64,000 bases of DNA, taken from contig BDDD01002245.1 of the NCBI GenBank assembly GCA_001972305.1, positions 62,001 to 126,000 of the forward strand, read 5' to 3'. The position numbers and the translations under genes are program-made. This DNA is from Cephalotus follicularis. Lineage: Eukaryota; Streptophyta; Magnoliopsida; Oxalidales; Cephalotaceae. The notes under the pieces were generated by a model. That model was not told where the DNA came from, made no database searches, and was given only the letters and a program-made list of their open reading frames with translations. Of this stretch, positions 1 to 64,000 are shown one piece after another (position 1 is the first letter of the stretch; every line of letters begins with the position of its first letter).

Positions 1-835
1 TTAGAATTTCTTTCTCTTTTGCTCTCCCACGAATTATTCACTTCACTCTCAGCAGGAGCACTTTCTTTCTCACCCAAAATGACTGAGTCCAACCCTCTTT
101 GCCATTAAATAGAAGGATTACTTGAGAGGCAAGTCTTCTCCCCCTCTCACATGACTCAACTCCCTCTCTGGGCAGCCCATGTGCTCAAATTCAACCAATC
201 CAAGTGATGAAACTTGTTAGATCATCTTATAACATCTCATATCAACCTCCCCTAGCCTACCACGTGTCCAAAATTAAAGATTTTTACTGACAAAATGCCA
301 AAAAGTCAGATTTTACATTTTGTCTGTAGCTCAAAGCGTCGACGTTTTCTTTCTAAGCGTCGTCGGTCATGGGCTTGACCTGATTTCTCCACTTCTATCC
401 CGACTAAAGCGCTGACGCTTTCTTACAAAGCGTCACCGTTTTAAGTCTTCGTCCAGGTCAACTGACACACTTGACTTCAACGCGTCGATGTTTACAATTA
501 GAGCGTCGTCCGTTGCCCAAAGCGTCGACTCTTTCAATAAAACCGTCAGCGCTTTAGACATCTTTGTCAACTATTAGCCTTTTAGATTGACACTTTCAAC
601 ATGACATTCATCCAAAATAAATACGCAATTTCAATTTTCTTCTGAGGGCGCTGCCCCCGGGCCCCTGCCCGCTGACCGGGCAGCGGGACCCCCCGTCCAC
701 TCACCGGGCAGGAAAAAACCCCCGAACCCCCCGAGGGTGGGGTCATACTACGGGTCCCTTGAACTATTTGCCAATTTACACAATAGCAATCATTTTCCAT
801 AATTAATATCTTAGATGGAAATTTGGGTCATTACA
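1..835 (-). repeat. Element A 3' LTR, inner 835 bp
   Basis: Positions 1-835 align with 6905-7732, and both end in GGGTCATTACA. The matching 5' LTR shows that the full LTR is about 1.7 kb, so its outer half is missing here. The LTR holds a cluster of TCGA-centred palindromic motifs (about 330-560) and a GC-rich stretch near 645-745. Confidence 0.93.
330..560. repeat. TCGA-centred palindromic motif cluster, A left LTR
   Basis: About seven loosely spaced copies of AAAGCGTCGACG-like words and variants (AAAGCGCTGACGCTTT, AACGCGTCGATG, AAAGCGTCGACTC). The same cluster appears in the other LTR at 7238-7460. Confidence 0.75.
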
Positions 836-848
836 ATCTACCCTCCTT
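836..848 (-). other. Element A polypurine tract
   Basis: On the minus strand the purine run AAGGAGGGTAGAT sits directly against the LTR end, preceded by GGACAAAATTTTTGT. This is the plus-strand priming site usual for chromovirus elements of this type. B, C, D and E carry equivalent tracts. Confidence 0.85.
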
Positions 849-873
849 ACAAAAATTTTGTCCTCAAAATTTG

Positions 874-1923
874 TTAAACATTAGACTTAGAAAGATGAGG
901 GTACTCGTGTCTCATGGTGTCTTCCAACTCCCAGGTGGCTTCTTCAACTTCGTGGTTTTCCCATAAAACTTTTACTAACAGAACAGTCTTGGTCCACAGG
1001 ACTTGTTCTTTGTAATCCAGGATCTCCACTGGTTGTTCGTTGTATGACAAGTCTTCATGCACTTGAATAGGCTCAATTCTTAGAACATGAGATGGGTTGG
1101 CCATATATTTCCGCAGTAGCGATACATGGAATACGTTGTGTACATGAGATAGACTTCGTGGCAAGGCAAGCTTATACGCAACTTCTCCTATCCTTTCCAA
1201 AATCTCATATGGTGCAATGTATCGGGGACTAAGCTTTCCCTTCTTGCCAAACCGTATCACTCCTTTCCATGGCGATACCTTAAGAAAAACGCGATCTCCC
1301 ACGTGAAACTGTAGCTCTCTTCGTCTCTGGTCCGCATAGATCTTCTGTCTACTTTGCGCCGTTAAGAGGCATTTCCGTATTAGTTTTACTTTTTTGGTAG
1401 TTACTTGTACCATTTCTGGTCCCAAAAACTTTCGTTCGCCTACCTCTTCCCAACAGATAGGCGTTCGACATCTTCGTCCATAAAGAGCTTCAAAAGGTGC
1501 CATATGTATGCTAGCTTGGAAACTGTTGTTGTTAGAAAACTCAATCAGAGTGACGTGTTGTTCCCAATTCCCTTGGAAATCTATAACACAATCACGTAAC
1601 ATGTCTTCCAATGTCTGTATAGTCCGTTCTGATTGCCTGTCTGTTTGCGGATGATACGCCGTACTGAAATTCAACCTTGTACCCAAAGCATTCTGTAAAC
1701 TCTTCCAAAAGCGTGACGTGAAACGGGGATGTCGATCCGAAACGATCGATACTGGTACACCATGTAATCTGATGATCTCTTGTTCATAAATCCTTGCTAG
1801 TTGACTCAATGAATGACTGTCCTTGATCGGTAGAAAATGAGCAGATTTCGTTAATCGGTCCACAACTACCCATATTGCATTATTCCCTTTAGCAGTCCTT
1901 GGCAGTCCTGTCACGAAGTCCAT
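874..1923 (-). CDS. Element A integrase with chromodomain (fossil pol C-terminus)
   Basis: This 349-residue stretch holds the integrase core, which inserts the cDNA into the host genome. Visible landmarks are MDFVTGLP at the start, the first acidic residue in [12 protein letters not shown], the second in [10 protein letters not shown], and the glutamate in [16 protein letters not shown], together giving the D,D,E set. The GPY/F-type module follows ([39 protein letters not shown]). The end, around [17 protein letters not shown], resembles a chromodomain, which in this group is thought to guide insertion toward marked chromatin. It lies directly downstream of RNase H and ends just inside the polypurine tract. 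Confidence 0.92.
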
Positions 1924-1962
1924 ACTAATATGCTCCCACTTCCATTCTGGTATGGGAAGCGA

Positions 1963-2664
1963 CTATAAGGTTCCCTTCGGCAACTGATGCTCAGCTTTCA
2001 CTTGTTGACAAACAAGACATCTTGACATAAAGTCCGCAATTTCTCTTTTCGTATTATTCCACAAATAGAGATCTCGCAAATCTCTATACATCTTTGTACT
2101 TCCAGAGTGTACAGAGAAATTTGAACTATGTGCTTCAATCATTAGTTCCTCTTTCAATTCTGCCTGAGCTGGAACGCATAATCTTGTATCGGATCTCAAT
2201 ACGTTGTCGGCTCCCAAGTTGAAGCGCGATACTTTTCCATTCTTTACTCCCTCTGCTATTTCCTTAAATTCCAAGTCCTCAAACTGACTTTGCTTTATTC
2301 TCTCCAGTAGAGAATATTGTGCTATGACTTGAAATAGGGAAACCCCTTCTTCTTGTCTTATCACTTCCAAGTTCATCCGTTGGAAATCTCTTATCAAATC
2401 ATCCTGTGTAGTGATCATCATCGCCAAGTTTCCCATACATTTTTGACTTAGGGCGTCTGCCACAACATTCGCTTTACCCGATTGGTATTGAATGGTGCAA
2501 TCGTAATCTTTGATAAGCTCTAACCATCTCCTTTGCCTCATGTTTAACTCCTTTTGGGTGAAAATATACTTGAGGCTTTTGTGGTCGGTGAAGATTTCAC
2601 ACTTCGCTCCATATAGATAGTGTCTCCAAATCTTTAGCGCGAAGATAACTGCAGCCAATTCCAA
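1963..2664 (-). CDS. Element A RNase H and integrase zinc finger (fossil pol)
   Basis: The first residues are RNase [18 protein letters not shown] and [11 protein letters not shown], then the [18 protein letters not shown] tail that closes the domain in gypsy elements. A linker of about 100 residues follows. The HHCC zinc finger of integrase comes next, with histidines near [12 protein letters not shown] and cysteines in [11 protein letters not shown]. RNase H removes the RNA strand during cDNA synthesis; the finger helps integrase bind DNA ends. It is the middle of the same pol region as its neighbours on both sides. Confidence 0.9.
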
Positions 2665-2700
2665 ATCATGCGTAGGATAATTCTGTTCATGTGTTTTAAG

Positions 2701-3603
2701 CTATCTGGAAGCATAGGCGATCACTTTTCCTTGTTGTATCAGCATGCAACCAAGCTCTTTGTGAGATGCATCACTATACACCACAAAACTTTCTGATTTC
2801 GTCGGTAATGCTAATATCGGGGCATTCATCAATCTTTCTTTCAACTCCAAGAAACTCTTCTCGCATGGGTCGGACCACTCGAACTTTACATTCTTCTGTG
2901 TCAACCTTGTGAGTGGGTTCGTAATACGAGAGAAATTCTCAACAAACCTTCGATAATAGCCTGCCAGTCCCAGAAAACTCCGTATCTCGGCTACTGAGGT
3001 AGGTCTCTGCCATTCTCTTATCGCTTCTGTCTTAATAGGGTCTAAAGAGATACCTTCCCTCATGATCACGTGTCCCAAGAAGGATACTTCTTCCATCCAA
3101 AACTGACATTTGTTAAACTTAGCGTAGAGTTGCTCCTTCCGCAGTATCTGTAGTACACGAGTTAAATGCTCCTCGTGCTCCTCCCTACTCTTTGAGTACA
3201 CTAAGATGTTATCAATGAAGACTATCATGAACTGATCCAAAAATTCATTGAATATCTTGTTCATCAAACTCATAAACACCGCTGGAGCATTTGTTAATCC
3301 AAACAACATTGCCAAAAACTCGTAATGTCCATATCTTGTCCAAAAAGCAGTTTTCGGTATATCCTCTTTCTTGACTTTCACTTGATGGTAGCCCGATCGA
3401 AGATCAATCTTCGAGAAGTATCGAGCGTTCTTAAGCTGGTCAAACAAGTCATCAATCCTTGGTAGTGGGTACTTGTTCTTAATGGTGACTTGATTCAGCT
3501 CTCGATAGTCAATGCATAGTCTCATTGTCCCATCCTTCTTTTTCATAAACAGTACCGGTGCACCCCATGGTGATACACTCGGTCGGATAAATCCTTTATC
3601 CAA
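2701..3603 (-). CDS. Element A reverse transcriptase (fossil pol)
   Basis: 300 residues covering the polymerase domain that copies the element RNA into DNA. The conserved boxes appear in order: [53 protein letters not shown], the [11 protein letters not shown] region, the catalytic box region near [10 protein letters not shown], and FLGHVI with [14 protein letters not shown] in the thumb/connection. Together these are diagnostic of Ty3/gypsy RT. The start of RNase H follows, with [12 protein letters not shown] near the end. Protease lies immediately upstream at 3616-4392. Confidence 0.93.
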
Positions 3604-3615
3604 AAGCTCTTGTAA

Positions 3616-4392
3616 TTAATCCTTCAAGTCTTTCAGCTTAGCTGGTGCCATGCGGTAAGGGCTCTTTGAAATAGGAGTTGTTCCTAGTACCACATCAATA
3701 GTAAACTCCACTTCTCGATCCGATGGCATACCCGGTAAATCTTCAGGAAAAACATCGGTGAACTCCTTAACAACATGTAACTCTTCTATCTTGATCTTCT
3801 CTTTATTGGTATCCATCACATAGGCAAGATAGCCTTCGCATCCTTTTTCCAACAATTGCTTATCTTGCATCGACGATATGATCTTTAAGGGTTCACTGAC
3901 TCCCATGCTTCGAAAAAAAAACTCAAGTTGTTCCGGTAAAGAAAACCTAACTTCCTTCTTAAAACAATCAACACTAGCATGATTCGCCGAAAGCCAATCC
4001 ATGCCTAGTATGACGTCAAACTTTAGGATTGCTAGAGGTACTAAGTCTACTAGCATCATCCTATCACATAATATTAGGTCACAAGACTTGTGTACTTTAT
4101 CAGCCACCAAAGTATTACCACTTGGGGTTTCAACAGCTAAACCTATCTCCAAATCTTGTGATGGGGTACTTAAATATCGTGCAAAAGATAAAGACACAAA
4201 AGAATGCGTCGCCCCCGTATCAAACAATACATATGCAGGTCTAGAGCATACGAGAAAAGTACCTGTCACCACGTCATTGGGATTTTCCACCTCTTTAGCC
4301 GTCATGGCATAGGTTCTTGCTGGTGCTCTTTGTTGCTGGGCTCCGTTCCCTCCTTGCCCTCCCGTCTTCGGTCGGGTGCATTGATTGGACAC
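3616..4392 (-). CDS. Element A aspartic protease and RT N-terminus (fossil pol)
   Basis: A retroviral-type aspartic protease that would cut the element polyprotein. The active-site box is visible as VLFDTGATHSFVS, and the flap/closing strand as [15 protein letters not shown]. The linker ending in [34 protein letters not shown] leads into reverse transcriptase and is characteristic of plant chromoviruses. It overlaps the zinc-knuckle end of gag in another frame, as expected at a gag-pol boundary. Confidence 0.9.
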   Translation of the reverse strand: MSNQCTRPKTGGQGGNGAQQQRAPARTYAMTAKEVENPNDVVTGTFLVCSRPAYVLFDTGATHSFVSLSFARYLSTPSQDLEIGLAVETPSGNTLVADKVHKSCDLILCDRMMLVDLVPLAILKFDVILGMDWLSANHASVDCFKKEVRFSLPEQLEFFFRSMGVSEPLKIISSMQDKQLLEKGCEGYLAYVMDTNKEKIKIEELHVVKEFTDVFPEDLPGMPSDREVEFTIDVVLGTTPISKSPYRMAPAKLKDLKD

Positions 4393-4401
4393 ATGTCCTT
4401 C

Positions 4402-5344
4402 TTACCCACAGTTGTAGCATTTGATTGCCCTTTGATTTGGACTTTGGTCCTGTCCTTGTCGACACTCTTTAGCTTGGTGTCCTTGCTTTCCACATTTGTA
4501 ACAAACACCTGTCCCATATAAGCATTTCCCACGGTGTCTTTTCCCACATTCTTTACAATTTTTTGAGTCCTGTCCTCCATCGGACCTTCCTTTCTTATGC
4601 TTACTGTTAGAGGATTCACCTGATTTCCTCTTCCCTTGTCCTTGCTCGGCCCTTCTTAGCTGATATCTTTGGTCATCAATTTCTATCCTCAGTGCACACC
4701 TCAAAACTGTGTCGTACGTTTGCAAGTCTTGTGCTATCACCATCGTTCGGATATAAGACTTCAAACCATGAGAAAATCTAGTAGCCCTTCTCTCTTCTGT
4801 GGACACAGATGAGTTGCATATCGGGACATGCTTGCGAAATTTGCCTCGTATTGAGCCACTGTTTCAGACTCACCTTGTTCCAGTTGGAGAAAATCTTCCT
4901 CCATTTTATCCTTCAAGGCTTGCGGAAAATATTTGTTCATAAATATTTCTTTGAACCTTCCCATGTCATCGCTTCTCTTTCTCGACGCGTCTTGGTTCTC
5001 TCAATCATACACCACCATTGATCCGCCTCTCCATCTAACTTGTATATTCAAAACTCGACTTTCTGTCGGTCTGTGCAATCCAACGCTCTAAAAATTTTCT
5101 CATTCCCTTGTATCCATGCTTCCGCTTCCAAAGGATCAGTTGTCCCCGAAAAGATTTTTGGATTGTACCTCGCAAACTGCTCTAGCGTCGGTCTTGAAGG
5201 TGGGTGCTCTTGATGATTATTGCCGTTGTTGTCGGTAATACCTTGAGCCAATCTGTTTAAAATCGCGCTCAGTGAATTATCATCTTCATTGTTTTGTGCA
5301 TTAGCGTTTCGCCTTTGTCCTCTTCCTCTTCTCGCATCGGCCAT
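4402..5344 (-). pseudogene. Element A gag (capsid and zinc knuckle), broken
   Basis: Gag forms the cytoplasmic particle and binds the genomic RNA. The likely start is the methionine of MADARRGRGQRRNANAQ at 5344, matched by an almost identical start in element B at 63735. A capsid region follows (FARYNPKIFSGTTDPLEAEAWIQ, then MGRFKEIFMNKYFPQALKDK). A basic linker and a CCHC zinc knuckle, CYKCGKQGHQAKEC, end the protein near 4500. It is broken at about two places. Confidence 0.85.
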
Positions 5345-5648
5345 CTAGTTAGCATCCATAGGTTAGTTCTTAATCTTAAGCAATTGTACTCATATGCTAG
5401 GTAAAACAGTTAAATTCTAATGCTGAAGATCATACAAAGAACTAACAGCTTTATTTATCTCATAGACCTTTATATATTTCCTACACATCCTTTCACACTT
5501 ATGTCACATTTTCACATGTCCACATTTAAACATTTTTACAAAACTTCTTTATCGTTACCCTAGTCTTCATCACTAGGGACATCATCGTCAGGCAGCTCCT
5601 GCTGAATCCACCTTATCATCATTCTGAGGTTCTCTCTCACACCAGTCA

Positions 5649-5945
5649 TCAAATGTCATTAAGTCCCCAAATATATCTCATAAGTACCCTAAGGCCATAT
5701 TTAATCTCTCTGAGGATTTCGTCTTTCCTTTCTAATTCTTGGTGGTACTCCGCCTCCATATGGTAAATGTGTGTATAGAATTTCTCTCTATTATTCGCCA
5801 CCATTTGTCTTAAATCTTCCTTTTCTTCACGTAATTGTTGGTTTTTAGCTATCCGGGTTGGTACTCGCCAGTGTACCTTTTCGGATGACCCACAACGGGA
5901 GAATCCTGTACTAGAATTGGAGTTGGATTCGCTCGTTGATGACAT
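5649..5945 (-). CDS. Small leader reading frame upstream of gag in element A
   Basis: 98 residues starting MSSTSESNSNSSTGFSR. The N-terminus is serine-rich; the middle is charged and likely helical or coiled coil (QLREEKEDLRQMVANNREK, YHQELERKDEILREI). I recognise no known domain. It lies in the leader between the primer-binding site and gag, where plant gypsy elements usually have no gene. The sequence just beyond its 3' end has a counterpart in the leader of B. It may be an extra element protein or a chance frame. The function is unknown. Confidence 0.5.
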   Translation of the reverse strand: MSSTSESNSNSSTGFSRCGSSEKVHWRVPTRIAKNQQLREEKEDLRQMVANNREKFYTHIYHMEAEYHQELERKDEILREIKYGLRVLMRYIWGLNDI

Positions 5946-6002
5946 CTGAAAAATAGGTTAGCAAATACAAAAATCATATCCTCAATACGTATCACAATTA
6001 TC

Positions 6003-6014
6003 TCTCTGATACCA
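6003..6014 (-). other. Element A primer-binding site (initiator tRNA-Met type)
   Basis: On the minus strand this reads TGGTATCAGAGA, matching the 3' end of plant initiator tRNA-Met apart from the last base. It lies a few bases inside the 5' LTR, as required for minus-strand priming. Confidence 0.88.
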
Positions 6015-6018
6015 TTCT

Positions 6019-7732
6019 TGTAACGCCCCTGACCCGAGCCCGCTAATAGCTCAAAGCGAACCTCGAGGATCGGTCGCGTTACGTTGGGTGTGAAACGTTA
6101 CATCCTTCGGTACTCTTCTCTAAAAGTACATTACATCATAAATTTCATGTCTTGCAACATAATACATAATCTTAAATTCAAACTTTACACATAACCATCT
6201 TATATAAAGATGCAAAGCATTCATAAAAATCATTTCATAACATTTCTTTCACAATTCATAAACCTTTCTCTTCATTCGAGTAATTGACTCAAATGAGTTC
6301 ATAAAAACAGTTTTGCATAGATTTACTAAAACTGATAATTCATATAGAAATAAGTTTTTTCAGATAAAACATAAAACATAAACATTAAAGTAGACATATT
6401 TACAAATTCAGAAAGCTCAAGATCATAACAATTGGTTGAGAATTGAATCCATTATGAATTTTTGAAAGTGGCTGGTTCATTATGAAATCAGGGCATGAGC
6501 AATAAAATGAAACATCAATTATTATCAACAATTAGATAGAATTTCGAGATACATAAAACATAACAGTTAAAGAGGACATATTAAGGTTTTCAAAACATCA
6601 AACCATTTAATTTTTCATCAAGAAACGAGAAAGATATGATTTAAAGAATTTTCTGCATAATCAAGGAATAAAATAGTACCCGAACAGCAATTTAAAACAT
6701 TGATTTTCATCAAGAAATCGGTAGAATCTTGAAACATGCAAAACATAACAGTTAAATAGGACATCCTAAAGTTTCAAAAACATTAAACCATTCAAAAATT
6801 CATTAAGAATTGAGCAAGATATCAATAGAACAATCTGTTGCATAATTTTGATTCAAAACAGAGGATGCTTTGTAGAAAATGGGTATAGAATATCCTTACT
6901 TTGCTTTAGAATTTCTTTCTCTTTTGCTCTCCCATGAATTCTTCACTTCACTCTCAGTAGGAGAACTTTCTTTCTCAGCCAAAATGACTGAGTTCAACCC
7001 TCTTTGCCATTAAATAGAGGGATTACTTGGGAGGCAAGTCTTCTCCCCCTCTCACATGACTCAACTCCCTCTCTTGGCAGCCCATGTGCTCAAATTCAAC
7101 CAATCCAAGTGATGACACTTGTTAGATCATCTGATAAATTCTCATATCATCCTCCCCAGGACTTCCATGTGTCCAAAATTATAGATTTTTACTGACAAAA
7201 GGCCAAAAAGTCAGATTTTTCATTTTGTCTGTAGCTCAAAGCGTCGACGTTTTCTTTCTATGCGTCACGGGCTTAACCTGAGTTCTCCACTTCTGCCCCG
7301 ACTAAAGCGCTGACGCTTTCTTACAAAGCGTTGCCACTTTAAGTCTTTTTCCAGGTCAACTGACACACTTGACTTCAACGCGTCGACATTTACAATTAGA
7401 GCGTCGTCCGTTGCCCAAAGCGTCGACTCTTTCAATAAAACCGTCGGCGCTTTAGACATCTTTGTCAACTCTTAGCCTTTTAGATTGACTCTTTCAACAT
7501 TACGTTCATCCAAAACAAATAGCCATTTTCAATTTTCTTCCGAGGGCGTTGGCCCCGAGCCCTTGCCCACTGACCGGGTAGCGGGACCCCCCGTCCGCTC
7601 ACCGGGGAGTGGAACCCCCGAACCCCCCCGAGCTTAGGCTCATACTACGGGTCCCTTGAACTATTTGCCAATTTACACAATAGCAATCATTTTCCATAAT
7701 TAATATCTTACATGGAAATTTGGGTCATTACA
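6019..7732 (-). repeat. Element A 5' LTR (1714 bp)
   Basis: Begins TGTAACGCCCC and ends GGGTCATTACA on the plus strand. The outer boundary at 7732 is set by the start of copia protein sequence, and the inner boundary by the adjacent primer-binding site. The LTR start resembles that of B (TGTAACGCCACC) and shares a CTCAAAGCGA segment with it, so A and B are one family. It holds the motif cluster at 7238-7460. Confidence 0.93.
7238..7460. repeat. TCGA-centred palindromic motif cluster, A right LTR
   Basis: Partner of the cluster at 330-560. It carries AAAGCGTCGACG, AAAGCGCTGACGCTTT, CGCGTCGACAT and AAAGCGTCGACTC words, slightly shortened relative to the left copy. Confidence 0.75.
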
Positions 7733-8571
7733 GATCTAGGATCATTGCTCAAGCTATTGGTGTTTATGATATTAGTTTGTGTAATAATTTTATTTTGACA
7801 TTGGATCCTTGTTATTATGTTATGAATATTGTTCGGAACATTGTGAGTGTTTCTCACTTATGTAGTTTGGGCTTGGAGCTTAGGTTCCAAGACATTGGAT
7901 GTCTTATATATTCAAACAATGTTTATATTGGTAATGGTGTTATCGACAATGTATTATATGTCTTAAATACTTCACAATCAAATATCTTGTCCATTGAGCA
8001 AAGTAATAATAAGAAAAGACAAAGAGAAATTGAGTTAAATAAAACTTATACTTGGCATTGTAGACTTGGTCATCTTAGTGATGCTAGATTATCACAGTTG
8101 ATTAAGGATGATCTTCTTGATATCCAGGACTTAGAGCCCTATCCAACTTGTGAATCCTGTTTATTGGGAAAGATGACCAAATCACCCTTCTCTGGTCAAG
8201 GAGAAAGGGTTATGGACTTACTGGGCTTAGTCCATACTGACGTATGTGGTCCTATGTCAGTCAGTGCGCGAGGTGGTTATATCTACTTCATAACCTTTAC
8301 AAACGATTTATCTAGGTATGGTTATGTGTATCTGATGAAACACAAGTCAGAATCCTTTGAGAAATTTAAGGAGTTCAAACTTGAAGTAGAAAAACAAACA
8401 GGTAAATCCATCAAAATACTTCAGTCGGACAAAGGTGGAGAATACCTGTCAGCTAAATTCCTCGGTTATCTTAGAGATAACGGAATTCTATCTCAGTGGA
8501 ATCCTCCTAGAACACCACAGCATAATGGTGTATCCGAAAGGAGGAATCGGACTTTGTTAGACATGGTTTGA
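7733..8571 (+). CDS. Copia element 1 GAG-pre-integrase and integrase core (fossil pol)
   Basis: The open stretch runs in from the LTR of A, but copia homology starts at 7733. The pre-integrase segment (VRNIVSVSHLCSLG) leads to the zinc finger, with HCRLGHLSDARL and CESCLLGKMTKSPF giving the HHCC residues. The core follows: first aspartate in HTDVCGPM, second in ILQSDKGGEYLS, and the glutamate in NGVSERRNRTLLDMV. It would insert the cDNA. It is followed closely by the target duplication of the insert at 8598. Confidence 0.92.
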
Positions 8572-9086
8572 TCGAAGATGTCTTTTACTGACCTTCCTGA
8601 TAGAATCGGATAAACCGAGTCCGGTGCCAAAAATGGACTTTGGTGTGTAGGGTGTAGAATAAAACAAAATAAACAATCATGGCAGCGGAATAACACCCTA
8701 TATAACAAAAACAAGTCCATAATGACACGTCCACAGATCACATGGATCACCACAGCATCTACAGAATTGAATTGGTGTCACCATTGCAAACAATGGTGAC
8801 ACACAAGCATGGCATAAAGAAGAAGGACCAAGAATTATACCAGTGGGTGAAGGCTCCTTCTTGCTTTGCCGCTACACACTTGAGTAGATTCCCTTTGATG
8901 TTCTCCAAGCCTCAGGAACAACAAGTAATCCAACCATCATCCAAGTGTATAAACTCTCACTCTCACACTTAGCTTGGAAAAGGTAAATTGATATTCACCA
9001 ATGAAGTCAATGATCAATCCACCCTAGATAAGCTCTTGCTTGGTGTATATCAAATAAAGGGAACACACAATCTGCAGAGAGAATCG

Positions 9087-9677
9087 AAGCCTCTTGCCCA
9101 GCAAAACTCCAATTTTTCCACACTTAACTTTCTGCAGAAAAATGCCTTTTACTAGCCTTCAATTCTCTCTCCCAATCTCCCATTCACTTAGGATCATGGC
9201 CTTCACTCCCTGGGAGTCCGAAGCCATGATTACCACGTTTCTAAAACTTGCAAGAACTGGAGATGGTTGCTGGAGATGAGAGAGAAATCGTGCCCACGAA
9301 GTGAGCTCGTGCACAGGTTGCACGTTCTGCTCAAAGACGTCGACGCCCTCCAAAGTACGTCGACGCCCATGCAACGTGGCACTAAAGACATCGACGCTTT
9401 CTAAAAGACATCAACGTCTTTCCATGAGTAAAGCATCGACGTCTTTCTAAAAGACATCGACGCCTTCTGGCCAGTGAAGCATAAAGAGTCTAACTCTTTT
9501 AGTGTTCTCATCTACCCTTCCAATATTGGTTAAGTAAGATCAAGCATATGTGTTTTCACAAATGCAAAATCCACACAACCGATATTTTACACCAAGACTT
9601 AATATGTCCAACATATTAAAGATCTAATCATTATAAGGCAGGGACCCTTTAAAATCTTGGTTAGAACGAGAGGTGTT
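9087..9677 (-). repeat. Internal direct repeat, first copy
   Basis: Runs from AAGCCTCTTGCCCAGC to GAGAGGTGTT and matches 10958-11549 almost throughout. It includes a motif cluster at about 9333-9470. Homology to the second copy stops abruptly after AGGTGTT. Confidence 0.88.
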
Positions 9678-10957
9678 ATAGCCACCCTTTGCGGTGCCCA
9701 ACACCGACGTTGACATAATGTCCCCAAGTCATTAGCCTCAGCTAGGGCATGACAAACCAACAACCCAGGAACACTACTCAACAAAAATTATGGAAGGCCA
9801 CGGGGAACCACTCCATGGGTTCCTACGTTAAGACTTATTATTGCAGTGAGGGAATTTGTGGTCTCATGTTTTAATTGCCGAGCCCTTAATTAATTCATTG
9901 GTTGTATTAGCCAATTCCAATTAATTACGGCTTATCATGCAAGACGTGTATCTTATGCACCTTGGACATATTTCTAAAATATGTCAATGGATCTTGGCAA
10001 GGACAATATAATGCAATGACTTGAGTCCAAAGTCATTAAAAGGTCTTCCTAGGTGTAAAGATATAAATCTATTTATTACAATATTAACCATGCATACATG
10101 GCCTTCAAAAGTCTTGTACTTCATTTCTCCTTTCCTCCATCTCTCCTTGCATAGTCTTCTTTTACAAAAAGAACAATACATTTTCGAAAAGAAAATTACA
10201 TTTTAAAAATTACAAGGAGAAATGACAAAAGTAAGGAAAAATAAATGGTGCACGCAGGCACCTTATTACAGACCTTTAAAGATAATAAATAAATAAATAT
10301 TCATTCACACAAAGAAAACCATAAACTAGGTCAAAGTCCTTTTCGGGCCATCCATGTACATAAGACTTATATTATATCCAATATAATAAAACCACAAATA
10401 AAACAAATGCCATTTATGATAACCAATTACACAATTTAATTCAAAGATTGTTAATTGACCAAACTCCCACTAAATCAAGCAATGATTTTTAATCTTCCAA
10501 GTGCCAAAATGTATAAAATCCAATTTTATCAAAACCAGTTTTTTTTTTTTATAAAAGACGTCAACGCCTTTCCAAAAGGCATCGACGTGTTTTTTGGAAA
10601 ATCATGAACAAGGCTTCGATGCAAAAACAGAGCATCAATGCGTTTCTCAAGAACAGTTGAAAAAGGCGTCGACGTCCAACATGAACATCGACACGTTTCA
10701 AAAAAATATGAACAAGACATCGACGTCTATCAAGAACGTAGACGTCTTACCTGGGAATTTGAACATGACATCGACGTCTACCAAGGACATCGACATCTTT
10801 AGTCCCCTGGGCAGTTTTTGCATTTCGAAAAATGCTGAATTCAATGGTTTAGACTATGGAATACCATTCTGGCATTCCAAAATGCACTATGCATGTTCCA
10901 AACATAATTCTAAACACATTAAAACAACATTCCCAGCATTAAAACTCAATGAAATCC
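9678..10957. other. Unique non-coding middle of the insert
   Basis: About 1.3 kb with no recognisable protein. It is AT-rich, with a T-run near 10540. The last part (10553-10800) is the densest motif cluster in the window. Confidence 0.6.
10553..10800. repeat. Densest TCGA-centred motif cluster
   Basis: About nine or ten copies within 250 bp, such as AAGGCATCGACGTG, AAAGGCGTCGACGTCC, AAGACATCGACGTCTA and GGACATCGACATCTTT. Confidence 0.8.
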
Positions 10958-11549
10958 AAGCCTCTTGCCCAGCAAAACTTCAATTTTTCCACACTTAACT
11001 TTCTCCAGAAAAATGCCTTTTACTAGCCTTCAATTCTCTCTCCATATCTCCCATTCACTTAGGATCATGGCCTTCACTCCATGGGAGTCCGAATCCATGA
11101 TTCCCGCGTTTCCAAAACGTGCAAGAACTGGAGATGGTTGCTGGAGATGAGAGAGAAATTGTGCCCATGAAGTGAGCTCGTGCACAGGTTGCACGTTCTG
11201 CTCAAAGACGTTGACGCCTTCCAAAGGACGTCGACGCCCATGCAACGTGGCACTAAAGACATCGACGCTTTCTAAAAGACATCGACGTCTTTCCATGAGT
11301 ACAGCATCGACGTCTTTATAAAAGACATCGACGCCTTCTGGCCAGTGAAGCATAAAGAGTCTAACTCTTTTAGTGTTCTCATCTACCCTTCAAATATTGG
11401 TTAAGTAATATCAAGCATATGTGTTTCCACAAAATGCAAAATCCACACAACCGGTATTTTACACCAAGACTTAATATGTCCAACATATTAAAGATCTAAT
11501 CATTATAAGGCAGGGACCCTTTAAAATCTTGGTTAGAACGAGAGGTGTT
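10958..11549 (-). repeat. Internal direct repeat, second copy
   Basis: Partner of 9087-9677, ending in the same AGGTGTT and then diverging. It contains its own motif cluster at about 11205-11340. Confidence 0.88.
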
Positions 11550-11640
11550 CTATATAAGGAAAAAGATTGTTCCATACATGGTAAGATATAATATGACAAC
11601 CCATCAAATGGCTTGTCGGGTCACTATATCTAACACTTCC

Positions 11641-12010
11641 TACCTATCTCTGGGGTTATGCCATAGATACAGCTGCTTATATCTTGAATCAGATTCCTTC
11701 AAAATCTGTGCCTTCTACTCCATACCAGGTATGGTCAGGGAGGAAACCCAGCCTGAGCCATATGAAGGTTTGGGGCTGTCCTGCTTATGTCAAGAGGCTT
11801 GACGCAGATAAGCTGGAAGCGCGGTCGGACTGTTGCAGGTTTGTGGTGTATCCTAAAGAAACAAAAGGATACTACTACTATAGTCCTATCGAATAGAAGA
11901 TATTTGTTTCGTGAAATGCTGTGTTCCTAGAGAAGGAATACCTTATTGAAGAAAACAGTGGGCGTAAGGTGGAACTCAAGGAGTTGCCATAGGTAGAAAC
12001 CACACAGGAA
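11641..12010 (+). pseudogene. Copia element 1 integrase C-terminal part and linker, broken
   Basis: Resumes copia coding sequence directly after the right target duplication. Recognisable segments are NQIPSKSVPSTPYQVWSGRK, then HMKVWGCPAYVKRLD and FVVYPKETKGYYYYSP, all typical of the integrase C-terminal region of plant copia elements. The linker toward reverse transcriptase follows. Confidence 0.85.
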
Positions 12011-12721
12011 ATGGAGGAGTTGGAGGTTAGACCTTCAACAGACACAGCTGAGATTGGATCGCAGACTGATAATAGTTCTCAGTTAGGCGGAGCTCCTTTG
12101 AGGAGATCAGGCATAATCGCATTAGCACCTGAGAGGTATGGTTTCCTCAATGATGGTACTGATGAGATAAACATCATTGAAGATGATGAGCCTGCCAGCT
12201 ATTTTGAGGCAGTGCAAGGCACTGAATCTGAAGCATGGCTAGAAGCCATGAAATCCGAAATGGATTCCATGTACTCCAACCAAGTATGGAATTTGGTTGA
12301 AGCACCCGAAGGCATAGTGCCTATTGGCTGCAAATGGATCTTCAAGAAGAAGATGAATGCAAATGGAAAAATCGAGACTTATAAAGCTCAATTAGTGGCG
12401 AAAGGGTATAGGCAACGACATGGAGTCGACTATACTGAGACTTTCTCACCTGTTGCCATGCTTAAATCCATTAGGATTTTGCTTGCTATTGCCGCTCATT
12501 ATGATTATGAGATATGGAAAATGGATGTCAAGACGACATTCTTAAATGGGCGTCTTGAAGAGGATATTTATATGTCCCAACCCGAGGGGTTTACATCTTC
12601 CGAGAACCCGCACATGGTGTGCAAGCTAGATTGGTCCATTTATGGACTAAAGCAAGCATCTCGTAGCTGGAATCTACGTTTTGATGAAGCAGCAAAGCTT
12701 TTGACTTCGTTAAAAATGTAG
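12011..12721 (+). CDS. Copia element 1 reverse transcriptase, N-terminal part
   Basis: 236 residues with copia RT landmarks in order: AWLEAMKSEMDSMYSNQVWN, PIGCKWIFKKKMNANGKIE, AQLVAKGYRQRHGVDYTETF, WKMDVKTTFLNGRLEEDIYM (first catalytic aspartate), and DWSIYGLKQASRSWN. The first 60 residues are an acidic linker. The enzyme would copy element RNA to DNA. Confidence 0.93.
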   Translation: MEELEVRPSTDTAEIGSQTDNSSQLGGAPLRRSGIIALAPERYGFLNDGTDEINIIEDDEPASYFEAVQGTESEAWLEAMKSEMDSMYSNQVWNLVEAPEGIVPIGCKWIFKKKMNANGKIETYKAQLVAKGYRQRHGVDYTETFSPVAMLKSIRILLAIAAHYDYEIWKMDVKTTFLNGRLEEDIYMSQPEGFTSSENPHMVCKLDWSIYGLKQASRSWNLRFDEAAKLLTSLKM

Positions 12722-12959
12722 ATGAGCCCTGTGTTTATCGAAAGCAAGAGGGACCTAGTATCACTTTCTTAGTGCCATATGTAGATGACATCCTACTCAT
12801 TGGGAATGATGTAGGGATGTTGCAGTATGCAAAAATATGGCTAACTAAGAATTTTTCCATTAAATATTTGGGAGAAGCCACCTATATACTGGGTATTAGG
12901 ATCTTCAGGGATAGATCCAATAGGTTGCTTGGGCTTTCCCAAAGCAGTACATCAGCAAG
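12722..12959 (+). pseudogene. Copia element 1 reverse transcriptase, C-terminal part
   Basis: Contains the catalytic box in PYVDDILLIGND at about 12775-12810, then the GEATYILGIRIFRDRS and LLGLSQS segments of the thumb. It continues directly from the preceding RT part and runs into RNase H. Confidence 0.9.
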
Positions 12960-13613
12960 GTGCTGAAGAGGTTTGGCATGGAGAATTCCAAGAGAAGCCT
13001 ATTGCCAGTAGGCGAAGGAATTCATCTTTCTCGAAAGATGTCTCCTCAGACATCTAAAGAGAGAGCACGCATGAGTCGGATACCTTATGCTTTGACAGTA
13101 GGGTCGATCATGTATGCCATGTTATGTACTAGGCCTGATGTCGCATTTGCCCTGTGTATGGCAAGTCGTTTTCAGTCTGATCCCGGTGAGAAGCACTGGG
13201 AAGTGGTCAAAGGAATCCTGAAGTACCTTAGGAGGACTCAGGATATGTTATTGATCTATGGAAAAGACAGTGAGCTAAAACTGGAGGGTTTTACAGACTC
13301 TAGTTTTGATAGTGATCCGGATGATCATAAATCTGTCTCCGGGTACATTTTTGTACTTAATGGTGGAGCTGTGAGCTGGCGCAGTTCAAAGCAAGGGACT
13401 ATTGCAGATTCTACCATAGAAGCCGAGTACATAGCAGCCTCAGATGCCGCCAAGGAGGGTGTATGGATGCGCAAGTTCATTACTGAACTAGGAGTTGTTC
13501 CATCTATTATTAGTCCAGTTGTAATATACTGTGATAACAATGGGGCTGAGCACAAGCCAAGGAACCGCGGTCTCACCAGCGATCCAAACACATCGAGCGG
13601 TGCTATCATTTAA
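12960..13613 (+). CDS. Copia element 1 RNase H (fossil pol C-terminus)
   Basis: The connection region (PYALTVGSIMYAMLCTRPDV) leads to RNase H with GFTDSSFDSDPDDHKSVSGY, GGAVSWRSSKQGTIADSTIE and AEYIAASDAAKEGVWMRKFI, then IYCDNNGA. This is the standard end of copia pol. Confidence 0.92.
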   Translation: MLKRFGMENSKRSLLPVGEGIHLSRKMSPQTSKERARMSRIPYALTVGSIMYAMLCTRPDVAFALCMASRFQSDPGEKHWEVVKGILKYLRRTQDMLLIYGKDSELKLEGFTDSSFDSDPDDHKSVSGYIFVLNGGAVSWRSSKQGTIADSTIEAEYIAASDAAKEGVWMRKFITELGVVPSIISPVVIYCDNNGAEHKPRNRGLTSDPNTSSGAII

Positions 13614-13780
13614 TCCGGGAGATTATTTGTAGGGGAGATATATAGCTAGAGAGGGTCTCCTCATAGGAGAACACTGCAGATCCACTGACCAAGGCAATGG
13701 GCACCAAGGCTCTGGAGCATCATCGTGGGACGATGGGTCTAGGCTATAGGAGTTCATGGCTTGAGGGTCAAGTGGGAGAT
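13614..13780 (+). other. Copia element 1 pol tail and polypurine tract
   Basis: The RNase H tail is still readable in DNA (DPLTKAMGTKALEHH type) and ends with the purine tract AGTGGGAGAT at 13771-13780, directly against the LTR. GTCAAGTGGGAGAT is the usual copia tract in plants. Confidence 0.85.
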
Positions 13781-15389
13781 TGACGGTTATGCTTTGATCT
13801 CCACCTTACCCAGTCCTTGCGCAGGGCTGGCAATCGGGTGGTCTTTGGGTATGATCGAATCTATACGAATATAAGTGAGTGCGCAATATAGGATTATCAC
13901 ACCTGAGCGAAGGTGATCGGCCCTATTATGGTCTGATTATACTTTGGACTTATGAAATCCTTGGCCAAGGATGAGGTAGACTAGAAATTAGTTTTCGGAG
14001 AGTTTACCAAAGGTCCTAGTAATGATCAGATATTTTAGTCATTGAGGTATTATCTAGAGTTGACACATATCCTTACCCTAGACCTCAATCGGGGCCAAGC
14101 ATGACAAGGGATTATAGTACACGTGAACCGACGACTTAAAAAATCTAGGGTTCATGAGGTGTGGGAAAATTAATTAGATTAATTTTCCATCTGGATAATA
14201 TTAGATATTATTCCGATAGCATTTGAATTGGTCAAGGACCATTTAGAATGGCTAAACCGAACCCTAGGGGTATTTAGGGAATTTATGAACACCTCTTGTT
14301 TTAACCAAGATTTTAAAGGGTTCCTGCCTTACAATGATTAGTTCTTTGATATGTTGGACATATTAAGTCTTGGTGTCAAATATCGCTTATGTGGATTTTG
14401 CATTTTGTGGAAACATATATGTTTGATCTTACTTAACTAATATTCGAAGGGTACATGAGATCACTAAACGAGTTAGACTCTTATTACTTCACTGGCCAGA
14501 CAAAGCGTCGACGTCTTTTAGAAAGACGTCGATGCTTAACGTTTTTATAGGCGTCGATGTCTTTTAGAAAGAATCGATGTTCTTGGTACCACATTGTATA
14601 AGCGTCGATGTCCTTTGGAAGGCGTCGACGTCTTTGAGCAGAACGTGCAACCTGTGCACGAGCTCACTTCGTGGGCACGTTTTCTCTCTCATCTCTAGCA
14701 ACCATCTCCCACTCTTGCATATTATGGCAACATGGTGATCATGGTCACAGACTCCCGAGGAGTAAGGACCATGATCTTAAGTGAATGGGAGAGTGGGAGA
14801 GAGAAGTAGAGGGCTAGTAATAAGCATTTTCTGCAGAAAGTGAGAGTGAAGTTTTAGTTTTTGCTGGGCAAGTGACTTCAATTTTCTCTCTGTAGAGTGT
14901 GTTCCTTTCATCTATGATACTCCAATCAAGGGCTTATCTAGGGTGGATTGATTATTGACTTCATTGGTTAATATGAATTTACCTTTTCTAACCTTAGTGA
15001 GAGAGAGAGAGAGAGAGTTTTTACAATTTCTTCTTGGTCCTTGCTGGTTGGAGTAGCTTTTGTACCAGGGATTTTGGGAGCAACGTGTTTGGTGTCTTCC
15101 CAAGCGTGTAGCGGCAGAGAGAGAAGGAGCCTTCACCCACTGGTATACCTGTTGGTCCTTCTCTTCATGCCATGCTTGTGTGTCACCATTGTATGCTATG
15201 GTGACACTAATTCAATTCTGTTGATGTTGTGGTGATCCATGTGGTTTGTGGACGTGCCATAATGGACTGGTTATGTTTTTTTTTATTGGGTGTTCTTCTG
15301 CTGCCATGTTTTGTACGTTTTGTTTTGTTCTACACCCTTCTCACCATAGTCCATTTATGGCTCCGGATTCGGTTTATTCGTTTCCTTCA
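13781..15389 (+). repeat. Copia element 1 3' LTR (about 1609 bp)
   Basis: Starts TGACGGTTATGC after the polypurine tract and ends TTTCCTTCA. The last 1.1 kb matches the insert at 8598-9677 in inverted orientation, which fixes the right boundary. It carries a motif cluster at about 14504-14640 and a GA microsatellite at about 14998-15017. Confidence 0.82.
14504..14640. repeat. TCGA-centred motif cluster in copia 3' LTR
   Basis: About six copies, such as AAAGCGTCGACGTCTTTTAG, AAGACGTCGATGCTT and AAGGCGTCGACGTCTTTG. Confidence 0.78.
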
Positions 15390-16025
15390 TGCACAACACA
15401 GGCCAGCCGCTCCGGTCTAAGGATACAACGTAGGCTAAGACCTACTAGTCACCATAGACTATACACCACTGAAGACAATAGGGATCCTATCGACAAAGGT
15501 AATGTCTATCCAGATAGGTCACCTATGGTGGGTCGGTTCAGTATCTTGCTCCTTGCACGTACCCCGCATCAGCTTTAGTGCCATCCAAACGGTAACGAGA
15601 GATTCCTTCCTCCCAGTTTCAACGGGAGCAAGCATAATGCGGTAAGTCTTTGCGGTTCATCAATTGCCCAGAAAGAGAACCTATGACTTGGAACTTATGT
15701 TTGAAGGGAATAATGATCTCATTCTCATTACCTCCCCGACATGAGATCTAACCCCTCGGTGACAAGGCACTATGCGTGTACTTAGTTGACATGGTGAACA
15801 ACTGATCCGCTTTTGACGGTTTGCGATATTACATATAGCAGGGTTGCCATTGTGAATATATATGGACAATAGAACATAACTGGAACTAAGAATGTAGGAT
15901 AAGAGTGTAAAGTACATACATGCAGCCAACCATAGGTATGCATGGATTATTCCAATTAAGGAATATATGAAATATGTATACCCAATTAGCCTATTCTTGG
16001 TTTGTAGGGACACCCAACTCCAACA
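15390..16025 (-). repeat. Copia element 2 3' LTR (about 636 bp, possibly truncated)
   Basis: The inner end is clear: on the minus strand TGTTGGAGTTGGGTG follows the purine tract. The outer end near 15390 is inferred from a TG beside the LTR of the neighbouring element. No TCGA-centred cluster is seen here. The CCTATGACTTGGAAC word and its surroundings recur at 57345-57360. Confidence 0.65.
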
Positions 16026-17450
16026 ATCTCCCACTTGGCCCTACAGCCATGAAGACCTTACAGCCTACGTATATCGTACATGTGACTCTCTCAAGTACAT
16101 AATAGCTAATGGCATTGGTTAGTGGATCTGCTAAGTTCGCTACCTTCGCAAATATCTCAATATGGGTTCATTTCTCTGTATTATGATCTCCATGACCATA
16201 TGATCTAATTGATCAAGCTATACCGTCACTGTTTAAAATGATGGAGCGGTAATGAGATTGCGGTTCCTGGGTTTGTGCAAAGCCCTCCATCATCATCACA
16301 GTCACCACAACTGGATTAACAATGGTTGGAACAACTAGAAGTTCAACCACTGAACTTCTGCTTCCAAAACAACTACTTTAATGCAGTATATTAGGTAGTG
16401 ACATACTCAAATTGCACCGTGGAGTTTTCAGTATCCTTTGCTTTAAATTCCTGTATGTCTTACAACACCTCTATTTAGGATATTAATATATCCTTAAACG
16501 GATTTGTGATCATCCATATCACTATTCAATTTCAATATATCCTCCATAAGTTAAAAAGGGATCCTGAGTCCTCCTCAGGTTTATCACAGTCTCTATTGAC
16601 AATTTCCAGTGTCCCTCACTGAAATTAAGACCGAAAATAGACTAGCCAACTACTCGGGCATGATCGACATCAGGACTAGTACAAGGCATGGCATACATGA
16701 TGGAGCCCACAGCCCATGCTTATGGTTTCCTGTTCATGCGTGTCCTCTTCTCAATGTCTGTGAAGACATCCCTATTGGAGAGAAGAATTCCATGGCCAAT
16801 TGGCAGTAGGCCATATGGATGGAATCCCTTTTGCCATACCAGTTTAGCACCATGTTAATGTATTGGCTTTGGGAAAGCCCAAGCAATCTACACGGTCTAC
16901 TCTTTAGATCTTCATTCTCTAAAACGTAGGAAGCCTCTCCCAAATCCTTAATGGAGAAATTCTTGGTTTATCATACTTACATGAACTGTACCACGTTTAT
17001 GTACTTTAACCAAGACAGTGATATTTGGGTTATCCAATGTTCGGTAGACATAAGGTACATCTATCATTTTGATAAAACCAAAAAAAATGTTACAGCTACG
17101 GGATGCTAGCTTGAGGTCAACCATGGACCTTTATAGCTTGCATTATCCGAATGGACTTAAGCATTTGTGATTTGCTAGAAAGTATAGTCGACTTCTCGTT
17201 TATTCTATACCCTTTCAGTGCCAATCGCACTTTAAAGGTTTCAACCTTTTCCATTAACGCTTATCTTCCCTTTGAAGATATTTATGCATCCAATTGGTAT
17301 CCGCCCTTAGGAGCATTTACCAAGTATCACACTTGGTTGGTGTTTATGGAGTCCATTTCAGGTTTCATGGCTCCTTTCCATGCCCGGGAATCAGTGTCCT
17401 TCACTGGTTCTTGTAGCTGATAGGCTTGTCATCCCTTGATGACATTAGTT
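16026..17450 (-). pseudogene. Copia element 2 pol remnant (RNase H and reverse transcriptase)
   Basis: The purine tract on the minus strand is CCAAGTGGGAGAT (16026-16038). Going inward on the minus strand there is an RNase H tail (LADPLT type) near 16110, an RT thumb segment with GEASYVLENEDLKSR and LLGLSQSQYINMVLNWYGK at 16734-16943, and an RT start with WKGAMKPEMDSINTNQV at about 17330-17400. The order is that of copia pol. Decay is heavy. Confidence 0.75.
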
Positions 17451-18248
17451 TTATCAATGCCATCGTTGAGAAACCCTATCCCTCAAGCGCTGTCTAAAAC
17501 CTTTGCCTATTCTCCTTCCTTGAGGAATGCCTCGCTGAGGGGACGAATTTCAAGGAATCCAAATTTGGATATACACTGCCTACTACAATACATAACCCAG
17601 AAGGAGATAGGAAGATATATAAAAGATATTATGGATTGGACCTTTTCCTCAAAGTCCACATGCTCCGTACAGATATACCATTCTCACATGGTTTTCAAGG
17701 AGACGTCCATTTAGAGAGAAAGTCCCATTATCTCTCATAGTCTTTTATTCGTTGTTCCTTAATTGAATTATTAATACAATGGTTAAAACTTAGATCTTTT
17801 TTAATCCATGTGCTCCTTGCATAAATTAGAATATTGTTATGTATGAGAATAATGAATTTACCACAAATTCGAGCTCCTTGCTCATCTTATACAATTTGAA
17901 ACAAAGTTTCTTACAACATTCTTTATATACTAGCATCCAGTTGCAGTATATATCCATTTTCAATATCTATACAATTCATTACGCCTATCCAAACGGTGTG
18001 CATATCCACAGGTTTTTCCAGCTGCCTAGCTTCTCTTAGCTTATTGCATATAGATACTTATGTTAGTGTCATAACCTGAGTTCCTTACTCAAGTTCAACT
18101 TACATTGTATGCTAGAAAGTATATGTGGAAGTACCTTACACCGAGGCATCTCCAGCAGTGGATTTAAGGAACTTTTATAGTTATCCTTCCAATGCCTTGC
18201 TTCCCACAACAGGCATTTCTCCTTTCAAGCATTTTGATCCTTTCATTA
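17451..18248. other. Decayed sequence upstream of copia element 2 RT
   Basis: By position this should be copia integrase, but I recognise no domain. It is AT-rich and ends where element B begins. Confidence 0.4.
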
Positions 18249-20266
18249 TGTAACGCCACCGATCCAAGTTCACTTTATTCTCAAAGCGAGCTACGAGGAT
18301 TTGGTATGTTACGTGGGGGTGAAACCATTAATCCTTTAACAATCTTACTAATTACTAACATTTATCAAACTTCTCATAATATCAAATATAACTTACATCT
18401 TTTAATACTAAACTTTAAAACATCACGCTCTCTTTTGAATCCACAATCCACCATAACAAATAATTCTAGTGCCATTATAATTATACATCATCTGTCATAT
18501 TACAAATAAGCAACGGAAAAGTAACTTATTACATCATAAAAATAGTTATTGCATAACATAATTTCTTCAAAACTTCTTTTATGAACTTCCTCTAAGGCTC
18601 CAAAAGTTTATCAATTGCATAAGTTATTTGTTATGATGAAATGTTAGTAATTTCAATGGTAAGATTCTAGTGCCATTGAAATGAATGAGCTTAAATAGCC
18701 CAGTAAGGGTTTCAAAACAAACATTTCATCACATTCATTCTTTTATGTTCATATCTCATGAAATAGAACATTTCATAAATACTGAGGGGTTGTATAAACT
18801 TAAAGAACCCAATTGAACCTTTGCTTCACCGGGGCATTGTGCACTGCCCGATTTCTATCCTTACATCACATGCATGTCCGAGAGCACTCTCAGTTCATAA
18901 CATTCATCCCTCTTGGATCACAATCCAAGAGTTGTTCATCTTAGTTCGTTGCCTTTTCTCATTTCGTAAGATCATTTATCAATACTTTGAGTGATCAGCT
19001 TAAGGTATTCATAAAAACAGATTCGTACAACATTTGTAAAACTGAATTTACATATAGAAACATTCATTTTCAGAGAAAATGTGAAACAGTAAAGCTACAG
19101 TAGACATTTCAACGATTTCAGAATGATAAAAATCATAAATTTTCATTGAGAAACGAAGCTGCAATGAATTATTAAAGTTGCATTGTTCCATATAACAGCA
19201 GAATATGGGCAGTAATTTTAAACATAGAATTTCATCAAGAAATTGGCAGAAATTCGAAATACTTGAAACATAACAATTGTAGAAGATATATTACAGTTTT
19301 TAGAATAGTCAACCATTTGAATTTTGATAAGAAACGAGAAAGTTATGATTAAAACAATCTGCTACATAATTTGAAGAAATAACAGAAGGATACTTTCGCA
19401 TAAAAGGGTAGAATTTTCTTTACTTTGATTCAATCTCATTCTTCTTCCTCTTCACTTGAATTAATCTCAGCAATACTCAGCATAAACTAACTGAATTCAG
19501 GTCACAACTACACACATATATAGGCTGAATTGTTTACTTGGGGGGTAAGTTTCCTTCTTGTGTCATAGGCCACCTATTGCCATGTGCTCAAATTACCCAT
19601 GTGCTAACTCACACACTCTCTCTCCAAATTGATGACACTTGTCCTTTCTCATCATTACAACATCAAAAGATCTGATGTCCTCACTCCCTAGCTTGCCACA
19701 TGTCCCTTAAATGATAATAATTAATGTATAAAGAGACAAACAGCTAGATTTCCTCAACTGATCAGAAGACAAAGCATCGGCGCTTGGAAGGAAAGCATCG
19801 CCGCTTATGCGTTTTACCAATATTATTCAACTGATTCGTCGGTTAAAGTGCTAGCGCTTGCGGTAAAGAGTCACCGCTTAAGGCAAAGCACAAACGCTTT
19901 GAATCGAAGTGTCACCGCTTAAAGGAATTTCCATATATGAAAACGCACTGGTTTAAAGCTCCGTTAGAAGGGGTTCAAGTGTCTTCGCTTTGCAATTTAA
20001 CCATTGACACTTTAGTAAACCGTCGACACTTAGGTCAATTTTTCCAGGAATCCAGTCGACGCTTTGATATATCCATTTGACGCTTAAGGTTAACCGTCGA
20101 TGCTTTAAGTCCAGACTGTCGACGCTTTGTACACCATACACGATACAAAACACATAAAACATGATGCAAAGCAACATACAATGAAAAATTACTCCATAAC
20201 ACATAAGACTTAGAGCAAGCATCTTTACATAAAACAATAATTTTAATGAAAATTCCGGTTGTTCCA
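18249..20266 (-). repeat. Element B 3' LTR (2018 bp)
   Basis: Begins TGTAACGCCACCGATCC and ends CCGGTTGTTCCA against the polypurine tract. It shares segments with the LTR of A. It is AT-rich with no coding signal. A motif cluster occupies about 19768-20130. Confidence 0.88.
19768..20130. repeat. TCGA-type motif cluster in B LTR (diverged)
   Basis: About a dozen diverged words such as AAAGCATCGGCGCTT, AAAGCATCGCCGCTTATG, CAGTCGACGCTTTG and TGTCGACGCTTTG. Confidence 0.7.
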
Positions 20267-20279
20267 ATCTTCCCTCCTT
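20267..20279 (-). other. Element B polypurine tract
   Basis: AAGGAGGGAAGAT on the minus strand directly beside the LTR, preceded by the same GGACAAAATTTTTGT context as in A. Confidence 0.85.
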
Positions 20280-20305
20280 ACAAAAATTTTGTCCTCAAAA
20301 TTTGC

Positions 20306-21118
20306 TTATACAGCAGACTTAAAAAGATGAGGGTACTCTTGTCTCATTGTCTCTTCCAATTCCAAAGTGGCTTCATCAACTCCGTGATTCCTCCACAACA
20401 CTTTTACCAATGGAATTGTCTTGGTCCGCAGAATTTGTTCCTTATAATCTAGAATTTCCACCGGTTGCTCATTGTATGATAAGTCTTTGTGCACTTGTAT
20501 CAGCTCAGCTCTCAGAACATGAGATGGGTCGGCCATATATTTTCGAAGTAGAGCTAGATGAAACACATCTTGAACGTGAGAGAGATTTGGTGGCAATGCG
20601 AGCCTATACGCAGCCTCTCCAATTCTTTCCAGAATCTCAAATGGTCCAATGTATCGTGGACTCAGCTTTCCTTTCTTTCCAAATCTCATTACTCCTTTCC
20701 AAGGTGATACCTTTAAGAAAACATGATCGCCTACTTAAAAGTGTAACTCCCTTCATCTTTTATCTACATAGCTCTACTGTCTACTTTGGGCTGTTAAGAG
20801 GCATTTCTGAATCAGCTTTACTTTCTCTGTAGTTACTTGTACTATTTCTGGTCCCAATAACTTCCTTTCTCCTACTTGTTCCCAACATATAGGCATTCAA
20901 CATCTTCGTCCATAAAGTGCTTCAAAAGGTTCCATTTGAATACTAGCTTGGAAGCTGTTATTGTAGGCAAATTCAATCAGAGTGACATGCTTCTCCCAAC
21001 TCCCTTGAAAATCTATAACACAAGCTCTTAGCATGTCTTCCAATGTTTGAATAGTCCTATCTGATTGCCCATCGGTCTGCGGGTGGAAAGCCGTACTAAA
21101 ATTCGGTCTTGTACCCAA
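20306..21118 (-). pseudogene. Element B integrase C-terminal half and chromodomain, broken
   Basis: The core end ([42 protein letters not shown]) is followed by the GPY/F module ([36 protein letters not shown]) and the chromodomain-like end (VLWRNHGVDEATLELEE). It closely matches element A at 874-1700. Confidence 0.88.
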
Positions 21119-21142
21119 AGCATTTTGTAGACTTTTCCAAAA

Positions 21143-21825
21143 TCATGATGTGAAACGGGGATCTCGATCTGAAACAATAGATACAGGTATGCCATGTAAA
21201 CTGATTATCTCTTTCTCATAAATTCTAGTCAATTGACATAAGGAATGACTGTCCTTAACCGGTAGAAATTGAGGAGATTTTGTTAGACGGTCCACAATTA
21301 CCCATATTGCATTATTCCCTTTAGCTCTCCTTGGAAGTCCAGTTACAAAGTCCATACTGATATGTTCCCACTTCCATTCGGGTATGGGCAGCGATTGTAG
21401 AGTTCCTTTTGGCAAGTGGTGCTCAGCTTTAACTTGTTGACAAACCAGACATCTTGACACAAAGTCCGCAATTTCTCTCTTCATGTTATTCCACCAATAT
21501 AGGTCTCGCAAATCCCTATACATTTTGTACTCACAGGGTGGACTGAAAAATTTGAACTATGTGCTTCCGTCATTACTTCATTCTTCAATTCTGCGTTAGA
21601 TGGGACGCATAATCTTGAATCAAATCTTAATACTCCGTCGACTCAAAAGTTAAAACGGGACACCTTTCCCTTCCGCACTACCTCTGCTATTTCCTTAAGC
21701 TCCAAATCGTCAAACTGATATTTCTTTATTCTTTCAACTAGAGAGGGTCGAGCTATCACTTGAGATAGGGAAGCTCCTTCTCCTTGTTTTCTAACTTCAA
21801 AGTTTAACCTTTGGAAATCTCTCAC
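21143..21825 (-). pseudogene. Element B integrase zinc finger and N-terminal core, with linker
   Basis: Holds the finger ([36 protein letters not shown]) and the first two acidic core residues ([12 protein letters not shown] and [10 protein letters not shown]). The upstream linker is at 21643-21825. To the right, homology to RNase H continues to about 21950, where element C begins. Confidence 0.86.
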
Positions 21826-21950
21826 TAATTCCTCACGTGTTCTTTCGACTCAGGGCATCCGCCACGACATTTGCTACTCCCGGATGATATTGAATAGTGC
21901 AGTCATAATCCTTAAGGAGTTCCAGCCATCTCCTTTGCCTCATGTTTAGC

Positions 21951-24190
21951 TATAACACCCCGCGCCCGCAAGGCGGACATGTGGCACTACTCTCAATCCA
22001 ATACACAATACAATGGTTAGGTCTAGCAATATAAAAATGCTGAAAAACTTAAAACTTTGCAATACAAATCATTTGCGGAAGTTACAATATAGTAAACCAT
22101 CCATATAGTACAAATCCTTTACAATACCAATCTTTTACAATACAATACATTTCAATCTTTCACTAGAATATCTCACAACCAGCTCCGCGATACCCAAGCA
22201 GTCGTGCTATCAAAATGAGCCTTCAGTCCTTCAGTCCACTGCTACCTGCTGCCCTACGTATGCCGCACACAAACGAAGGATGGGGTTAGCCACACTGGCT
22301 ATGTAGAAACCTCATGCAGCATGTATGCATGTACAATGTGCAATATCAGTGACAATCTATGCAATATCAATGTGCGGTGTACAATATCAATGCATGACAT
22401 GGCAAATGCATATGTACATTTGGCAATCAGACTACCCGTATGACAATGGCCTATAACAGAGCATACGGATAGGATCTATAACAATCAATCAATGGCAGAC
22501 ACTCAAAGGTGGTGTATAAAATACCCAATCAATCAATCAATATCTTATAGAGCATGCGACCCCGGGTCAATACAATGTCAATCAGTTAGCAGTGATCAAT
22601 CCCACGGAAGGTAGTCCTTCAAAAAGGGTGGGAGATCTATCTACAGTTATCAGACTGATCAGGTCTGGAACTCATAGATCTTCCAGCCTATGGCTGGGTC
22701 AATACAGTCTCGATGAGCTATAGCCTCAGGGAGCTACTGAAATCGTTAGGGAGCTACAGCATCAAGGGAGCATCAATCGACAATCAATCGGTACCGCTAG
22801 TTAGTGGATCAATACAATACAATGAATGAAATGATCGATGAAATATGTGGACAGAGTCAACAACCTAACATGCCGACACGAATCCTAAGGTTGCTCTATA
22901 GGATCCATACAATACAATCGATCATGTCAGTACAATATCATTTCAACGTCAATAAGCAAGTCAATGGGTGACGGTATCTAATGGATGGTTGGGAATGTGC
23001 GTCCAACTTACCGACTTAGACTCACATCACTGATGACTCAAGCAATCAATCGGTCAGTACAATCATTAATACTATTTTCGAACACTTGAACACCTCAAGT
23101 GAAGCTCCGGTCAAGTGGCAATGTGAAAACAAGTTGAAAACCAGCTTTAAAGTAGTTAAAAACTCCTCCCAGTCCATTAGGCATCAATGTCCTCGGTGAA
23201 AGACATCGACGCATCTGTAAAACAGTGGAAAGACGTCGATGTCTTTGAAAGACATCAATTTCTTTCTCTATTTGTATAGAGATTTGGCCGAAAGTCGTCG
23301 ATGTCATTGGAGAAAGGCGTCGATGTGTTTCAATAAAAATAGCCTAATGCGCATCGAGGTTCGGCATCAATGTCTTCTATGGGGAAAGACATCTCAAGGC
23401 AAAGATGTCGATGTCTTTGCTGCGGAATCAAAGATACAACACTCTGAAGTGAAAGACATCGACGTCCATGGGCTACGGCTTGATGTCTTTGCTGGGCAGG
23501 GTCGAGTTTTGTGCAGAAAAACCAGCCAATCTCATACCAAAATACAATTTAAAGCCATTCTTTGAAAACCAAGGTTTAAAATCAATCATTTGAGGTTAGT
23601 AAAGCTTATTACAACCTTCAAAATTCAGTTCCAATCCTCCTAGATCAGTTAGATCAAGGAAATCAATAAAACCATAGTTTTTCAATTCAATGCAATACAA
23701 TCACTCAAATCAATCAATCATTCAATCAATTATGCAATTAAGCAATAGGCAATCAAGTAGGGAAGTCCTACATTTAACGAAGCTTCAAAAGTTGTGCTTA
23801 CAATCGGTCAAGGCCGAAAACACTCAAGAATCGGCTGCTATGTCACTCAATCGGCAACCCATAATTGCAATCGGTATCCTTGTTGAAGGAGATACAATCC
23901 GGCTGCTAGGGAGATGGATGGAGGCTGCCAGCAAGAGAGAGAGAGAGAGAGGGAGAAGGATAGAGAGAGGGAGAAGATTGAGTGAAATGAGAGGAATGGC
24001 TAAGGAATTGGCTTATATAGCCGATTCCGCCAACTCTTCGAAACTCAGCCCAAAAATCCTGACTATACATGCATTTAACCAATACAATAACAATAGGTAT
24101 AAGAATACCTCAATTGAATACAATTTGATACAGTACAATATGGTACAATGTAGGCATGAATAGTACAAAAGGGGAATTCGGGTCGTCACA
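21951..24190 (-). repeat. Element C 3' LTR (2240 bp)
   Basis: Begins TATAACACCCCGCGCC (the other copy begins TGTAACACCCCGCGCC) and ends GGGTCGTCACA. It is rich in CAATCAATCAAT and AATACAAT words. A motif cluster lies at about 23186-23495 and a GA run at about 23935-23955. Confidence 0.92.
23186..23495. repeat. TCGA-centred motif cluster in C left LTR
   Basis: Copies include AAGACATCGACGCATC, AAGACGTCGATGTCTTTG, AAGTCGTCGATGTC, AGGCGTCGATGTG and AAGACATCGACGTCC. Confidence 0.78.
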
Positions 24191-24206
24191 TTCTCCCCTC
24201 CTTAAA
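24191..24206 (-). other. Element C polypurine tract
   Basis: On the minus strand TTTAAGGAGGGGAGAA lies directly beside the LTR. Confidence 0.85.
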
Positions 24207-24243
24207 AGAATCTGGTCCCCAGATTCACCAGTCAATCGATCAA

Positions 24244-24729
24244 TCAATCAAATAGGAAATGATATGTCTCTCTCATATGGTCCTCGCGCTCCCAGGTGCG
24301 CTCCACTGAACCATGATACTGCCATAGAACACTAACCAAAGGAATGGTCTTGTTCCTCAATACACTAATCTGTCTGTCAACAATCTGTATAGGAGTCTCA
24401 ATAAATGATAAGTCAGGTTCCAGCCGAATCTGACTGTACTCAATGATGTGTGAAGGATCTCGAACATATCGCCTCAACTGAGAAACATGGAACACATCAT
24501 GAACTCCCGACAATGCTGGAGGCAAGGCAAGCCTGTAAGCAAGTCGTCCAATCCAATCCAATGCCTCGAAAGGTCCAATAAAACGAGAAGAAAGCTTCCC
24601 TTTCTTCCCGAATCTCATGACTCCTTTGGTGGGCGACACTTTGAGCAAAACATGGTCACCAATACTAAACTCCAAGCCTTTGCGATGAACATCAGCATAG
24701 CTTTTCTGTCTACTCTGTGCAACAATCAA
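24244..24729 (-). CDS. Element C integrase C-terminus with chromodomain
   Basis: 161 residues: GDHVLLKVSPTKGVMRFGKK and GPFEALDWIGRLAYRLALPP form the GPY/F module, and VHDVFHVSQLRRYVRDPSHI follows. The end, VLWQYHGSVERTWEREDHMR, is chromodomain-like. It lies just inside the polypurine tract. Confidence 0.88.
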   Translation of the reverse strand: MIVAQSRQKSYADVHRKGLEFSIGDHVLLKVSPTKGVMRFGKKGKLSSRFIGPFEALDWIGRLAYRLALPPALSGVHDVFHVSQLRRYVRDPSHIIEYSQIRLEPDLSFIETPIQIVDRQISVLRNKTIPLVSVLWQYHGSVERTWEREDHMRETYHFLFD

Positions 24730-24864
24730 TCAGTCTTTAATCAATTTCACTTTCTTTACGGTAATCTATACAATCTCTGGCCCCAAAATAATATTTTCAC
24801 AGACCTGATCCCAACAAACTGGTGATCGGCACTTCCTACCATATAGGGCTTCATAGGGAGCCAT

Positions 24865-25821
24865 CTATATGCTCTCGTGATAACTATTGTTATACGAGAA
24901 TGCAATCAAATGTAAGTAGTCATCCCAACTACCTCCAAAGTCGAGAACGCATGCACGAAGCATGTCCTCCAATGTCTGAATGGTCGTTTCGGACAAACCA
25001 TCTGTTTGGGGATTAAAAGCAGTACTAAAACTCAATTCTGTACCGATAGCTGCCTGTAAACTCCTCCAAAACCCGGAAGTGAAGCAAGAGTCTCGGTTCG
25101 AAACAATGCTGACAGGAGCTCCATATGCTTTAACAATCTCTTTCATGAACAATCTGGACAACTTTTCTCTAGAATAAGTCATCCGAATCGGTAGAAAGTG
25201 GGCCAACTTCGTGAGACGGTCGACAATAACCCATATACCCTCATGTCTGTCACGAGTCAGGGGTAACCCGGACACAAAATCCATGGTAATGTGCTCCCAT
25301 TTCCACTCAGGAATGAGTGAAGGCTGAAGGAAGCCTGCCGGTCTCTGGTTCTCTGCCTTTACTTGTTGACAAGTGAGGCATCTCGATACAAATTTCGCGA
25401 TTTCTCTCTTCATGACAATCCACCAATAGCTAAGTTTTAGGTCGCGATATGTCTTCGTACTCCCTGGATGGATAGAGAGACAAGATTTATGAGCTTGAGA
25501 AATAAGCTCTTCCTTCAACTCGCTATCGGCTGGAATGCAAATCCTATTTCGGTATCTCAATAACCCATCTGTAGATAGAGAGAAATTGGGTTTCAATCCC
25601 TCATCACTAGAAGTAGCCACTTTCTGCAATCCAATATCCACTATCTGAGCATCTCTAATCCGGTCAAGTAATGCAGGTTGCACACGAATATGGGAAAGAG
25701 TCATACAAGACAACTTGCAACTCAATGCATCTGCAACAACATTTGCTTTTCCCGAATGATATTCAATATCATAATCATAATCATTCAGAAGCTCAAACCA
25801 ACTACTCTGTCTCATGTTCAA
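24865..25821 (-). CDS. Element C RNase H end, integrase zinc finger and core
   Basis: 318 residues. The start is the RNase H tail ([18 protein letters not shown]). The zinc finger follows (HPGSTKTYRDLKLSYWWIVM, CLTCQQVKAENQRPAG). The core then shows the three acidic positions in [27 protein letters not shown] and [17 protein letters not shown]. Confidence 0.9.
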   Translation of the reverse strand: MNMRQSSWFELLNDYDYDIEYHSGKANVVADALSCKLSCMTLSHIRVQPALLDRIRDAQIVDIGLQKVATSSDEGLKPNFSLSTDGLLRYRNRICIPADSELKEELISQAHKSCLSIHPGSTKTYRDLKLSYWWIVMKREIAKFVSRCLTCQQVKAENQRPAGFLQPSLIPEWKWEHITMDFVSGLPLTRDRHEGIWVIVDRLTKLAHFLPIRMTYSREKLSRLFMKEIVKAYGAPVSIVSNRDSCFTSGFWRSLQAAIGTELSFSTAFNPQTDGLSETTIQTLEDMLRACVLDFGGSWDDYLHLIAFSYNNSYHESI

Positions 25822-26298
25822 TTCCTTCTGTAAAAGAGATATCTTAAACTCTTATGATCAATGAAAACTGTGAACTTGGTCCCATAAAGGTAGTGGCATC
25901 ATTTTCCAAGAGCAAAGACAATGGCCGCCAACTCCAAGTCATGCACTGGGTAGCTTTCTTCGTGTGGTTTGATCTTCCTCGATACATATGAAATCACTTT
26001 GCCGTATTGCATAAGAACGCAACCAAGCCCCTTTTTAGAAGCATCGGTGTATACAACAAAGTTTCATTCTCATATGGCAAGGCTAGGACAGGAGCGGAAA
26101 TCAATCTATCTCTCAACTCTTGAAAACTTCTTTCACAATCACTATCCCATAAAAAGACAGCATTCTTCTGTGTCAATCTGGTGAATGGTGTAGCAATACG
26201 GGAAAATCCCTCAATAAACTGACGATAATACCCTGCTAAACCCAAGAAGCTGTGAACTTCGGAAGCATTCGTCGATCATTTCAAATCTTTCACTGCCT
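25822..26298 (-). pseudogene. Element C RNase H start and RT connection, broken
   Basis: The RT connection is readable at 25994-26245 (GLAGYYRQFIEGFSRIATPF, LTQKNAVFLWDSDCERSFQE). RNase H DNA homology continues to the left. Confidence 0.82.
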
Positions 26299-27009
26299 CT
26301 ACTTTCGATGGATCCACTGATAAACCGTTACCAGAAACAATATGCACAAGAAAGCAACCTCCGATAACCAAAACTCGCACTTGTCGAATTTGGCATACAA
26401 TCGATGATCCCTCAATGTTTGCAATACAATGTAGAGGTGCTGGGCATGCTCCTCATCGGTCCTAGAATAGACCAACAGGTCATCAATGAACACTACAATG
26501 AACTGATCCAGATACTGCCTAAATACTCGATTCATCAGGTCCATGAAAGCCGCGGGAGCATTAGTCACACAGAAAGGCATAACCAAGAACTCATAATGGC
26601 CATATCTCGATCTGAAAGCCGTCTTCGAAATATCCTCCAGTCTGACTTTCAACTGGTGGTAGCCCGATCTCAAGTCGAGCTTAGAAAATACTGTTGCTCC
26701 TCTGAGCTGGTCGAACAGCTCATCAATGTGCAGTAGAGGGTACTTATTCTTCACTGTAACTTTATTGAGCTGTCGGTAGTCAATACACATACGGAGCGGT
26801 CCATCTTTCTTCTTTACAAAAAGAACAGGTGCTCCCCAGGGTAAAGCACTAGGTCTTATAAAACCTTTGTCCAGAAGATTCTGTAACTGTATCTTTAACT
26901 CTTTCAATTCTATCGATGCCATTCGGTACGGTGCTCGAGAATTTGGTGCAGTTCCTGGTATCAAATCAATAATGAACTCTATCTCTCTGTCAGGCAGTAA
27001 AGAAGTCAA
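26299..27009 (-). CDS. Element C reverse transcriptase
   Basis: 236 residues with the gypsy RT boxes: [75 protein letters not shown] and the catalytic [13 protein letters not shown]. The N-terminal linker [20 protein letters not shown] joins protease to RT. Confidence 0.92.
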
Positions 27010-27120
27010 ATCCTAAGGAAAAACGTCTCCGAACGCACAAACCACTGGAATATCTTCCAGCTCCGACCGCCATTTGTCTGTATCGAGCACATGTGCCAGA
27101 AACCCCTTGCATCTTTGTCA

Positions 27121-27834
27121 TCACAATCTGTTTGCATGCAAAGCCAAAATCATCGGAACAAACAATGGCTCTAAGGTGCCAAGAAATTGAAAAGGTGGTC
27201 GTCCCAGAGGATTGAAAACCACTACTTTCCGATGACAATCCACCTGAGCAAGGCTACCAGACAACCAATCCATGCCAAGAATCACATCTAGGCCATCCAT
27301 CAGTAAAACAATAAGATCGGCTAATAAGCAACGATCATCAATCTCTACAATAAAATCTTTGCACACTCGATCGGTGGTCGTTGTCTCACCGAGAGGTGTG
27401 GATACCTTCATCAAGAAAGGAAGGTACTTGGGTCTCAAACCGACATGGGAAACAAAATGCAATACAATGAATGAATGGGATGAACCCGGATCAATAAGAA
27501 CCCATGCTGGAAGCTGAAAGAGTAGAATGGTACCTCTAATCACAACTTCGGACCCTGCTGCAGCACTCGGTTCCATAGCAAACACTCTAGCCTGAACTGT
27601 CAGAGCAGAACTCATAGGCTGTTTCCCTCTGGACTGCGAAGTCCCATGGGAAGAAGACGGTACACTGGCTGTTGGTCCCGGTGGGGGCGGTGACCGCTGT
27701 GTCTGATCGAATCCTCTAGGACGAGAACTCTGAGGACAATCTCTAGCAATGTGGTCGGAACCACCACAAACCAAAGAATGGCCCAAGAACCATCTACAAT
27801 TATCAGAAGTATGGTTAGTCTTCTGACAATGCAC
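27121..27834 (-). CDS. Element C gag zinc-knuckle end and protease
   Basis: The N-terminal part has a cysteine/histidine cluster (CGGSDHIARDCPQ), the end of a nucleocapsid. A proline/serine linker follows. The protease has WVLIDPGSSHSFIVLHF at the active-site position and [14 protein letters not shown] as the closing strand. Confidence 0.85.
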   Translation of the reverse strand: MHCQKTNHTSDNCRWFLGHSLVCGGSDHIARDCPQSSRPRGFDQTQRSPPPPGPTASVPSSSHGTSQSRGKQPMSSALTVQARVFAMEPSAAAGSEVVIRGTILLFQLPAWVLIDPGSSHSFIVLHFVSHVGLRPKYLPFLMKVSTPLGETTTTDRVCKDFIVEIDDRCLLADLIVLLMDGLDVILGMDWLSGSLAQVDCHRKVVVFNPLGRPPFQFLGTLEPLFVPMILALHANRL

Positions 27835-28860
27835 ACAAGGAACCGTAGCACTCTGATTACAACTCCCAGAGAGTCTAGAGGGTGTACCCTGACTAGGTGC
27901 TGAAGATCGGGCTCCTCGACGTGCGTTCCTCGACCTGCCCCTCCTCCAAGAACGGGACGGGTTCCCGCTATCCTGATTGCTACCATGAGAACCAGGTGAG
28001 GGGCTACTATCAGTCTTCTGTAATTTAGCTCTGCTACTGTCACTACCACTCTACCAAGAAGAAGGAGTAGGCCTGGTGCGGGCTATATCTCTCATCAATT
28101 TAGCCTCAGCTGCAATATCCTCAAGTTGCATAGCTCGGGAAGAAATATCCGATATGGAGGTCAAACCCAAGGGAGTCAGTTGCCTCCTCAAATCCAATAT
28201 CAGTCCCCATAGGAACTTCTTTTCTCTACGCTTTTGGCTTTCCACTAAGTATGGGGCAGATCGGGCTAACTGCATGAATCTCATCTCATACTCAGCAACT
28301 GTCATGCTTCCTTGTACCAAGTTAGCAAATTCAATCTCTCCTCTGTCTGTCTCTACCTGAGGGTAGTACCTTGCATTGAATTCTCTTTTGAAGGCATCCT
28401 AAGAGCGGACTATACCATTCCTTGTCCAATCTATGTTAACCATAGCCCACCAGTGCTCAGCTTCTCCTTGGAGCGTATACACTGCCAATACCAATTTCTG
28501 TTCATCATCACATCCCATGACCTCAAAGATATTCTCCAATTGAATTAGCCAAGACTCAGCAAGGGTAGGATCAGGGAGTCCTACAAACGCTGGAGGTTGC
28601 AACTTTAGGAAGCGGCTCAACACGTCTTCCCTTCTTGGCCTACGTTCAACTCTAACCTATTGGCGTCCCATCAGAGTATGCATCTGTGCCATGGTGGCAC
28701 ACAACTGTCTCCAAACCTCAGGGTCAGCCCCGGCTGGTGGAGCATTGAGATCATACTCTGGAAAAATGTTACAAGGAACCGGTTCATTAACAGCAGGAGC
28801 GGGGGCAGGAGCAGGAGTATTCCTTCCACCTCGACGGCCACGCCTTTCCCTATTGTTCAT
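27835..28860 (-). pseudogene. Element C gag, broken
   Basis: The start is likely the methionine of MNNRERRGRRGGRNTPAPAP at 28860. The capsid pieces are FLKLQPPAFVGLPDPTLAES and LVQGSMTVAEYEMRFMQLAR types, with YTLQGEAEHWWAMV between them. The zinc-knuckle end continues at 27121. About three interruptions. Confidence 0.85.
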
Positions 28861-29032
28861 TTCTATAAGAAGATAACAATGGGATTATCAGATGCAATCA
28901 CTTTCAATTCCAATATCAATCTCTCTGTTCCAATAAACAATGGCATGAATAAGCAAGAACATACATCATGCAAATCCATTCAGTCAATCTCAATCAACGC
29001 ATTAATATACTTATCTAGAAGGCCGACCAATG

Positions 29033-29044
29033 TCTTTGATACCA
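29033..29044 (-). other. Element C primer-binding site
   Basis: Reads TGGTATCAAAGA on the minus strand, an initiator tRNA-Met type site with a diverged end, three bases from the 5' LTR. Confidence 0.82.
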
Positions 29045-29047
29045 TTC

Positions 29048-30512
29048 TGTAACACCCCGCGCCTGTAGGGAGGACATGTGCAATTACTCTCAATCCAATA
29101 CACAATACAATGGTTGGGACTAGCAGTATAAAAATGCAAAAAAACTTAAAACTTTGCAATGCAAATCATTTGTGGAAGTTACAATACAATAAACCATCCA
29201 TACAGTACAAATCCTTTACAATACCAATCTTTTACAATACAATACCTTTCAATCTTTCACTACAATATCTCATAACCAGCTCCACGATACCCAAGCAGTC
29301 GTGCGATCAAAATGAGCCTTCAGTACTTCTGTCTACTGCAACCTGCTGCCCTACCTATGCCGCACACAAAAGTACAACACAGCCCCACCCCGAAGGATGG
29401 GGTTAACCACACTGTCTAAGCAGAAACCTCATGCAGAATGTACGCATGTACAATGTGCAATATCGGTGACAATGTATGCAATATCAATGTGCGGTGTACA
29501 ATATCAATGCATGACATGGCAAATTCATATGTATAGTTGGCGATCAGACTACCCGTATGACAATGGCCCATAACAGAACATACGGATAGGATCTATAACA
29601 ATTAATCAATGGCAGACACTCAAAGGTGGTGTATAAAACACCCAATCAATCAATCAATATCCTATAGAGCATGCGACCCCGGATCAATACAACGTCAATC
29701 AGTTAGCAGTGATCAATCCCCCGGAAGGTAGTCCTTCAAGAAAGGTAGGAGATCTATCTATAGTTCTCAGACTGATCAGGTTTCAAACTCAAAGATCTTC
29801 CAGCCTATGGCTGGGTCAATACAGCCTCGATGAGCTACAGCCTCAGGGAGCTACTGAAACCGTTAGGGAGCTACAGCCTCAAGGGAGCATCAATCGACAA
29901 TCAATCGCTACCGCTCATCAGTGGGTCAATACAGTACAGTGAATCAAACGATCGACGAAATAGGTGGACAGAGTCAACAATCTAACATGCCGACACGAAT
30001 CTTAAGGTCGCTCTATAGGATCCATACAATACAATCCATCATGTTAGTACAATATCATTTCAATGTCAATAAGCAAAGTCCATGAGTGACGGTATCTAAT
30101 GGAGGGATGGGAATGTGCGTCCAACTTACCGACTTAGACTCACATCACTCATGACTCAACCAATCAATCGGTCAGTACAATCATTAAAACTGTTTTCAAA
30201 CACTTGAACACCTCAAGTGAGGCTCCGGTCAAGTAGCAATGTGAAAAGAATTTGAAAACCAGCTTTAAAGTAGTTAAAAACTCCTTTCAGTCCATTAGGC
30301 ATTGATGTCCTTGGTGGAAGACGTCGACGCATCTATAAAACGGTGTCAAGATGTTGATGTCTTTGAAAGACATCGATGTCTTTCTCTATTTGTATAGAGA
30401 TCTGGCCGAAAGACGTCGATGCCCTTGGAGAAAGGCGTCGGCGCGTTTCAATAAAAATAGGCTTGGAATGCGTATAGAGATTCAGCATCGATGTCTTTTC
30501 TGGGGAAAGACA
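29048..30512 (-). repeat. Element C 5' LTR, left part (up to D)
   Basis: Begins TGTAACACCCCGCGCC and aligns with the first 1.46 kb of 21951-24190. Element D enters at 30513, inside the motif cluster (30298-30505). The AGACA at 30508-30512 is one copy of the target duplication of D. Confidence 0.92.
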
Positions 30513-30694
30513 TGTAACGCCCGAGATTTTCATGTATTATAATTTCACAATGTAATTGTACTTTTAAATTGTGGAATTAATAAAGGACGGATTTTCCGAA
30601 TTTGGTGATGTTTTCCCATCCCTATTATGTTGAATTATTGTGCTAAATGCTAAAAGAATGTTAAAAGGCTAAAATGACGCTGTTCTGGGGAAAA

Positions 30695-30845
30695 CACATC
30701 GACGCCTTTAGGATCACGTCGATGCCTTTGAGGCAAAATGGCTCACGTAGCTGCATGCACATGCACATCGATACGGACTAGGACATCGACGTCCTTGTGT
30801 AATATTGATAAAAGACATCGACGTCTTTGGAAAGACGTCGACGTG
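30695..30845. repeat. TCGA-centred motif cluster 1, D 5' LTR
   Basis: Copies include ACACATCGACGCCTTTAG, GGACATCGACGTCCTTG, AAAGACATCGACGTCTTTGG and AAAGACGTCGACGTG. The partner cluster is at 38240-38400. Confidence 0.8.
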
Positions 30846-31694
30846 TTAACTTCGAATGCCATGCATGCTACTCTTCTGACAAATAACGTGCGAGGGGAAA
30901 TCGAGATGGGGCTTTTGCAGGCGCCTTGATGCATGGGTTAGGAGGTGTTGGGCATGCACCTTACTCCCTAACCTCCATGACTGAACTTATGTGGACAAGT
31001 GTGGCTTGTGTGTGTGTACATGCAACAAATGCAAGAAGAATAGAACATGTGTGCATGCAAGGGATGGATAGAGTGAGGGGGGTACTATCTGGCATGAAGG
31101 ACTGGGAAAACGAACCCAGCTGCTGCATGCAAAGATGGGAATGTACCCTAGGCACATGTGACCTGCAACAAAAAAGGAAAAGGAAGAAGAAGGAGGGTGT
31201 ATTGCATAAAAAGACAGCCTCCACCTCCTTACCTTGGGCTATTATTTTTTGAGAAGGAACCAACACTTGAGAGAACACTGTGAGCGTGAGGAGACTGCAA
31301 GTAAAAGAGAGAAAATGTTCCCCCCATTGTTGAGCTTGGAGCTTCGAGCTTGGAACTACTGGTGCAGCTACGGGACGGACCTAGAGGGGCTGCTGGGACC
31401 TGTTTCGGAATGAAAAGAGGTTGACCTTCCAGTTCCTAACTTGGGACAAAAGGTAGGGGAAAGCCATACTGTAATCTCGAGTTTGATATTCATGCATGGT
31501 CTATGGTTTTGGATGTATAAAATGCATGATTCTTGAAATGATATTATTACTGGATTGATGCCATGATATGCTAGATATGTTTTGAGTATCTGCATGTTGG
31601 TCTCTTGACTTGATTACCTGTTATTATGCATGATTATGGGTTATTAAGGCCACTGTTCGTTAAGTCGTGAGGTAGAAGATGACTACTGTTGGAA

Positions 31695-32030
31695 AAGACA
31701 TCGATGCCTTTTAAATAAACATCGACGTCTTTTTAGTTTTGCCTTGTTACTGATTGAAAGGGATCGACGTCTATGGAAAGACATCGACGCCCTAGGCTAC
31801 CTACCTGGATTTTGACGTGAAAGACGTTGACGCCTAAGGTTCCTACCTTAACGCGTCGACGCCGTCAACAATACGCTGTCGTTTTAAGGTTCCAGACCTT
31901 GAGCGTCGATGCGTATGAAATGACATCGACGCCTTCTGTTGTGGAACGCGCTGACACTGAGACTTGGACATCGACGCCTGTTGGAAAAGACATCGACGCC
32001 TTTTGGAAAGACATCGACGTCTTTGTCACT
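31695..32030. repeat. TCGA-centred motif cluster 2, D 5' LTR
   Basis: About ten copies, including AAAGACATCGATGCCTTTT, AACATCGACGTCTTTTT and AAAGACATCGACGCCTTTTGG. The partner cluster is at 39245-39575. Confidence 0.82.
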
Positions 32031-33351
32031 GTTTGGGGTTTTCTTCATCCAATGATACGACACGATCCCGATTCCTGTTAGGGTGCATTTGAGCATATGT
32101 ATGCATTGCATATGCACTGTTTACTGCCTGATTGTATACTGCTTGTGAATTGTTTATGATTTCTAAAGTATTGACATTTAGAGATGCATATATGAACTCG
32201 AAATATGATAGTTTGAGTATGAAAATATGTATTGGTTAAATAACGTATTTTCGACCGAACTGATAAACAATTTACATTACTGAAACTGTTTGTATTTTCT
32301 ACTGAAAATGTCTATTTTCAAATGTTGTCATTTTTTGAAACATTTTGGAAAACAACTGCCTGTTGTCGATCTAAACGATCATTACTGTTTACTGTACTGT
32401 TACTGTTTAAATTCACTGTTTGCTCTGTGAATTGTTATGTGTTTGTGTTTGAGCTACTAGTTGCGTGGCGGAGGTTGCCAATGATGACTAGTGGTAGGGT
32501 TGTACCTAGGGGCCAGGAGCATGGCTAGGTGACTCACTGTACTGTTACCTCGCTCGGTTGCCCGAAGTGGGGACCGGAGTGGGAGTGTAGCGTGGGGCCA
32601 GGAGTTGGCGGTGCTATACATACTGTTGTTGTGGTCCTATGTGGACATACTGACTGTTGTTGTGGTCCTATGTGGACATACTGCACTGTACTGTTTATTG
32701 GTCCTTTACCGACATTACTGTGATTGTTGATGTAGCCCTGGCCGGGTTACTACTGTACTGTTACTGCATACGTATATTTCTTAATATATGTAACACTTAT
32801 ATTTTACTGTACCGATATACGTATATATATATTTTCATACACGTATAAACTGGGTCTCCACTGCACTGCATCATTTATGCATTCATATCATGACATGCAT
32901 TATGTTGATCCCGAATTACTGTTATGACTTAGCCGAGTGAGGACAAAGGCTAACCCCCTGCTTTACAGATTGATGCAATGGACTATTGGATCGGCATGGA
33001 CGAAGATCAAGTCGTTATATTCTTGATTTTGTTTATCCTCCTGTTTTGTATTAAACCCTTGTGGATTATGGTTTTGGAATGTACCATTGTTATGGTTCTG
33101 TTTCTGAAGGAATTTTATATTGTACTGTAATTCACGCTCCGTTTACGGGCGATTAACCTTGATGACTTGTTTTTGGTTAACGGGGGGTATGGGACGCACG
33201 TTACATGTTACAGCTTATGAACTTGTTATGCTTCCACAACTGTTATTCTTGGAAAAGTGTTAATTTTATGGTTTTTACATGAGTTGTATTTTATGTTAAT
33301 TGCCTTTACCGCTTTAATGTCGCATTTTCTATAAACGAGGTGTGACAACAG

Positions 33352-33363
33352 TGGTATCAGAGC
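33352..33363 (+). other. Element D primer-binding site
   Basis: TGGTATCAGAGC, an exact match to the 3' end of plant initiator tRNA-Met, four bases inside the 5' LTR. Confidence 0.93.
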
Positions 33364-33457
33364 ATATTCCAAATACGCTTAGCTAGGATAAGTTGCTTGG
33401 CGATTAATGAACTATTTTCCTAAAGTCATGACTGATCGTCAATTTTCTTATAGGATA

Positions 33458-34360
33458 ATGGACCGAAGGAGGACTCGAGGTAGGGCTAGAGCTGCTGGAG
33501 CTGATGCCCCGGAAGAAGCTAATGTTCCGCCTGGGATGGATATTACCCAAGATGACAGAGATCCGATGTCTCGAATTGCAGATTATTTCCAGCAGCAGAT
33601 GGCCTTTAACAGGGCTAATGCGGAGGAGATGCGCCAGTACCACGCGCAAGCTCGACCGCAACATAGGGCTCCTGACCACTGCCCGGGGGAGGATGGTTTT
33701 GGGAGAGATATTGAGAAGTTCATGAAACTGAATCCGCCCAGCTTCAAGGGTGAACTGGATGCTACGATTGCTGAGAGATGGCTGCAGGACCTGGAGAAGA
33801 TCTTTCAGGTGATGGACTGTACTGATGCTCAGAAGTTGAGATTTGCTGTGTACTGCCTATGGGGTGAGGGCACTCATTGGTGGGAGATGGTTAGGGCAAA
33901 GTGGGAATCACAGGGACTAGATAGCACTTGGGACAGATTCCAGACAGAGTTCATGGAGACATATGTTCTATATATTGAGCAAGAGCGACGAGAGACTGAG
34001 CTCTTGGAGTTACGACAGGGAGAGATGACTGTTGCTGAATATCAGCCAAAGTTCATGGAGTTGGCCAGACATTCTCCTTATCTGGTGGCTGATGAAGCAA
34101 AGAAGATACGGAGGTTCTTGAGAGGGTTGCGACCGGATCTTCGGTCGAGGATTAGAGCCATGGAGCTGAGGACTTATGTTGAGGTTGCTCAAAAAGCTAG
34201 ACTGTTGGAGACGATATCTAGTGAGGACCGGGCTGAGAGAGCTCGCACAAAGGAGAGTAAACAAAGTCCTACACAGTCCCGACCGGCATCGTCAAAGTGG
34301 CAAGATGGTGGTTCTCCGACGAAGTCGTCAAAGAACAAGTCTCATCAGACGGCTTCATAG
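33458..34360 (+). CDS. Element D gag (capsid)
   Basis: The likely start is [15 protein letters not shown], shared with E (at 46459), rather than the in-frame upstream methionine at 33407. The capsid region shows [57 protein letters not shown] and [20 protein letters not shown], a retrotransposon gag signature. It forms the particle that packages element RNA. The zinc knuckle is in the next stretch (34390-34510). Confidence 0.9.
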   Translation: MDRRRTRGRARAAGADAPEEANVPPGMDITQDDRDPMSRIADYFQQQMAFNRANAEEMRQYHAQARPQHRAPDHCPGEDGFGRDIEKFMKLNPPSFKGELDATIAERWLQDLEKIFQVMDCTDAQKLRFAVYCLWGEGTHWWEMVRAKWESQGLDSTWDRFQTEFMETYVLYIEQERRETELLELRQGEMTVAEYQPKFMELARHSPYLVADEAKKIRRFLRGLRPDLRSRIRAMELRTYVEVAQKARLLETISSEDRAERARTKESKQSPTQSRPASSKWQDGGSPTKSSKNKSHQTAS

Positions 34361-34389
34361 GGTACTCCCAGCCAGGGGAGTAATGCTAG

Positions 34390-34510
34390 ATCTGGAGGAT
34401 GCTTTTACTGTGGTCGTACCGGCCACCAACAGAAGGATTGCTGGAAGTTCAATGGCTGGTGTTTGAGGTGCGGGGTACCGGGTCATTCGGTCAAGGACTG
34501 CCCAAAGAGT
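34390..34510 (+). pseudogene. Element D nucleocapsid zinc knuckles
   Basis: The DNA encodes CFYCGRTGHQQKDCW and [16 protein letters not shown], two CCHC RNA-binding knuckles at the gag end. The equivalent in E is near 45488. Confidence 0.8.
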
Positions 34511-34697
34511 TCTGCTACAGAAGCCTACTGGGCCGGGGAGCAGCAGTGGTGCGGCTGCGGGACCATCACAGAGGAGGGATATCGGCAAGGGCATCGCAAA
34601 ACGTAGAATTTTTGTACTTGCTCAGACTGAGGTTCCAGAGTCGACTTCCGTTGTTGGAGGTACTCTGTATATATATGGTTATTCTACTAGAGTACTG

Positions 34698-35486
34698 ATG
34701 GATTCAGGAGCATCACATTCATTCATATCTGCACATTTTGCATCTTGCATAAATGTTACCCCTAACTGCATGTCTTATATACTTGATGTGAGCACACCGA
34801 CTGGGACTTCTATGTATACTGACTCGGTATATAGGAGTTGTGAGATGTCTATGGCAGGCATCCCTTTATATGTAGATTTGATTGTACTGCCTATCCGTGA
34901 CTTTGATGTGATATTGGGGATGGATTGGCTATCGGCACACCATGCTCGTATGGATTGCTACCATAAGACTGTGGATTTTTGTCTGCCCGACAGAACGACT
35001 TTTCAGTTCAAGGGAGACAAGGGATTCTCAACACCGATCATATCTTTTATCCGAGCATCGAGATACCTAGAGAAGGGATGCGAGGGATATTTGGCATATG
35101 TTATTGATCGAAGAAAGGAGAAAGGCTTGAGCTTGGGGGAAATTCCAGTTGTGTGCGAATTTCCGGATGTGTTTCCTGACGACTTGGGGTCCTTACCACC
35201 CAAGAGGAGTATGGAGTTCGTTATTGATATTGTCCCTGGAACGGCTCCTATCTCTAAATCACCCTATCGGATGGCTCCGGTTGAGTTGCAAGAGCCGAAG
35301 CTACAGTTACAAGACCTGATTGATAAGGGTTTTGTAAGACCCAGTGTCTCTCCATGGGGTGCACCAGTACTGTTCGTCAAGAAGAAAGATGGGTCGATGA
35401 GGCTCTGTATCGATTACCGAATGTTGAACAAAGCAACTATCAAGAATAAATATCCTTTACCCCACATTGAGGATTTGTTTGACTAG
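34698..35486 (+). CDS. Element D protease and start of reverse transcriptase
   Basis: The active-site box [14 protein letters not shown] is at the start and [19 protein letters not shown] closes the protease. The linker [20 protein letters not shown] leads to RT with [20 protein letters not shown] and [20 protein letters not shown]. Upstream of the box there is more protease-leading sequence in DNA. Confidence 0.92.
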
Positions 35487-36176
35487 TTGCAGGGATCGAG
35501 GGTGTTTTCTAAGCTCGATTTGAGATCGGGTTACCACCAGTTGAGAGTAAGGGAAGGAGACATTGAGAAGACTGCCTTCCGAACATGGTATGGCCACTAC
35601 GAGTTCTTGGTGATGCCGTTTGGTGTTACCAATGCACCGGCAGCTTTCATGTCATTGATGAATGACGTATTTCAACCTTACCTAGACCAGTTTGTTGTGG
35701 TATTTATTGATGATATACTGGTATATTCGAGGAGTGAGGAGGAGCACACTCAACATCTGAGGATGGTATTGCAGGTTCTCAGAGAACACCGATTGTACGC
35801 CAAGTTCGGCAAATACGAGTTCTGGCTTGACCATGTGATCTTTCTCGGTCACATAGTATCTGGAGAAGGCTTGACGATGGATCCGTCAAAGACTGAAGTA
35901 GTGAGAGACTGGCCGCAACCAAAGAATGTGACGGAGGTGCGCAGTTTCCTTGGTTTGGCGGGATATTACCGGAGGTTTATCCAGAACTTTTCACGGATAG
36001 CCAAACCTTTGACCAGACTGACCCAGAAAAAGACTCTTTTCATCTGGAATGATGACTGTGAGGCTAGTTTTTGTCAGGTGAAGGACCGGTTAGTTTCCGC
36101 TCCTATCTTGGCATTACCTGAGGGTAATGAAGGCTTTGCCGTGTACAGTGATGCATCGGGTAAGGCTGTGTATTGA
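35487..36176 (+). CDS. Element D reverse transcriptase core and connection
   Basis: [15 protein letters not shown], the [20 protein letters not shown] box and the catalytic [13 protein letters not shown] are present in order. [20 protein letters not shown] and [17 protein letters not shown] follow, then the first RNase H strand ([11 protein letters not shown]). Confidence 0.93.
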
Positions 36177-36306
36177 TGCAGCGAGGTAGAGTGATTGCAT
36201 ATGCCTCGAGGAAGCTGAAACCGTATGAAGAAAATTACCCAACTCATGACCTTGAACTTGCAGCTATTATCTTCGTCTTCAGAAGTGGAGACACTACCTT
36301 TATGGG

Positions 36307-36900
36307 GTGCAGTTTGAGATCTTTACCGATCACAAAAGCTTGAGGTATCTGTTTTGTCAAGATACACTGAACATGAGGCAACGCAGATGGGTAGAATTCT
36401 TCAATGATTATGACTGCAGCGTACAGTATCACCCAGGGAAAGCGAATGTGGTTGTTGATGCCTTGAGCTGCAAGGCTATGCTTGCTAGTACCATGGTGTC
36501 ACAATGGAAGATGTTGGAAGACTTCCGAGAATGGTCTCCATTCAATCAGTCACCGGGGATCTTCCTAGCCGACATGTGGGTAGAACCAGTGTTACTACAT
36601 CGCATCAAAGATGCACAACCACATGATCCTGAACTGCAGAGGATTCGAGAGAATCCGGATTCGGAGTCTGATTTTAGAGTGCACGAAGACGGTATTATGA
36701 GATATCGGGGACGTGTATGTCTTCCGAATGAGCCTAGAGTGAAGGATCAGCTACTCCGCTGGGCTCATAAATCCCTGTACAGTATTCATCCGGGTAGCAC
36801 GAAGATGTATCAAGACATGAAGAAATGTTACTGGTGGCCTGGCATGAAGCGGGAGATCGCTGGAGTATATGGCAAGGTGTTTGACTTGCCAGACTGTTAA
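36307..36900 (+). CDS. Element D RNase H and integrase zinc finger start
   Basis: [15 protein letters not shown] and [18 protein letters not shown] are the RNase H closing segments. The linker has [20 protein letters not shown]. The zinc-finger histidines are in [20 protein letters not shown]. It overlaps the integrase frame at 36869. Confidence 0.9.
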
Positions 36901-38011
36901 GGCCGAGCACCAGAGACCAGCAGGTTTGCTGCAGCCTTTGCCCATTCCGGAGTGGAAGTGGGAACATGTTACGATGGATTTCGTTTTGGGTTTTCCTCTG
37001 ACTCAGAACCGTCATAATGTCGTGTGGGTTATCGTGGATAGACACACCAAATCAGCACACTTTCTGCCTACACATGTTACTGATCCTGCGAGCAAGCTAG
37101 CTCGATTGTATGTGAAGGAGATAGTGAGATTGCACGGTGTTCCAGTCAGTATTGTATGCGACAGAGATGCAATCTTCACTTCCAACTACTGGAAGAGATT
37201 CCAGTCAGCGTTTGGGACGAAGCTGAACTTGAGTACCGCCTTTCACCCTCAGATTGATGGGCAGTCTGAGCGTACCATCCATACCTTGGAGGATATGCTG
37301 CGGGCTTGCGTTATTGATTTTGCTGGTACCTCGGAGGATCACATCCCTCTGATAGAGTTTTCCTACAATAATAGCTATCACTCCAGTATCGGCATGGCAC
37401 CGTTTGAGGCACTATATGGGAGGAAGTGCAGATCTCCTGTGTGTTGGGATGAGGTCGGGCAGCAACCTTTACTCGGGACTGAGTTGGTTGAAGAAACCTC
37501 AGAGAAGATAAGGACAATCAAGAAGAAGCTGCTTGCTGCTCAGAATCGGCAGAAGAGCTATACTGACAGTGTGAGAAGGCCTCTGACCTTTAACGTGGGC
37601 GATCATGTGTTCTTGAAGGTTTCACTGTGGAAGGGCGTTCAAAGGTTCGGAAAGAAGGGCAAAGTAGCTCCGCGCTACATTCGTCCTTTTGAGATTTTGG
37701 AAAGAGTCAGGGAGGTAGCTTATCAGCTTGCCTTACCTCCTGCACTGTCAAACGTGCATGACGTCTTTCATATATCTATGTTGAGGAGATATATCCCGGA
37801 CTCGTCACATGTCCTGGGCTATGATACTGTTCCAGTACAAGATGATCTATCTTGTGAGGAGTTGCCTGTGCGGATTCTCGATCAGAAGACGCAGACTTTG
37901 AGGAACCATACCATCTCCATGGTCAAGGTTCTATGGCAGTTTCACAAACCTGATGAGGCGACTTGGGAGCGTGAGGAGGGCATCCGAGAACGCTACCAGC
38001 ACTTGTTCTAG
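36869..38011 (+). CDS. Element D integrase with chromodomain
   Basis: 380 residues. Finger cysteines are in [16 protein letters not shown]. The core follows with MDFVLGFPLTQNRHNVVW, VIVDRHTKSAHF (D), SIVCDRDAIFTSNYW (D) and [17 protein letters not shown] (E). The GPY/F module is FGKKGKVAPRYIRPFEILER and VHDVFHISMLRRYIPDSSHV. The end, VLWQFHKPDEATWEREEGIR, is the chromodomain-like tail. Confidence 0.94.
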   Translation: MARCLTCQTVKAEHQRPAGLLQPLPIPEWKWEHVTMDFVLGFPLTQNRHNVVWVIVDRHTKSAHFLPTHVTDPASKLARLYVKEIVRLHGVPVSIVCDRDAIFTSNYWKRFQSAFGTKLNLSTAFHPQIDGQSERTIHTLEDMLRACVIDFAGTSEDHIPLIEFSYNNSYHSSIGMAPFEALYGRKCRSPVCWDEVGQQPLLGTELVEETSEKIRTIKKKLLAAQNRQKSYTDSVRRPLTFNVGDHVFLKVSLWKGVQRFGKKGKVAPRYIRPFEILERVREVAYQLALPPALSNVHDVFHISMLRRYIPDSSHVLGYDTVPVQDDLSCEELPVRILDQKTQTLRNHTISMVKVLWQFHKPDEATWEREEGIRERYQHLF

Positions 38012-38040
38012 ATTGATTTTAATTCCGAGGACGAAATTCC

Positions 38041-38056
38041 TTGAAGGAGGGGTGGA
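38041..38056 (+). other. Element D polypurine tract
   Basis: TTGAAGGAGGGGTGGA directly before the 3' LTR, preceded by GAGGACGAAATTCC, the usual context for this group. Confidence 0.9.
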
Positions 38057-40899
38057 TGTAACGCCCGAGATTTTCATGTATTATAATTTCACAATGTAAT
38101 TGTACTTTTAAATTGTGGAATTAATAAAGGATGGATTTTCCGAATTTGGTGATGTTTTCCCATCCCTATTATGTTGAATTATTGTGTTAAATGCTAAAAG
38201 AATGTTAAAAGGGTAAAACGACGCACTTCTGGGGAAAACACGCCGACGCCTTTAGGATCACGTCGACGCCTTTGAGGCAAAATGGCTCACGTAGCTGAAT
38301 GCACATGCACATCGATCTGGACTAGGACATCGACGTCCTTGTGTAATATTGATAAAAGACATCAACGTCTTTGGAAAGATGTCGACGCGTTAACTTCGAA
38401 TGCCATGCATGTTACTCTTCTGAAAAATAACGTGCGAGGGGAAATCGAGATGGGGCTTTTGCAGGCGCCTTGATGCATGGGTTAGGACGTGTTGGGCATG
38501 CACCTTACTCCCTAACCTGCATGACTGAACTTATGTGGACAAGTGTGGCTTGTGTGTGCGTACATGCAACAAATGCAAGAAGAATAGAACATGTGTGCAT
38601 GCAAGGGATGGATAGAGTGATGGGGGCACTGTCTGGCATGAAGGACTAGGAAAACGAACCCAGCTGCTGCATGCAGAGATGGGAATGTACCCTAGGCACA
38701 TGTGACCTGCAACAAAAAAGGAAAAGGAAGAAGAAGGAGGGTGTATTGCATAAAAAGACAGCCTCCACCTCGTTACCTTGGGCTGTTATTGTTTGAGAAA
38801 GAACCAACACTTGAGAGAACACTGTGAGTGTGAGGAGACTGTAAGTAAAAGAGAGAAAACGTCCCCCCCATTGTTGAGCTTGGAGCTTGGAGCTTGGAGC
38901 TTGGAACTACTGGTGCAGCTACGAGACGGACCTAGAGGGGCTGCTGGGACCTGTTTGGGAACGAAAAGAGGTGGACCTTCTAGTTCCTAACTTGGGACAA
39001 AAGGTAGGGGAAAGCCATACTGTAATCTCGAGTTTGATATTCATGCATGGTCTATGGTTTTGGATGTATACAATGCATGATTCTTGAAATGATATTGTTA
39101 CTGGATTGATGCCATGATATGCTAGATATATTTTGAGTATCTGCATGTTGGTCTCTTGCCTTGATTACCCGTTATTATGCATGATTATGGGTTATTAAGG
39201 CCACTGTTTGTTAAGTCGTGAGGTAGAAGACGACTACTGTTGGAAAAGACATTGACGCCTTTTAAATAAACATCGACGTCTTTTTAGTTTTGCCTTGTTA
39301 CTGATTGAAAGGGATCGACGTCTATGGAAAGACATCGACGCCCTAGACTACCTACCTAGATTTTGACGTGAAAGACGTCGATACCTAAGGTTCCTACCTT
39401 AACGCGTCGACGCCGTCAACAATACGCTGTCGTTTTAAGGTTCCAGACCTTGAGCGTCGACGCGTATGAAATGACATCGACGCCTTCTATTGAGGAACGC
39501 ACTGACACTGAGACTTGGACATCGACGTTTGTTGGAAAAGACATCGACGCCTTTTGGAAAGACATCGACGTCTTTGTCACTGTTTGGGGTTTTCTTCATC
39601 CAATGATACTAAACCATCCCGATTCCTGTTAGGGTGCATTTGAGCATATGTATGCATTGCATATGCACTGTTTACTGCCTGATTGTATACTGTTTGTGAA
39701 TTGTTTATGATTTCTAAAGTATTGACATTTAGAGATGCATATATGAACTCGAAATATGATATTTTGAGTATGAAAATATGTATTGGTTAGATAACGTGTT
39801 TTCGACCGAACTGATAAACAATTTACATTACTGAAACTATTTGTATTTTCTACTGAAAATGTCTATTTTCAAATGTTGTCATTTTTGGAAACATTTTGGA
39901 AAACTACTGCCTGTTGTCGATCTAAACGATCATTACTGTTTACTGTACTATTACTGTTTAAATTCACTGTTTGCTCTGTGAATTTCTATGTGTTTGTGTT
40001 TGAGGTACTAGTTGCGTGGCGGAGGTTGCCAACGATGACTAGTGGTAGGGTTGTACCTAGGGGCCAGGAGCATGGCTAGGTGACTCACTGTACTGTTGCC
40101 TCGCTCGGTTGCCCGAAGTGGGGACCGGAGTGGGAGTGTAGCGTGGGGCCAGGAGTTGGCGGCGCTATACATACTGTTGTTATGGTCCTATGTGGACATA
40201 CTGACTGTTGTTGTGGTCCTATGTAGACATACTGTACTGTACTGTTTATTGGTCCTTTACGGACATTACTGTGATTGTTGATGTAGCCCTGGCCGGGTTA
40301 CGACTGTACTGTTACTGCATACGTATATTTCTTAATATATGTAACACTGATATTTTACTGTACCGATATACGTATATATTTTTTTTCATATACGTATAGA
40401 CTGGGTCTCCACTACACTGCATCATTTATGCATTTATATCATGACATGCATTATGTTGATCCCGAATTACTGTTATGACTTAGCCGAGTGAGGACAAAGG
40501 CTAACCCCCTACTTTACCGATTGATGCAGTGGACTGTTGGATTGGCATGGACGAAGATCAAGTCGTTATATTCTTGATTTTGTTTATCCTACAGTTTTGT
40601 ATTAAACCCATGTGGATTATGGTTTTGGGATGTACCAGTGTTATGGTTCTGTTTCTGAAGGAATTTTATATTATACTGTAATTCACGCTCCGTTTTATGG
40701 GCGATTAACCTTGATGACTTGTTTTTGGGTAGCGGGCGGTATGTGACGCACGTTACGTGTTACAGCTTATGAACTTGTTATGCTTCCGCAACAGTTATTC
40801 TTGGAAAAGTTTTAATTTTATGGTTTTTACATGAGCTGTATTTTATGTTAATTGCCTTTACCGCTTTAATTTCGCGTTTTCTATAAACGGGGTGTGACA
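38057..40899 (+). repeat. Element D 3' LTR (2843 bp)
   Basis: Matches 30513-33347 end to end. Motif clusters are at 38240-38400 and 39245-39575. Confidence 0.95.
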
Positions 40900-41665
40900 A
40901 GACATCTCAAGGCAAAGACGTCGATGTCTGTGCTGCGGAAACACAGATACAACACCCTGAAGCTCAAGACATCGACGTCCATGGGCTAGGGGTCGATGTC
41001 TTTGCTGGGCAGGGTCAAGTTTTGGGTAGAAAAATAGCCAATCTCATACCAAAATACAATTTAAAGCCATTCTTTGAAAACCAAGGTTTAAAATCAATCA
41101 TTTTAGGTTAGTAAAACTTGTTACAACCTTCAAAATTCAGTTTCAATCCTCCTAGATCAGTTAGATCAAGGAAATCAATAAAACCCTAGTTTTTCCAATT
41201 CAATGCAATACAATCACTCAATTCAATCAATTATGCAATTAAGCAATAGGCAATCAAGTAGGGATGCCCTACCTTTAACGAAGCTTCAAAAGTTGAGTTT
41301 ACGATCGGTCAAGGCCGGAAACACTCAAGAATCGGCTACTATGTCACTCAATCGGCAACCCACACTTGTAATCGGTCTCCTTGTTGAAGGAGATGCAATC
41401 CGGCTGCTAGGGAGATGGAGGGAGGCTGCCAGCAAGAGAGAGAGGGAGAAGATTAAGTGAAGTGAGAGGAATGGCTAAGGAATTGGCTTATATAGCCGAT
41501 TCCGCCAACTCTCCGAAACTCAGCCCAAAAATCCCGACTATACATGCATTTAACCAATACAATAACAATAGGTATAAGAATACCTCAATTCAATACAATT
41601 CGATACAGTACAATACGATACAATGTATGCATCAACAGTACAAAAGGGGAATTCGGGTCGTCACA
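40900..41665 (-). repeat. Element C 5' LTR, right part (after D)
   Basis: Resumes with AGACATCTCAAGGCAAAG, matching the left LTR at about 23385, and ends GGGTCGTCACA. The rest of the motif cluster is at 40905-41010. Confidence 0.92.
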
Positions 41666-41670
41666 TTAAC

Positions 41671-42790
41671 TCTTTCTGGGTGAAAATATTATTGAGGCTT
41701 TTGTGATTCGTGAAAATTTCACACTTTTCTCCATAAAGATAGTGTCGCCAAATCTTTAGTGCAAAGATGACTGCAGCCAGTTCAAGATCATGGGTAGGAT
41801 AATTCTGTTCATGCACTTTAAGTTGCCTAGAAGCATAAGCCATCACTTTTCCTTGTTGCATCAACACACAACCAAGCCCTTTGCGAGACGCATCGCTATA
41901 CACCACAAAGCCTTATGATGCAGATGGTAAGGCTAATATTGGTGCGTTCATCAATCTCTCCTTCAACTCCTAGGAACTCTACTCGTATTGGTCAGACCAT
42001 TCGAACTTGACATTCTTCTAAGTTAACCTTGTCAGAGGGTTCGCGATGCGAGAGAAATTTTCAACGAACCTTCTGTAGTAGCGTGCTAATCCAAGAAAAC
42101 TTCGTATCTCGGCTACCGTTGATGGTCTCTGCCACTCTCTTATCGCCTCTGTCTTAGTGAGGTCTACTGAGATACCTTCCCATGTGATCACGTGACCCAA
42201 AAAGGATATCTCTTCCATCTAAAATTGCCACTTGCTGAACTTAGCATACAGTTGTTCCCTCCTCAGCGTTTGCAGCACACTTGTCAAATGTTCTTCATGC
42301 TCCTATTGACTCTTTGAATACACCAGTATATCATCAATGATAACTATCACGAACTGGTCCAAAAATTTGTTGAATACCCTATTCATCAAATTCATAAATG
42401 CAGCTGGAGCATTTGTCAGTCCAACCGACATTACCAAAAACTCGTAATGTTCATATCTTGTCCGAAAAGAAGTTTTCGGTACATCCTCCTTCTTGACCTT
42501 TACTTGATGATAGCCCGATCGAAGGTCGATCTTTGAGAAATACCGAGCATTCTTAATCTAGTCAAATAAATCATCGATCCTTGGCAGTGGATACTTATTC
42601 TTGATGGTGACTCGATTTAATTATCGATAATTGATGTAGAGTCTCATCGTGCCATCTTTCTTTTTTTACGAACAACACCGGTGCACCCCATGGTGATACA
42701 CTCGGTTGGATAAATCCCTTATCAAGAAGCTCTTGCAACTGATTCTTCAATTCTTTCAACTAAGCTGGCGCCATACGACAGGGACTCTTC
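41671..42790 (-). pseudogene. Element B RNase H and reverse transcriptase, broken
   Basis: Continues the RNase H of B immediately after the target repeat of [20 protein letters not shown] and [18 protein letters not shown]-type sequence (41661-41906) is RNase [21 protein letters not shown] (42018-42218) is the RT connection. The remaining RT boxes to about 42760 are recognisable in DNA by comparison with element A. Confidence 0.85.
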
Positions 42791-42830
42791 AAAATTGGAG
42801 TCGTTCTGGGTACCAAATCAATCGCAAATT

Positions 42831-43400
42831 CTATCTCTCGATCAAGTGGTACACTAGGTAAATCTTTGAGAAAGCGTCTTCTATCTTCACATTCTCTTCA
42901 TTGGTGTCCACCACATATGCAAGATAACCCTCACAGCCGCTTCTTAATAATAGTTTAGCTTGAATTGTTGATATGAAGCTTAGAGGTTTACTAACTCCCG
43001 TACTTCGGAAAATAAAGTCGGGTTTACCAGGTATAGCAAACCTAACCTCCTTCTTCAAACAGTCAACACTAGCATGATTTTCCAAAACCCAATTCATGCC
43101 TAGTATGACATCAAAATTTAGGATTGCTAGAGGTACTAGGTCTACTAGCATGTTCCTATCACAAAGGTTTAGCTCACATGACCTATGCACCTTATCAGCT
43201 ATTAGGGTACTACCACTGGGTGTTTCAATGGCTAAACTTGTATCCAAATTTTGTGATCGGGTACTTAAATAATGCACAAAAAATAGGGACACAAATGAAT
43301 GTGTTGCTCCCGTATCAAACAATTCATGAGCAGTTTTAGAGCATACGGGAAAAGTACCTGTCACCACATCATTAGGATCTTCCACACATTCAGCTGTCAT
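42831..43400 (-). CDS. Element B protease
   Basis: 189 residues with the active-site box HELFDTGATHSFVSLFF and the closing strand NFDVILGMNWVLENHASVDC, closely parallel to element A at 3700-4330. RT follows on the left, gag on the right. Confidence 0.88.
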   Translation of the reverse strand: MTAECVEDPNDVVTGTFPVCSKTAHELFDTGATHSFVSLFFVHYLSTRSQNLDTSLAIETPSGSTLIADKVHRSCELNLCDRNMLVDLVPLAILNFDVILGMNWVLENHASVDCLKKEVRFAIPGKPDFIFRSTGVSKPLSFISTIQAKLLLRSGCEGYLAYVVDTNEENVKIEDAFSKIYLVYHLIER

Positions 43401-43832
43401 GGCGTATGTTCTAACCGGTGCTAGAGGTTGTTGAGCTCCACTCTCTCCCTGTCCTCACATTCTCGGTCACATACACTGATTTGACATATGACCTTCTTGA
43501 CCGCAATTGTAACATTTGATGGGTCGTTGATTCTGGGTTTGACCTTGTCCTTGCTTGCATTATCTTGCTTGATGTCCCGGTTTTCTACACTTATAATAGA
43601 TTCCTTTTCCTATCAGGCATTCCCCACGATGAGTCTTTCCGCACTGCAGACAGGGTTTACGGTGTCCTCCCCCATCAGATCTTCCTTTCTTGTTTTTATT
43701 ATTAGAGGATTCACCAGCCTTCCTCTTTCCTTGTCCTTGATCCGCTCGTTGTTGTTGATATCCTTGATTGTCGATTTCTATTCTCAGCGTGCACCTCAAA
43801 ACTGCTTAGTAGGTTCCCAGGACTTGCTCTAT
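43401..43832 (-). pseudogene. Element B gag C-terminal part with zinc knuckle
   Basis: Basic linker (KRKAGESSNNKNKKGRSDGG) and cysteine-rich knuckle segments (CLQCGKTHRGECL, YYKCRKPGHQAR). Homology to element A stops near 43832, where other sequence begins. Gag resumes at 63172. Confidence 0.82.
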
Positions 43833-44328
43833 GTTCACGTAAAAAGAATGTTTTAAAATTTATAACCGCAAGTGCACGGATCATGCAGTAACGGGTCGAA
43901 CACAGGGAAACGTAAACTAGTTGTAATCTATCCAACCTAGGCGAAGTATACCAATTTCAAGATAAATTATCAAACTAATGAATAAAAGCTAAGAAAATAT
44001 ATAATTAAAAAGCGGTTTTAGGGTTTAGAAACTCACCGTAGATTGCATTGAACAATTCCATGAAGTTGAATGATCATACCTTGATAATCAGCGGCAGCTA
44101 GGTCTATACGGAGTGCGGCATTGATGACAAGACGTATGAGTAGACATGCTAGGTGTATACGAAATACGGCACGATAACGGCGGCAAGACGTATGAGTAGA
44201 CATGCTAGGTCTATACGAAGTGTGTTCGTTGCGACAAATCGTATGAGTAGACTCCGTTGAATTGAGCACCATTTATTCACCAACTTTCAGCTTCACCGAC
44301 AAGATGTTTGTGGATTTTAATCAGACAG
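43833..44328. repeat. Left part of element F (LTR-like, non-coding)
   Basis: AT-rich, no protein. Contains the AAGTGCACGGATC and GTCGAACACAGGGAA words typical of Athila/TAT-type terminal regions, and the tandem repeat at 44098-44262. E homology begins near 44329. Confidence 0.5.
44098..44262. repeat. Three-unit tandem repeat (51-56 bp units)
   Basis: Units start CTAGGTCTATACG, CTAGGTGTATACG and CTAGGTCTATACG at about 44098, 44149 and 44205. Each ends near CGTATGAGTAGAC. The units are diverged from one another. Confidence 0.8.
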
Positions 44329-45488
44329 AAGAACTCGTAGTGACCATACCGTGTTCGGAAGGCAGTTTTCTCAATATCTCCTTCCCTCACCCTCAACTGG
44401 TGATATCCTGTTCTCAGATCAAGTTTCGAGAACACTCTCCCTCCTTGCAACTGGTCGAACAAATCATCGATGTGGGGTAAAGGATACTTGTTCTTAATAG
44501 TTGCCTTGTTCAACATTCTGTAGTCAATGCAGAGCCTCATCGACCCATCCTTTTTCTTGACGAACAATACCGGCGCACCCCATGGAGAAACACTAGGTCT
44601 TACAAAACCTTTATCAATCAGGTCTTGCAACTGCAGCTTCAGCTCTCGCAACTCAGCCGGAGCCATCCGATAGGGTGATTTAGAGATAGGACCCGTTCCA
44701 GGAACAAGATCAATAACGAACTCCATACTCCTCTTGGGTGGTAAGGATCCCAAGTCATCAGGAAACACATCCGGAAATTCGCACACAACTGGAATTTCCT
44801 CCAAGGTCAAGCCTTTCTCCTTCCTTCTATCAATAACATAAGCCAAATATCCCTCGCATCCCCTTTCCAGGTATCTCGATGCTCGGATAAAAGATATGAT
44901 CGGTGTAGAGAATCCCTTGTCTCCCTTGAACCGAAAAGTCGTTCCGTCGGGCAGACAAAAATCCACTGTCTTGTGGTAACAATCCATACGAGCACGGTGC
45001 GCCGATAGCCAATCCATCCCCAATATCACATCGAAGTCACGGATAGGAAGTACAATCAGGTCTGCATATAAAGGAATGTCTGCCATAGACATCTCACAAC
45101 TCCTATATACCGAGTCAGTATACATAGAAGTCCCAGTCGGTGTACTCACATCAAGTGTATAAGACAAGCAGTCAGGGGTGACATCTAAACAAGATGCAAA
45201 ATGTGCAGATATAAATGAATGCGATGCACCAGAATCCATCAGTACTCTAGCAGAATAACCACATATATACAGAGTACCTCCAACAACGGAAGTCGACTCT
45301 GGAACCTCAGTCTGAGCAAGTACAAAGACTCTATATTTTGCGATGCCCTTGCCGGTATCTCTCCTCTGTGAAGGTCCCGCAGCCGTACCAGTGCTGCTCC
45401 CCGGCCCAGTAGGTGCTGTAGCTGAACTCTTCGGGCAGTCTCTCACCGAATGGCCAGATGCTCCACACCTTAAACATAGCCCATTCAT
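44329..45488 (-). CDS. Element E zinc knuckle, protease and RT start
   Basis: Starts in a knuckle ([16 protein letters not shown]). The protease box is [15 protein letters not shown], closing at [21 protein letters not shown] begins with [20 protein letters not shown] and [20 protein letters not shown] and reaches [15 protein letters not shown]. Homology to D ends near 44329. It is very close to D at 34460-35620. Confidence 0.92.
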
Positions 45489-45574
45489 CCTCCAACAATC
45501 CTTCTGTAAGTGGCCCTTCCGACCACAGTGATAACAGGCTCTGGTCCCCGCATTACTCCCCTGACTAGGAGTCC

Positions 45575-46459
45575 TCAGTGTGGCAGTCTGCCCAAATCTG
45601 TTCTTCGATGACTTACTCGGAGAACCACTACCTTGCCATTTCGAAGAAGCTGGTCTTGTCGGTTCTGTTTAATTTGTTGCACCCGAGCCCTCTCTGCTCG
45701 GTCCTCACCGGATATGCTCTCAAGCAGTCTCGCCTTCTGTGCGACCTCTGAAAAGGTACCCAGCTCCATAGCCCTAATCATCGACCAAAGTTCCGGTCGC
45801 AAACCCTTCAAAAACCTCCTTATCTTCTTTACATCATCAGCTACCAGATATGGTGAGTGTCTGGATAGCTCCATGAATCTGGCCTGGTACTCGGCCACAG
45901 ACATCTCCCCTTGCCGTAACTCCAGAAGCTCACTCTCCCTCCGTTCTTGCTCCATCCGAGGTACATAGGAATCGAGGAACTCTGTCTGGAACCTCTCCCA
46001 TGTAGCGTCAAGTCCAGCTGACTCCCACTTTTCCTTGACCATTGCCCACCAGTGAGTGGCCTCTCCCCATAGACGGTACACGGCAAATTTCAGCTTCTGA
46101 GCATCGGTGCAGTCCATCACTGTGAAAATCTTCTCTAAATCTTGAAGCCATCTTTCAGCAATTGTGGCATCAAGTTCTCCCCGGAAACTAGGTGGATTCT
46201 GTCTCATGAATCTCTCGATGTCCCTTCTGAATTGACTACCATCCTCTCCCGGGCAATGATCGGGAGCTCTGTGTTGCGGTCGGGCTTGCGCGTAGTGATG
46301 GCGCATCTCTTCCGCGTTGGCCATATTAAAGGCCATCTGTTGCTGGAAGTAGTCAGCAATCCGGGTCATCGGATCTCTATTATCCTGAGGAACATTCACT
46401 CCCTCGGGGGCCTTGGCTCCAGCGGCCCTAGCCCTACCACGCGTTCTCCTTCGGTCCAT
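45575..46459 (-). CDS. Element E gag
   Basis: 294 residues from [20 protein letters not shown]. Capsid landmarks: [54 protein letters not shown] and [20 protein letters not shown]. It parallels D gag. The 100-bp leader and primer-binding site follow on the right. Confidence 0.92.
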
Positions 46460-46555
46460 ATGTTCCTATAAGAAGGACGATGGTTAGTCACGACTTTAGG
46501 AAAACAAGTTATTGATTGCCAAGGAACTTATCCAAGCTAAGCATATATGGAATAT

Positions 46556-46567
46556 GCTCTGATACCA
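46556..46567 (-). other. Element E primer-binding site
   Basis: TGGTATCAGAGC on the minus strand, exact tRNA-Met type, three bases from the LTR. Confidence 0.93.
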
Positions 46568-47282
46568 CGTTGTCACACCCCGTCTTTCCACAACTTAAGA
46601 CAACATAAAAAGTGGTAAAGCAATCAACATAAGGTAATTCAGCTCATGCGAAAAATACCAATAATTTAAAACTTTTGAAAGCGGAATCAATAACATAAAT
46701 GACCCGAATATAAAAACACATCACGCATCCCATAATACACGATGCCCGATTATCCAAACGTAGCTGTTGATCGCCCAAAACGGAGCGTGAAATAATACAT
46801 CAGTACGAGATAACAAAATATGATTTATTACAAATCCAAATAACATGATCACTGATAAATGTTCAACAACTCAAATATAAAAGAGAATATCCAAGCCTTC
46901 TTTTTAAGTCTCCGTGCATGCTCCATATCAAGACTACTCCATCAATCTGTTACAGTAGGGGTTAGCCTTTGTACTCACTCGGCTAAGTGAACAAATCCAT
47001 AAATACAGTTCGAGTCATAAGATAAGGAGTATCATGAATGAATGCATGATAATGAGCCATGACATGTAATTTTCATAGTAAAAATACCTCCGTGTGTACA
47101 TATAAAAATATGTGCATGCTCACAGTACAAGTATAACTCATAAGTTATATCAACACAGGCAGTAAATGTCTTCCCAAAAAGGAACAAGAAAAACCAGTCG
47201 TCATGATCGTCGCCACCTCCTGGCCCCAACGTCACGCACTCTTACTCCATCCCAAACAGTTTTGGAGCAAGTCCTCAATAAG

Positions 47283-48064
47283 TTGTTTAGCACGGCGACT
47301 AAACCAACAACAGGTTACTAGCACAGTGGCTAAGTAATCAACGAGTTATTAGCACGGTGGCTAATAATCAACAGGTTATTAGCACGATGGCCAACAATCA
47401 ATCAAGCACAAGCATTTCACAGTACAAGTCAAGCAATTACATATAATTACTTGATCAAATATATTTCTTTAAAATATACTTTTTCGTTCACAAATTGTAA
47501 TAAGTCATAAACTCAAAACAATACATTTCTCTGTCTTTGGAAATACTTCCCCAACCATTTTGAAAATATATGCATTCATAAATTATACATTTTCGCAAAT
47601 TACATTTGGTCTCATAATCAAACCCTTAAATCAGTTCTCTGTCATTGGAAATACTTCCCCTACATTTGAAAATTTGTTTAGCACGGCGACTAAACCAACA
47701 ACAGGTTACTAGCACAGTGGCTAAGTAATCAACGAGTTATTAGCACGGTGGCTAATAATCAACAGGTTATTAGCACGATGGCCAACAATCAATCAAGCAC
47801 AAGCATTTCGCAGTACAAGTCAAGCAATTACATATAATTACTTGATCAAATATATTTCTTTAAAATATACTTTTTCGTTCACAAGTTGTAATAAGTCATA
47901 AACTCAAAACAATACATTTCTCTGTCTTTGGAAGTACTTCCCCAATCATTTCGAAAATATATGCATTCACAAATTATACATTTTCGCAAATTACATTTGG
48001 TCTCATAATCAAACCCTTAAATCAGTTCTCTGTCATTGGAAATACTTCCCCTACATTTGAAAAT
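47283..48064. repeat. 391-bp tandem duplication inside E LTR
   Basis: Unit 1 is 47283-47673 and unit 2 is 47674-48064. They differ at only about six positions, so the duplication is recent. Each unit contains shorter AACAGGTTATTAGCACG-like repeats. Confidence 0.93.
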
Positions 48065-49399
48065 ATATAAATTCATATGTTAACAAATATACATTTTCGT
48101 ACCCAAATGATCATAATAATCATGCAAGCTTTTCAAAAAGGTTTAACACTTTCAGGAAAGCAACCATAATGCAAATCACAGTAACAATGCAAACATATGC
48201 TTAGAATACATCAAGGTTCGTTTCTAGAGTCGTTTCGGGTCTAACGGGTCCCATTCAGGCGAAATTCTACTGTCCAGAAGGAAAGACGTCGATGTCAATC
48301 CTTAAGGCGTCGATGTCTTTTAACCTAAAACGTTAACCCTATTTACAAATATTTCCAGGCGTATCAGGACCAAAGACGTCGATGTCCTCTACAAAGACGT
48401 CGATGTCTTTTTCATACCAGAGGGTATCAGTTCGCGAGCCATGATTCTTGAGGGTAAAATCCAACCTTTTAATCCTTCATATAAACGAATCCCATACTAT
48501 AAATGTATAAAGTATGCTACTGGTTAATAAGAACACAACCAGAACATCAAATTGGAATCAACAGGTGATTCCCAAGTGGCTAAAATGGCCATCTGAGATG
48601 AACATCACAGTTCTATAATTCTCCAGAAAAAGAGTCGATGTCTTTATAAAAGACGTCGATGTCTTTTACAGAACAGAACGTGTTTTCCACGATTTCAACA
48701 CACCAAGCCATTCTAAATCAATCCTTTACACAAGCAACACACGTACTCATGTAACTATACATGCATAATAATCTCAGTGCAGTACAGTAATACTTCAACA
48801 AATCCAGAATCTCAATACAATCATTAACATGCAATTCCCCATGCTATACATTAACTTAGAACTCAAAATGCACATATAAATCCAACACTTTCCCCTACCT
48901 TATTGTTCCAAGTTAGGAACAAGAAAGTCCACCTCTTTTAGTATACAAACAGGTCACAGCAGCCTCTCTAGGTCCGTCCCGTAGCTACACCAGTAGTTCC
49001 CAGGTCCAAGCTCCAAACTCCAAGCTCAACAATGGAACACACACACACACTGTTTTCTTCTGGTGTTATAAAAAGAGAGAGAGAAGTGGGGAGGGTTGTT
49101 TTTATGCAGACAGCTTCCTCCTAACCTCTTTCTTTTGTCATTTCACAGACCACCCCGAGATCTCTCCCACTTCCAGGTTTTCTGCATTTCTTTTTGTTTT
49201 CTATTCTCCCTTTTGCAGGTTGCATGATAGAATGGCACAATCCCTTGCATGTTCCATGTGAGGGTAGGTTTTAGTGCTCCTGGTAAGTACACTAACATGT
49301 TCAACACGTCGAAACGCACTTGAAAAGGCATTAGGTAAAGCCTTTAAACAATTGCCCCTTGCATGTTACTCTGCCGACGAAGAACGTGATGGCCATTCT

Positions 49400-49575
49400 T
49401 ACAAAGGCGTCGACGTCTTTCCTTGGACGTCGATGTATTTTCCATTTTTGTAAGAAAGTGTCGATGCCTTTTCTCCATGTCGACGTTCATGCCCGCGCAT
49501 TCACGCGTATCTCAACCCTCCAAGACGTCGACGTCTTTTACAAAGACGTCGATGTCTTTTCCCCAGAACAGCGTC
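49400..49575. repeat. TCGA-centred motif cluster in E LTR
   Basis: AAAGGCGTCGACGTCTTTCC, GGACGTCGATG, AAGACGTCGACGTCTTTTAC and AAAGACGTCGATGTCTTTTC. Further copies are at 48280-48420 and 48630-48670. Confidence 0.82.
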
Positions 49576-49727
49576 GTTTCAAGCTTTTGACATACATTCC
49601 ATATCCAAGGTCATCAGTAGGGTTTGCAAGCATCTTTTGAGTTCAAAACTCAACATTCTCATTAAATCAAATTTAATGATACATCATAATTTGAATTATT
49701 ACATCATGAAAAATACCGGGCGTTACA

Positions 49728-49742
49728 TTCACCCCTCCTTCA
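49728..49742 (-). other. Element E polypurine tract
   Basis: TGAAGGAGGGGTGAA on the minus strand directly beside the LTR, with GGACAAAATTTCT upstream. Confidence 0.88.
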
Positions 49743-49771
49743 AGAAATTTTGTCCTGAAATTTACACAACA

Positions 49772-50299
49772 CTAGAACAAGTGTGGGTAACGTTCTCGGA
49801 TGTCATCCTCACGTTCCCACGTTGCCTCATCAGGTTTGTGAAACTGCCATTGAACCTTGACCATGGAAATGGTTCGGTTCCTCAAAGTCTGCGTCTTGCG
49901 ATTGAGAATCCACACCGGTAACTCTTCACAAGATAGGTCATCCTGTACATGAACAGTATCATAATCCAGGACATGTGACGGGTCCGGGATATATCTCCTC
50001 AGCATAGATATGTGGAAGACGTCATGCACGTTTGACAGTGCAGGAGGTAAGGCAAGCTGATAGGCTACCTCCCCAAGTCTGTCTAGAATTTCAAAAGGAC
50101 CAATGTAGCGAGGAGCTAATTTGCCCTTCTTCCCAAACCGTTGTACGCCCTTCCATGGTGATACCTTCAGGAACACGCGATCACCCACGTTAAAGATCAG
50201 AGGTCTTCTTTTCACACTGTCAGTGTAGCTCCTTTGCCGACTCTGAGCAGCGAGCAGCTTCTTCTTGATCGTCCTGATCTTTTCTGAAGTTTCCTCCAC
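49772..50299 (-). CDS. Element E integrase C-terminus with chromodomain
   Basis: [40 protein letters not shown] and VHDVFHISMLRRYIPDPSHV form the GPY/F module. VQWQFHKPDEATWEREDDIR is the chromodomain-like tail. It parallels D at 37480-38011. Confidence 0.92.
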   Translation of the reverse strand: MEETSEKIRTIKKKLLAAQSRQRSYTDSVKRRPLIFNVGDRVFLKVSPWKGVQRFGKKGKLAPRYIGPFEILDRLGEVAYQLALPPALSNVHDVFHISMLRRYIPDPSHVLDYDTVHVQDDLSCEELPVWILNRKTQTLRNRTISMVKVQWQFHKPDEATWEREDDIRERYPHLF

Positions 50300-50433
50300 T
50301 AGTTCTGTCCCGAGTAAAGGTCTCTCCCCGACCTCATCCTAACACACAGGGGATCTGCACTTCCTCCCATATAGTGCCTCAAACGGTGCCATGCCGATAC
50401 TGGAGTGATAGCTGTTATTGTAAGAAAACTTTA

Positions 50434-51087
50434 TCAGAGGAATATGATCCTCCCAGGTACCAGCAAAGTCAACAACGCAAGCCCGTAACATATCCTCCAA
50501 GGTCTGGATGGTACGCTCAGACTGCCCATCGGTCTGAGGGTGGAAGCAGTACTCAAGTTCAGCTTCGTCCCGAAGGCTGACTGAAACCTCTTCCAGAAGT
50601 TGGAAGTGAAGATAGCACCTCTATCACATACGATGCTGACTGGAACACCGTGCAGTCTTACAATCTCCTTTACATACAACCGAGCCAACTTGCTCGCAGA
50701 ATCTGTGACATGTGTGGGCAAGAAGTGTGCTGACTTGGTGAGTCTATCCACGATAACCCACACGGCATTATGATGGTTCCGAGTCAAAGGAAAACCTGAA
50801 ACGAAATCCATTGTAACGTGTTCCCACTTCCACTCGGGAATGGGCAAGGGTTGCAGCAACCCTGCCGGTCTCTGATGCTCAGCCTTAACTATCTGGCAAG
50901 TCCAACACTTCGCCACATACTTGGCGATCTCCCGCTTCATGTCGGGCCACCAATAACACTTCTTCATGTCTTGATACATCTTCGTGCTACCCGGATGAAC
51001 GCTGTACATAGATTTCTGAGCCCCGCGAAGTAGTTCATCCTTCACTCTAGGCTCATTCGGAAGACATACCCATCCCCGATATCTCAT
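50434..51087 (-). CDS. Element E integrase zinc finger and core
   Basis: Zinc finger [20 protein letters not shown] and [16 protein letters not shown]. Core [30 protein letters not shown] and [15 protein letters not shown]. The third acidic region continues in DNA toward 50500. Confidence 0.9.
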
Positions 51088-51147
51088 AATACCGTCTTCA
51101 TGTACTTTAAAATCAGACTTCGAATCCAGATTCTCTTGAATCTTCTG

Positions 51148-51435
51148 TCATTCAGGATCATGCGGTTGTGCCTCTTTGATGCGATGTAGTAATACCGGTT
51201 CTACCCGCATGTCTGCTAGAATGATTCCCGGTGACTGATTAAACGGATACCATTCTTGGAAGTCTTCCAGCATCTTCCATTGTGACACCATCGTACTAGC
51301 AAGTATAGCCTTGCGGCTCAAGGCATCAGCGACCACGTTCGCTTTCCCCGGGTGGTACTGGATACTGCAGTCATAATCATTAAAGAATTCTACCCACCTA
51401 CGCTGTCTCATGTTCAGCGTGTCTTGGCAGACCAC
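51148..51435 (-). CDS. Element E RNase H end
   Basis: [20 protein letters not shown] and [17 protein letters not shown] are the closing RNase H segment, then the pol linker. D homology ends near 51438, the outer end of E. Confidence 0.9.
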
Positions 51436-51438
51436 ATG

Positions 51439-53403
51439 GAGGTGTGGGATACGATTAAAATAGTGGAAGTAAAAACCATAAATACTAAAGACCTAGTATT
51501 TTGGAAGTAACATAAATATAAGAATACTCAAAAGATTTTATGGGTCCATAAATCAAAGAAGTACATAACAAGGTCAATGAGAATATATGATCAAAAGTCG
51601 AAATGAATATATGATCACAAGGTCTCATATCAAAGTGGAAGGTCAAATGAGAATACTCAAAAGATTCTCGAACAACAAACGTATCATATCAATACGAACG
51701 TTCAAGCGGAATACCAATAAAGTGCTCATAGCAAACGATTAAGGAATCGATTTCACAACGGACAATTAACAAGTCCTATCAGAGTTCAATCGATAATGTA
51801 AATCAAGATTCCGAGAAAACCATTATAGAATCATATAACAAGCCATAAGGTATGATAAAATCAAGCAACGAAGGCCATTAACAAGTATAGGAATAAAATC
51901 CAACCAGATTATCAACAAATCAAATGCTAGTTAAGAATCGCAATAAAAGCACATCAATCGTTAACAAATTTCAAAATCAAATAAGATAAAGGAAGGAGAC
52001 GTTCTACTCACAATATCAGAGCCAATACTTCCACGAACTAACCCCTCGGAGCTTAGAATCGACTATCGGGTTCCAAGTCTACAACGATATTACATAACAA
52101 CATCCATAAGCATACTTTCCATGCTTATATAACGAGAGATGTATAACATGTACGTATAGGCTATATGATAGCTATATTTCCCATTTACACTTACTAGAAT
52201 TTCTAACATCCATAAGCCTCAAAGATTCATTAGCACACCATTCACATATACTCTGTTAGCAACTTATAATACATTCCGGTACAACCATAAATTTACTACA
52301 GATATCAAAGTAATAGATGTAAGTAATGAAATTACTACAGGAGAGGAAATTCACCTCCCAAGCGTTGAAATCTAGATCGGCTATCGGATTCCCTGTCATG
52401 GATCGCAAACTCCACCATTATCGATCAAGTCCTTCACTCTGCATGAAATATCACAAACACGTTATATTATATACACATACATCAAACGTCGCGCGTCACC
52501 GAATCTGCGGACAGATTCCGGACAACCCTCCGGAGTCCCGGTCACGACACCAACAGCACCTACATTGACTGAGCAACACACACTACTGATCGAAACTCAC
52601 AGCGACTCGCCCGAAAATGGGCAGCCACCACCGGCGGTGAGTTGACTCACTGAGTCAACTCGCCGGTCGTCCAACAATTTAGGCCGCTTCACAAAAAAGT
52701 GTCAGCGCGGCCTGTACTAGCTCCGGCCGAGGCGCCATTGCTCCGGCCGAGGCACCACTAGCATCCACAAGCTCCGGTCTACACATTGGTGGCCGAGACT
52801 CGCCGGGAATCGGCGCCAAAAGCGGCGGCAGAGGCGGCAGCGAGTCAACTCGCTCAGTTGACTCAGCCGCAAAAATCCGGCCGTTTCCGGCCAAATCACG
52901 CCACAACAGCCGTCGAAATGGGTAGAGGTGGTCTCCTAGGCCATGACCGCACCCATCCGCGACGCCAAAAGTGGCGGACAGCGGTGGCAGGGGCCAAAAC
53001 GCACCGACAGTGGCCATCGGGCGTGAGGAGAAGAGAAAGAAAGAAGAAGAAAAGAGGGAGAGGGAAAGCTTACCGGCGGCTGGAGGAAGACCCGTGCGCC
53101 ATCTCCCGGTCCGGCGCCTTGCGCCGTCGTCTCTCCCGGTCTCTCTCTCCCCCGATCTCTCTGCAACTCTCTCCCTCTCTGTTCTGTTTCTTCATACGGG
53201 CGCTATGCGCCCGTTACTCCTTTGTTTTATTTTTTTGTATGGCGCCTTCTCGAAGGCGCCCGAGTGTCCAGTTTTTATTTTTATTTTTTTAATCATATAT
53301 ATATATATATGTAATAATCGTAATTACTAAAATACCACCCACCAAATTTGCACACTCACGTGTTTTGCAAATCAGCCTCGTAAATGTGATACGGGGTGTC
53401 ACA
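51439..53403 (-). repeat. Element G left LTR region (about 1.96 kb)
   Basis: Its last 185 bp match the short right LTR. The left part (51439-52320) is AT-rich with short internal repeats. The right part (52540-53220) is GC-rich, with long open frames on both strands that look compositional. Three hairpins lie near 53112-53126, 53196-53214 and 53241-53260. No TCGA-centred cluster is present. Confidence 0.65.
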
Positions 53404-54513
53404 ATCTCCCCCCCTTAAGAAATTTCGTCCCCGAAATTTACTCGTATCACATGGTAAAGCAAACTGTGTATCGAATGCTCATGTATCTGTACTGGTACTC
53501 CCTCAACATCGATACATGTTTCATGGAGGTGTCAAGCCACTATCCTGTTTCCATGAAAGTCCTAAGACAAGCCCATCTTAGAACTATTCTCGCCCAAGCA
53601 TGCTTAACTGCGGAGTTCTGATGGGATCCAGTGCATTAGTGCTGATATGGTCGCTCCTCAAGGTGGTCTAGATCATACATGAGCCGAATCGACAAAAATG
53701 TGTCGTCTGGGTAGGCCATTCCAGTATGACTCATATAGCATCGTCCCTTAGTTGTGTCCGTGTCGGTCGTATAGTGAAACCCATCGCAACATGTTCCCAT
53801 ATGACGTCAAAGACTACATGAGCCACGCATTGAAGCCAACATGCACGTTTGTGGGGTCAACAAGGGCACACGAACATCATATGTGTCGAAGCGACAACGC
53901 TTGAACAACGAATAAGGAACGAAGTCCTATGTCCATTTTATATTCCGTATCCAACTCTACGAGAAAAAAATCCAGCAGCCCACAACAACGTCAAATGAGC
54001 AAAGCATACTTGGAGCACACAACTATTACATGGTCAACCTGTAAAGGCGTTGAGCAAAAATATTCCAAGGGACAATGGGATCCCGTTTCATAGGTATGTA
54101 GCATAAGATCTCAACGCAATCCACCAATAGCAAGGATGTCCGAAGACAAAGCTGAAAAGGCATGCGTATTGATCGATCGATGGATCGTCATGAAGCCAGC
54201 CAAGCCACGCATTCAGAATACCACTCAAACGCCCAACGTACACAAAGCAAGAGATTAGCTGAACGAACCACAATTCAAGACGATGAATAGTCAACAACGA
54301 ATATGCGGAAACATCAAGAGAATCCCATGCTAGCACCGTTAGTTGTGATATGAGAATGAGTACAAACTTCTGGTGCAGACAATCAAAGCTGACGATCGAA
54401 GCATCATATACAAAATGCACAAACTCAAGGCACCATAAAGGCAGGTTGCACATACTCATGTCGCCATGCGTACAAACGTCAGCACACGCAGAAGAACATG
54501 CACATAAATACGT
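52867..54513. repeat. 1647-bp duplicated segment, copy 1
   Basis: Runs from inside the LTR of G across the polypurine tract into decayed pol. It matches 59691-61337 at a constant offset of 6824, with only two differences noticed. Neither end is an element boundary. Confidence 0.93.
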
Positions 54514-55743
54514 ACACAATTGAATCGTTAGTACAAGGGCACAACAATCATAGCATACTCTTCCGCTGAAGAATATAAAGCAGCTGCAATTGCTCGAAGT
54601 TTCACTATTGCTCCACATTAAGTTGCAATTATATTGAACATCTCGTTAACAAAACTGCGACATTTCTCTTCATGTTGTTCTACCAGGAGTGCTCCCTCAA
54701 GCGACGACACACTTGGTATTTTTAAGTTCTATCGCATAAGATGAACTATGGCCTTCACAAAGACTTATGTATGACAGCTTCATTGTGCGACGGACACTAT
54801 CTGTCCCATACATCAACGTTCCCTTGTCTCAAAACGAGCAGTCATTGCGATTACAATTGTATCACTGAGCATCACTGATCCAGTCCTGCAATATCGATCT
54901 CTCCCGAAGAGTAGACGATAGAGCTCCCATGAATAAGACTGACAAGTTCACGTGCAATGATCGGAAAACTCATCCGAAGATAGCAAAAAAAGCACAAAAC
55001 TTTTTACTCAAAGCATCTGTAATCACGTTTGCATTGCGCCGAGGAACTTATCAGCGTAACTATAGTCCTTATTTGTCTCCATGAAGCTCTGCTCGAGGTT
55101 CAAATCTCTGTCTATAAAGATCTACGTAGAGCCAGCGTTCATCCTCAATAGATGAGATCATCTAAATATAGCCCTTATAAGCTAAATCCTTCACTATTCT
55201 CCGCTAACGGTTCAACTGAGTACTCAAGCATAAATATACTATACTGGTTGCCTGAATTCTTGAATAATTCGTCACTGTCAACCATTCATCACTATGATGC
55301 TATCTTGAAACATGTACAAGAACCCTGGAGAAGTTCCTCCATTGCATATAAAGTGCTCTGTCATACACATCGTGCCTTAATAGCTTACAAAGTCCCGAGT
55401 AGCTAGGCTATAGCCCGCTAGAACTCTGACTCAAACATATCGATTAATAAAGGGATATAGGGAAGATACGTTATCGCGACTAACTCGGCCGCTAGCCAAA
55501 AAGAGATGATGTCCAAGAATATCTCTGATCTCAAAATCCTTATCCTTACATCTTATTCTAGCTCTACATCAAACATCTATGTAGTAACCATAAAATATCT
55601 TACTATTCATATCCACAACGGGACCATCTTACCGACCACGGGGCATGCTACCGAACACATGACATGCAATGCATGATATGCAAGAGTTTAAAAACCTTTT
55701 GAAAACATTTCACTTTAAAAGTCTAGAGAATCTAAAACCAAAA
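53404..55743 (-). pseudogene. Element G polypurine tract and decayed pol
   Basis: The tract AAGGGGGGGAGAT (minus strand) starts at 53404, followed by GGGACGAAATTTC. Faint pol homology: the integrase finger region near 54660-54700 (compare 21475-21500) and the RNase H closing region near 55010-55130. No open domain survives. The stretch 53404-54513 is repeated at 60228-61337. Confidence 0.6.
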
Positions 55744-55755
55744 GCTCTGATACCA
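55744..55755 (-). other. Element G primer-binding site
   Basis: TGGTATCAGAGC on the minus strand, three bases from the LTR at 55759. Confidence 0.88.
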
Positions 55756-55758
55756 AAA

Positions 55759-55958
55759 TGTCACACCCGTTCCCGCGCCCGTGCCTTTGTTTTATTTTTT
55801 TGTATGGCGCCTTCTCGAAGGCGCCCGAGTGTCCAGTTTTTTTTTTTTTAATCATATATATATACGTAATAATCGTAATTACTAAAATACCACCCACCAA
55901 ATTTGCACACTCACGTGTTTTGCAAATCAGCCTCGTAAATGTGATACGGGGTGTCACA
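55759..55958 (-). repeat. Element G right LTR (200 bp, short form)
   Basis: Starts TGTCACACCCGTTCC and ends GGGGTGTCACA. It matches 53219-53403 but lacks the rest of the long left LTR. It keeps the GGCGCCTTC hairpin. Confidence 0.8.
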
Positions 55959-57560
55959 CTCCTTGAATCCGTGAGCTCCTTTCTTCAAATGCTATTTTCA
56001 CTCGCACTCAAAACACTCTAATCTAAACTAATATCAAAATAGGAAGTGGTAACCTTCAAAATAAAGACTATTACCACCTATATTGATTGAGAGAAAGGAG
56101 GATATTATAGAAGATCTCTCACAAAAGTTCTAAACTTTTTCTCTCTTGATTTTTCTTTTCACCCATTGGTTTCTCCAAGAAGACCAAAACTTGCTATATA
56201 TTTTTAAGCCATGAGATGAATTGAAGAATAGAGAAAAATTTAAGTGAGAGCATGTGTGATCATGTGGAATTTCGGATTTTACCTCCCTAAGGTGTCACCA
56301 AAACATGCCATGTGCTAAGCCATCATTACTCACACAAAATATCACATTAAATCTTTGTTTAATCACTTCCTTCATATGCATTACAAGTGTTACCATAAGA
56401 ACTTGCCAAGTGTCATACAAAGAAGTATCAAACAAAGTAGCTTCTCCAAGAAGCTTTCCTCCATCAAGTGACACATGCCCCGCATATGTTACTTGTCCGA
56501 AAATCAGGCGAGACCTGATTGCCCGGATTGATTTATGGTAAAGACGATAAGTGTCCGAAATTTTCTCAGGATTTCGTATACTCATTTCAATTAGTCAACC
56601 GACCATCCAAATGAACCTATATCAACATCTCACATTATTCTAGGTATGGAATTGACTTCCACGTATTACGTCCATTTACCAACAATCCAGAACAATGTCT
56701 TGACTACAGTAGATGTCACTCTGTCCCTCATCATTATCTTGGCTCTGACTATGACTTAGGGGAAGGATATGTGTCAACCCTAGTAATTTCATAATTCTAA
56801 TTAATCCGTAATCCCAATACGACTATTGTTGGACCTTTCCAAAAACCTTGTTTCCAGTCCACCTACACTTGGCTAGGTATTTACAAGCTCATAATGGATA
56901 CATATACTTTAGAGCCTATCACCCTCGCATTGGATGTGATGATTCCATGTTGTGTACTCTCCTACATCCATATATCCTCAAGACCCAAAGACCACCATTT
57001 CTCCAGCTCCCCGAAAGAACTGGGTAAGGTTGAGATCAAAGCCAGGAAGTCTCTACACAATGCAGAGCAGCCGCTCAGGTGTAAGGAAATACTCATATCC
57101 TCTCAGGTTCTGCAAGTCATTCAAGGCTGTATTGTACTATAATAGATAGGATTTACTACTGATACAAGATATGTGACTATTCAACTAGTGTTCCTATAAT
57201 GGGTCATGTTCGGTGTACATGCTCCAAGCATGCACCTCATATTAGCTCTAGGGATTTCACCCAGGTGGGAATGAGATCATCCACCCCCACTCGAGCGAGC
57301 ATAATATAGCAAGTCTATCCGGTTCATTAATGCCTAAGAAGTGAACCTATGACTTGGAACAATTTAGTCATAGGGGATAAGGGATTCAATCTCATAGCCC
57401 TCGGCTTGACATCCAACCCTTTATGACAAGGCTCCATATGTGTAAGCAGTTTAATAAAACAACTTCATAAATATGATGAAAAATATACAGACTACCCTTT
57501 TAAATAAAGTTTGCATATATTAACATAAAAGAAATATGATTGTTTACATCAAAAGTAGAG
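55959..57560 (-). repeat. Decayed copia LTR-like sequence
   Basis: No protein. 57230-57460 resembles the LTR of copia element 2 (15600-15780), including AACCTATGACTTGGAAC and GACAAGGC words. The GGATATGTGTCAACCCTAG words near 56765 resemble the inverse of 14060-14100. Probably a minus-strand copia LTR remnant. Confidence 0.55.
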
Positions 57561-58657
57561 TTTACATGAACAATCAGTCACCTAGTGGCTTTACTGGTCA
57601 CTCACCCTCTAAAACTGACCTTCCCTTAGGATTCGAGGATGAACTAGCTGATGAACCGTAAGGTAGATCAAATGTAAAGGCAGGCTAAATGTAAAGTAGG
57701 CAGACCTCTTAGAAGGAAATAGAATGTTAATTTTAAGTGATTAATGTGTAATGTACTGGGTCACCATTCGAGATGAACCAGTAAAGCTATCACCCGAGAT
57801 GAACCAATGGATCACCACCCGACATGAACCACGATGGTCATATAGGTAGATAGCCTACGGGGATCACCGATTGAGATGAGCCTAAGGGATCACCAATAGA
57901 GATGAGCCATAAATGTCAAATGAATGTTAATGAATAGTGTAAGGTTAAGGATATAAATGTAATGAGGTTTGACCAAAGGTAATGTAATATTCATGTTCCT
58001 CTCCTCTGCCTATAACGCCTAGAGTGCCTATCTTGCTCTTCCCAAAGCCGAGGATCCCATCCCCCTAAAATGTAATAAATTTCTCACCTCAGCTCCTCTG
58101 CCTGCAACGTCTGATAGCGTATTCTGCTTTTCCTTAAGTAAGGGAGACCGAGGAAGAATGTAAAGAACTGTTGAATGGTTTTTGGAATGCTATGAATGCC
58201 TGTATTGTATGGTTGAGTGTACTTGCATATCTCATGACATACATGCTTATACTTGCTGTATTTGCACTTCACATATGCATGGGTAGTAGTTCTGACACAA
58301 CCAGTGGTTTCTGACCCATTCTCGGTAATAGGTCTGATGCAGGTGGAGTTTCGCAGCAAGCAAAGGATTAAGTGGCTGAGTAAGTCTTCTCCTTCAATGC
58401 AGTCCGATGACCCATAACCATATAAATGTAATTGTGTATTGTTTTATGACCTGTCGGTTTGTGGCAGAGCTTGGTTTGAACAGTATTGTATACATTAGGT
58501 TTTATCCACATAAGTTATGTTTTGATTGGGTTTTTCGCATGCATTATTATTTAATTTAAAGTGTTTTGTTATGCTACTGAATTGTTAATGGATTGGTAAG
58601 GTAAAACTTGTAGCGCGTCAAGCCTTAGGGGTTAGTCCTTGAGGTTTGGGGTGTTAC
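57561..58657 (+). repeat. Gypsy LTR-like remnant ending GGGTGTTACA
   Basis: Non-coding. Short repeats of ATCACCACCCGAGATGAACC type occur at about 57760-57910. It ends GGGGTGTTACA immediately before RNase H sequence, so it is probably an LTR or solo LTR. The left boundary is not clear. Confidence 0.5.
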
Positions 58658-58756
58658 ACAACACATGATCTCAAATTGGCTACCATTGTCTTTGCTTTTC
58701 AGAAATGAAAACACTATTTGTATGGGGCACAATTTGAGAAATTCACCGATCATAAG
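58658..58756 (+). pseudogene. Gypsy RNase H fragment, plus strand
   Basis: About 100 bp encoding THDLKLATIVFAFQK and HYLYGAQF-type sequence and ending at TDHK. It is clearly gypsy RNase H (compare 1963-2664). It is cut on the left by an LTR end and on the right by H. Confidence 0.8.
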
Positions 58757-59690
58757 TGTTGGCCTTTGCCACCCCGTTTAACTGTTTTCCACATGTTATT
58801 TTGATGATTAACAAACGTAATTTACTTGTATGCATAATTCTTTAAGTTATAAATGTATTTACTCACTTAATCTTGTGTCCAAAGTTGTGCCAAGGATGTT
58901 TATGCAGGTACAGGCATTTCCAGCCGACTGGAGGCAATTCCAGTCGACTGCCAAGGCTAAGAGTCGACTTCCAAATGTTACAAGTTGACTGCATCTTCAA
59001 CCTAAACCCAAAATCTGCAGAAACAACATACCAGTCGACTGCCAGGAAATTACAGTCGACTGCCAAGGGGTCCAGTCGACTGCCAGGGATTCCAGCCGAC
59101 TGCCTTCAATTGTGCAAAATCTGGCAGTAGGTTTTGTAACTTCGAAAATAGCCTCAACAGCCGACTGAAGCAGGGGATCAGTCGACTGCCGAGCACACCA
59201 ACCGACTGCCTACATTATCCAGCCGACTGCCCACTCCCAACGGCTATATTCAAATAAACGCGCCATCAATCCAGCCAGCTGTCGTCCAAATCCAGCCGAC
59301 TGGATTTGTATCAGACAGTTAAAAATAGATCCGTTGGAGGCTTAACTATTTAAGGAAATTTGGGGCTCTTACATGGTTGATCAAGTTTTCAAGTCTTACA
59401 TTCTCACAAGTTATCTCAAGCTCAATACTAAACATTCTAACAATCACAAGAGATCAAATCCGAAGCCAATCATACACATTCACAAAGCTTTACTCTTACT
59501 TTGTATACACTTATAGCTTTGTTTTAAAGTGAGCTTCATTGTAAACAAATTCGTTACGAATTTGTAAACACTTAAACATTTACTTTCATTCATACAAGAG
59601 AGGTTGTCTCTTGTATTGCTCGGTTGGAGCAAATTGTATTTCGCTTGGTTGGAGCAAAAGTTTGTTGGAGCTCGGTTGGAGTTCCAAGCA
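58757..59690 (+). repeat. H: copia-like LTR (solo or truncated), 934 bp
   Basis: Starts TGTTGGCCTTTGCC and ends TTCCAAGCA, a TG...CA pair with a copia-like start. No target duplication is evident (CATAAG left, CCGCA right). It contains about 13 copies of a CCAGTCGACTGCC-type motif at 58914-59300. Confidence 0.6.
58914..59300. repeat. CCAGTCGACTGCC motif array in H
   Basis: About 13 copies of CCAGYCGACTGCC and variants, many about 20 bp apart, with a GTCGAC core. It is a distinct version of the palindromic motif seen in the other LTRs. Confidence 0.85.
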
Positions 59691-61337
59691 CCGCAAAAAT
59701 CCGGCCGTTTCCGGCCAAATCACGCCACAACAGCCGTCGAAATGGGTAGAGGTGGTCTCCTAGGCCATGACCGCACCCATCCGCGACGCCAAAAGTGGCG
59801 GACAGCGGTGGCAGGGGCCAAAACGCACCGACAGTGGCCATCGGGCGTGAGGAGAAGAGAAAGAAAGAAGAAGAAAAGAGGGAGAGGGAAAGCTTACCGG
59901 CGGCTGGAGGAAGACCCGTGCGCCATCTCCCGGTCCGGCGCCTTGCGCCGTCGTCTCTCCCGGTCTCTCTCTCCCCCGATCTCTCTGCAACTCTCTCCCT
60001 CTCTGTTCTGTTTCTTCATACGGGCGCTATGCGCCCGTTACTCCTTTGTTTTATTTTTTTGTATGGCGCCTTCTCGAAGGCGCCCGAGTGTCCAGTTTTT
60101 ATTTTTATTTTTTTAATCATATATATATATATATGTAATAATCGTAATTACTAAAATACCACCCACCAAATTTGCACACTCACGTGTTTTGCAAATCAGC
60201 CTCGTAAATGTGATACGGGGTGTCACAATCTCCCCCCCTTAAGAAATTTCGTCCCCGAAATTTACTCGTATCACATGGTAAAGCAAACTGTGTATCGAAT
60301 GCTCATGTATCTGTACTGGTACTCCCTCAACATCGATACATGTTTCATGGAGGTGTCAAGCCACTATCCTGTTTCCATGAAAGTCCTAAGACAAGCCCAT
60401 CTTAGAACTATTCTCGCCCAAGCATGCTTAACTGCGGAGTTCTGATGGGATCCAGTGCATTAGTGCTGATATGGTCGCTCCTCAAGGTGGTCTAGATCAT
60501 ACATGAGCCGAATCGACAAAAATGTGTCGTCTGGGTAGGCCATTCCAGTATGACTCATATAGCATCGTCCCTTAGTTGTGTCCGTGTCGGTCGTATAGTG
60601 AAACCCATCGCAACATGTTCCCATATGACGTCAAAGACTACATGAGCCACGCATTGAAGCCAACATGCACGTTTGTGGGGTCAACAAGGGCACACGAACA
60701 TCATATGTGTCGAAGCGACAACGCTTGAACAACGAATAAGGAACGAAGTCCTATGTCCATTTTATATTCCGTATCCAACTCTACGAGAAAAAAATCCAGC
60801 AGCCCACAACAACGTCAAATGAGCAAAGCATACTTGGAGCACACAACTATTACATGGTCAACTTGTAAAGGCGTTGAGCAAAAATATTCCAAGGGACAAT
60901 GGGATCCCGTTTCATAGGTATGTAGCATAAGATCTCAACGCAATCCACCAATAGCAAGGATGTCCGAAGACAAAGCTGAAAAGGCATGCGTATTGATCGA
61001 TCGATGGATCGTCATGAAGCCAGCCAAGCCACGCATTCAGAATACCACTCAAACGCCCAACGTACACAAAGCAAGAGATTAGCTGAACGAACCACAATTC
61101 AAGACGATGAATAGTCAACAACGAATATGCGGAAACATCAAGAGAATCCCATGCTAGCACCGTTAGTTGTGATATGAGAATGAGTACAAACTTCTGGTGC
61201 AGACAATCAAAGCTGACGATCGAAGCATCATATACAAAATGCACAAACTCAAGGCACCATAAAGGCAGGTTGCACATACTCATGTCGCCATGCATACAAA
61301 CGTCAGCACACGCAGAAGAACATGCACATAAATACGT
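59691..61337. repeat. 1647-bp duplicated segment, copy 2
   Basis: Copy of 52867-54513. The left end abuts H and the right end abuts sequence related to the LTR of G in the opposite orientation (61344-61381). Confidence 0.93.
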
Positions 61338-61348
61338 GCAAGTTGTTA

Positions 61349-61394
61349 TGTACTTCTTTGATATGAGACCTTGTGATCATATCAAAGAAGTACA
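61349..61394. repeat. 18-bp-arm hairpin
   Basis: Arms 61349-61366 and 61377-61394 (TGTACTTCTTTGATATGA and its complement) with a 10-base loop. Parts match 51552-51571 and 51616-51640 of the G LTR in inverse orientation. Confidence 0.88.
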
Positions 61395-61400
61395 CCTCCA

Positions 61401-62183
61401 TCAAAAGTCGAAAGAAGAGTTATTGATCATAACAAGAAGAGTTTGGTTTTCACCTAGAAAAGAGTATTTCAATGTAGAGGGCAATTCTTTGAGTTCAAGT
61501 TTCGGAGGCTCCTCAATTGATGGTTTAGGCAAGGATGTGGACAAGGGGCCCACTGGCTCTAATGGCTGCATACTAAACACATCAATGAAATCACCTCCAT
61601 CGACATCCTCTAAATCCCGCATGCAATCATTAAAACTTCCATCAAAATCAATGTCGAAGTGTGTCTCTATATAATCGGGAAATGCGTGGATTGCGTTCAA
61701 TTCATCAAAATCAGCGGAATGCTTACCCAATCGAAAAACATTAAAATCCACGGACATATTTCCAAAGCTTAATCTCATCAGACCATTTTGACAATTGATT
61801 AACGCATTGCTTGTAGCGAGGAAAGGTCTACCAAGGATAACAGGAATTTGATCATTTAAGTTTGCAACAGGCTGGGTGTCTAAGACAACAAAGTCGACAG
61901 GAAAGAAAAACTCTCCAACGTTTATCAACACATCCTCGATTTTACCTCGCGGCACTTTCACAGACCTATCCGCTAATTGCAATGTCATCGTGGTTGGTCT
62001 TAACTCTCCTAATCCAAGCTTCTCATAAACCGATGACGGCAACAAGTTCACACTTGCTCCTAAATCAAGCAAGGCATGCTCAATTTTCGTGTTTCCAATA
62101 ACACAAGAGATTGTCGGGCACCCATGGTCTTTATACTTTCGCATCGTGGGTTGTGAAAACAATGCACTAATGTCGGCTACCAA
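61401..62183 (-). CDS. Element F protease (Athila/TAT-like)
   Basis: 260 residues. CPTISCVIGNTKIEHALLDL leads into the active-site region LLDLGASVNLLPSSVYEKLG, followed by VPRGKIEDVLINVGEFFFPV, QIPVILGRPFLATSNALINC and the tail ELKELPSTLKYSFLGENQT. This order is characteristic of Athila/TAT gypsy elements, unlike the chromovirus proteases elsewhere in the window. RT is absent; other sequence begins near 61395. Confidence 0.87.
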   Translation of the reverse strand: MVADISALFSQPTMRKYKDHGCPTISCVIGNTKIEHALLDLGASVNLLPSSVYEKLGLGELRPTTMTLQLADRSVKVPRGKIEDVLINVGEFFFPVDFVVLDTQPVANLNDQIPVILGRPFLATSNALINCQNGLMRLSFGNMSVDFNVFRLGKHSADFDELNAIHAFPDYIETHFDIDFDGSFNDCMRDLEDVDGGDFIDVFSMQPLEPVGPLSTSLPKPSIEEPPKLELKELPSTLKYSFLGENQTLLVMINNSSFDF

Positions 62184-62258
62184 GAAAGCCTTTTCCGGAG
62201 TCTGAAGGATCCTCTTTTTTGTGCATAAGTCTTTTAGGACTTTTGCGTAAGAGGGAAC

Positions 62259-62756
62259 CTATTCAATGGATTCAAGCAATGGGATATTTATTTGAACTTG
62301 CTTAAATGCTTCAATGATCTTTTCCATTGCTGGGGCTTTCTTGCTTTGCAATCTTTTTGGAAAGGGAGCTGGTGGGACAAATGAACGCTTTGGTGCCTCG
62401 ACCGGTCCTTTCTTCTTTTCGTCCTCTTTTTCCTCCTTCAATTCATCGTGCGCATTCAATTGCATTGGTTGCACGGATGGGTCAGCCAATGGTGCTTGAA
62501 AATTTTCTTGCGCCAATGATTCATCCATTCGCTCGCTCACGTTCTCCATTTGATCCGCTGGATAGTAATCATTTCCACTCCTTAGGGCAAAAACTTGTTT
62601 TGATGGACCCGAGGAGGAAGCTAAATTTTGCGGATTTACAGGTTGTTGGATTTGAGCGGAATGGTTTAAGGCAGTCCTAGGATTCGGGTCAGGTTGTGAG
62701 GGCATTTTTCCTTTTTCTCTTTTGTGCAGAAAAGACGTCGATGTCTTTTGGTCCAA
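62259..62756 (-). pseudogene. Element F gag C-terminal part
   Basis: Contains a lysine/glutamate-rich linker and the VPPAPFPKRLQSKKAP and FKQVQINIPLLESIE segments that precede protease in Athila/TAT elements. The first residues (MDQKTSTSFLHKREKGK) come from a TCGA-centred motif. Confidence 0.75.
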
Positions 62757-62910
62757 AAGTTACAGGTCGAATTTGCACAAAGACATCGATCCCTTGTGTG
62801 AAAGACGTCGATCCCTCCTTCATCCCAGAAAAGACGTCGACTTCTAACAAAAGACGTCGACGTGTTTGTGTAAACCCAGAAAAGACATCGATCTTTATGA
62901 ACGGAGTCGA
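62730..62910. repeat. TCGA-centred motif cluster beside element F gag
   Basis: AAAGACGTCGATGTCTTTTG, AAAGACATCGATCCC, AAAGACGTCGATCCC, AAAGACGTCGACTTC, AAAGACGTCGACGTG and AAAGACATCGATC. It lies in or next to gag, not in a recognisable LTR. Confidence 0.8.
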
Positions 62911-63171
62911 CACTTTTGTCTCTTTTTTTTGTCGAATTTGTCCATTCTTCAATCTCTACTCTTTCAAGCTTCAATTTGCACACTTTTGGGTAGTATTCTT
63001 GCACTTTGGTCATTTAGCTCTTGTTCCTGAAAATCAACATAACAAAACCAAAGTAGTCCATTCCAAGCATAAAAATATCACAAATAACACATTAAAAACA
63101 ACACATTTTTATGCTAAACACGCTATCAACAATCTTCGGATACGAGGTATTAGACCCTAGCAAAACCTATT
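62911..63171 (-). other. Right end of element F
   Basis: Non-coding or decayed sequence up to the point where B gag resumes. No LTR end or primer-binding site is recognised. Confidence 0.45.
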
Positions 63172-63735
63172 TGCCTTTCTCTCTTTCGTCGACACCATGT
63201 GAGCCGCGTATCGAGATAGCCTCGCAAAATTGGCTTTGTATTGTGCTACGGTTTCTGATTCACCTTGCTCCAATTGGAGAAAATCTTCTTCCATCTTGTC
63301 CTTCATTGTTTAAGGAAAATATTTGTCCATAAATATTTCCTTAAATGTTTCCCACGTCATTGTTTCTAACTCCTGACATCTCTTTGTCCTCTCGATCATG
63401 TTCCACCTTTGATCTGTTTCCCCTTCTAGCTTGTAGATTGAAAATTCTACTTTCTGACGATCAGTGCAACTTAACGCTCTAAAAATCTTTTCAAGTCCTT
63501 AGATCCACGCTTCTGCTTCTAAGGGATCTACCATTCCCAAGAAGGTTCTTGGGTTTTGTCTCACGAACTGCTCAAGGGTTGGCCTTGCTGGCAAAGGTGC
63601 TTGATGGTTATTATTATTGTTATTGGCAATAACTTGAGCCAATTGATTCAGTACCTCGGTTAGAGAATTATCTCCTCCATTGTCATGTGCATTGTCATTT
63701 ATTCTTTGACCACGTCCTCTTCTTGCGTCAGCCAT
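63172..63735 (-). pseudogene. Element B gag N-terminal part
   Basis: The start is MADARRGRGQRINDNAHDNG at 63735, matching element A. PARPTLEQFVRQNPRTFLGM and VDPLEAEAWI follow, then capsid sequence to about 63172. It continues at 43832 on the far side of element F. Confidence 0.88.
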
Positions 63736-64000
63736 CTAGTTAGCATTCTCAAGTTAATACTCAACCTTAGTCAATTCTATTCATTGTTAGACGAAACAGA
63801 ATAGAATTCTAATACTCAAGATCTTTCAAAGAACTAGCAGTTTTATTTATCGTATAACACTTCCCTTACATATATCTTACATTTATACATATAATACATA
63901 GAGCTCCTTTCTTTCTACTCTAGTCCTCATCACTAGATGCACCATTACCAGGTATCTCTCCTTGAATATGTCTAATCATCATCTGCAGATTTTCCCTAAC
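63736..64000 (-). other. Element B leader, cut by window end
   Basis: Aligns with the leader of A (5345-5645). The stretch 63920-64000 keeps the in-frame acidic ending seen in A. The 5' LTR lies outside. Confidence 0.75.

Follow-up and report, generated by a model that had tools for sequence, protein, structure and literature searches.

A TCGA-centred palindrome arrayed in Gypsy and Copia LTRs at one locus of Cephalotus follicularis, a possible shared regulatory module

Clusters of short palindromes have been described in the LTRs of Sireviruses. In the accessible parts of Bousios et al. 2010 (PMC2829016), these repeated motifs (RM boxes) are reported to be Sirevirus-specific, 3-14 copies are listed per 3' LTR, and several AGGGGGAG PPTs in a long linker are given as a hallmark of the group; for classic copia elements, section 6 of that paper describes just one PPT, in which position 3 frequently reads T instead of G. 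Maize small RNAs are reported to cluster on the palindromic stretches of Sireviruses in the available part of PMC10760457, and a hairpin/siRNA role has already been proposed for the maize Sirevirus palindromes. VANC motifs are found in tandem repeats of non-coding DNA, introns among them; they differ from family to family and are also present in the unrelated TE AT9TSD1 (PMC5735166, available in part). Heat-responsive elements of Brassicaceae COPIA families provide a precedent for repeated independent gain of factor-binding LTR arrays (PMC5059998, available in part).

We analyzed a window of 64,000 nt in which the initial annotation had reported one TCGA-centred palindrome in LTRs of several retroelement families. 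Non-overlapping sites were counted at ≤3 mismatches to the 18-bp palindrome consensus AAAGRCRTCGAYGYCTTT (AAAG-CRTCGAYG-CTTT, core CRTCGAYG). The window contained 78 such sites, all of which (78/78) were inside LTRs or an Athila-like leader, with 0 sites in the remaining 37,957 bp outside these intervals and none in five Markov-simulated windows searched at the same threshold. Matches to AAAGACRTCGAYGYCTTT at ≤3 mismatches numbered 141 on both strands, whereas 100 dinucleotide shuffles averaged 0.18 and never exceeded 2, indicating that the motif exceeds composition-matched background in this window. The shared palindrome is real. The copia-2 LTR and both G repeats, proposed earlier as motif-free internal controls, contained 0 sites each at ≤3 mismatches, confirming that role. 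Among the gypsy elements, the two groups C and D/E carried arrays of the 18-bp palindrome; on the copia side, one 3' LTR and a solo-LTR-like insertion related to it (copS) did, so the motif is common to Gypsy and Copia LTRs, as had been claimed. The intervals and their sites were as follows:

21950..24190, minus strand: 3' LTR of gypsy C; 7 sites; array 23177-23469
29048..30512, minus strand: 5' LTR of C, part 1; 5 sites; array 30295-30498, broken by element D; the LTR continues at 40905-41665
40914..41003, minus strand: remaining array in part 2 of the C 5' LTR (40905-41665), beyond the D insertion; 3 sites
30513..33347, plus strand: 5' LTR of gypsy D; 13 sites; U3 array 30692-30848, downstream array 31694-32024
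38057..40899, plus strand: 3' LTR of D; 13 sites; arrays 38236-38392 and 39245-39575
46571..49727, minus strand: LTR common to E (gag side, left) and F (pol side, right); 10 sites; U3 array 49403-49559, downstream array 48282-48666
13781..15389, plus strand: copia 3' LTR; 5 sites; array 14501-14635; copia pol at about 7740-13700, PPT AGTGGGAG at 13771
8598..11635, minus strand: inverted copia-LTR relative (copS), solo-LTR-like; 3,038-bp TG...CA insertion inside copia pol with a 5-bp target duplication, CTTCC
9333-9467, 10554-10800, and 11204-11338, minus strand: copS arrays within 8598..11635; 16 sites
62731..62917, minus strand: array upstream of an Athila-like gag/protease fragment (Pfam: only aspartyl protease, 61404-62258); 6 sites, in an interval drawn around the array and hence no independent test of confinement

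The clusters announced for LTRs were recovered in C, D, E, and copia, but the LTR of gypsy A, where the announced interval starts (about 330), contained no 18-mer site at ≤3 mismatches, and the Athila-like cluster was not in a recognised LTR. That cluster starts about 20 bp upstream of an ATG in a gag/protease-like frame; a second frame, at 62666-63013 on the minus strand, stays open across it, and we take the fragment to be of Athila type. The inverted copia relative did carry the motif, and its TG...CA ends and target duplication refine it to one solo-LTR-like insertion. Gypsy A and B carry a shorter, 16-bp relative, AAAGCGTCGACGCTTT, with 6 sites in each A LTR copy and 9 in B at ≤4 mismatches (background 1.9 per window); each G repeat held one 4-mismatch match to this variant, which is the background level.

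7238..7453, minus strand: AAAGCGTCGACGCTTT array in the right (5') LTR of A (LTR 6019-7732); second copy at 333-555 in the left LTR
19771..20128, minus strand: AAAGCGTCGACGCTTT array in the presumed 3' LTR of B, adjoining the 3' end of B pol; LTR ends not found; A and B are similar in pol

The gypsy pol regions align with each other at about 64-83% nucleotide identity; the description of the carriers as unrelated families therefore fails among the gypsy elements.

The earlier statement that no system of this kind had been described was too strong, since CpG-rich palindrome arrays are described in Sirevirus LTRs in the accessible text of PMC2829016. As there, the LTRs studied here contain clusters of short CpG-rich palindromes with very diverged flanks and many copies per LTR (5-16 at ≤3 mismatches); CpG o/e in ten array intervals was 0.93-1.71 versus 0.60-0.65 elsewhere in the D and E LTRs. 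Two of the 13 consensus words listed in that source are TCGA-centred (Tnd-1 ACAATCGATTGT and Vitis CGGTCGACCG). In contrast, the Sirevirus words share a CGG-CCG core, Tnd-1 apart, whereas the core here is CRTCGAYG, and arrays are present both in Gypsy and in a copia of non-Sirevirus type. The gypsy carriers are not Sireviruses because of their RVT_1 and RVP_2 domain content. The copia fails the Sirevirus PPT test and is therefore not Sirevirus-like: AGGGGGAG was absent from 13000-13785, the only stretch searched, and a single AGTGGGAG was present ten bases before the LTR start.

In the available text of PMC10760457, the maize Sirevirus palindrome CACCGGACNNNGTCCGGTG also ranks first among the motifs of structured regions in maize Helitrons, and is likewise one palindrome across TE superfamilies of one genome; the sharing there is Copia-Helitron and the focus is on secondary structure and small RNAs, whereas here it is Gypsy-Copia and the gypsy stretches fold weakly to moderately. 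Like VANC targets, as presented in the accessible portions of PMC5735166 and PMC10398659, the arrays are dense short motifs in largely non-coding regions, a candidate intron included, with tandem repetition and family dialects; VANDALs, however, belong to the DNA transposons, encode VANC themselves, and have a non-palindromic motif, and no such gene was recognised here. The heat-responsive elements of ONSEN, COPIA37, and TERESTRA (PMC5059998, available part) are similar in being clustered host-factor sites gained repeatedly by LTR families, but consist of nGAAn repeats within Brassicaceae Copia rather than another motif across Gypsy and Copia.

A feature newly seen at this locus is a preference for 19-22 bp, centre to centre, between neighbouring palindromes. 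This distance accounted for 24/48 spacings, against a mean of 10.7 and a maximum of 21 in 20,000 random placements with array ends kept and an 18-bp minimum, a null that takes the sites within an array as independent, whereas tandem duplication (as in the 51-bp units of the second copS array) could give regular spacing without a protein. Such doublets were present in all 9 arrays compared, A and B included (28/58 spacings). Because the A/B palindrome is 16 rather than 18 bp and has the same doublet spacing, the centre distance, not the spacer length, is kept. Among the 24 remaining spacings of at most 56 bp, the best periods were 10.25-10.75 bp, and at 10.5 bp the phase was near 0 (R 0.48, p about 0.004, uncorrected for the period scan). 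Including spacings up to 95 bp gave weaker phasing (R 0.33 at 10.5, p 0.04; best 0.40 at 12.25).

Relative to TATA-like boxes, one array was upstream and one downstream in D and in E, the observed array was upstream in A and B, and C had only a downstream array; for the copia LTR there was no TATA match by the pattern used. In the accessible description of Sirevirus RMs (PMC2829016) the cluster is upstream of TATA, which sets the two arrays per LTR of D and E, one of them past the TATA-like box, apart from them. The downstream array of D is inside a candidate leader intron:

31453..33453, plus strand: candidate leader intron of D, with donor AAAAG|GTAGGG within the LTR and acceptor TTCTTATAG immediately ahead of the gag ATG; splicing is predicted from these words

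C, D, and E each have a candidate donor AAG|GTAGGG and, before the gag ATG, a candidate acceptor CTTATAG; the distance from the donor to the start of the downstream array is 269 (C), 241 (D), and 232 bp (E). The splice and TATA words were picked with the sequence already in view, and they match at many other places in the window. The other LTR copy of C has AATGTAGGA at the candidate donor position. Site spacing and array position lend support to the shared regulatory grammar that had been suggested.

All 5 sites align between the U3 regions of D and E, where motif identity was 0.74 versus 0.59 in other aligned columns (p 0.016), and the next four 100-column windows drop to 28-45% identity. 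Between the two LTRs of D the motif was no better preserved (divergence 0.048 versus 0.039 in the flanks), and in the left part of C, compared between LTRs, it was worse preserved (0.151 versus 0.078, p 0.010). The copia LTR and the related insertion showed no significant motif conservation (0.139 versus 0.171, p 0.50). Constraint thus appears to be visible, weakly, solely between D and E, whose alignment itself favours motifs.

We consider the chances about even that a single trans-acting protein binds the arrays as dyad sites, which the gypsy elements retained and copia probably gained separately. The arrays would then be cis-regulatory modules with a half-site of about AAAGRCRTCGA, recognised by a protein that binds DNA sequence-specifically and acts on several element families in trans; a host transcription or chromatin factor would be the simplest candidate. 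The modules may serve activation or relief of silencing. Sites would work in pairs separated by two helical turns, and additional sites would often follow at three to five turns; with spacing by whole helical turns, bound dimers would share one DNA face. In D and E, one array would precede the TATA-like box and the other would sit inside the candidate leader intron. The gypsy clade may have retained the module while the surrounding LTR diverged, and copia and the Athila-like element probably gained theirs separately, by point mutation and local tandem duplication under the same selection, rather than by old transfer. A cross-superfamily "retro-operator", in which one trans-acting protein and helically phased TCGA-centred dyad pairs unite the Gypsy, Copia, and Athila-like elements of one genome in a single regulon through independent gains, is proposed more tentatively, and we would put it at somewhat under an even chance.

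It is unlikely that recombination or template switching carried a single-origin array between the gypsy, copia, and Athila-like groups, after which the spacers decayed. One 18-bp consensus in two superfamilies would fit such a block, as would the 20+31 (about 51 bp) spacing pattern that recurs in the copia, copS, Athila-like, and E arrays. Spacer words common to several families were at about chance level relative to single-base shuffles: 2 6-mers in 4 families (2.4 expected), 4 7-mers in 3 families (2.8), and 0 8-mers (0.2), so that the block-mobile minisatellite suggested earlier is not favoured; 6-mers in three families were slightly above shuffles (39 versus 30.6, sd 5.2), and AAAAAT was found in five families' spacers (expected 0.13), both in keeping with a common block. 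Self-blastn of the whole window (≥80 bp, 1e-10) gave no match between arrays of different superfamilies. Core polarity on the element sense strand also differed, with ATCGAC:GTCGAT at 4:2 (C), 10:1 (D), and 9:0 (E) and GTCGAT:ATCGAC at 3:0 (copia 3' LTR) and 8:0 (copS). Ordinary minisatellite growth, in which local 51-bp duplicated units happen to hold a functionless palindrome, is very improbable. The second copS array does contain three near-51-bp units with similar spacers, and a 600-bp LTR segment is duplicated within the same insertion, but this reading leaves unexplained one consensus in two superfamilies, the absence of sites outside LTR or leader, and D/E motif conservation with diverged spacers.

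The arrays are a possible silencing or hairpin target. Stem-loops formed in LTR transcripts by neighbouring palindromes might seed siRNAs or regulate RNA, by analogy with the maize small-RNA data, yet we doubt that this is their role. Among seven array stretches folded, taken from arrays other than those of C and B, the downstream one of E, and the second of copS, strong folding was restricted to the two copia stretches (z -8.35 and -10.29 versus shuffles); the five others folded weakly to moderately (z -0.96, -1.04, -2.16, -3.08, and -3.27), and one of three motif-free stretches, in the copia LTR, also folded strongly (z -6.07). Copia doublets paired better on the sense than on the antisense strand (15.5 versus 14.5 and 15.7 versus 13.2 of 18), and the Athila-like doublets slightly so (13.3 versus 12.3), whereas gypsy doublets paired worse on the sense strand (13.3-14.0 versus 15.5-15.8 of 18), where the commonest gypsy form has an A-C mismatch beside the core. 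Quite unlikely, too, is an anti-silencing system analogous to VANDAL/VANC, in which a protein of one element would bind the arrays and remove methylation while other families parasitise it via the motif. Such a system would fit the mostly non-coding, CpG-rich nature of the arrays, their presence in part within a candidate intron, and the existence of two motif dialects, but VANDALs are DNA transposons, and the 30 ORFs scanned with Pfam (of 36 with at least 150 aa) included 22 with ordinary retrotransposon domains and 8 without a match; no extra DNA-binding domain or VANC-type protein was recognised among them, a weak negative because the elements are broken.

For a single binding protein, the preferred reading, the initial annotation had pointed to bZIP factors through the ACGT core. 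This core was present in 35/58 non-redundant sites (60%) and was not significantly commoner than after random half-site re-pairing (p 0.15 overall, 0.21 within families), leaving bZIP unsupported as the specific binder. The occurrence of one motif and one array design in chromovirus-like Gypsy and non-Sirevirus copia suggests that unrelated retrotransposons can share a control signal, and the arrays may bear on how retrotransposon families jointly escape or invite silencing. The predictions offered are a single binding protein, sensitivity to half-turn changes in spacing, and an intronic enhancer. The insertion of D is flanked by AGACA, within a motif-like word of the C LTR.

The window consists of nested LTR retrotransposons and is plant-like by its element types. 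It contains 36 ORFs of at least 150 aa; a Pfam scan of 30 of these returned retrotransposon domains for 22 and no match for 8. Gypsy-type domains (RVP_2, RVT_1, RT_RNaseH, Integrase_H2C2, rve, and SH3_Tf2-1) were detected on both strands, and copia-type domains (gag_pre-integrs, rve, and RVT_2) at 7.7-12.7 kb. Weak chromodomain matches at the pol ends of the gypsy-type elements D and F (E-values 1.1e-3 and 2.1e-4, neither reaching Pfam's cut-off) would fit chromoviruses, the lineage names not being certain. Pol self-alignment gave 80% identity for A-B, 78% for A-H-like, 82% for D-E, and 83% for D-F, and 64-70% between the groups A/B/H, C, and D/E/F. Because these regions align mutually, the gypsy elements represent one clade in three groups, and the initial annotation's description of the gypsy families as unrelated (pol alignable at 64-83%) was not borne out.

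Main LTR retrotransposon features of the window
up to 835 and 6019-7732: LTRs of gypsy-type element A
~7740-13700: pol of the copia element; its 3' LTR at 13781-15389
8598-11635: copS, a solo-LTR-like insertion in the copia pol; 3,038 bp, TG...CA, 5-bp duplication CTTCC (one-base-shifted equivalent TTCCT)
21950-24190 and 29048-30512 plus 40905-41665, minus strand: LTRs of gypsy-type element C
30513-33347 and 38057-40899: LTRs of gypsy-type element D, flanked by AGACA, lying within the C 5' LTR array
46571-49727: LTR common to gypsy-type elements E and F

The copS insertion matched parts of the same copia's LTR at 82-84% identity in inverted orientation (self-blastn). A 600-bp segment of copS is directly duplicated (9082-9680 / 10953-11552, 96%), and a second array copy was carried along with it. 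To the left of the one LTR common to E and F lies the E gag and to its right the F pol, in the same orientation, a layout that would result from LTR-LTR recombination or a tandem arrangement; this LTR also contains a 391-bp tandem duplication (47280-48064, 98% identical). The G repeats (52867-54516 and 59691-61340), 1,650 bp long, direct, and 99.8% identical, form a very recent LTR-like pair. No ORF longer than 119 aa lies wholly within the ~5.2 kb separating them, and G is possibly a non-autonomous element. At 55755 (minus) in its internal region, the LTR-end plus primer-binding-site-like word GGTGTGACATTTTGGTATCAGAGC suggests a further gypsy fragment nested in G.

The motif is a TCGA-centred 18-bp palindrome. 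Searching for AAAGACRTCGAYGYCTTT with at most 3 mismatches yielded 141 matches on both strands, compared with 0.18 on average and at most 2 in 100 shuffles; the enrichment proposed in the initial annotation was thus confirmed, the density lying far above background. The palindromic form AAAGRCRTCGAYGYCTTT occurred at 78 non-overlapping sites, and at equal stringency none was found in five Markov-simulated windows. All 78 sites fell within LTRs or the Athila-like leader (array at 62731-62917, minus strand, an interval drawn around its own array), and none in the remaining 37,957 bp. The LTR of copia-2, a separate copia element, and both G repeats contained zero AAAGRCRTCGAYGYCTTT sites, so their proposed role as motif-free controls holds. 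Elements A and B carry the variant AAAGCGTCGACGCTTT, in which the CGTCGACG core is unchanged and the AAAG/CTTT arms lie one base nearer to it (Markov background at up to 4 mismatches, 1.9 per window). A non-redundant set of 58 sites was obtained from the 88 sites with at most 4 mismatches right of position 9000 by removing 30 second copies (D 3' LTR, C 5' LTR, and one copS duplicate). The central TCGA was nearly fixed in this set (T 58, C 55, G 56, A 58), and motif positions 7 and 12 were variable (A/G and C/T).

The CpG observed/expected ratio was 0.93-1.71 in ten array intervals versus 0.60-0.65 elsewhere in the LTRs of D and E. Of the 58 palindromes, 54 kept one or more flanking CpGs (p 0.006 overall); because this excess was absent within families (p 0.39), it is a family-polarity effect, and selective CpG retention in the palindromes was rejected.

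Of 48 spacings between neighbouring motif centres, 24 were 19-22 bp (downstream E array split in two, its 235-bp gap removed), whereas in 20,000 draws that placed sites at random over these spans the average was 10.7 and the highest count 21. Such doublets were present in all nine arrays compared, making up 28 of 58 spacings. For this set, the E array lying upstream and the copS array at 11204-11338 were set aside because they are homologous to the D and copia arrays, and the E 235-bp gap was removed; A was represented by its right LTR only, sites with up to 5 mismatches were taken in, and one 21-bp C spacing came from C's other LTR copy. As the A/B palindrome is shorter and yet its doublets are still 20-22 bp, what is conserved is how far apart the centres lie, about two turns of the helix. 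For the remaining spacings of up to 56 bp (n=24), the best-fitting periods were 10.25-10.75 bp, with a phase near zero at 10.5 bp (R 0.48, p about 0.004, uncorrected). When longer spacings were added (n=30), the best period shifted to 12.25 bp (R 0.40 versus 0.33 at 10.5). Tandem growth could be the source of part of this regularity. The array system is real, strongly non-random, and LTR-confined, has a helical spacing preference, and is common to two superfamilies in the window.

Within the LTRs of D and E, CATAAAAA boxes lie 692 and 621 bp in, with further TATA-like matches downstream; one array is located upstream and one downstream of the box. In C, TATATAAG occurs at 168 bp and the sole array is downstream. 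C, D, and E have in common, inside the LTR, the candidate donor AAG|GTAGGG and, immediately ahead of the gag ATG, the candidate acceptor CTTATAG; these splice words, selected once the sequence had been read, also match at many other places in the window. At the donor position, C's 3' LTR copy reads AATGTAGGA. The first downstream palindrome follows the donor by 269 (C), 241 (D), and 232 bp (E), and this distance is similar although alignment of the LTRs of D and E is poor around it; self-blastn listed no match between the C LTR and those of D or E.

In the U3 arrays, all five sites of D aligned with those of E (MAFFT). Identity between D and E was 0.74 in motif columns (motif in both elements) versus 0.59 in other aligned columns (p 0.016), a modest difference in an alignment that itself favours motifs. 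An alternative is that arrays passed between superfamilies as blocks. This is disfavoured: spacer words common to several families were near the shuffled level (3-family 6-mers, 39 versus 30.6, sd 5.2), and 7- and 8-mers were at chance. A single 6-mer, AAAAAT, occurred in five families. An old transfer whose spacers have since decayed would be a less probable alternative. On the sense strand, gypsy cores were ATCGAC-rich, and asymmetric sites in the copia arrays were GTCGAT-only. From the D/E alignment, the chance-level spacer sharing, and the core polarity, we read the arrays as probably inherited with turnover inside gypsy and separately gained in copia.

Post-insertion protection of the motif was not observed: six comparisons gave no case in which it was significantly better preserved than the flanking sequence. 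One of the six, the between-element comparison of the copia LTR with copS, showed no significant conservation (0.139 versus 0.171), and in the left part of C the motif was worse kept (0.151 versus 0.078, p 0.010). All 13 motif differences between the two D LTRs were transitions, as would be expected from decaying methylated CpGs. D's AGACA duplication falls within C's array; targeted insertion into palindromes was rejected, since this single event proves nothing and plant LTR elements are reported to have only a slight insertion preference for palindromes (PMC6911290).

We infer that the arrays act in an LTR enhancer- or operator-like manner. Of the 58 sites, 35 had the ACGT core, which is not significantly more than expected for independent half-sites, so the bZIP factors put forward in the initial annotation are not specifically indicated as binders. 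The AAAG ends of the palindrome resemble Dof sites. When seven array stretches were folded as RNA, the two copia ones were strong (z -8.35 and -10.29) and the other five gave z -0.96 to -3.27. One of three motif-free stretches, in the copia LTR, was strong (z -6.07); this stem, at 14700-14849, adjoins the copia array. Doublet pairing was better on the sense strand in copia, slightly so in the Athila-like array, and better on the antisense strand in the gypsy doublets. An RNA role may exist in copia; it is not an account of all families.

Bousios et al. 2010 (PMC2829016) report palindromic repeated motifs in Sirevirus LTRs and in none of their 30 classic Ty1/copia elements. The copia here has one AGTGGGAG polypurine tract and no AGGGGGAG in the stretch searched, and therefore differs from Sireviruses, as that paper defines them, in its polypurine tract. 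The arrays were not classed as the Sirevirus repeated motif, its defining features having failed, nor as targets of VANC, the VANDAL-encoded anti-silencing protein, because no VANC-type protein was recognised among the Pfam matches of the 30 ORFs scanned. Elsewhere, a Sirevirus palindrome is reported to occur also in Helitrons (PMC10760457), VANC motifs sit in tandem repeats and also in an unrelated TE (PMC5735166), and heat-responsive elements were gained independently (PMC5059998). In a literature search of partial coverage, no palindrome array shared by Gypsy and Copia LTRs was apparent from title or abstract start among the matches listed, and the exact motif words likewise led to no plant-retrotransposon paper by title or abstract start among the matches listed. 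The tight doublet pattern had 0 matches in viral_contigs, where no relatives of the D or copia RT were confirmed. It had three single matches in bacterial records; with 3 mismatches allowed, those stretches held 0, 1, and 1 sites and no array, so the matches were treated as chance. Beside the gag/protease-like fragment, a putative 115-aa frame starting from ATG (62666-63013, minus) is open throughout the Athila-side palindrome array.
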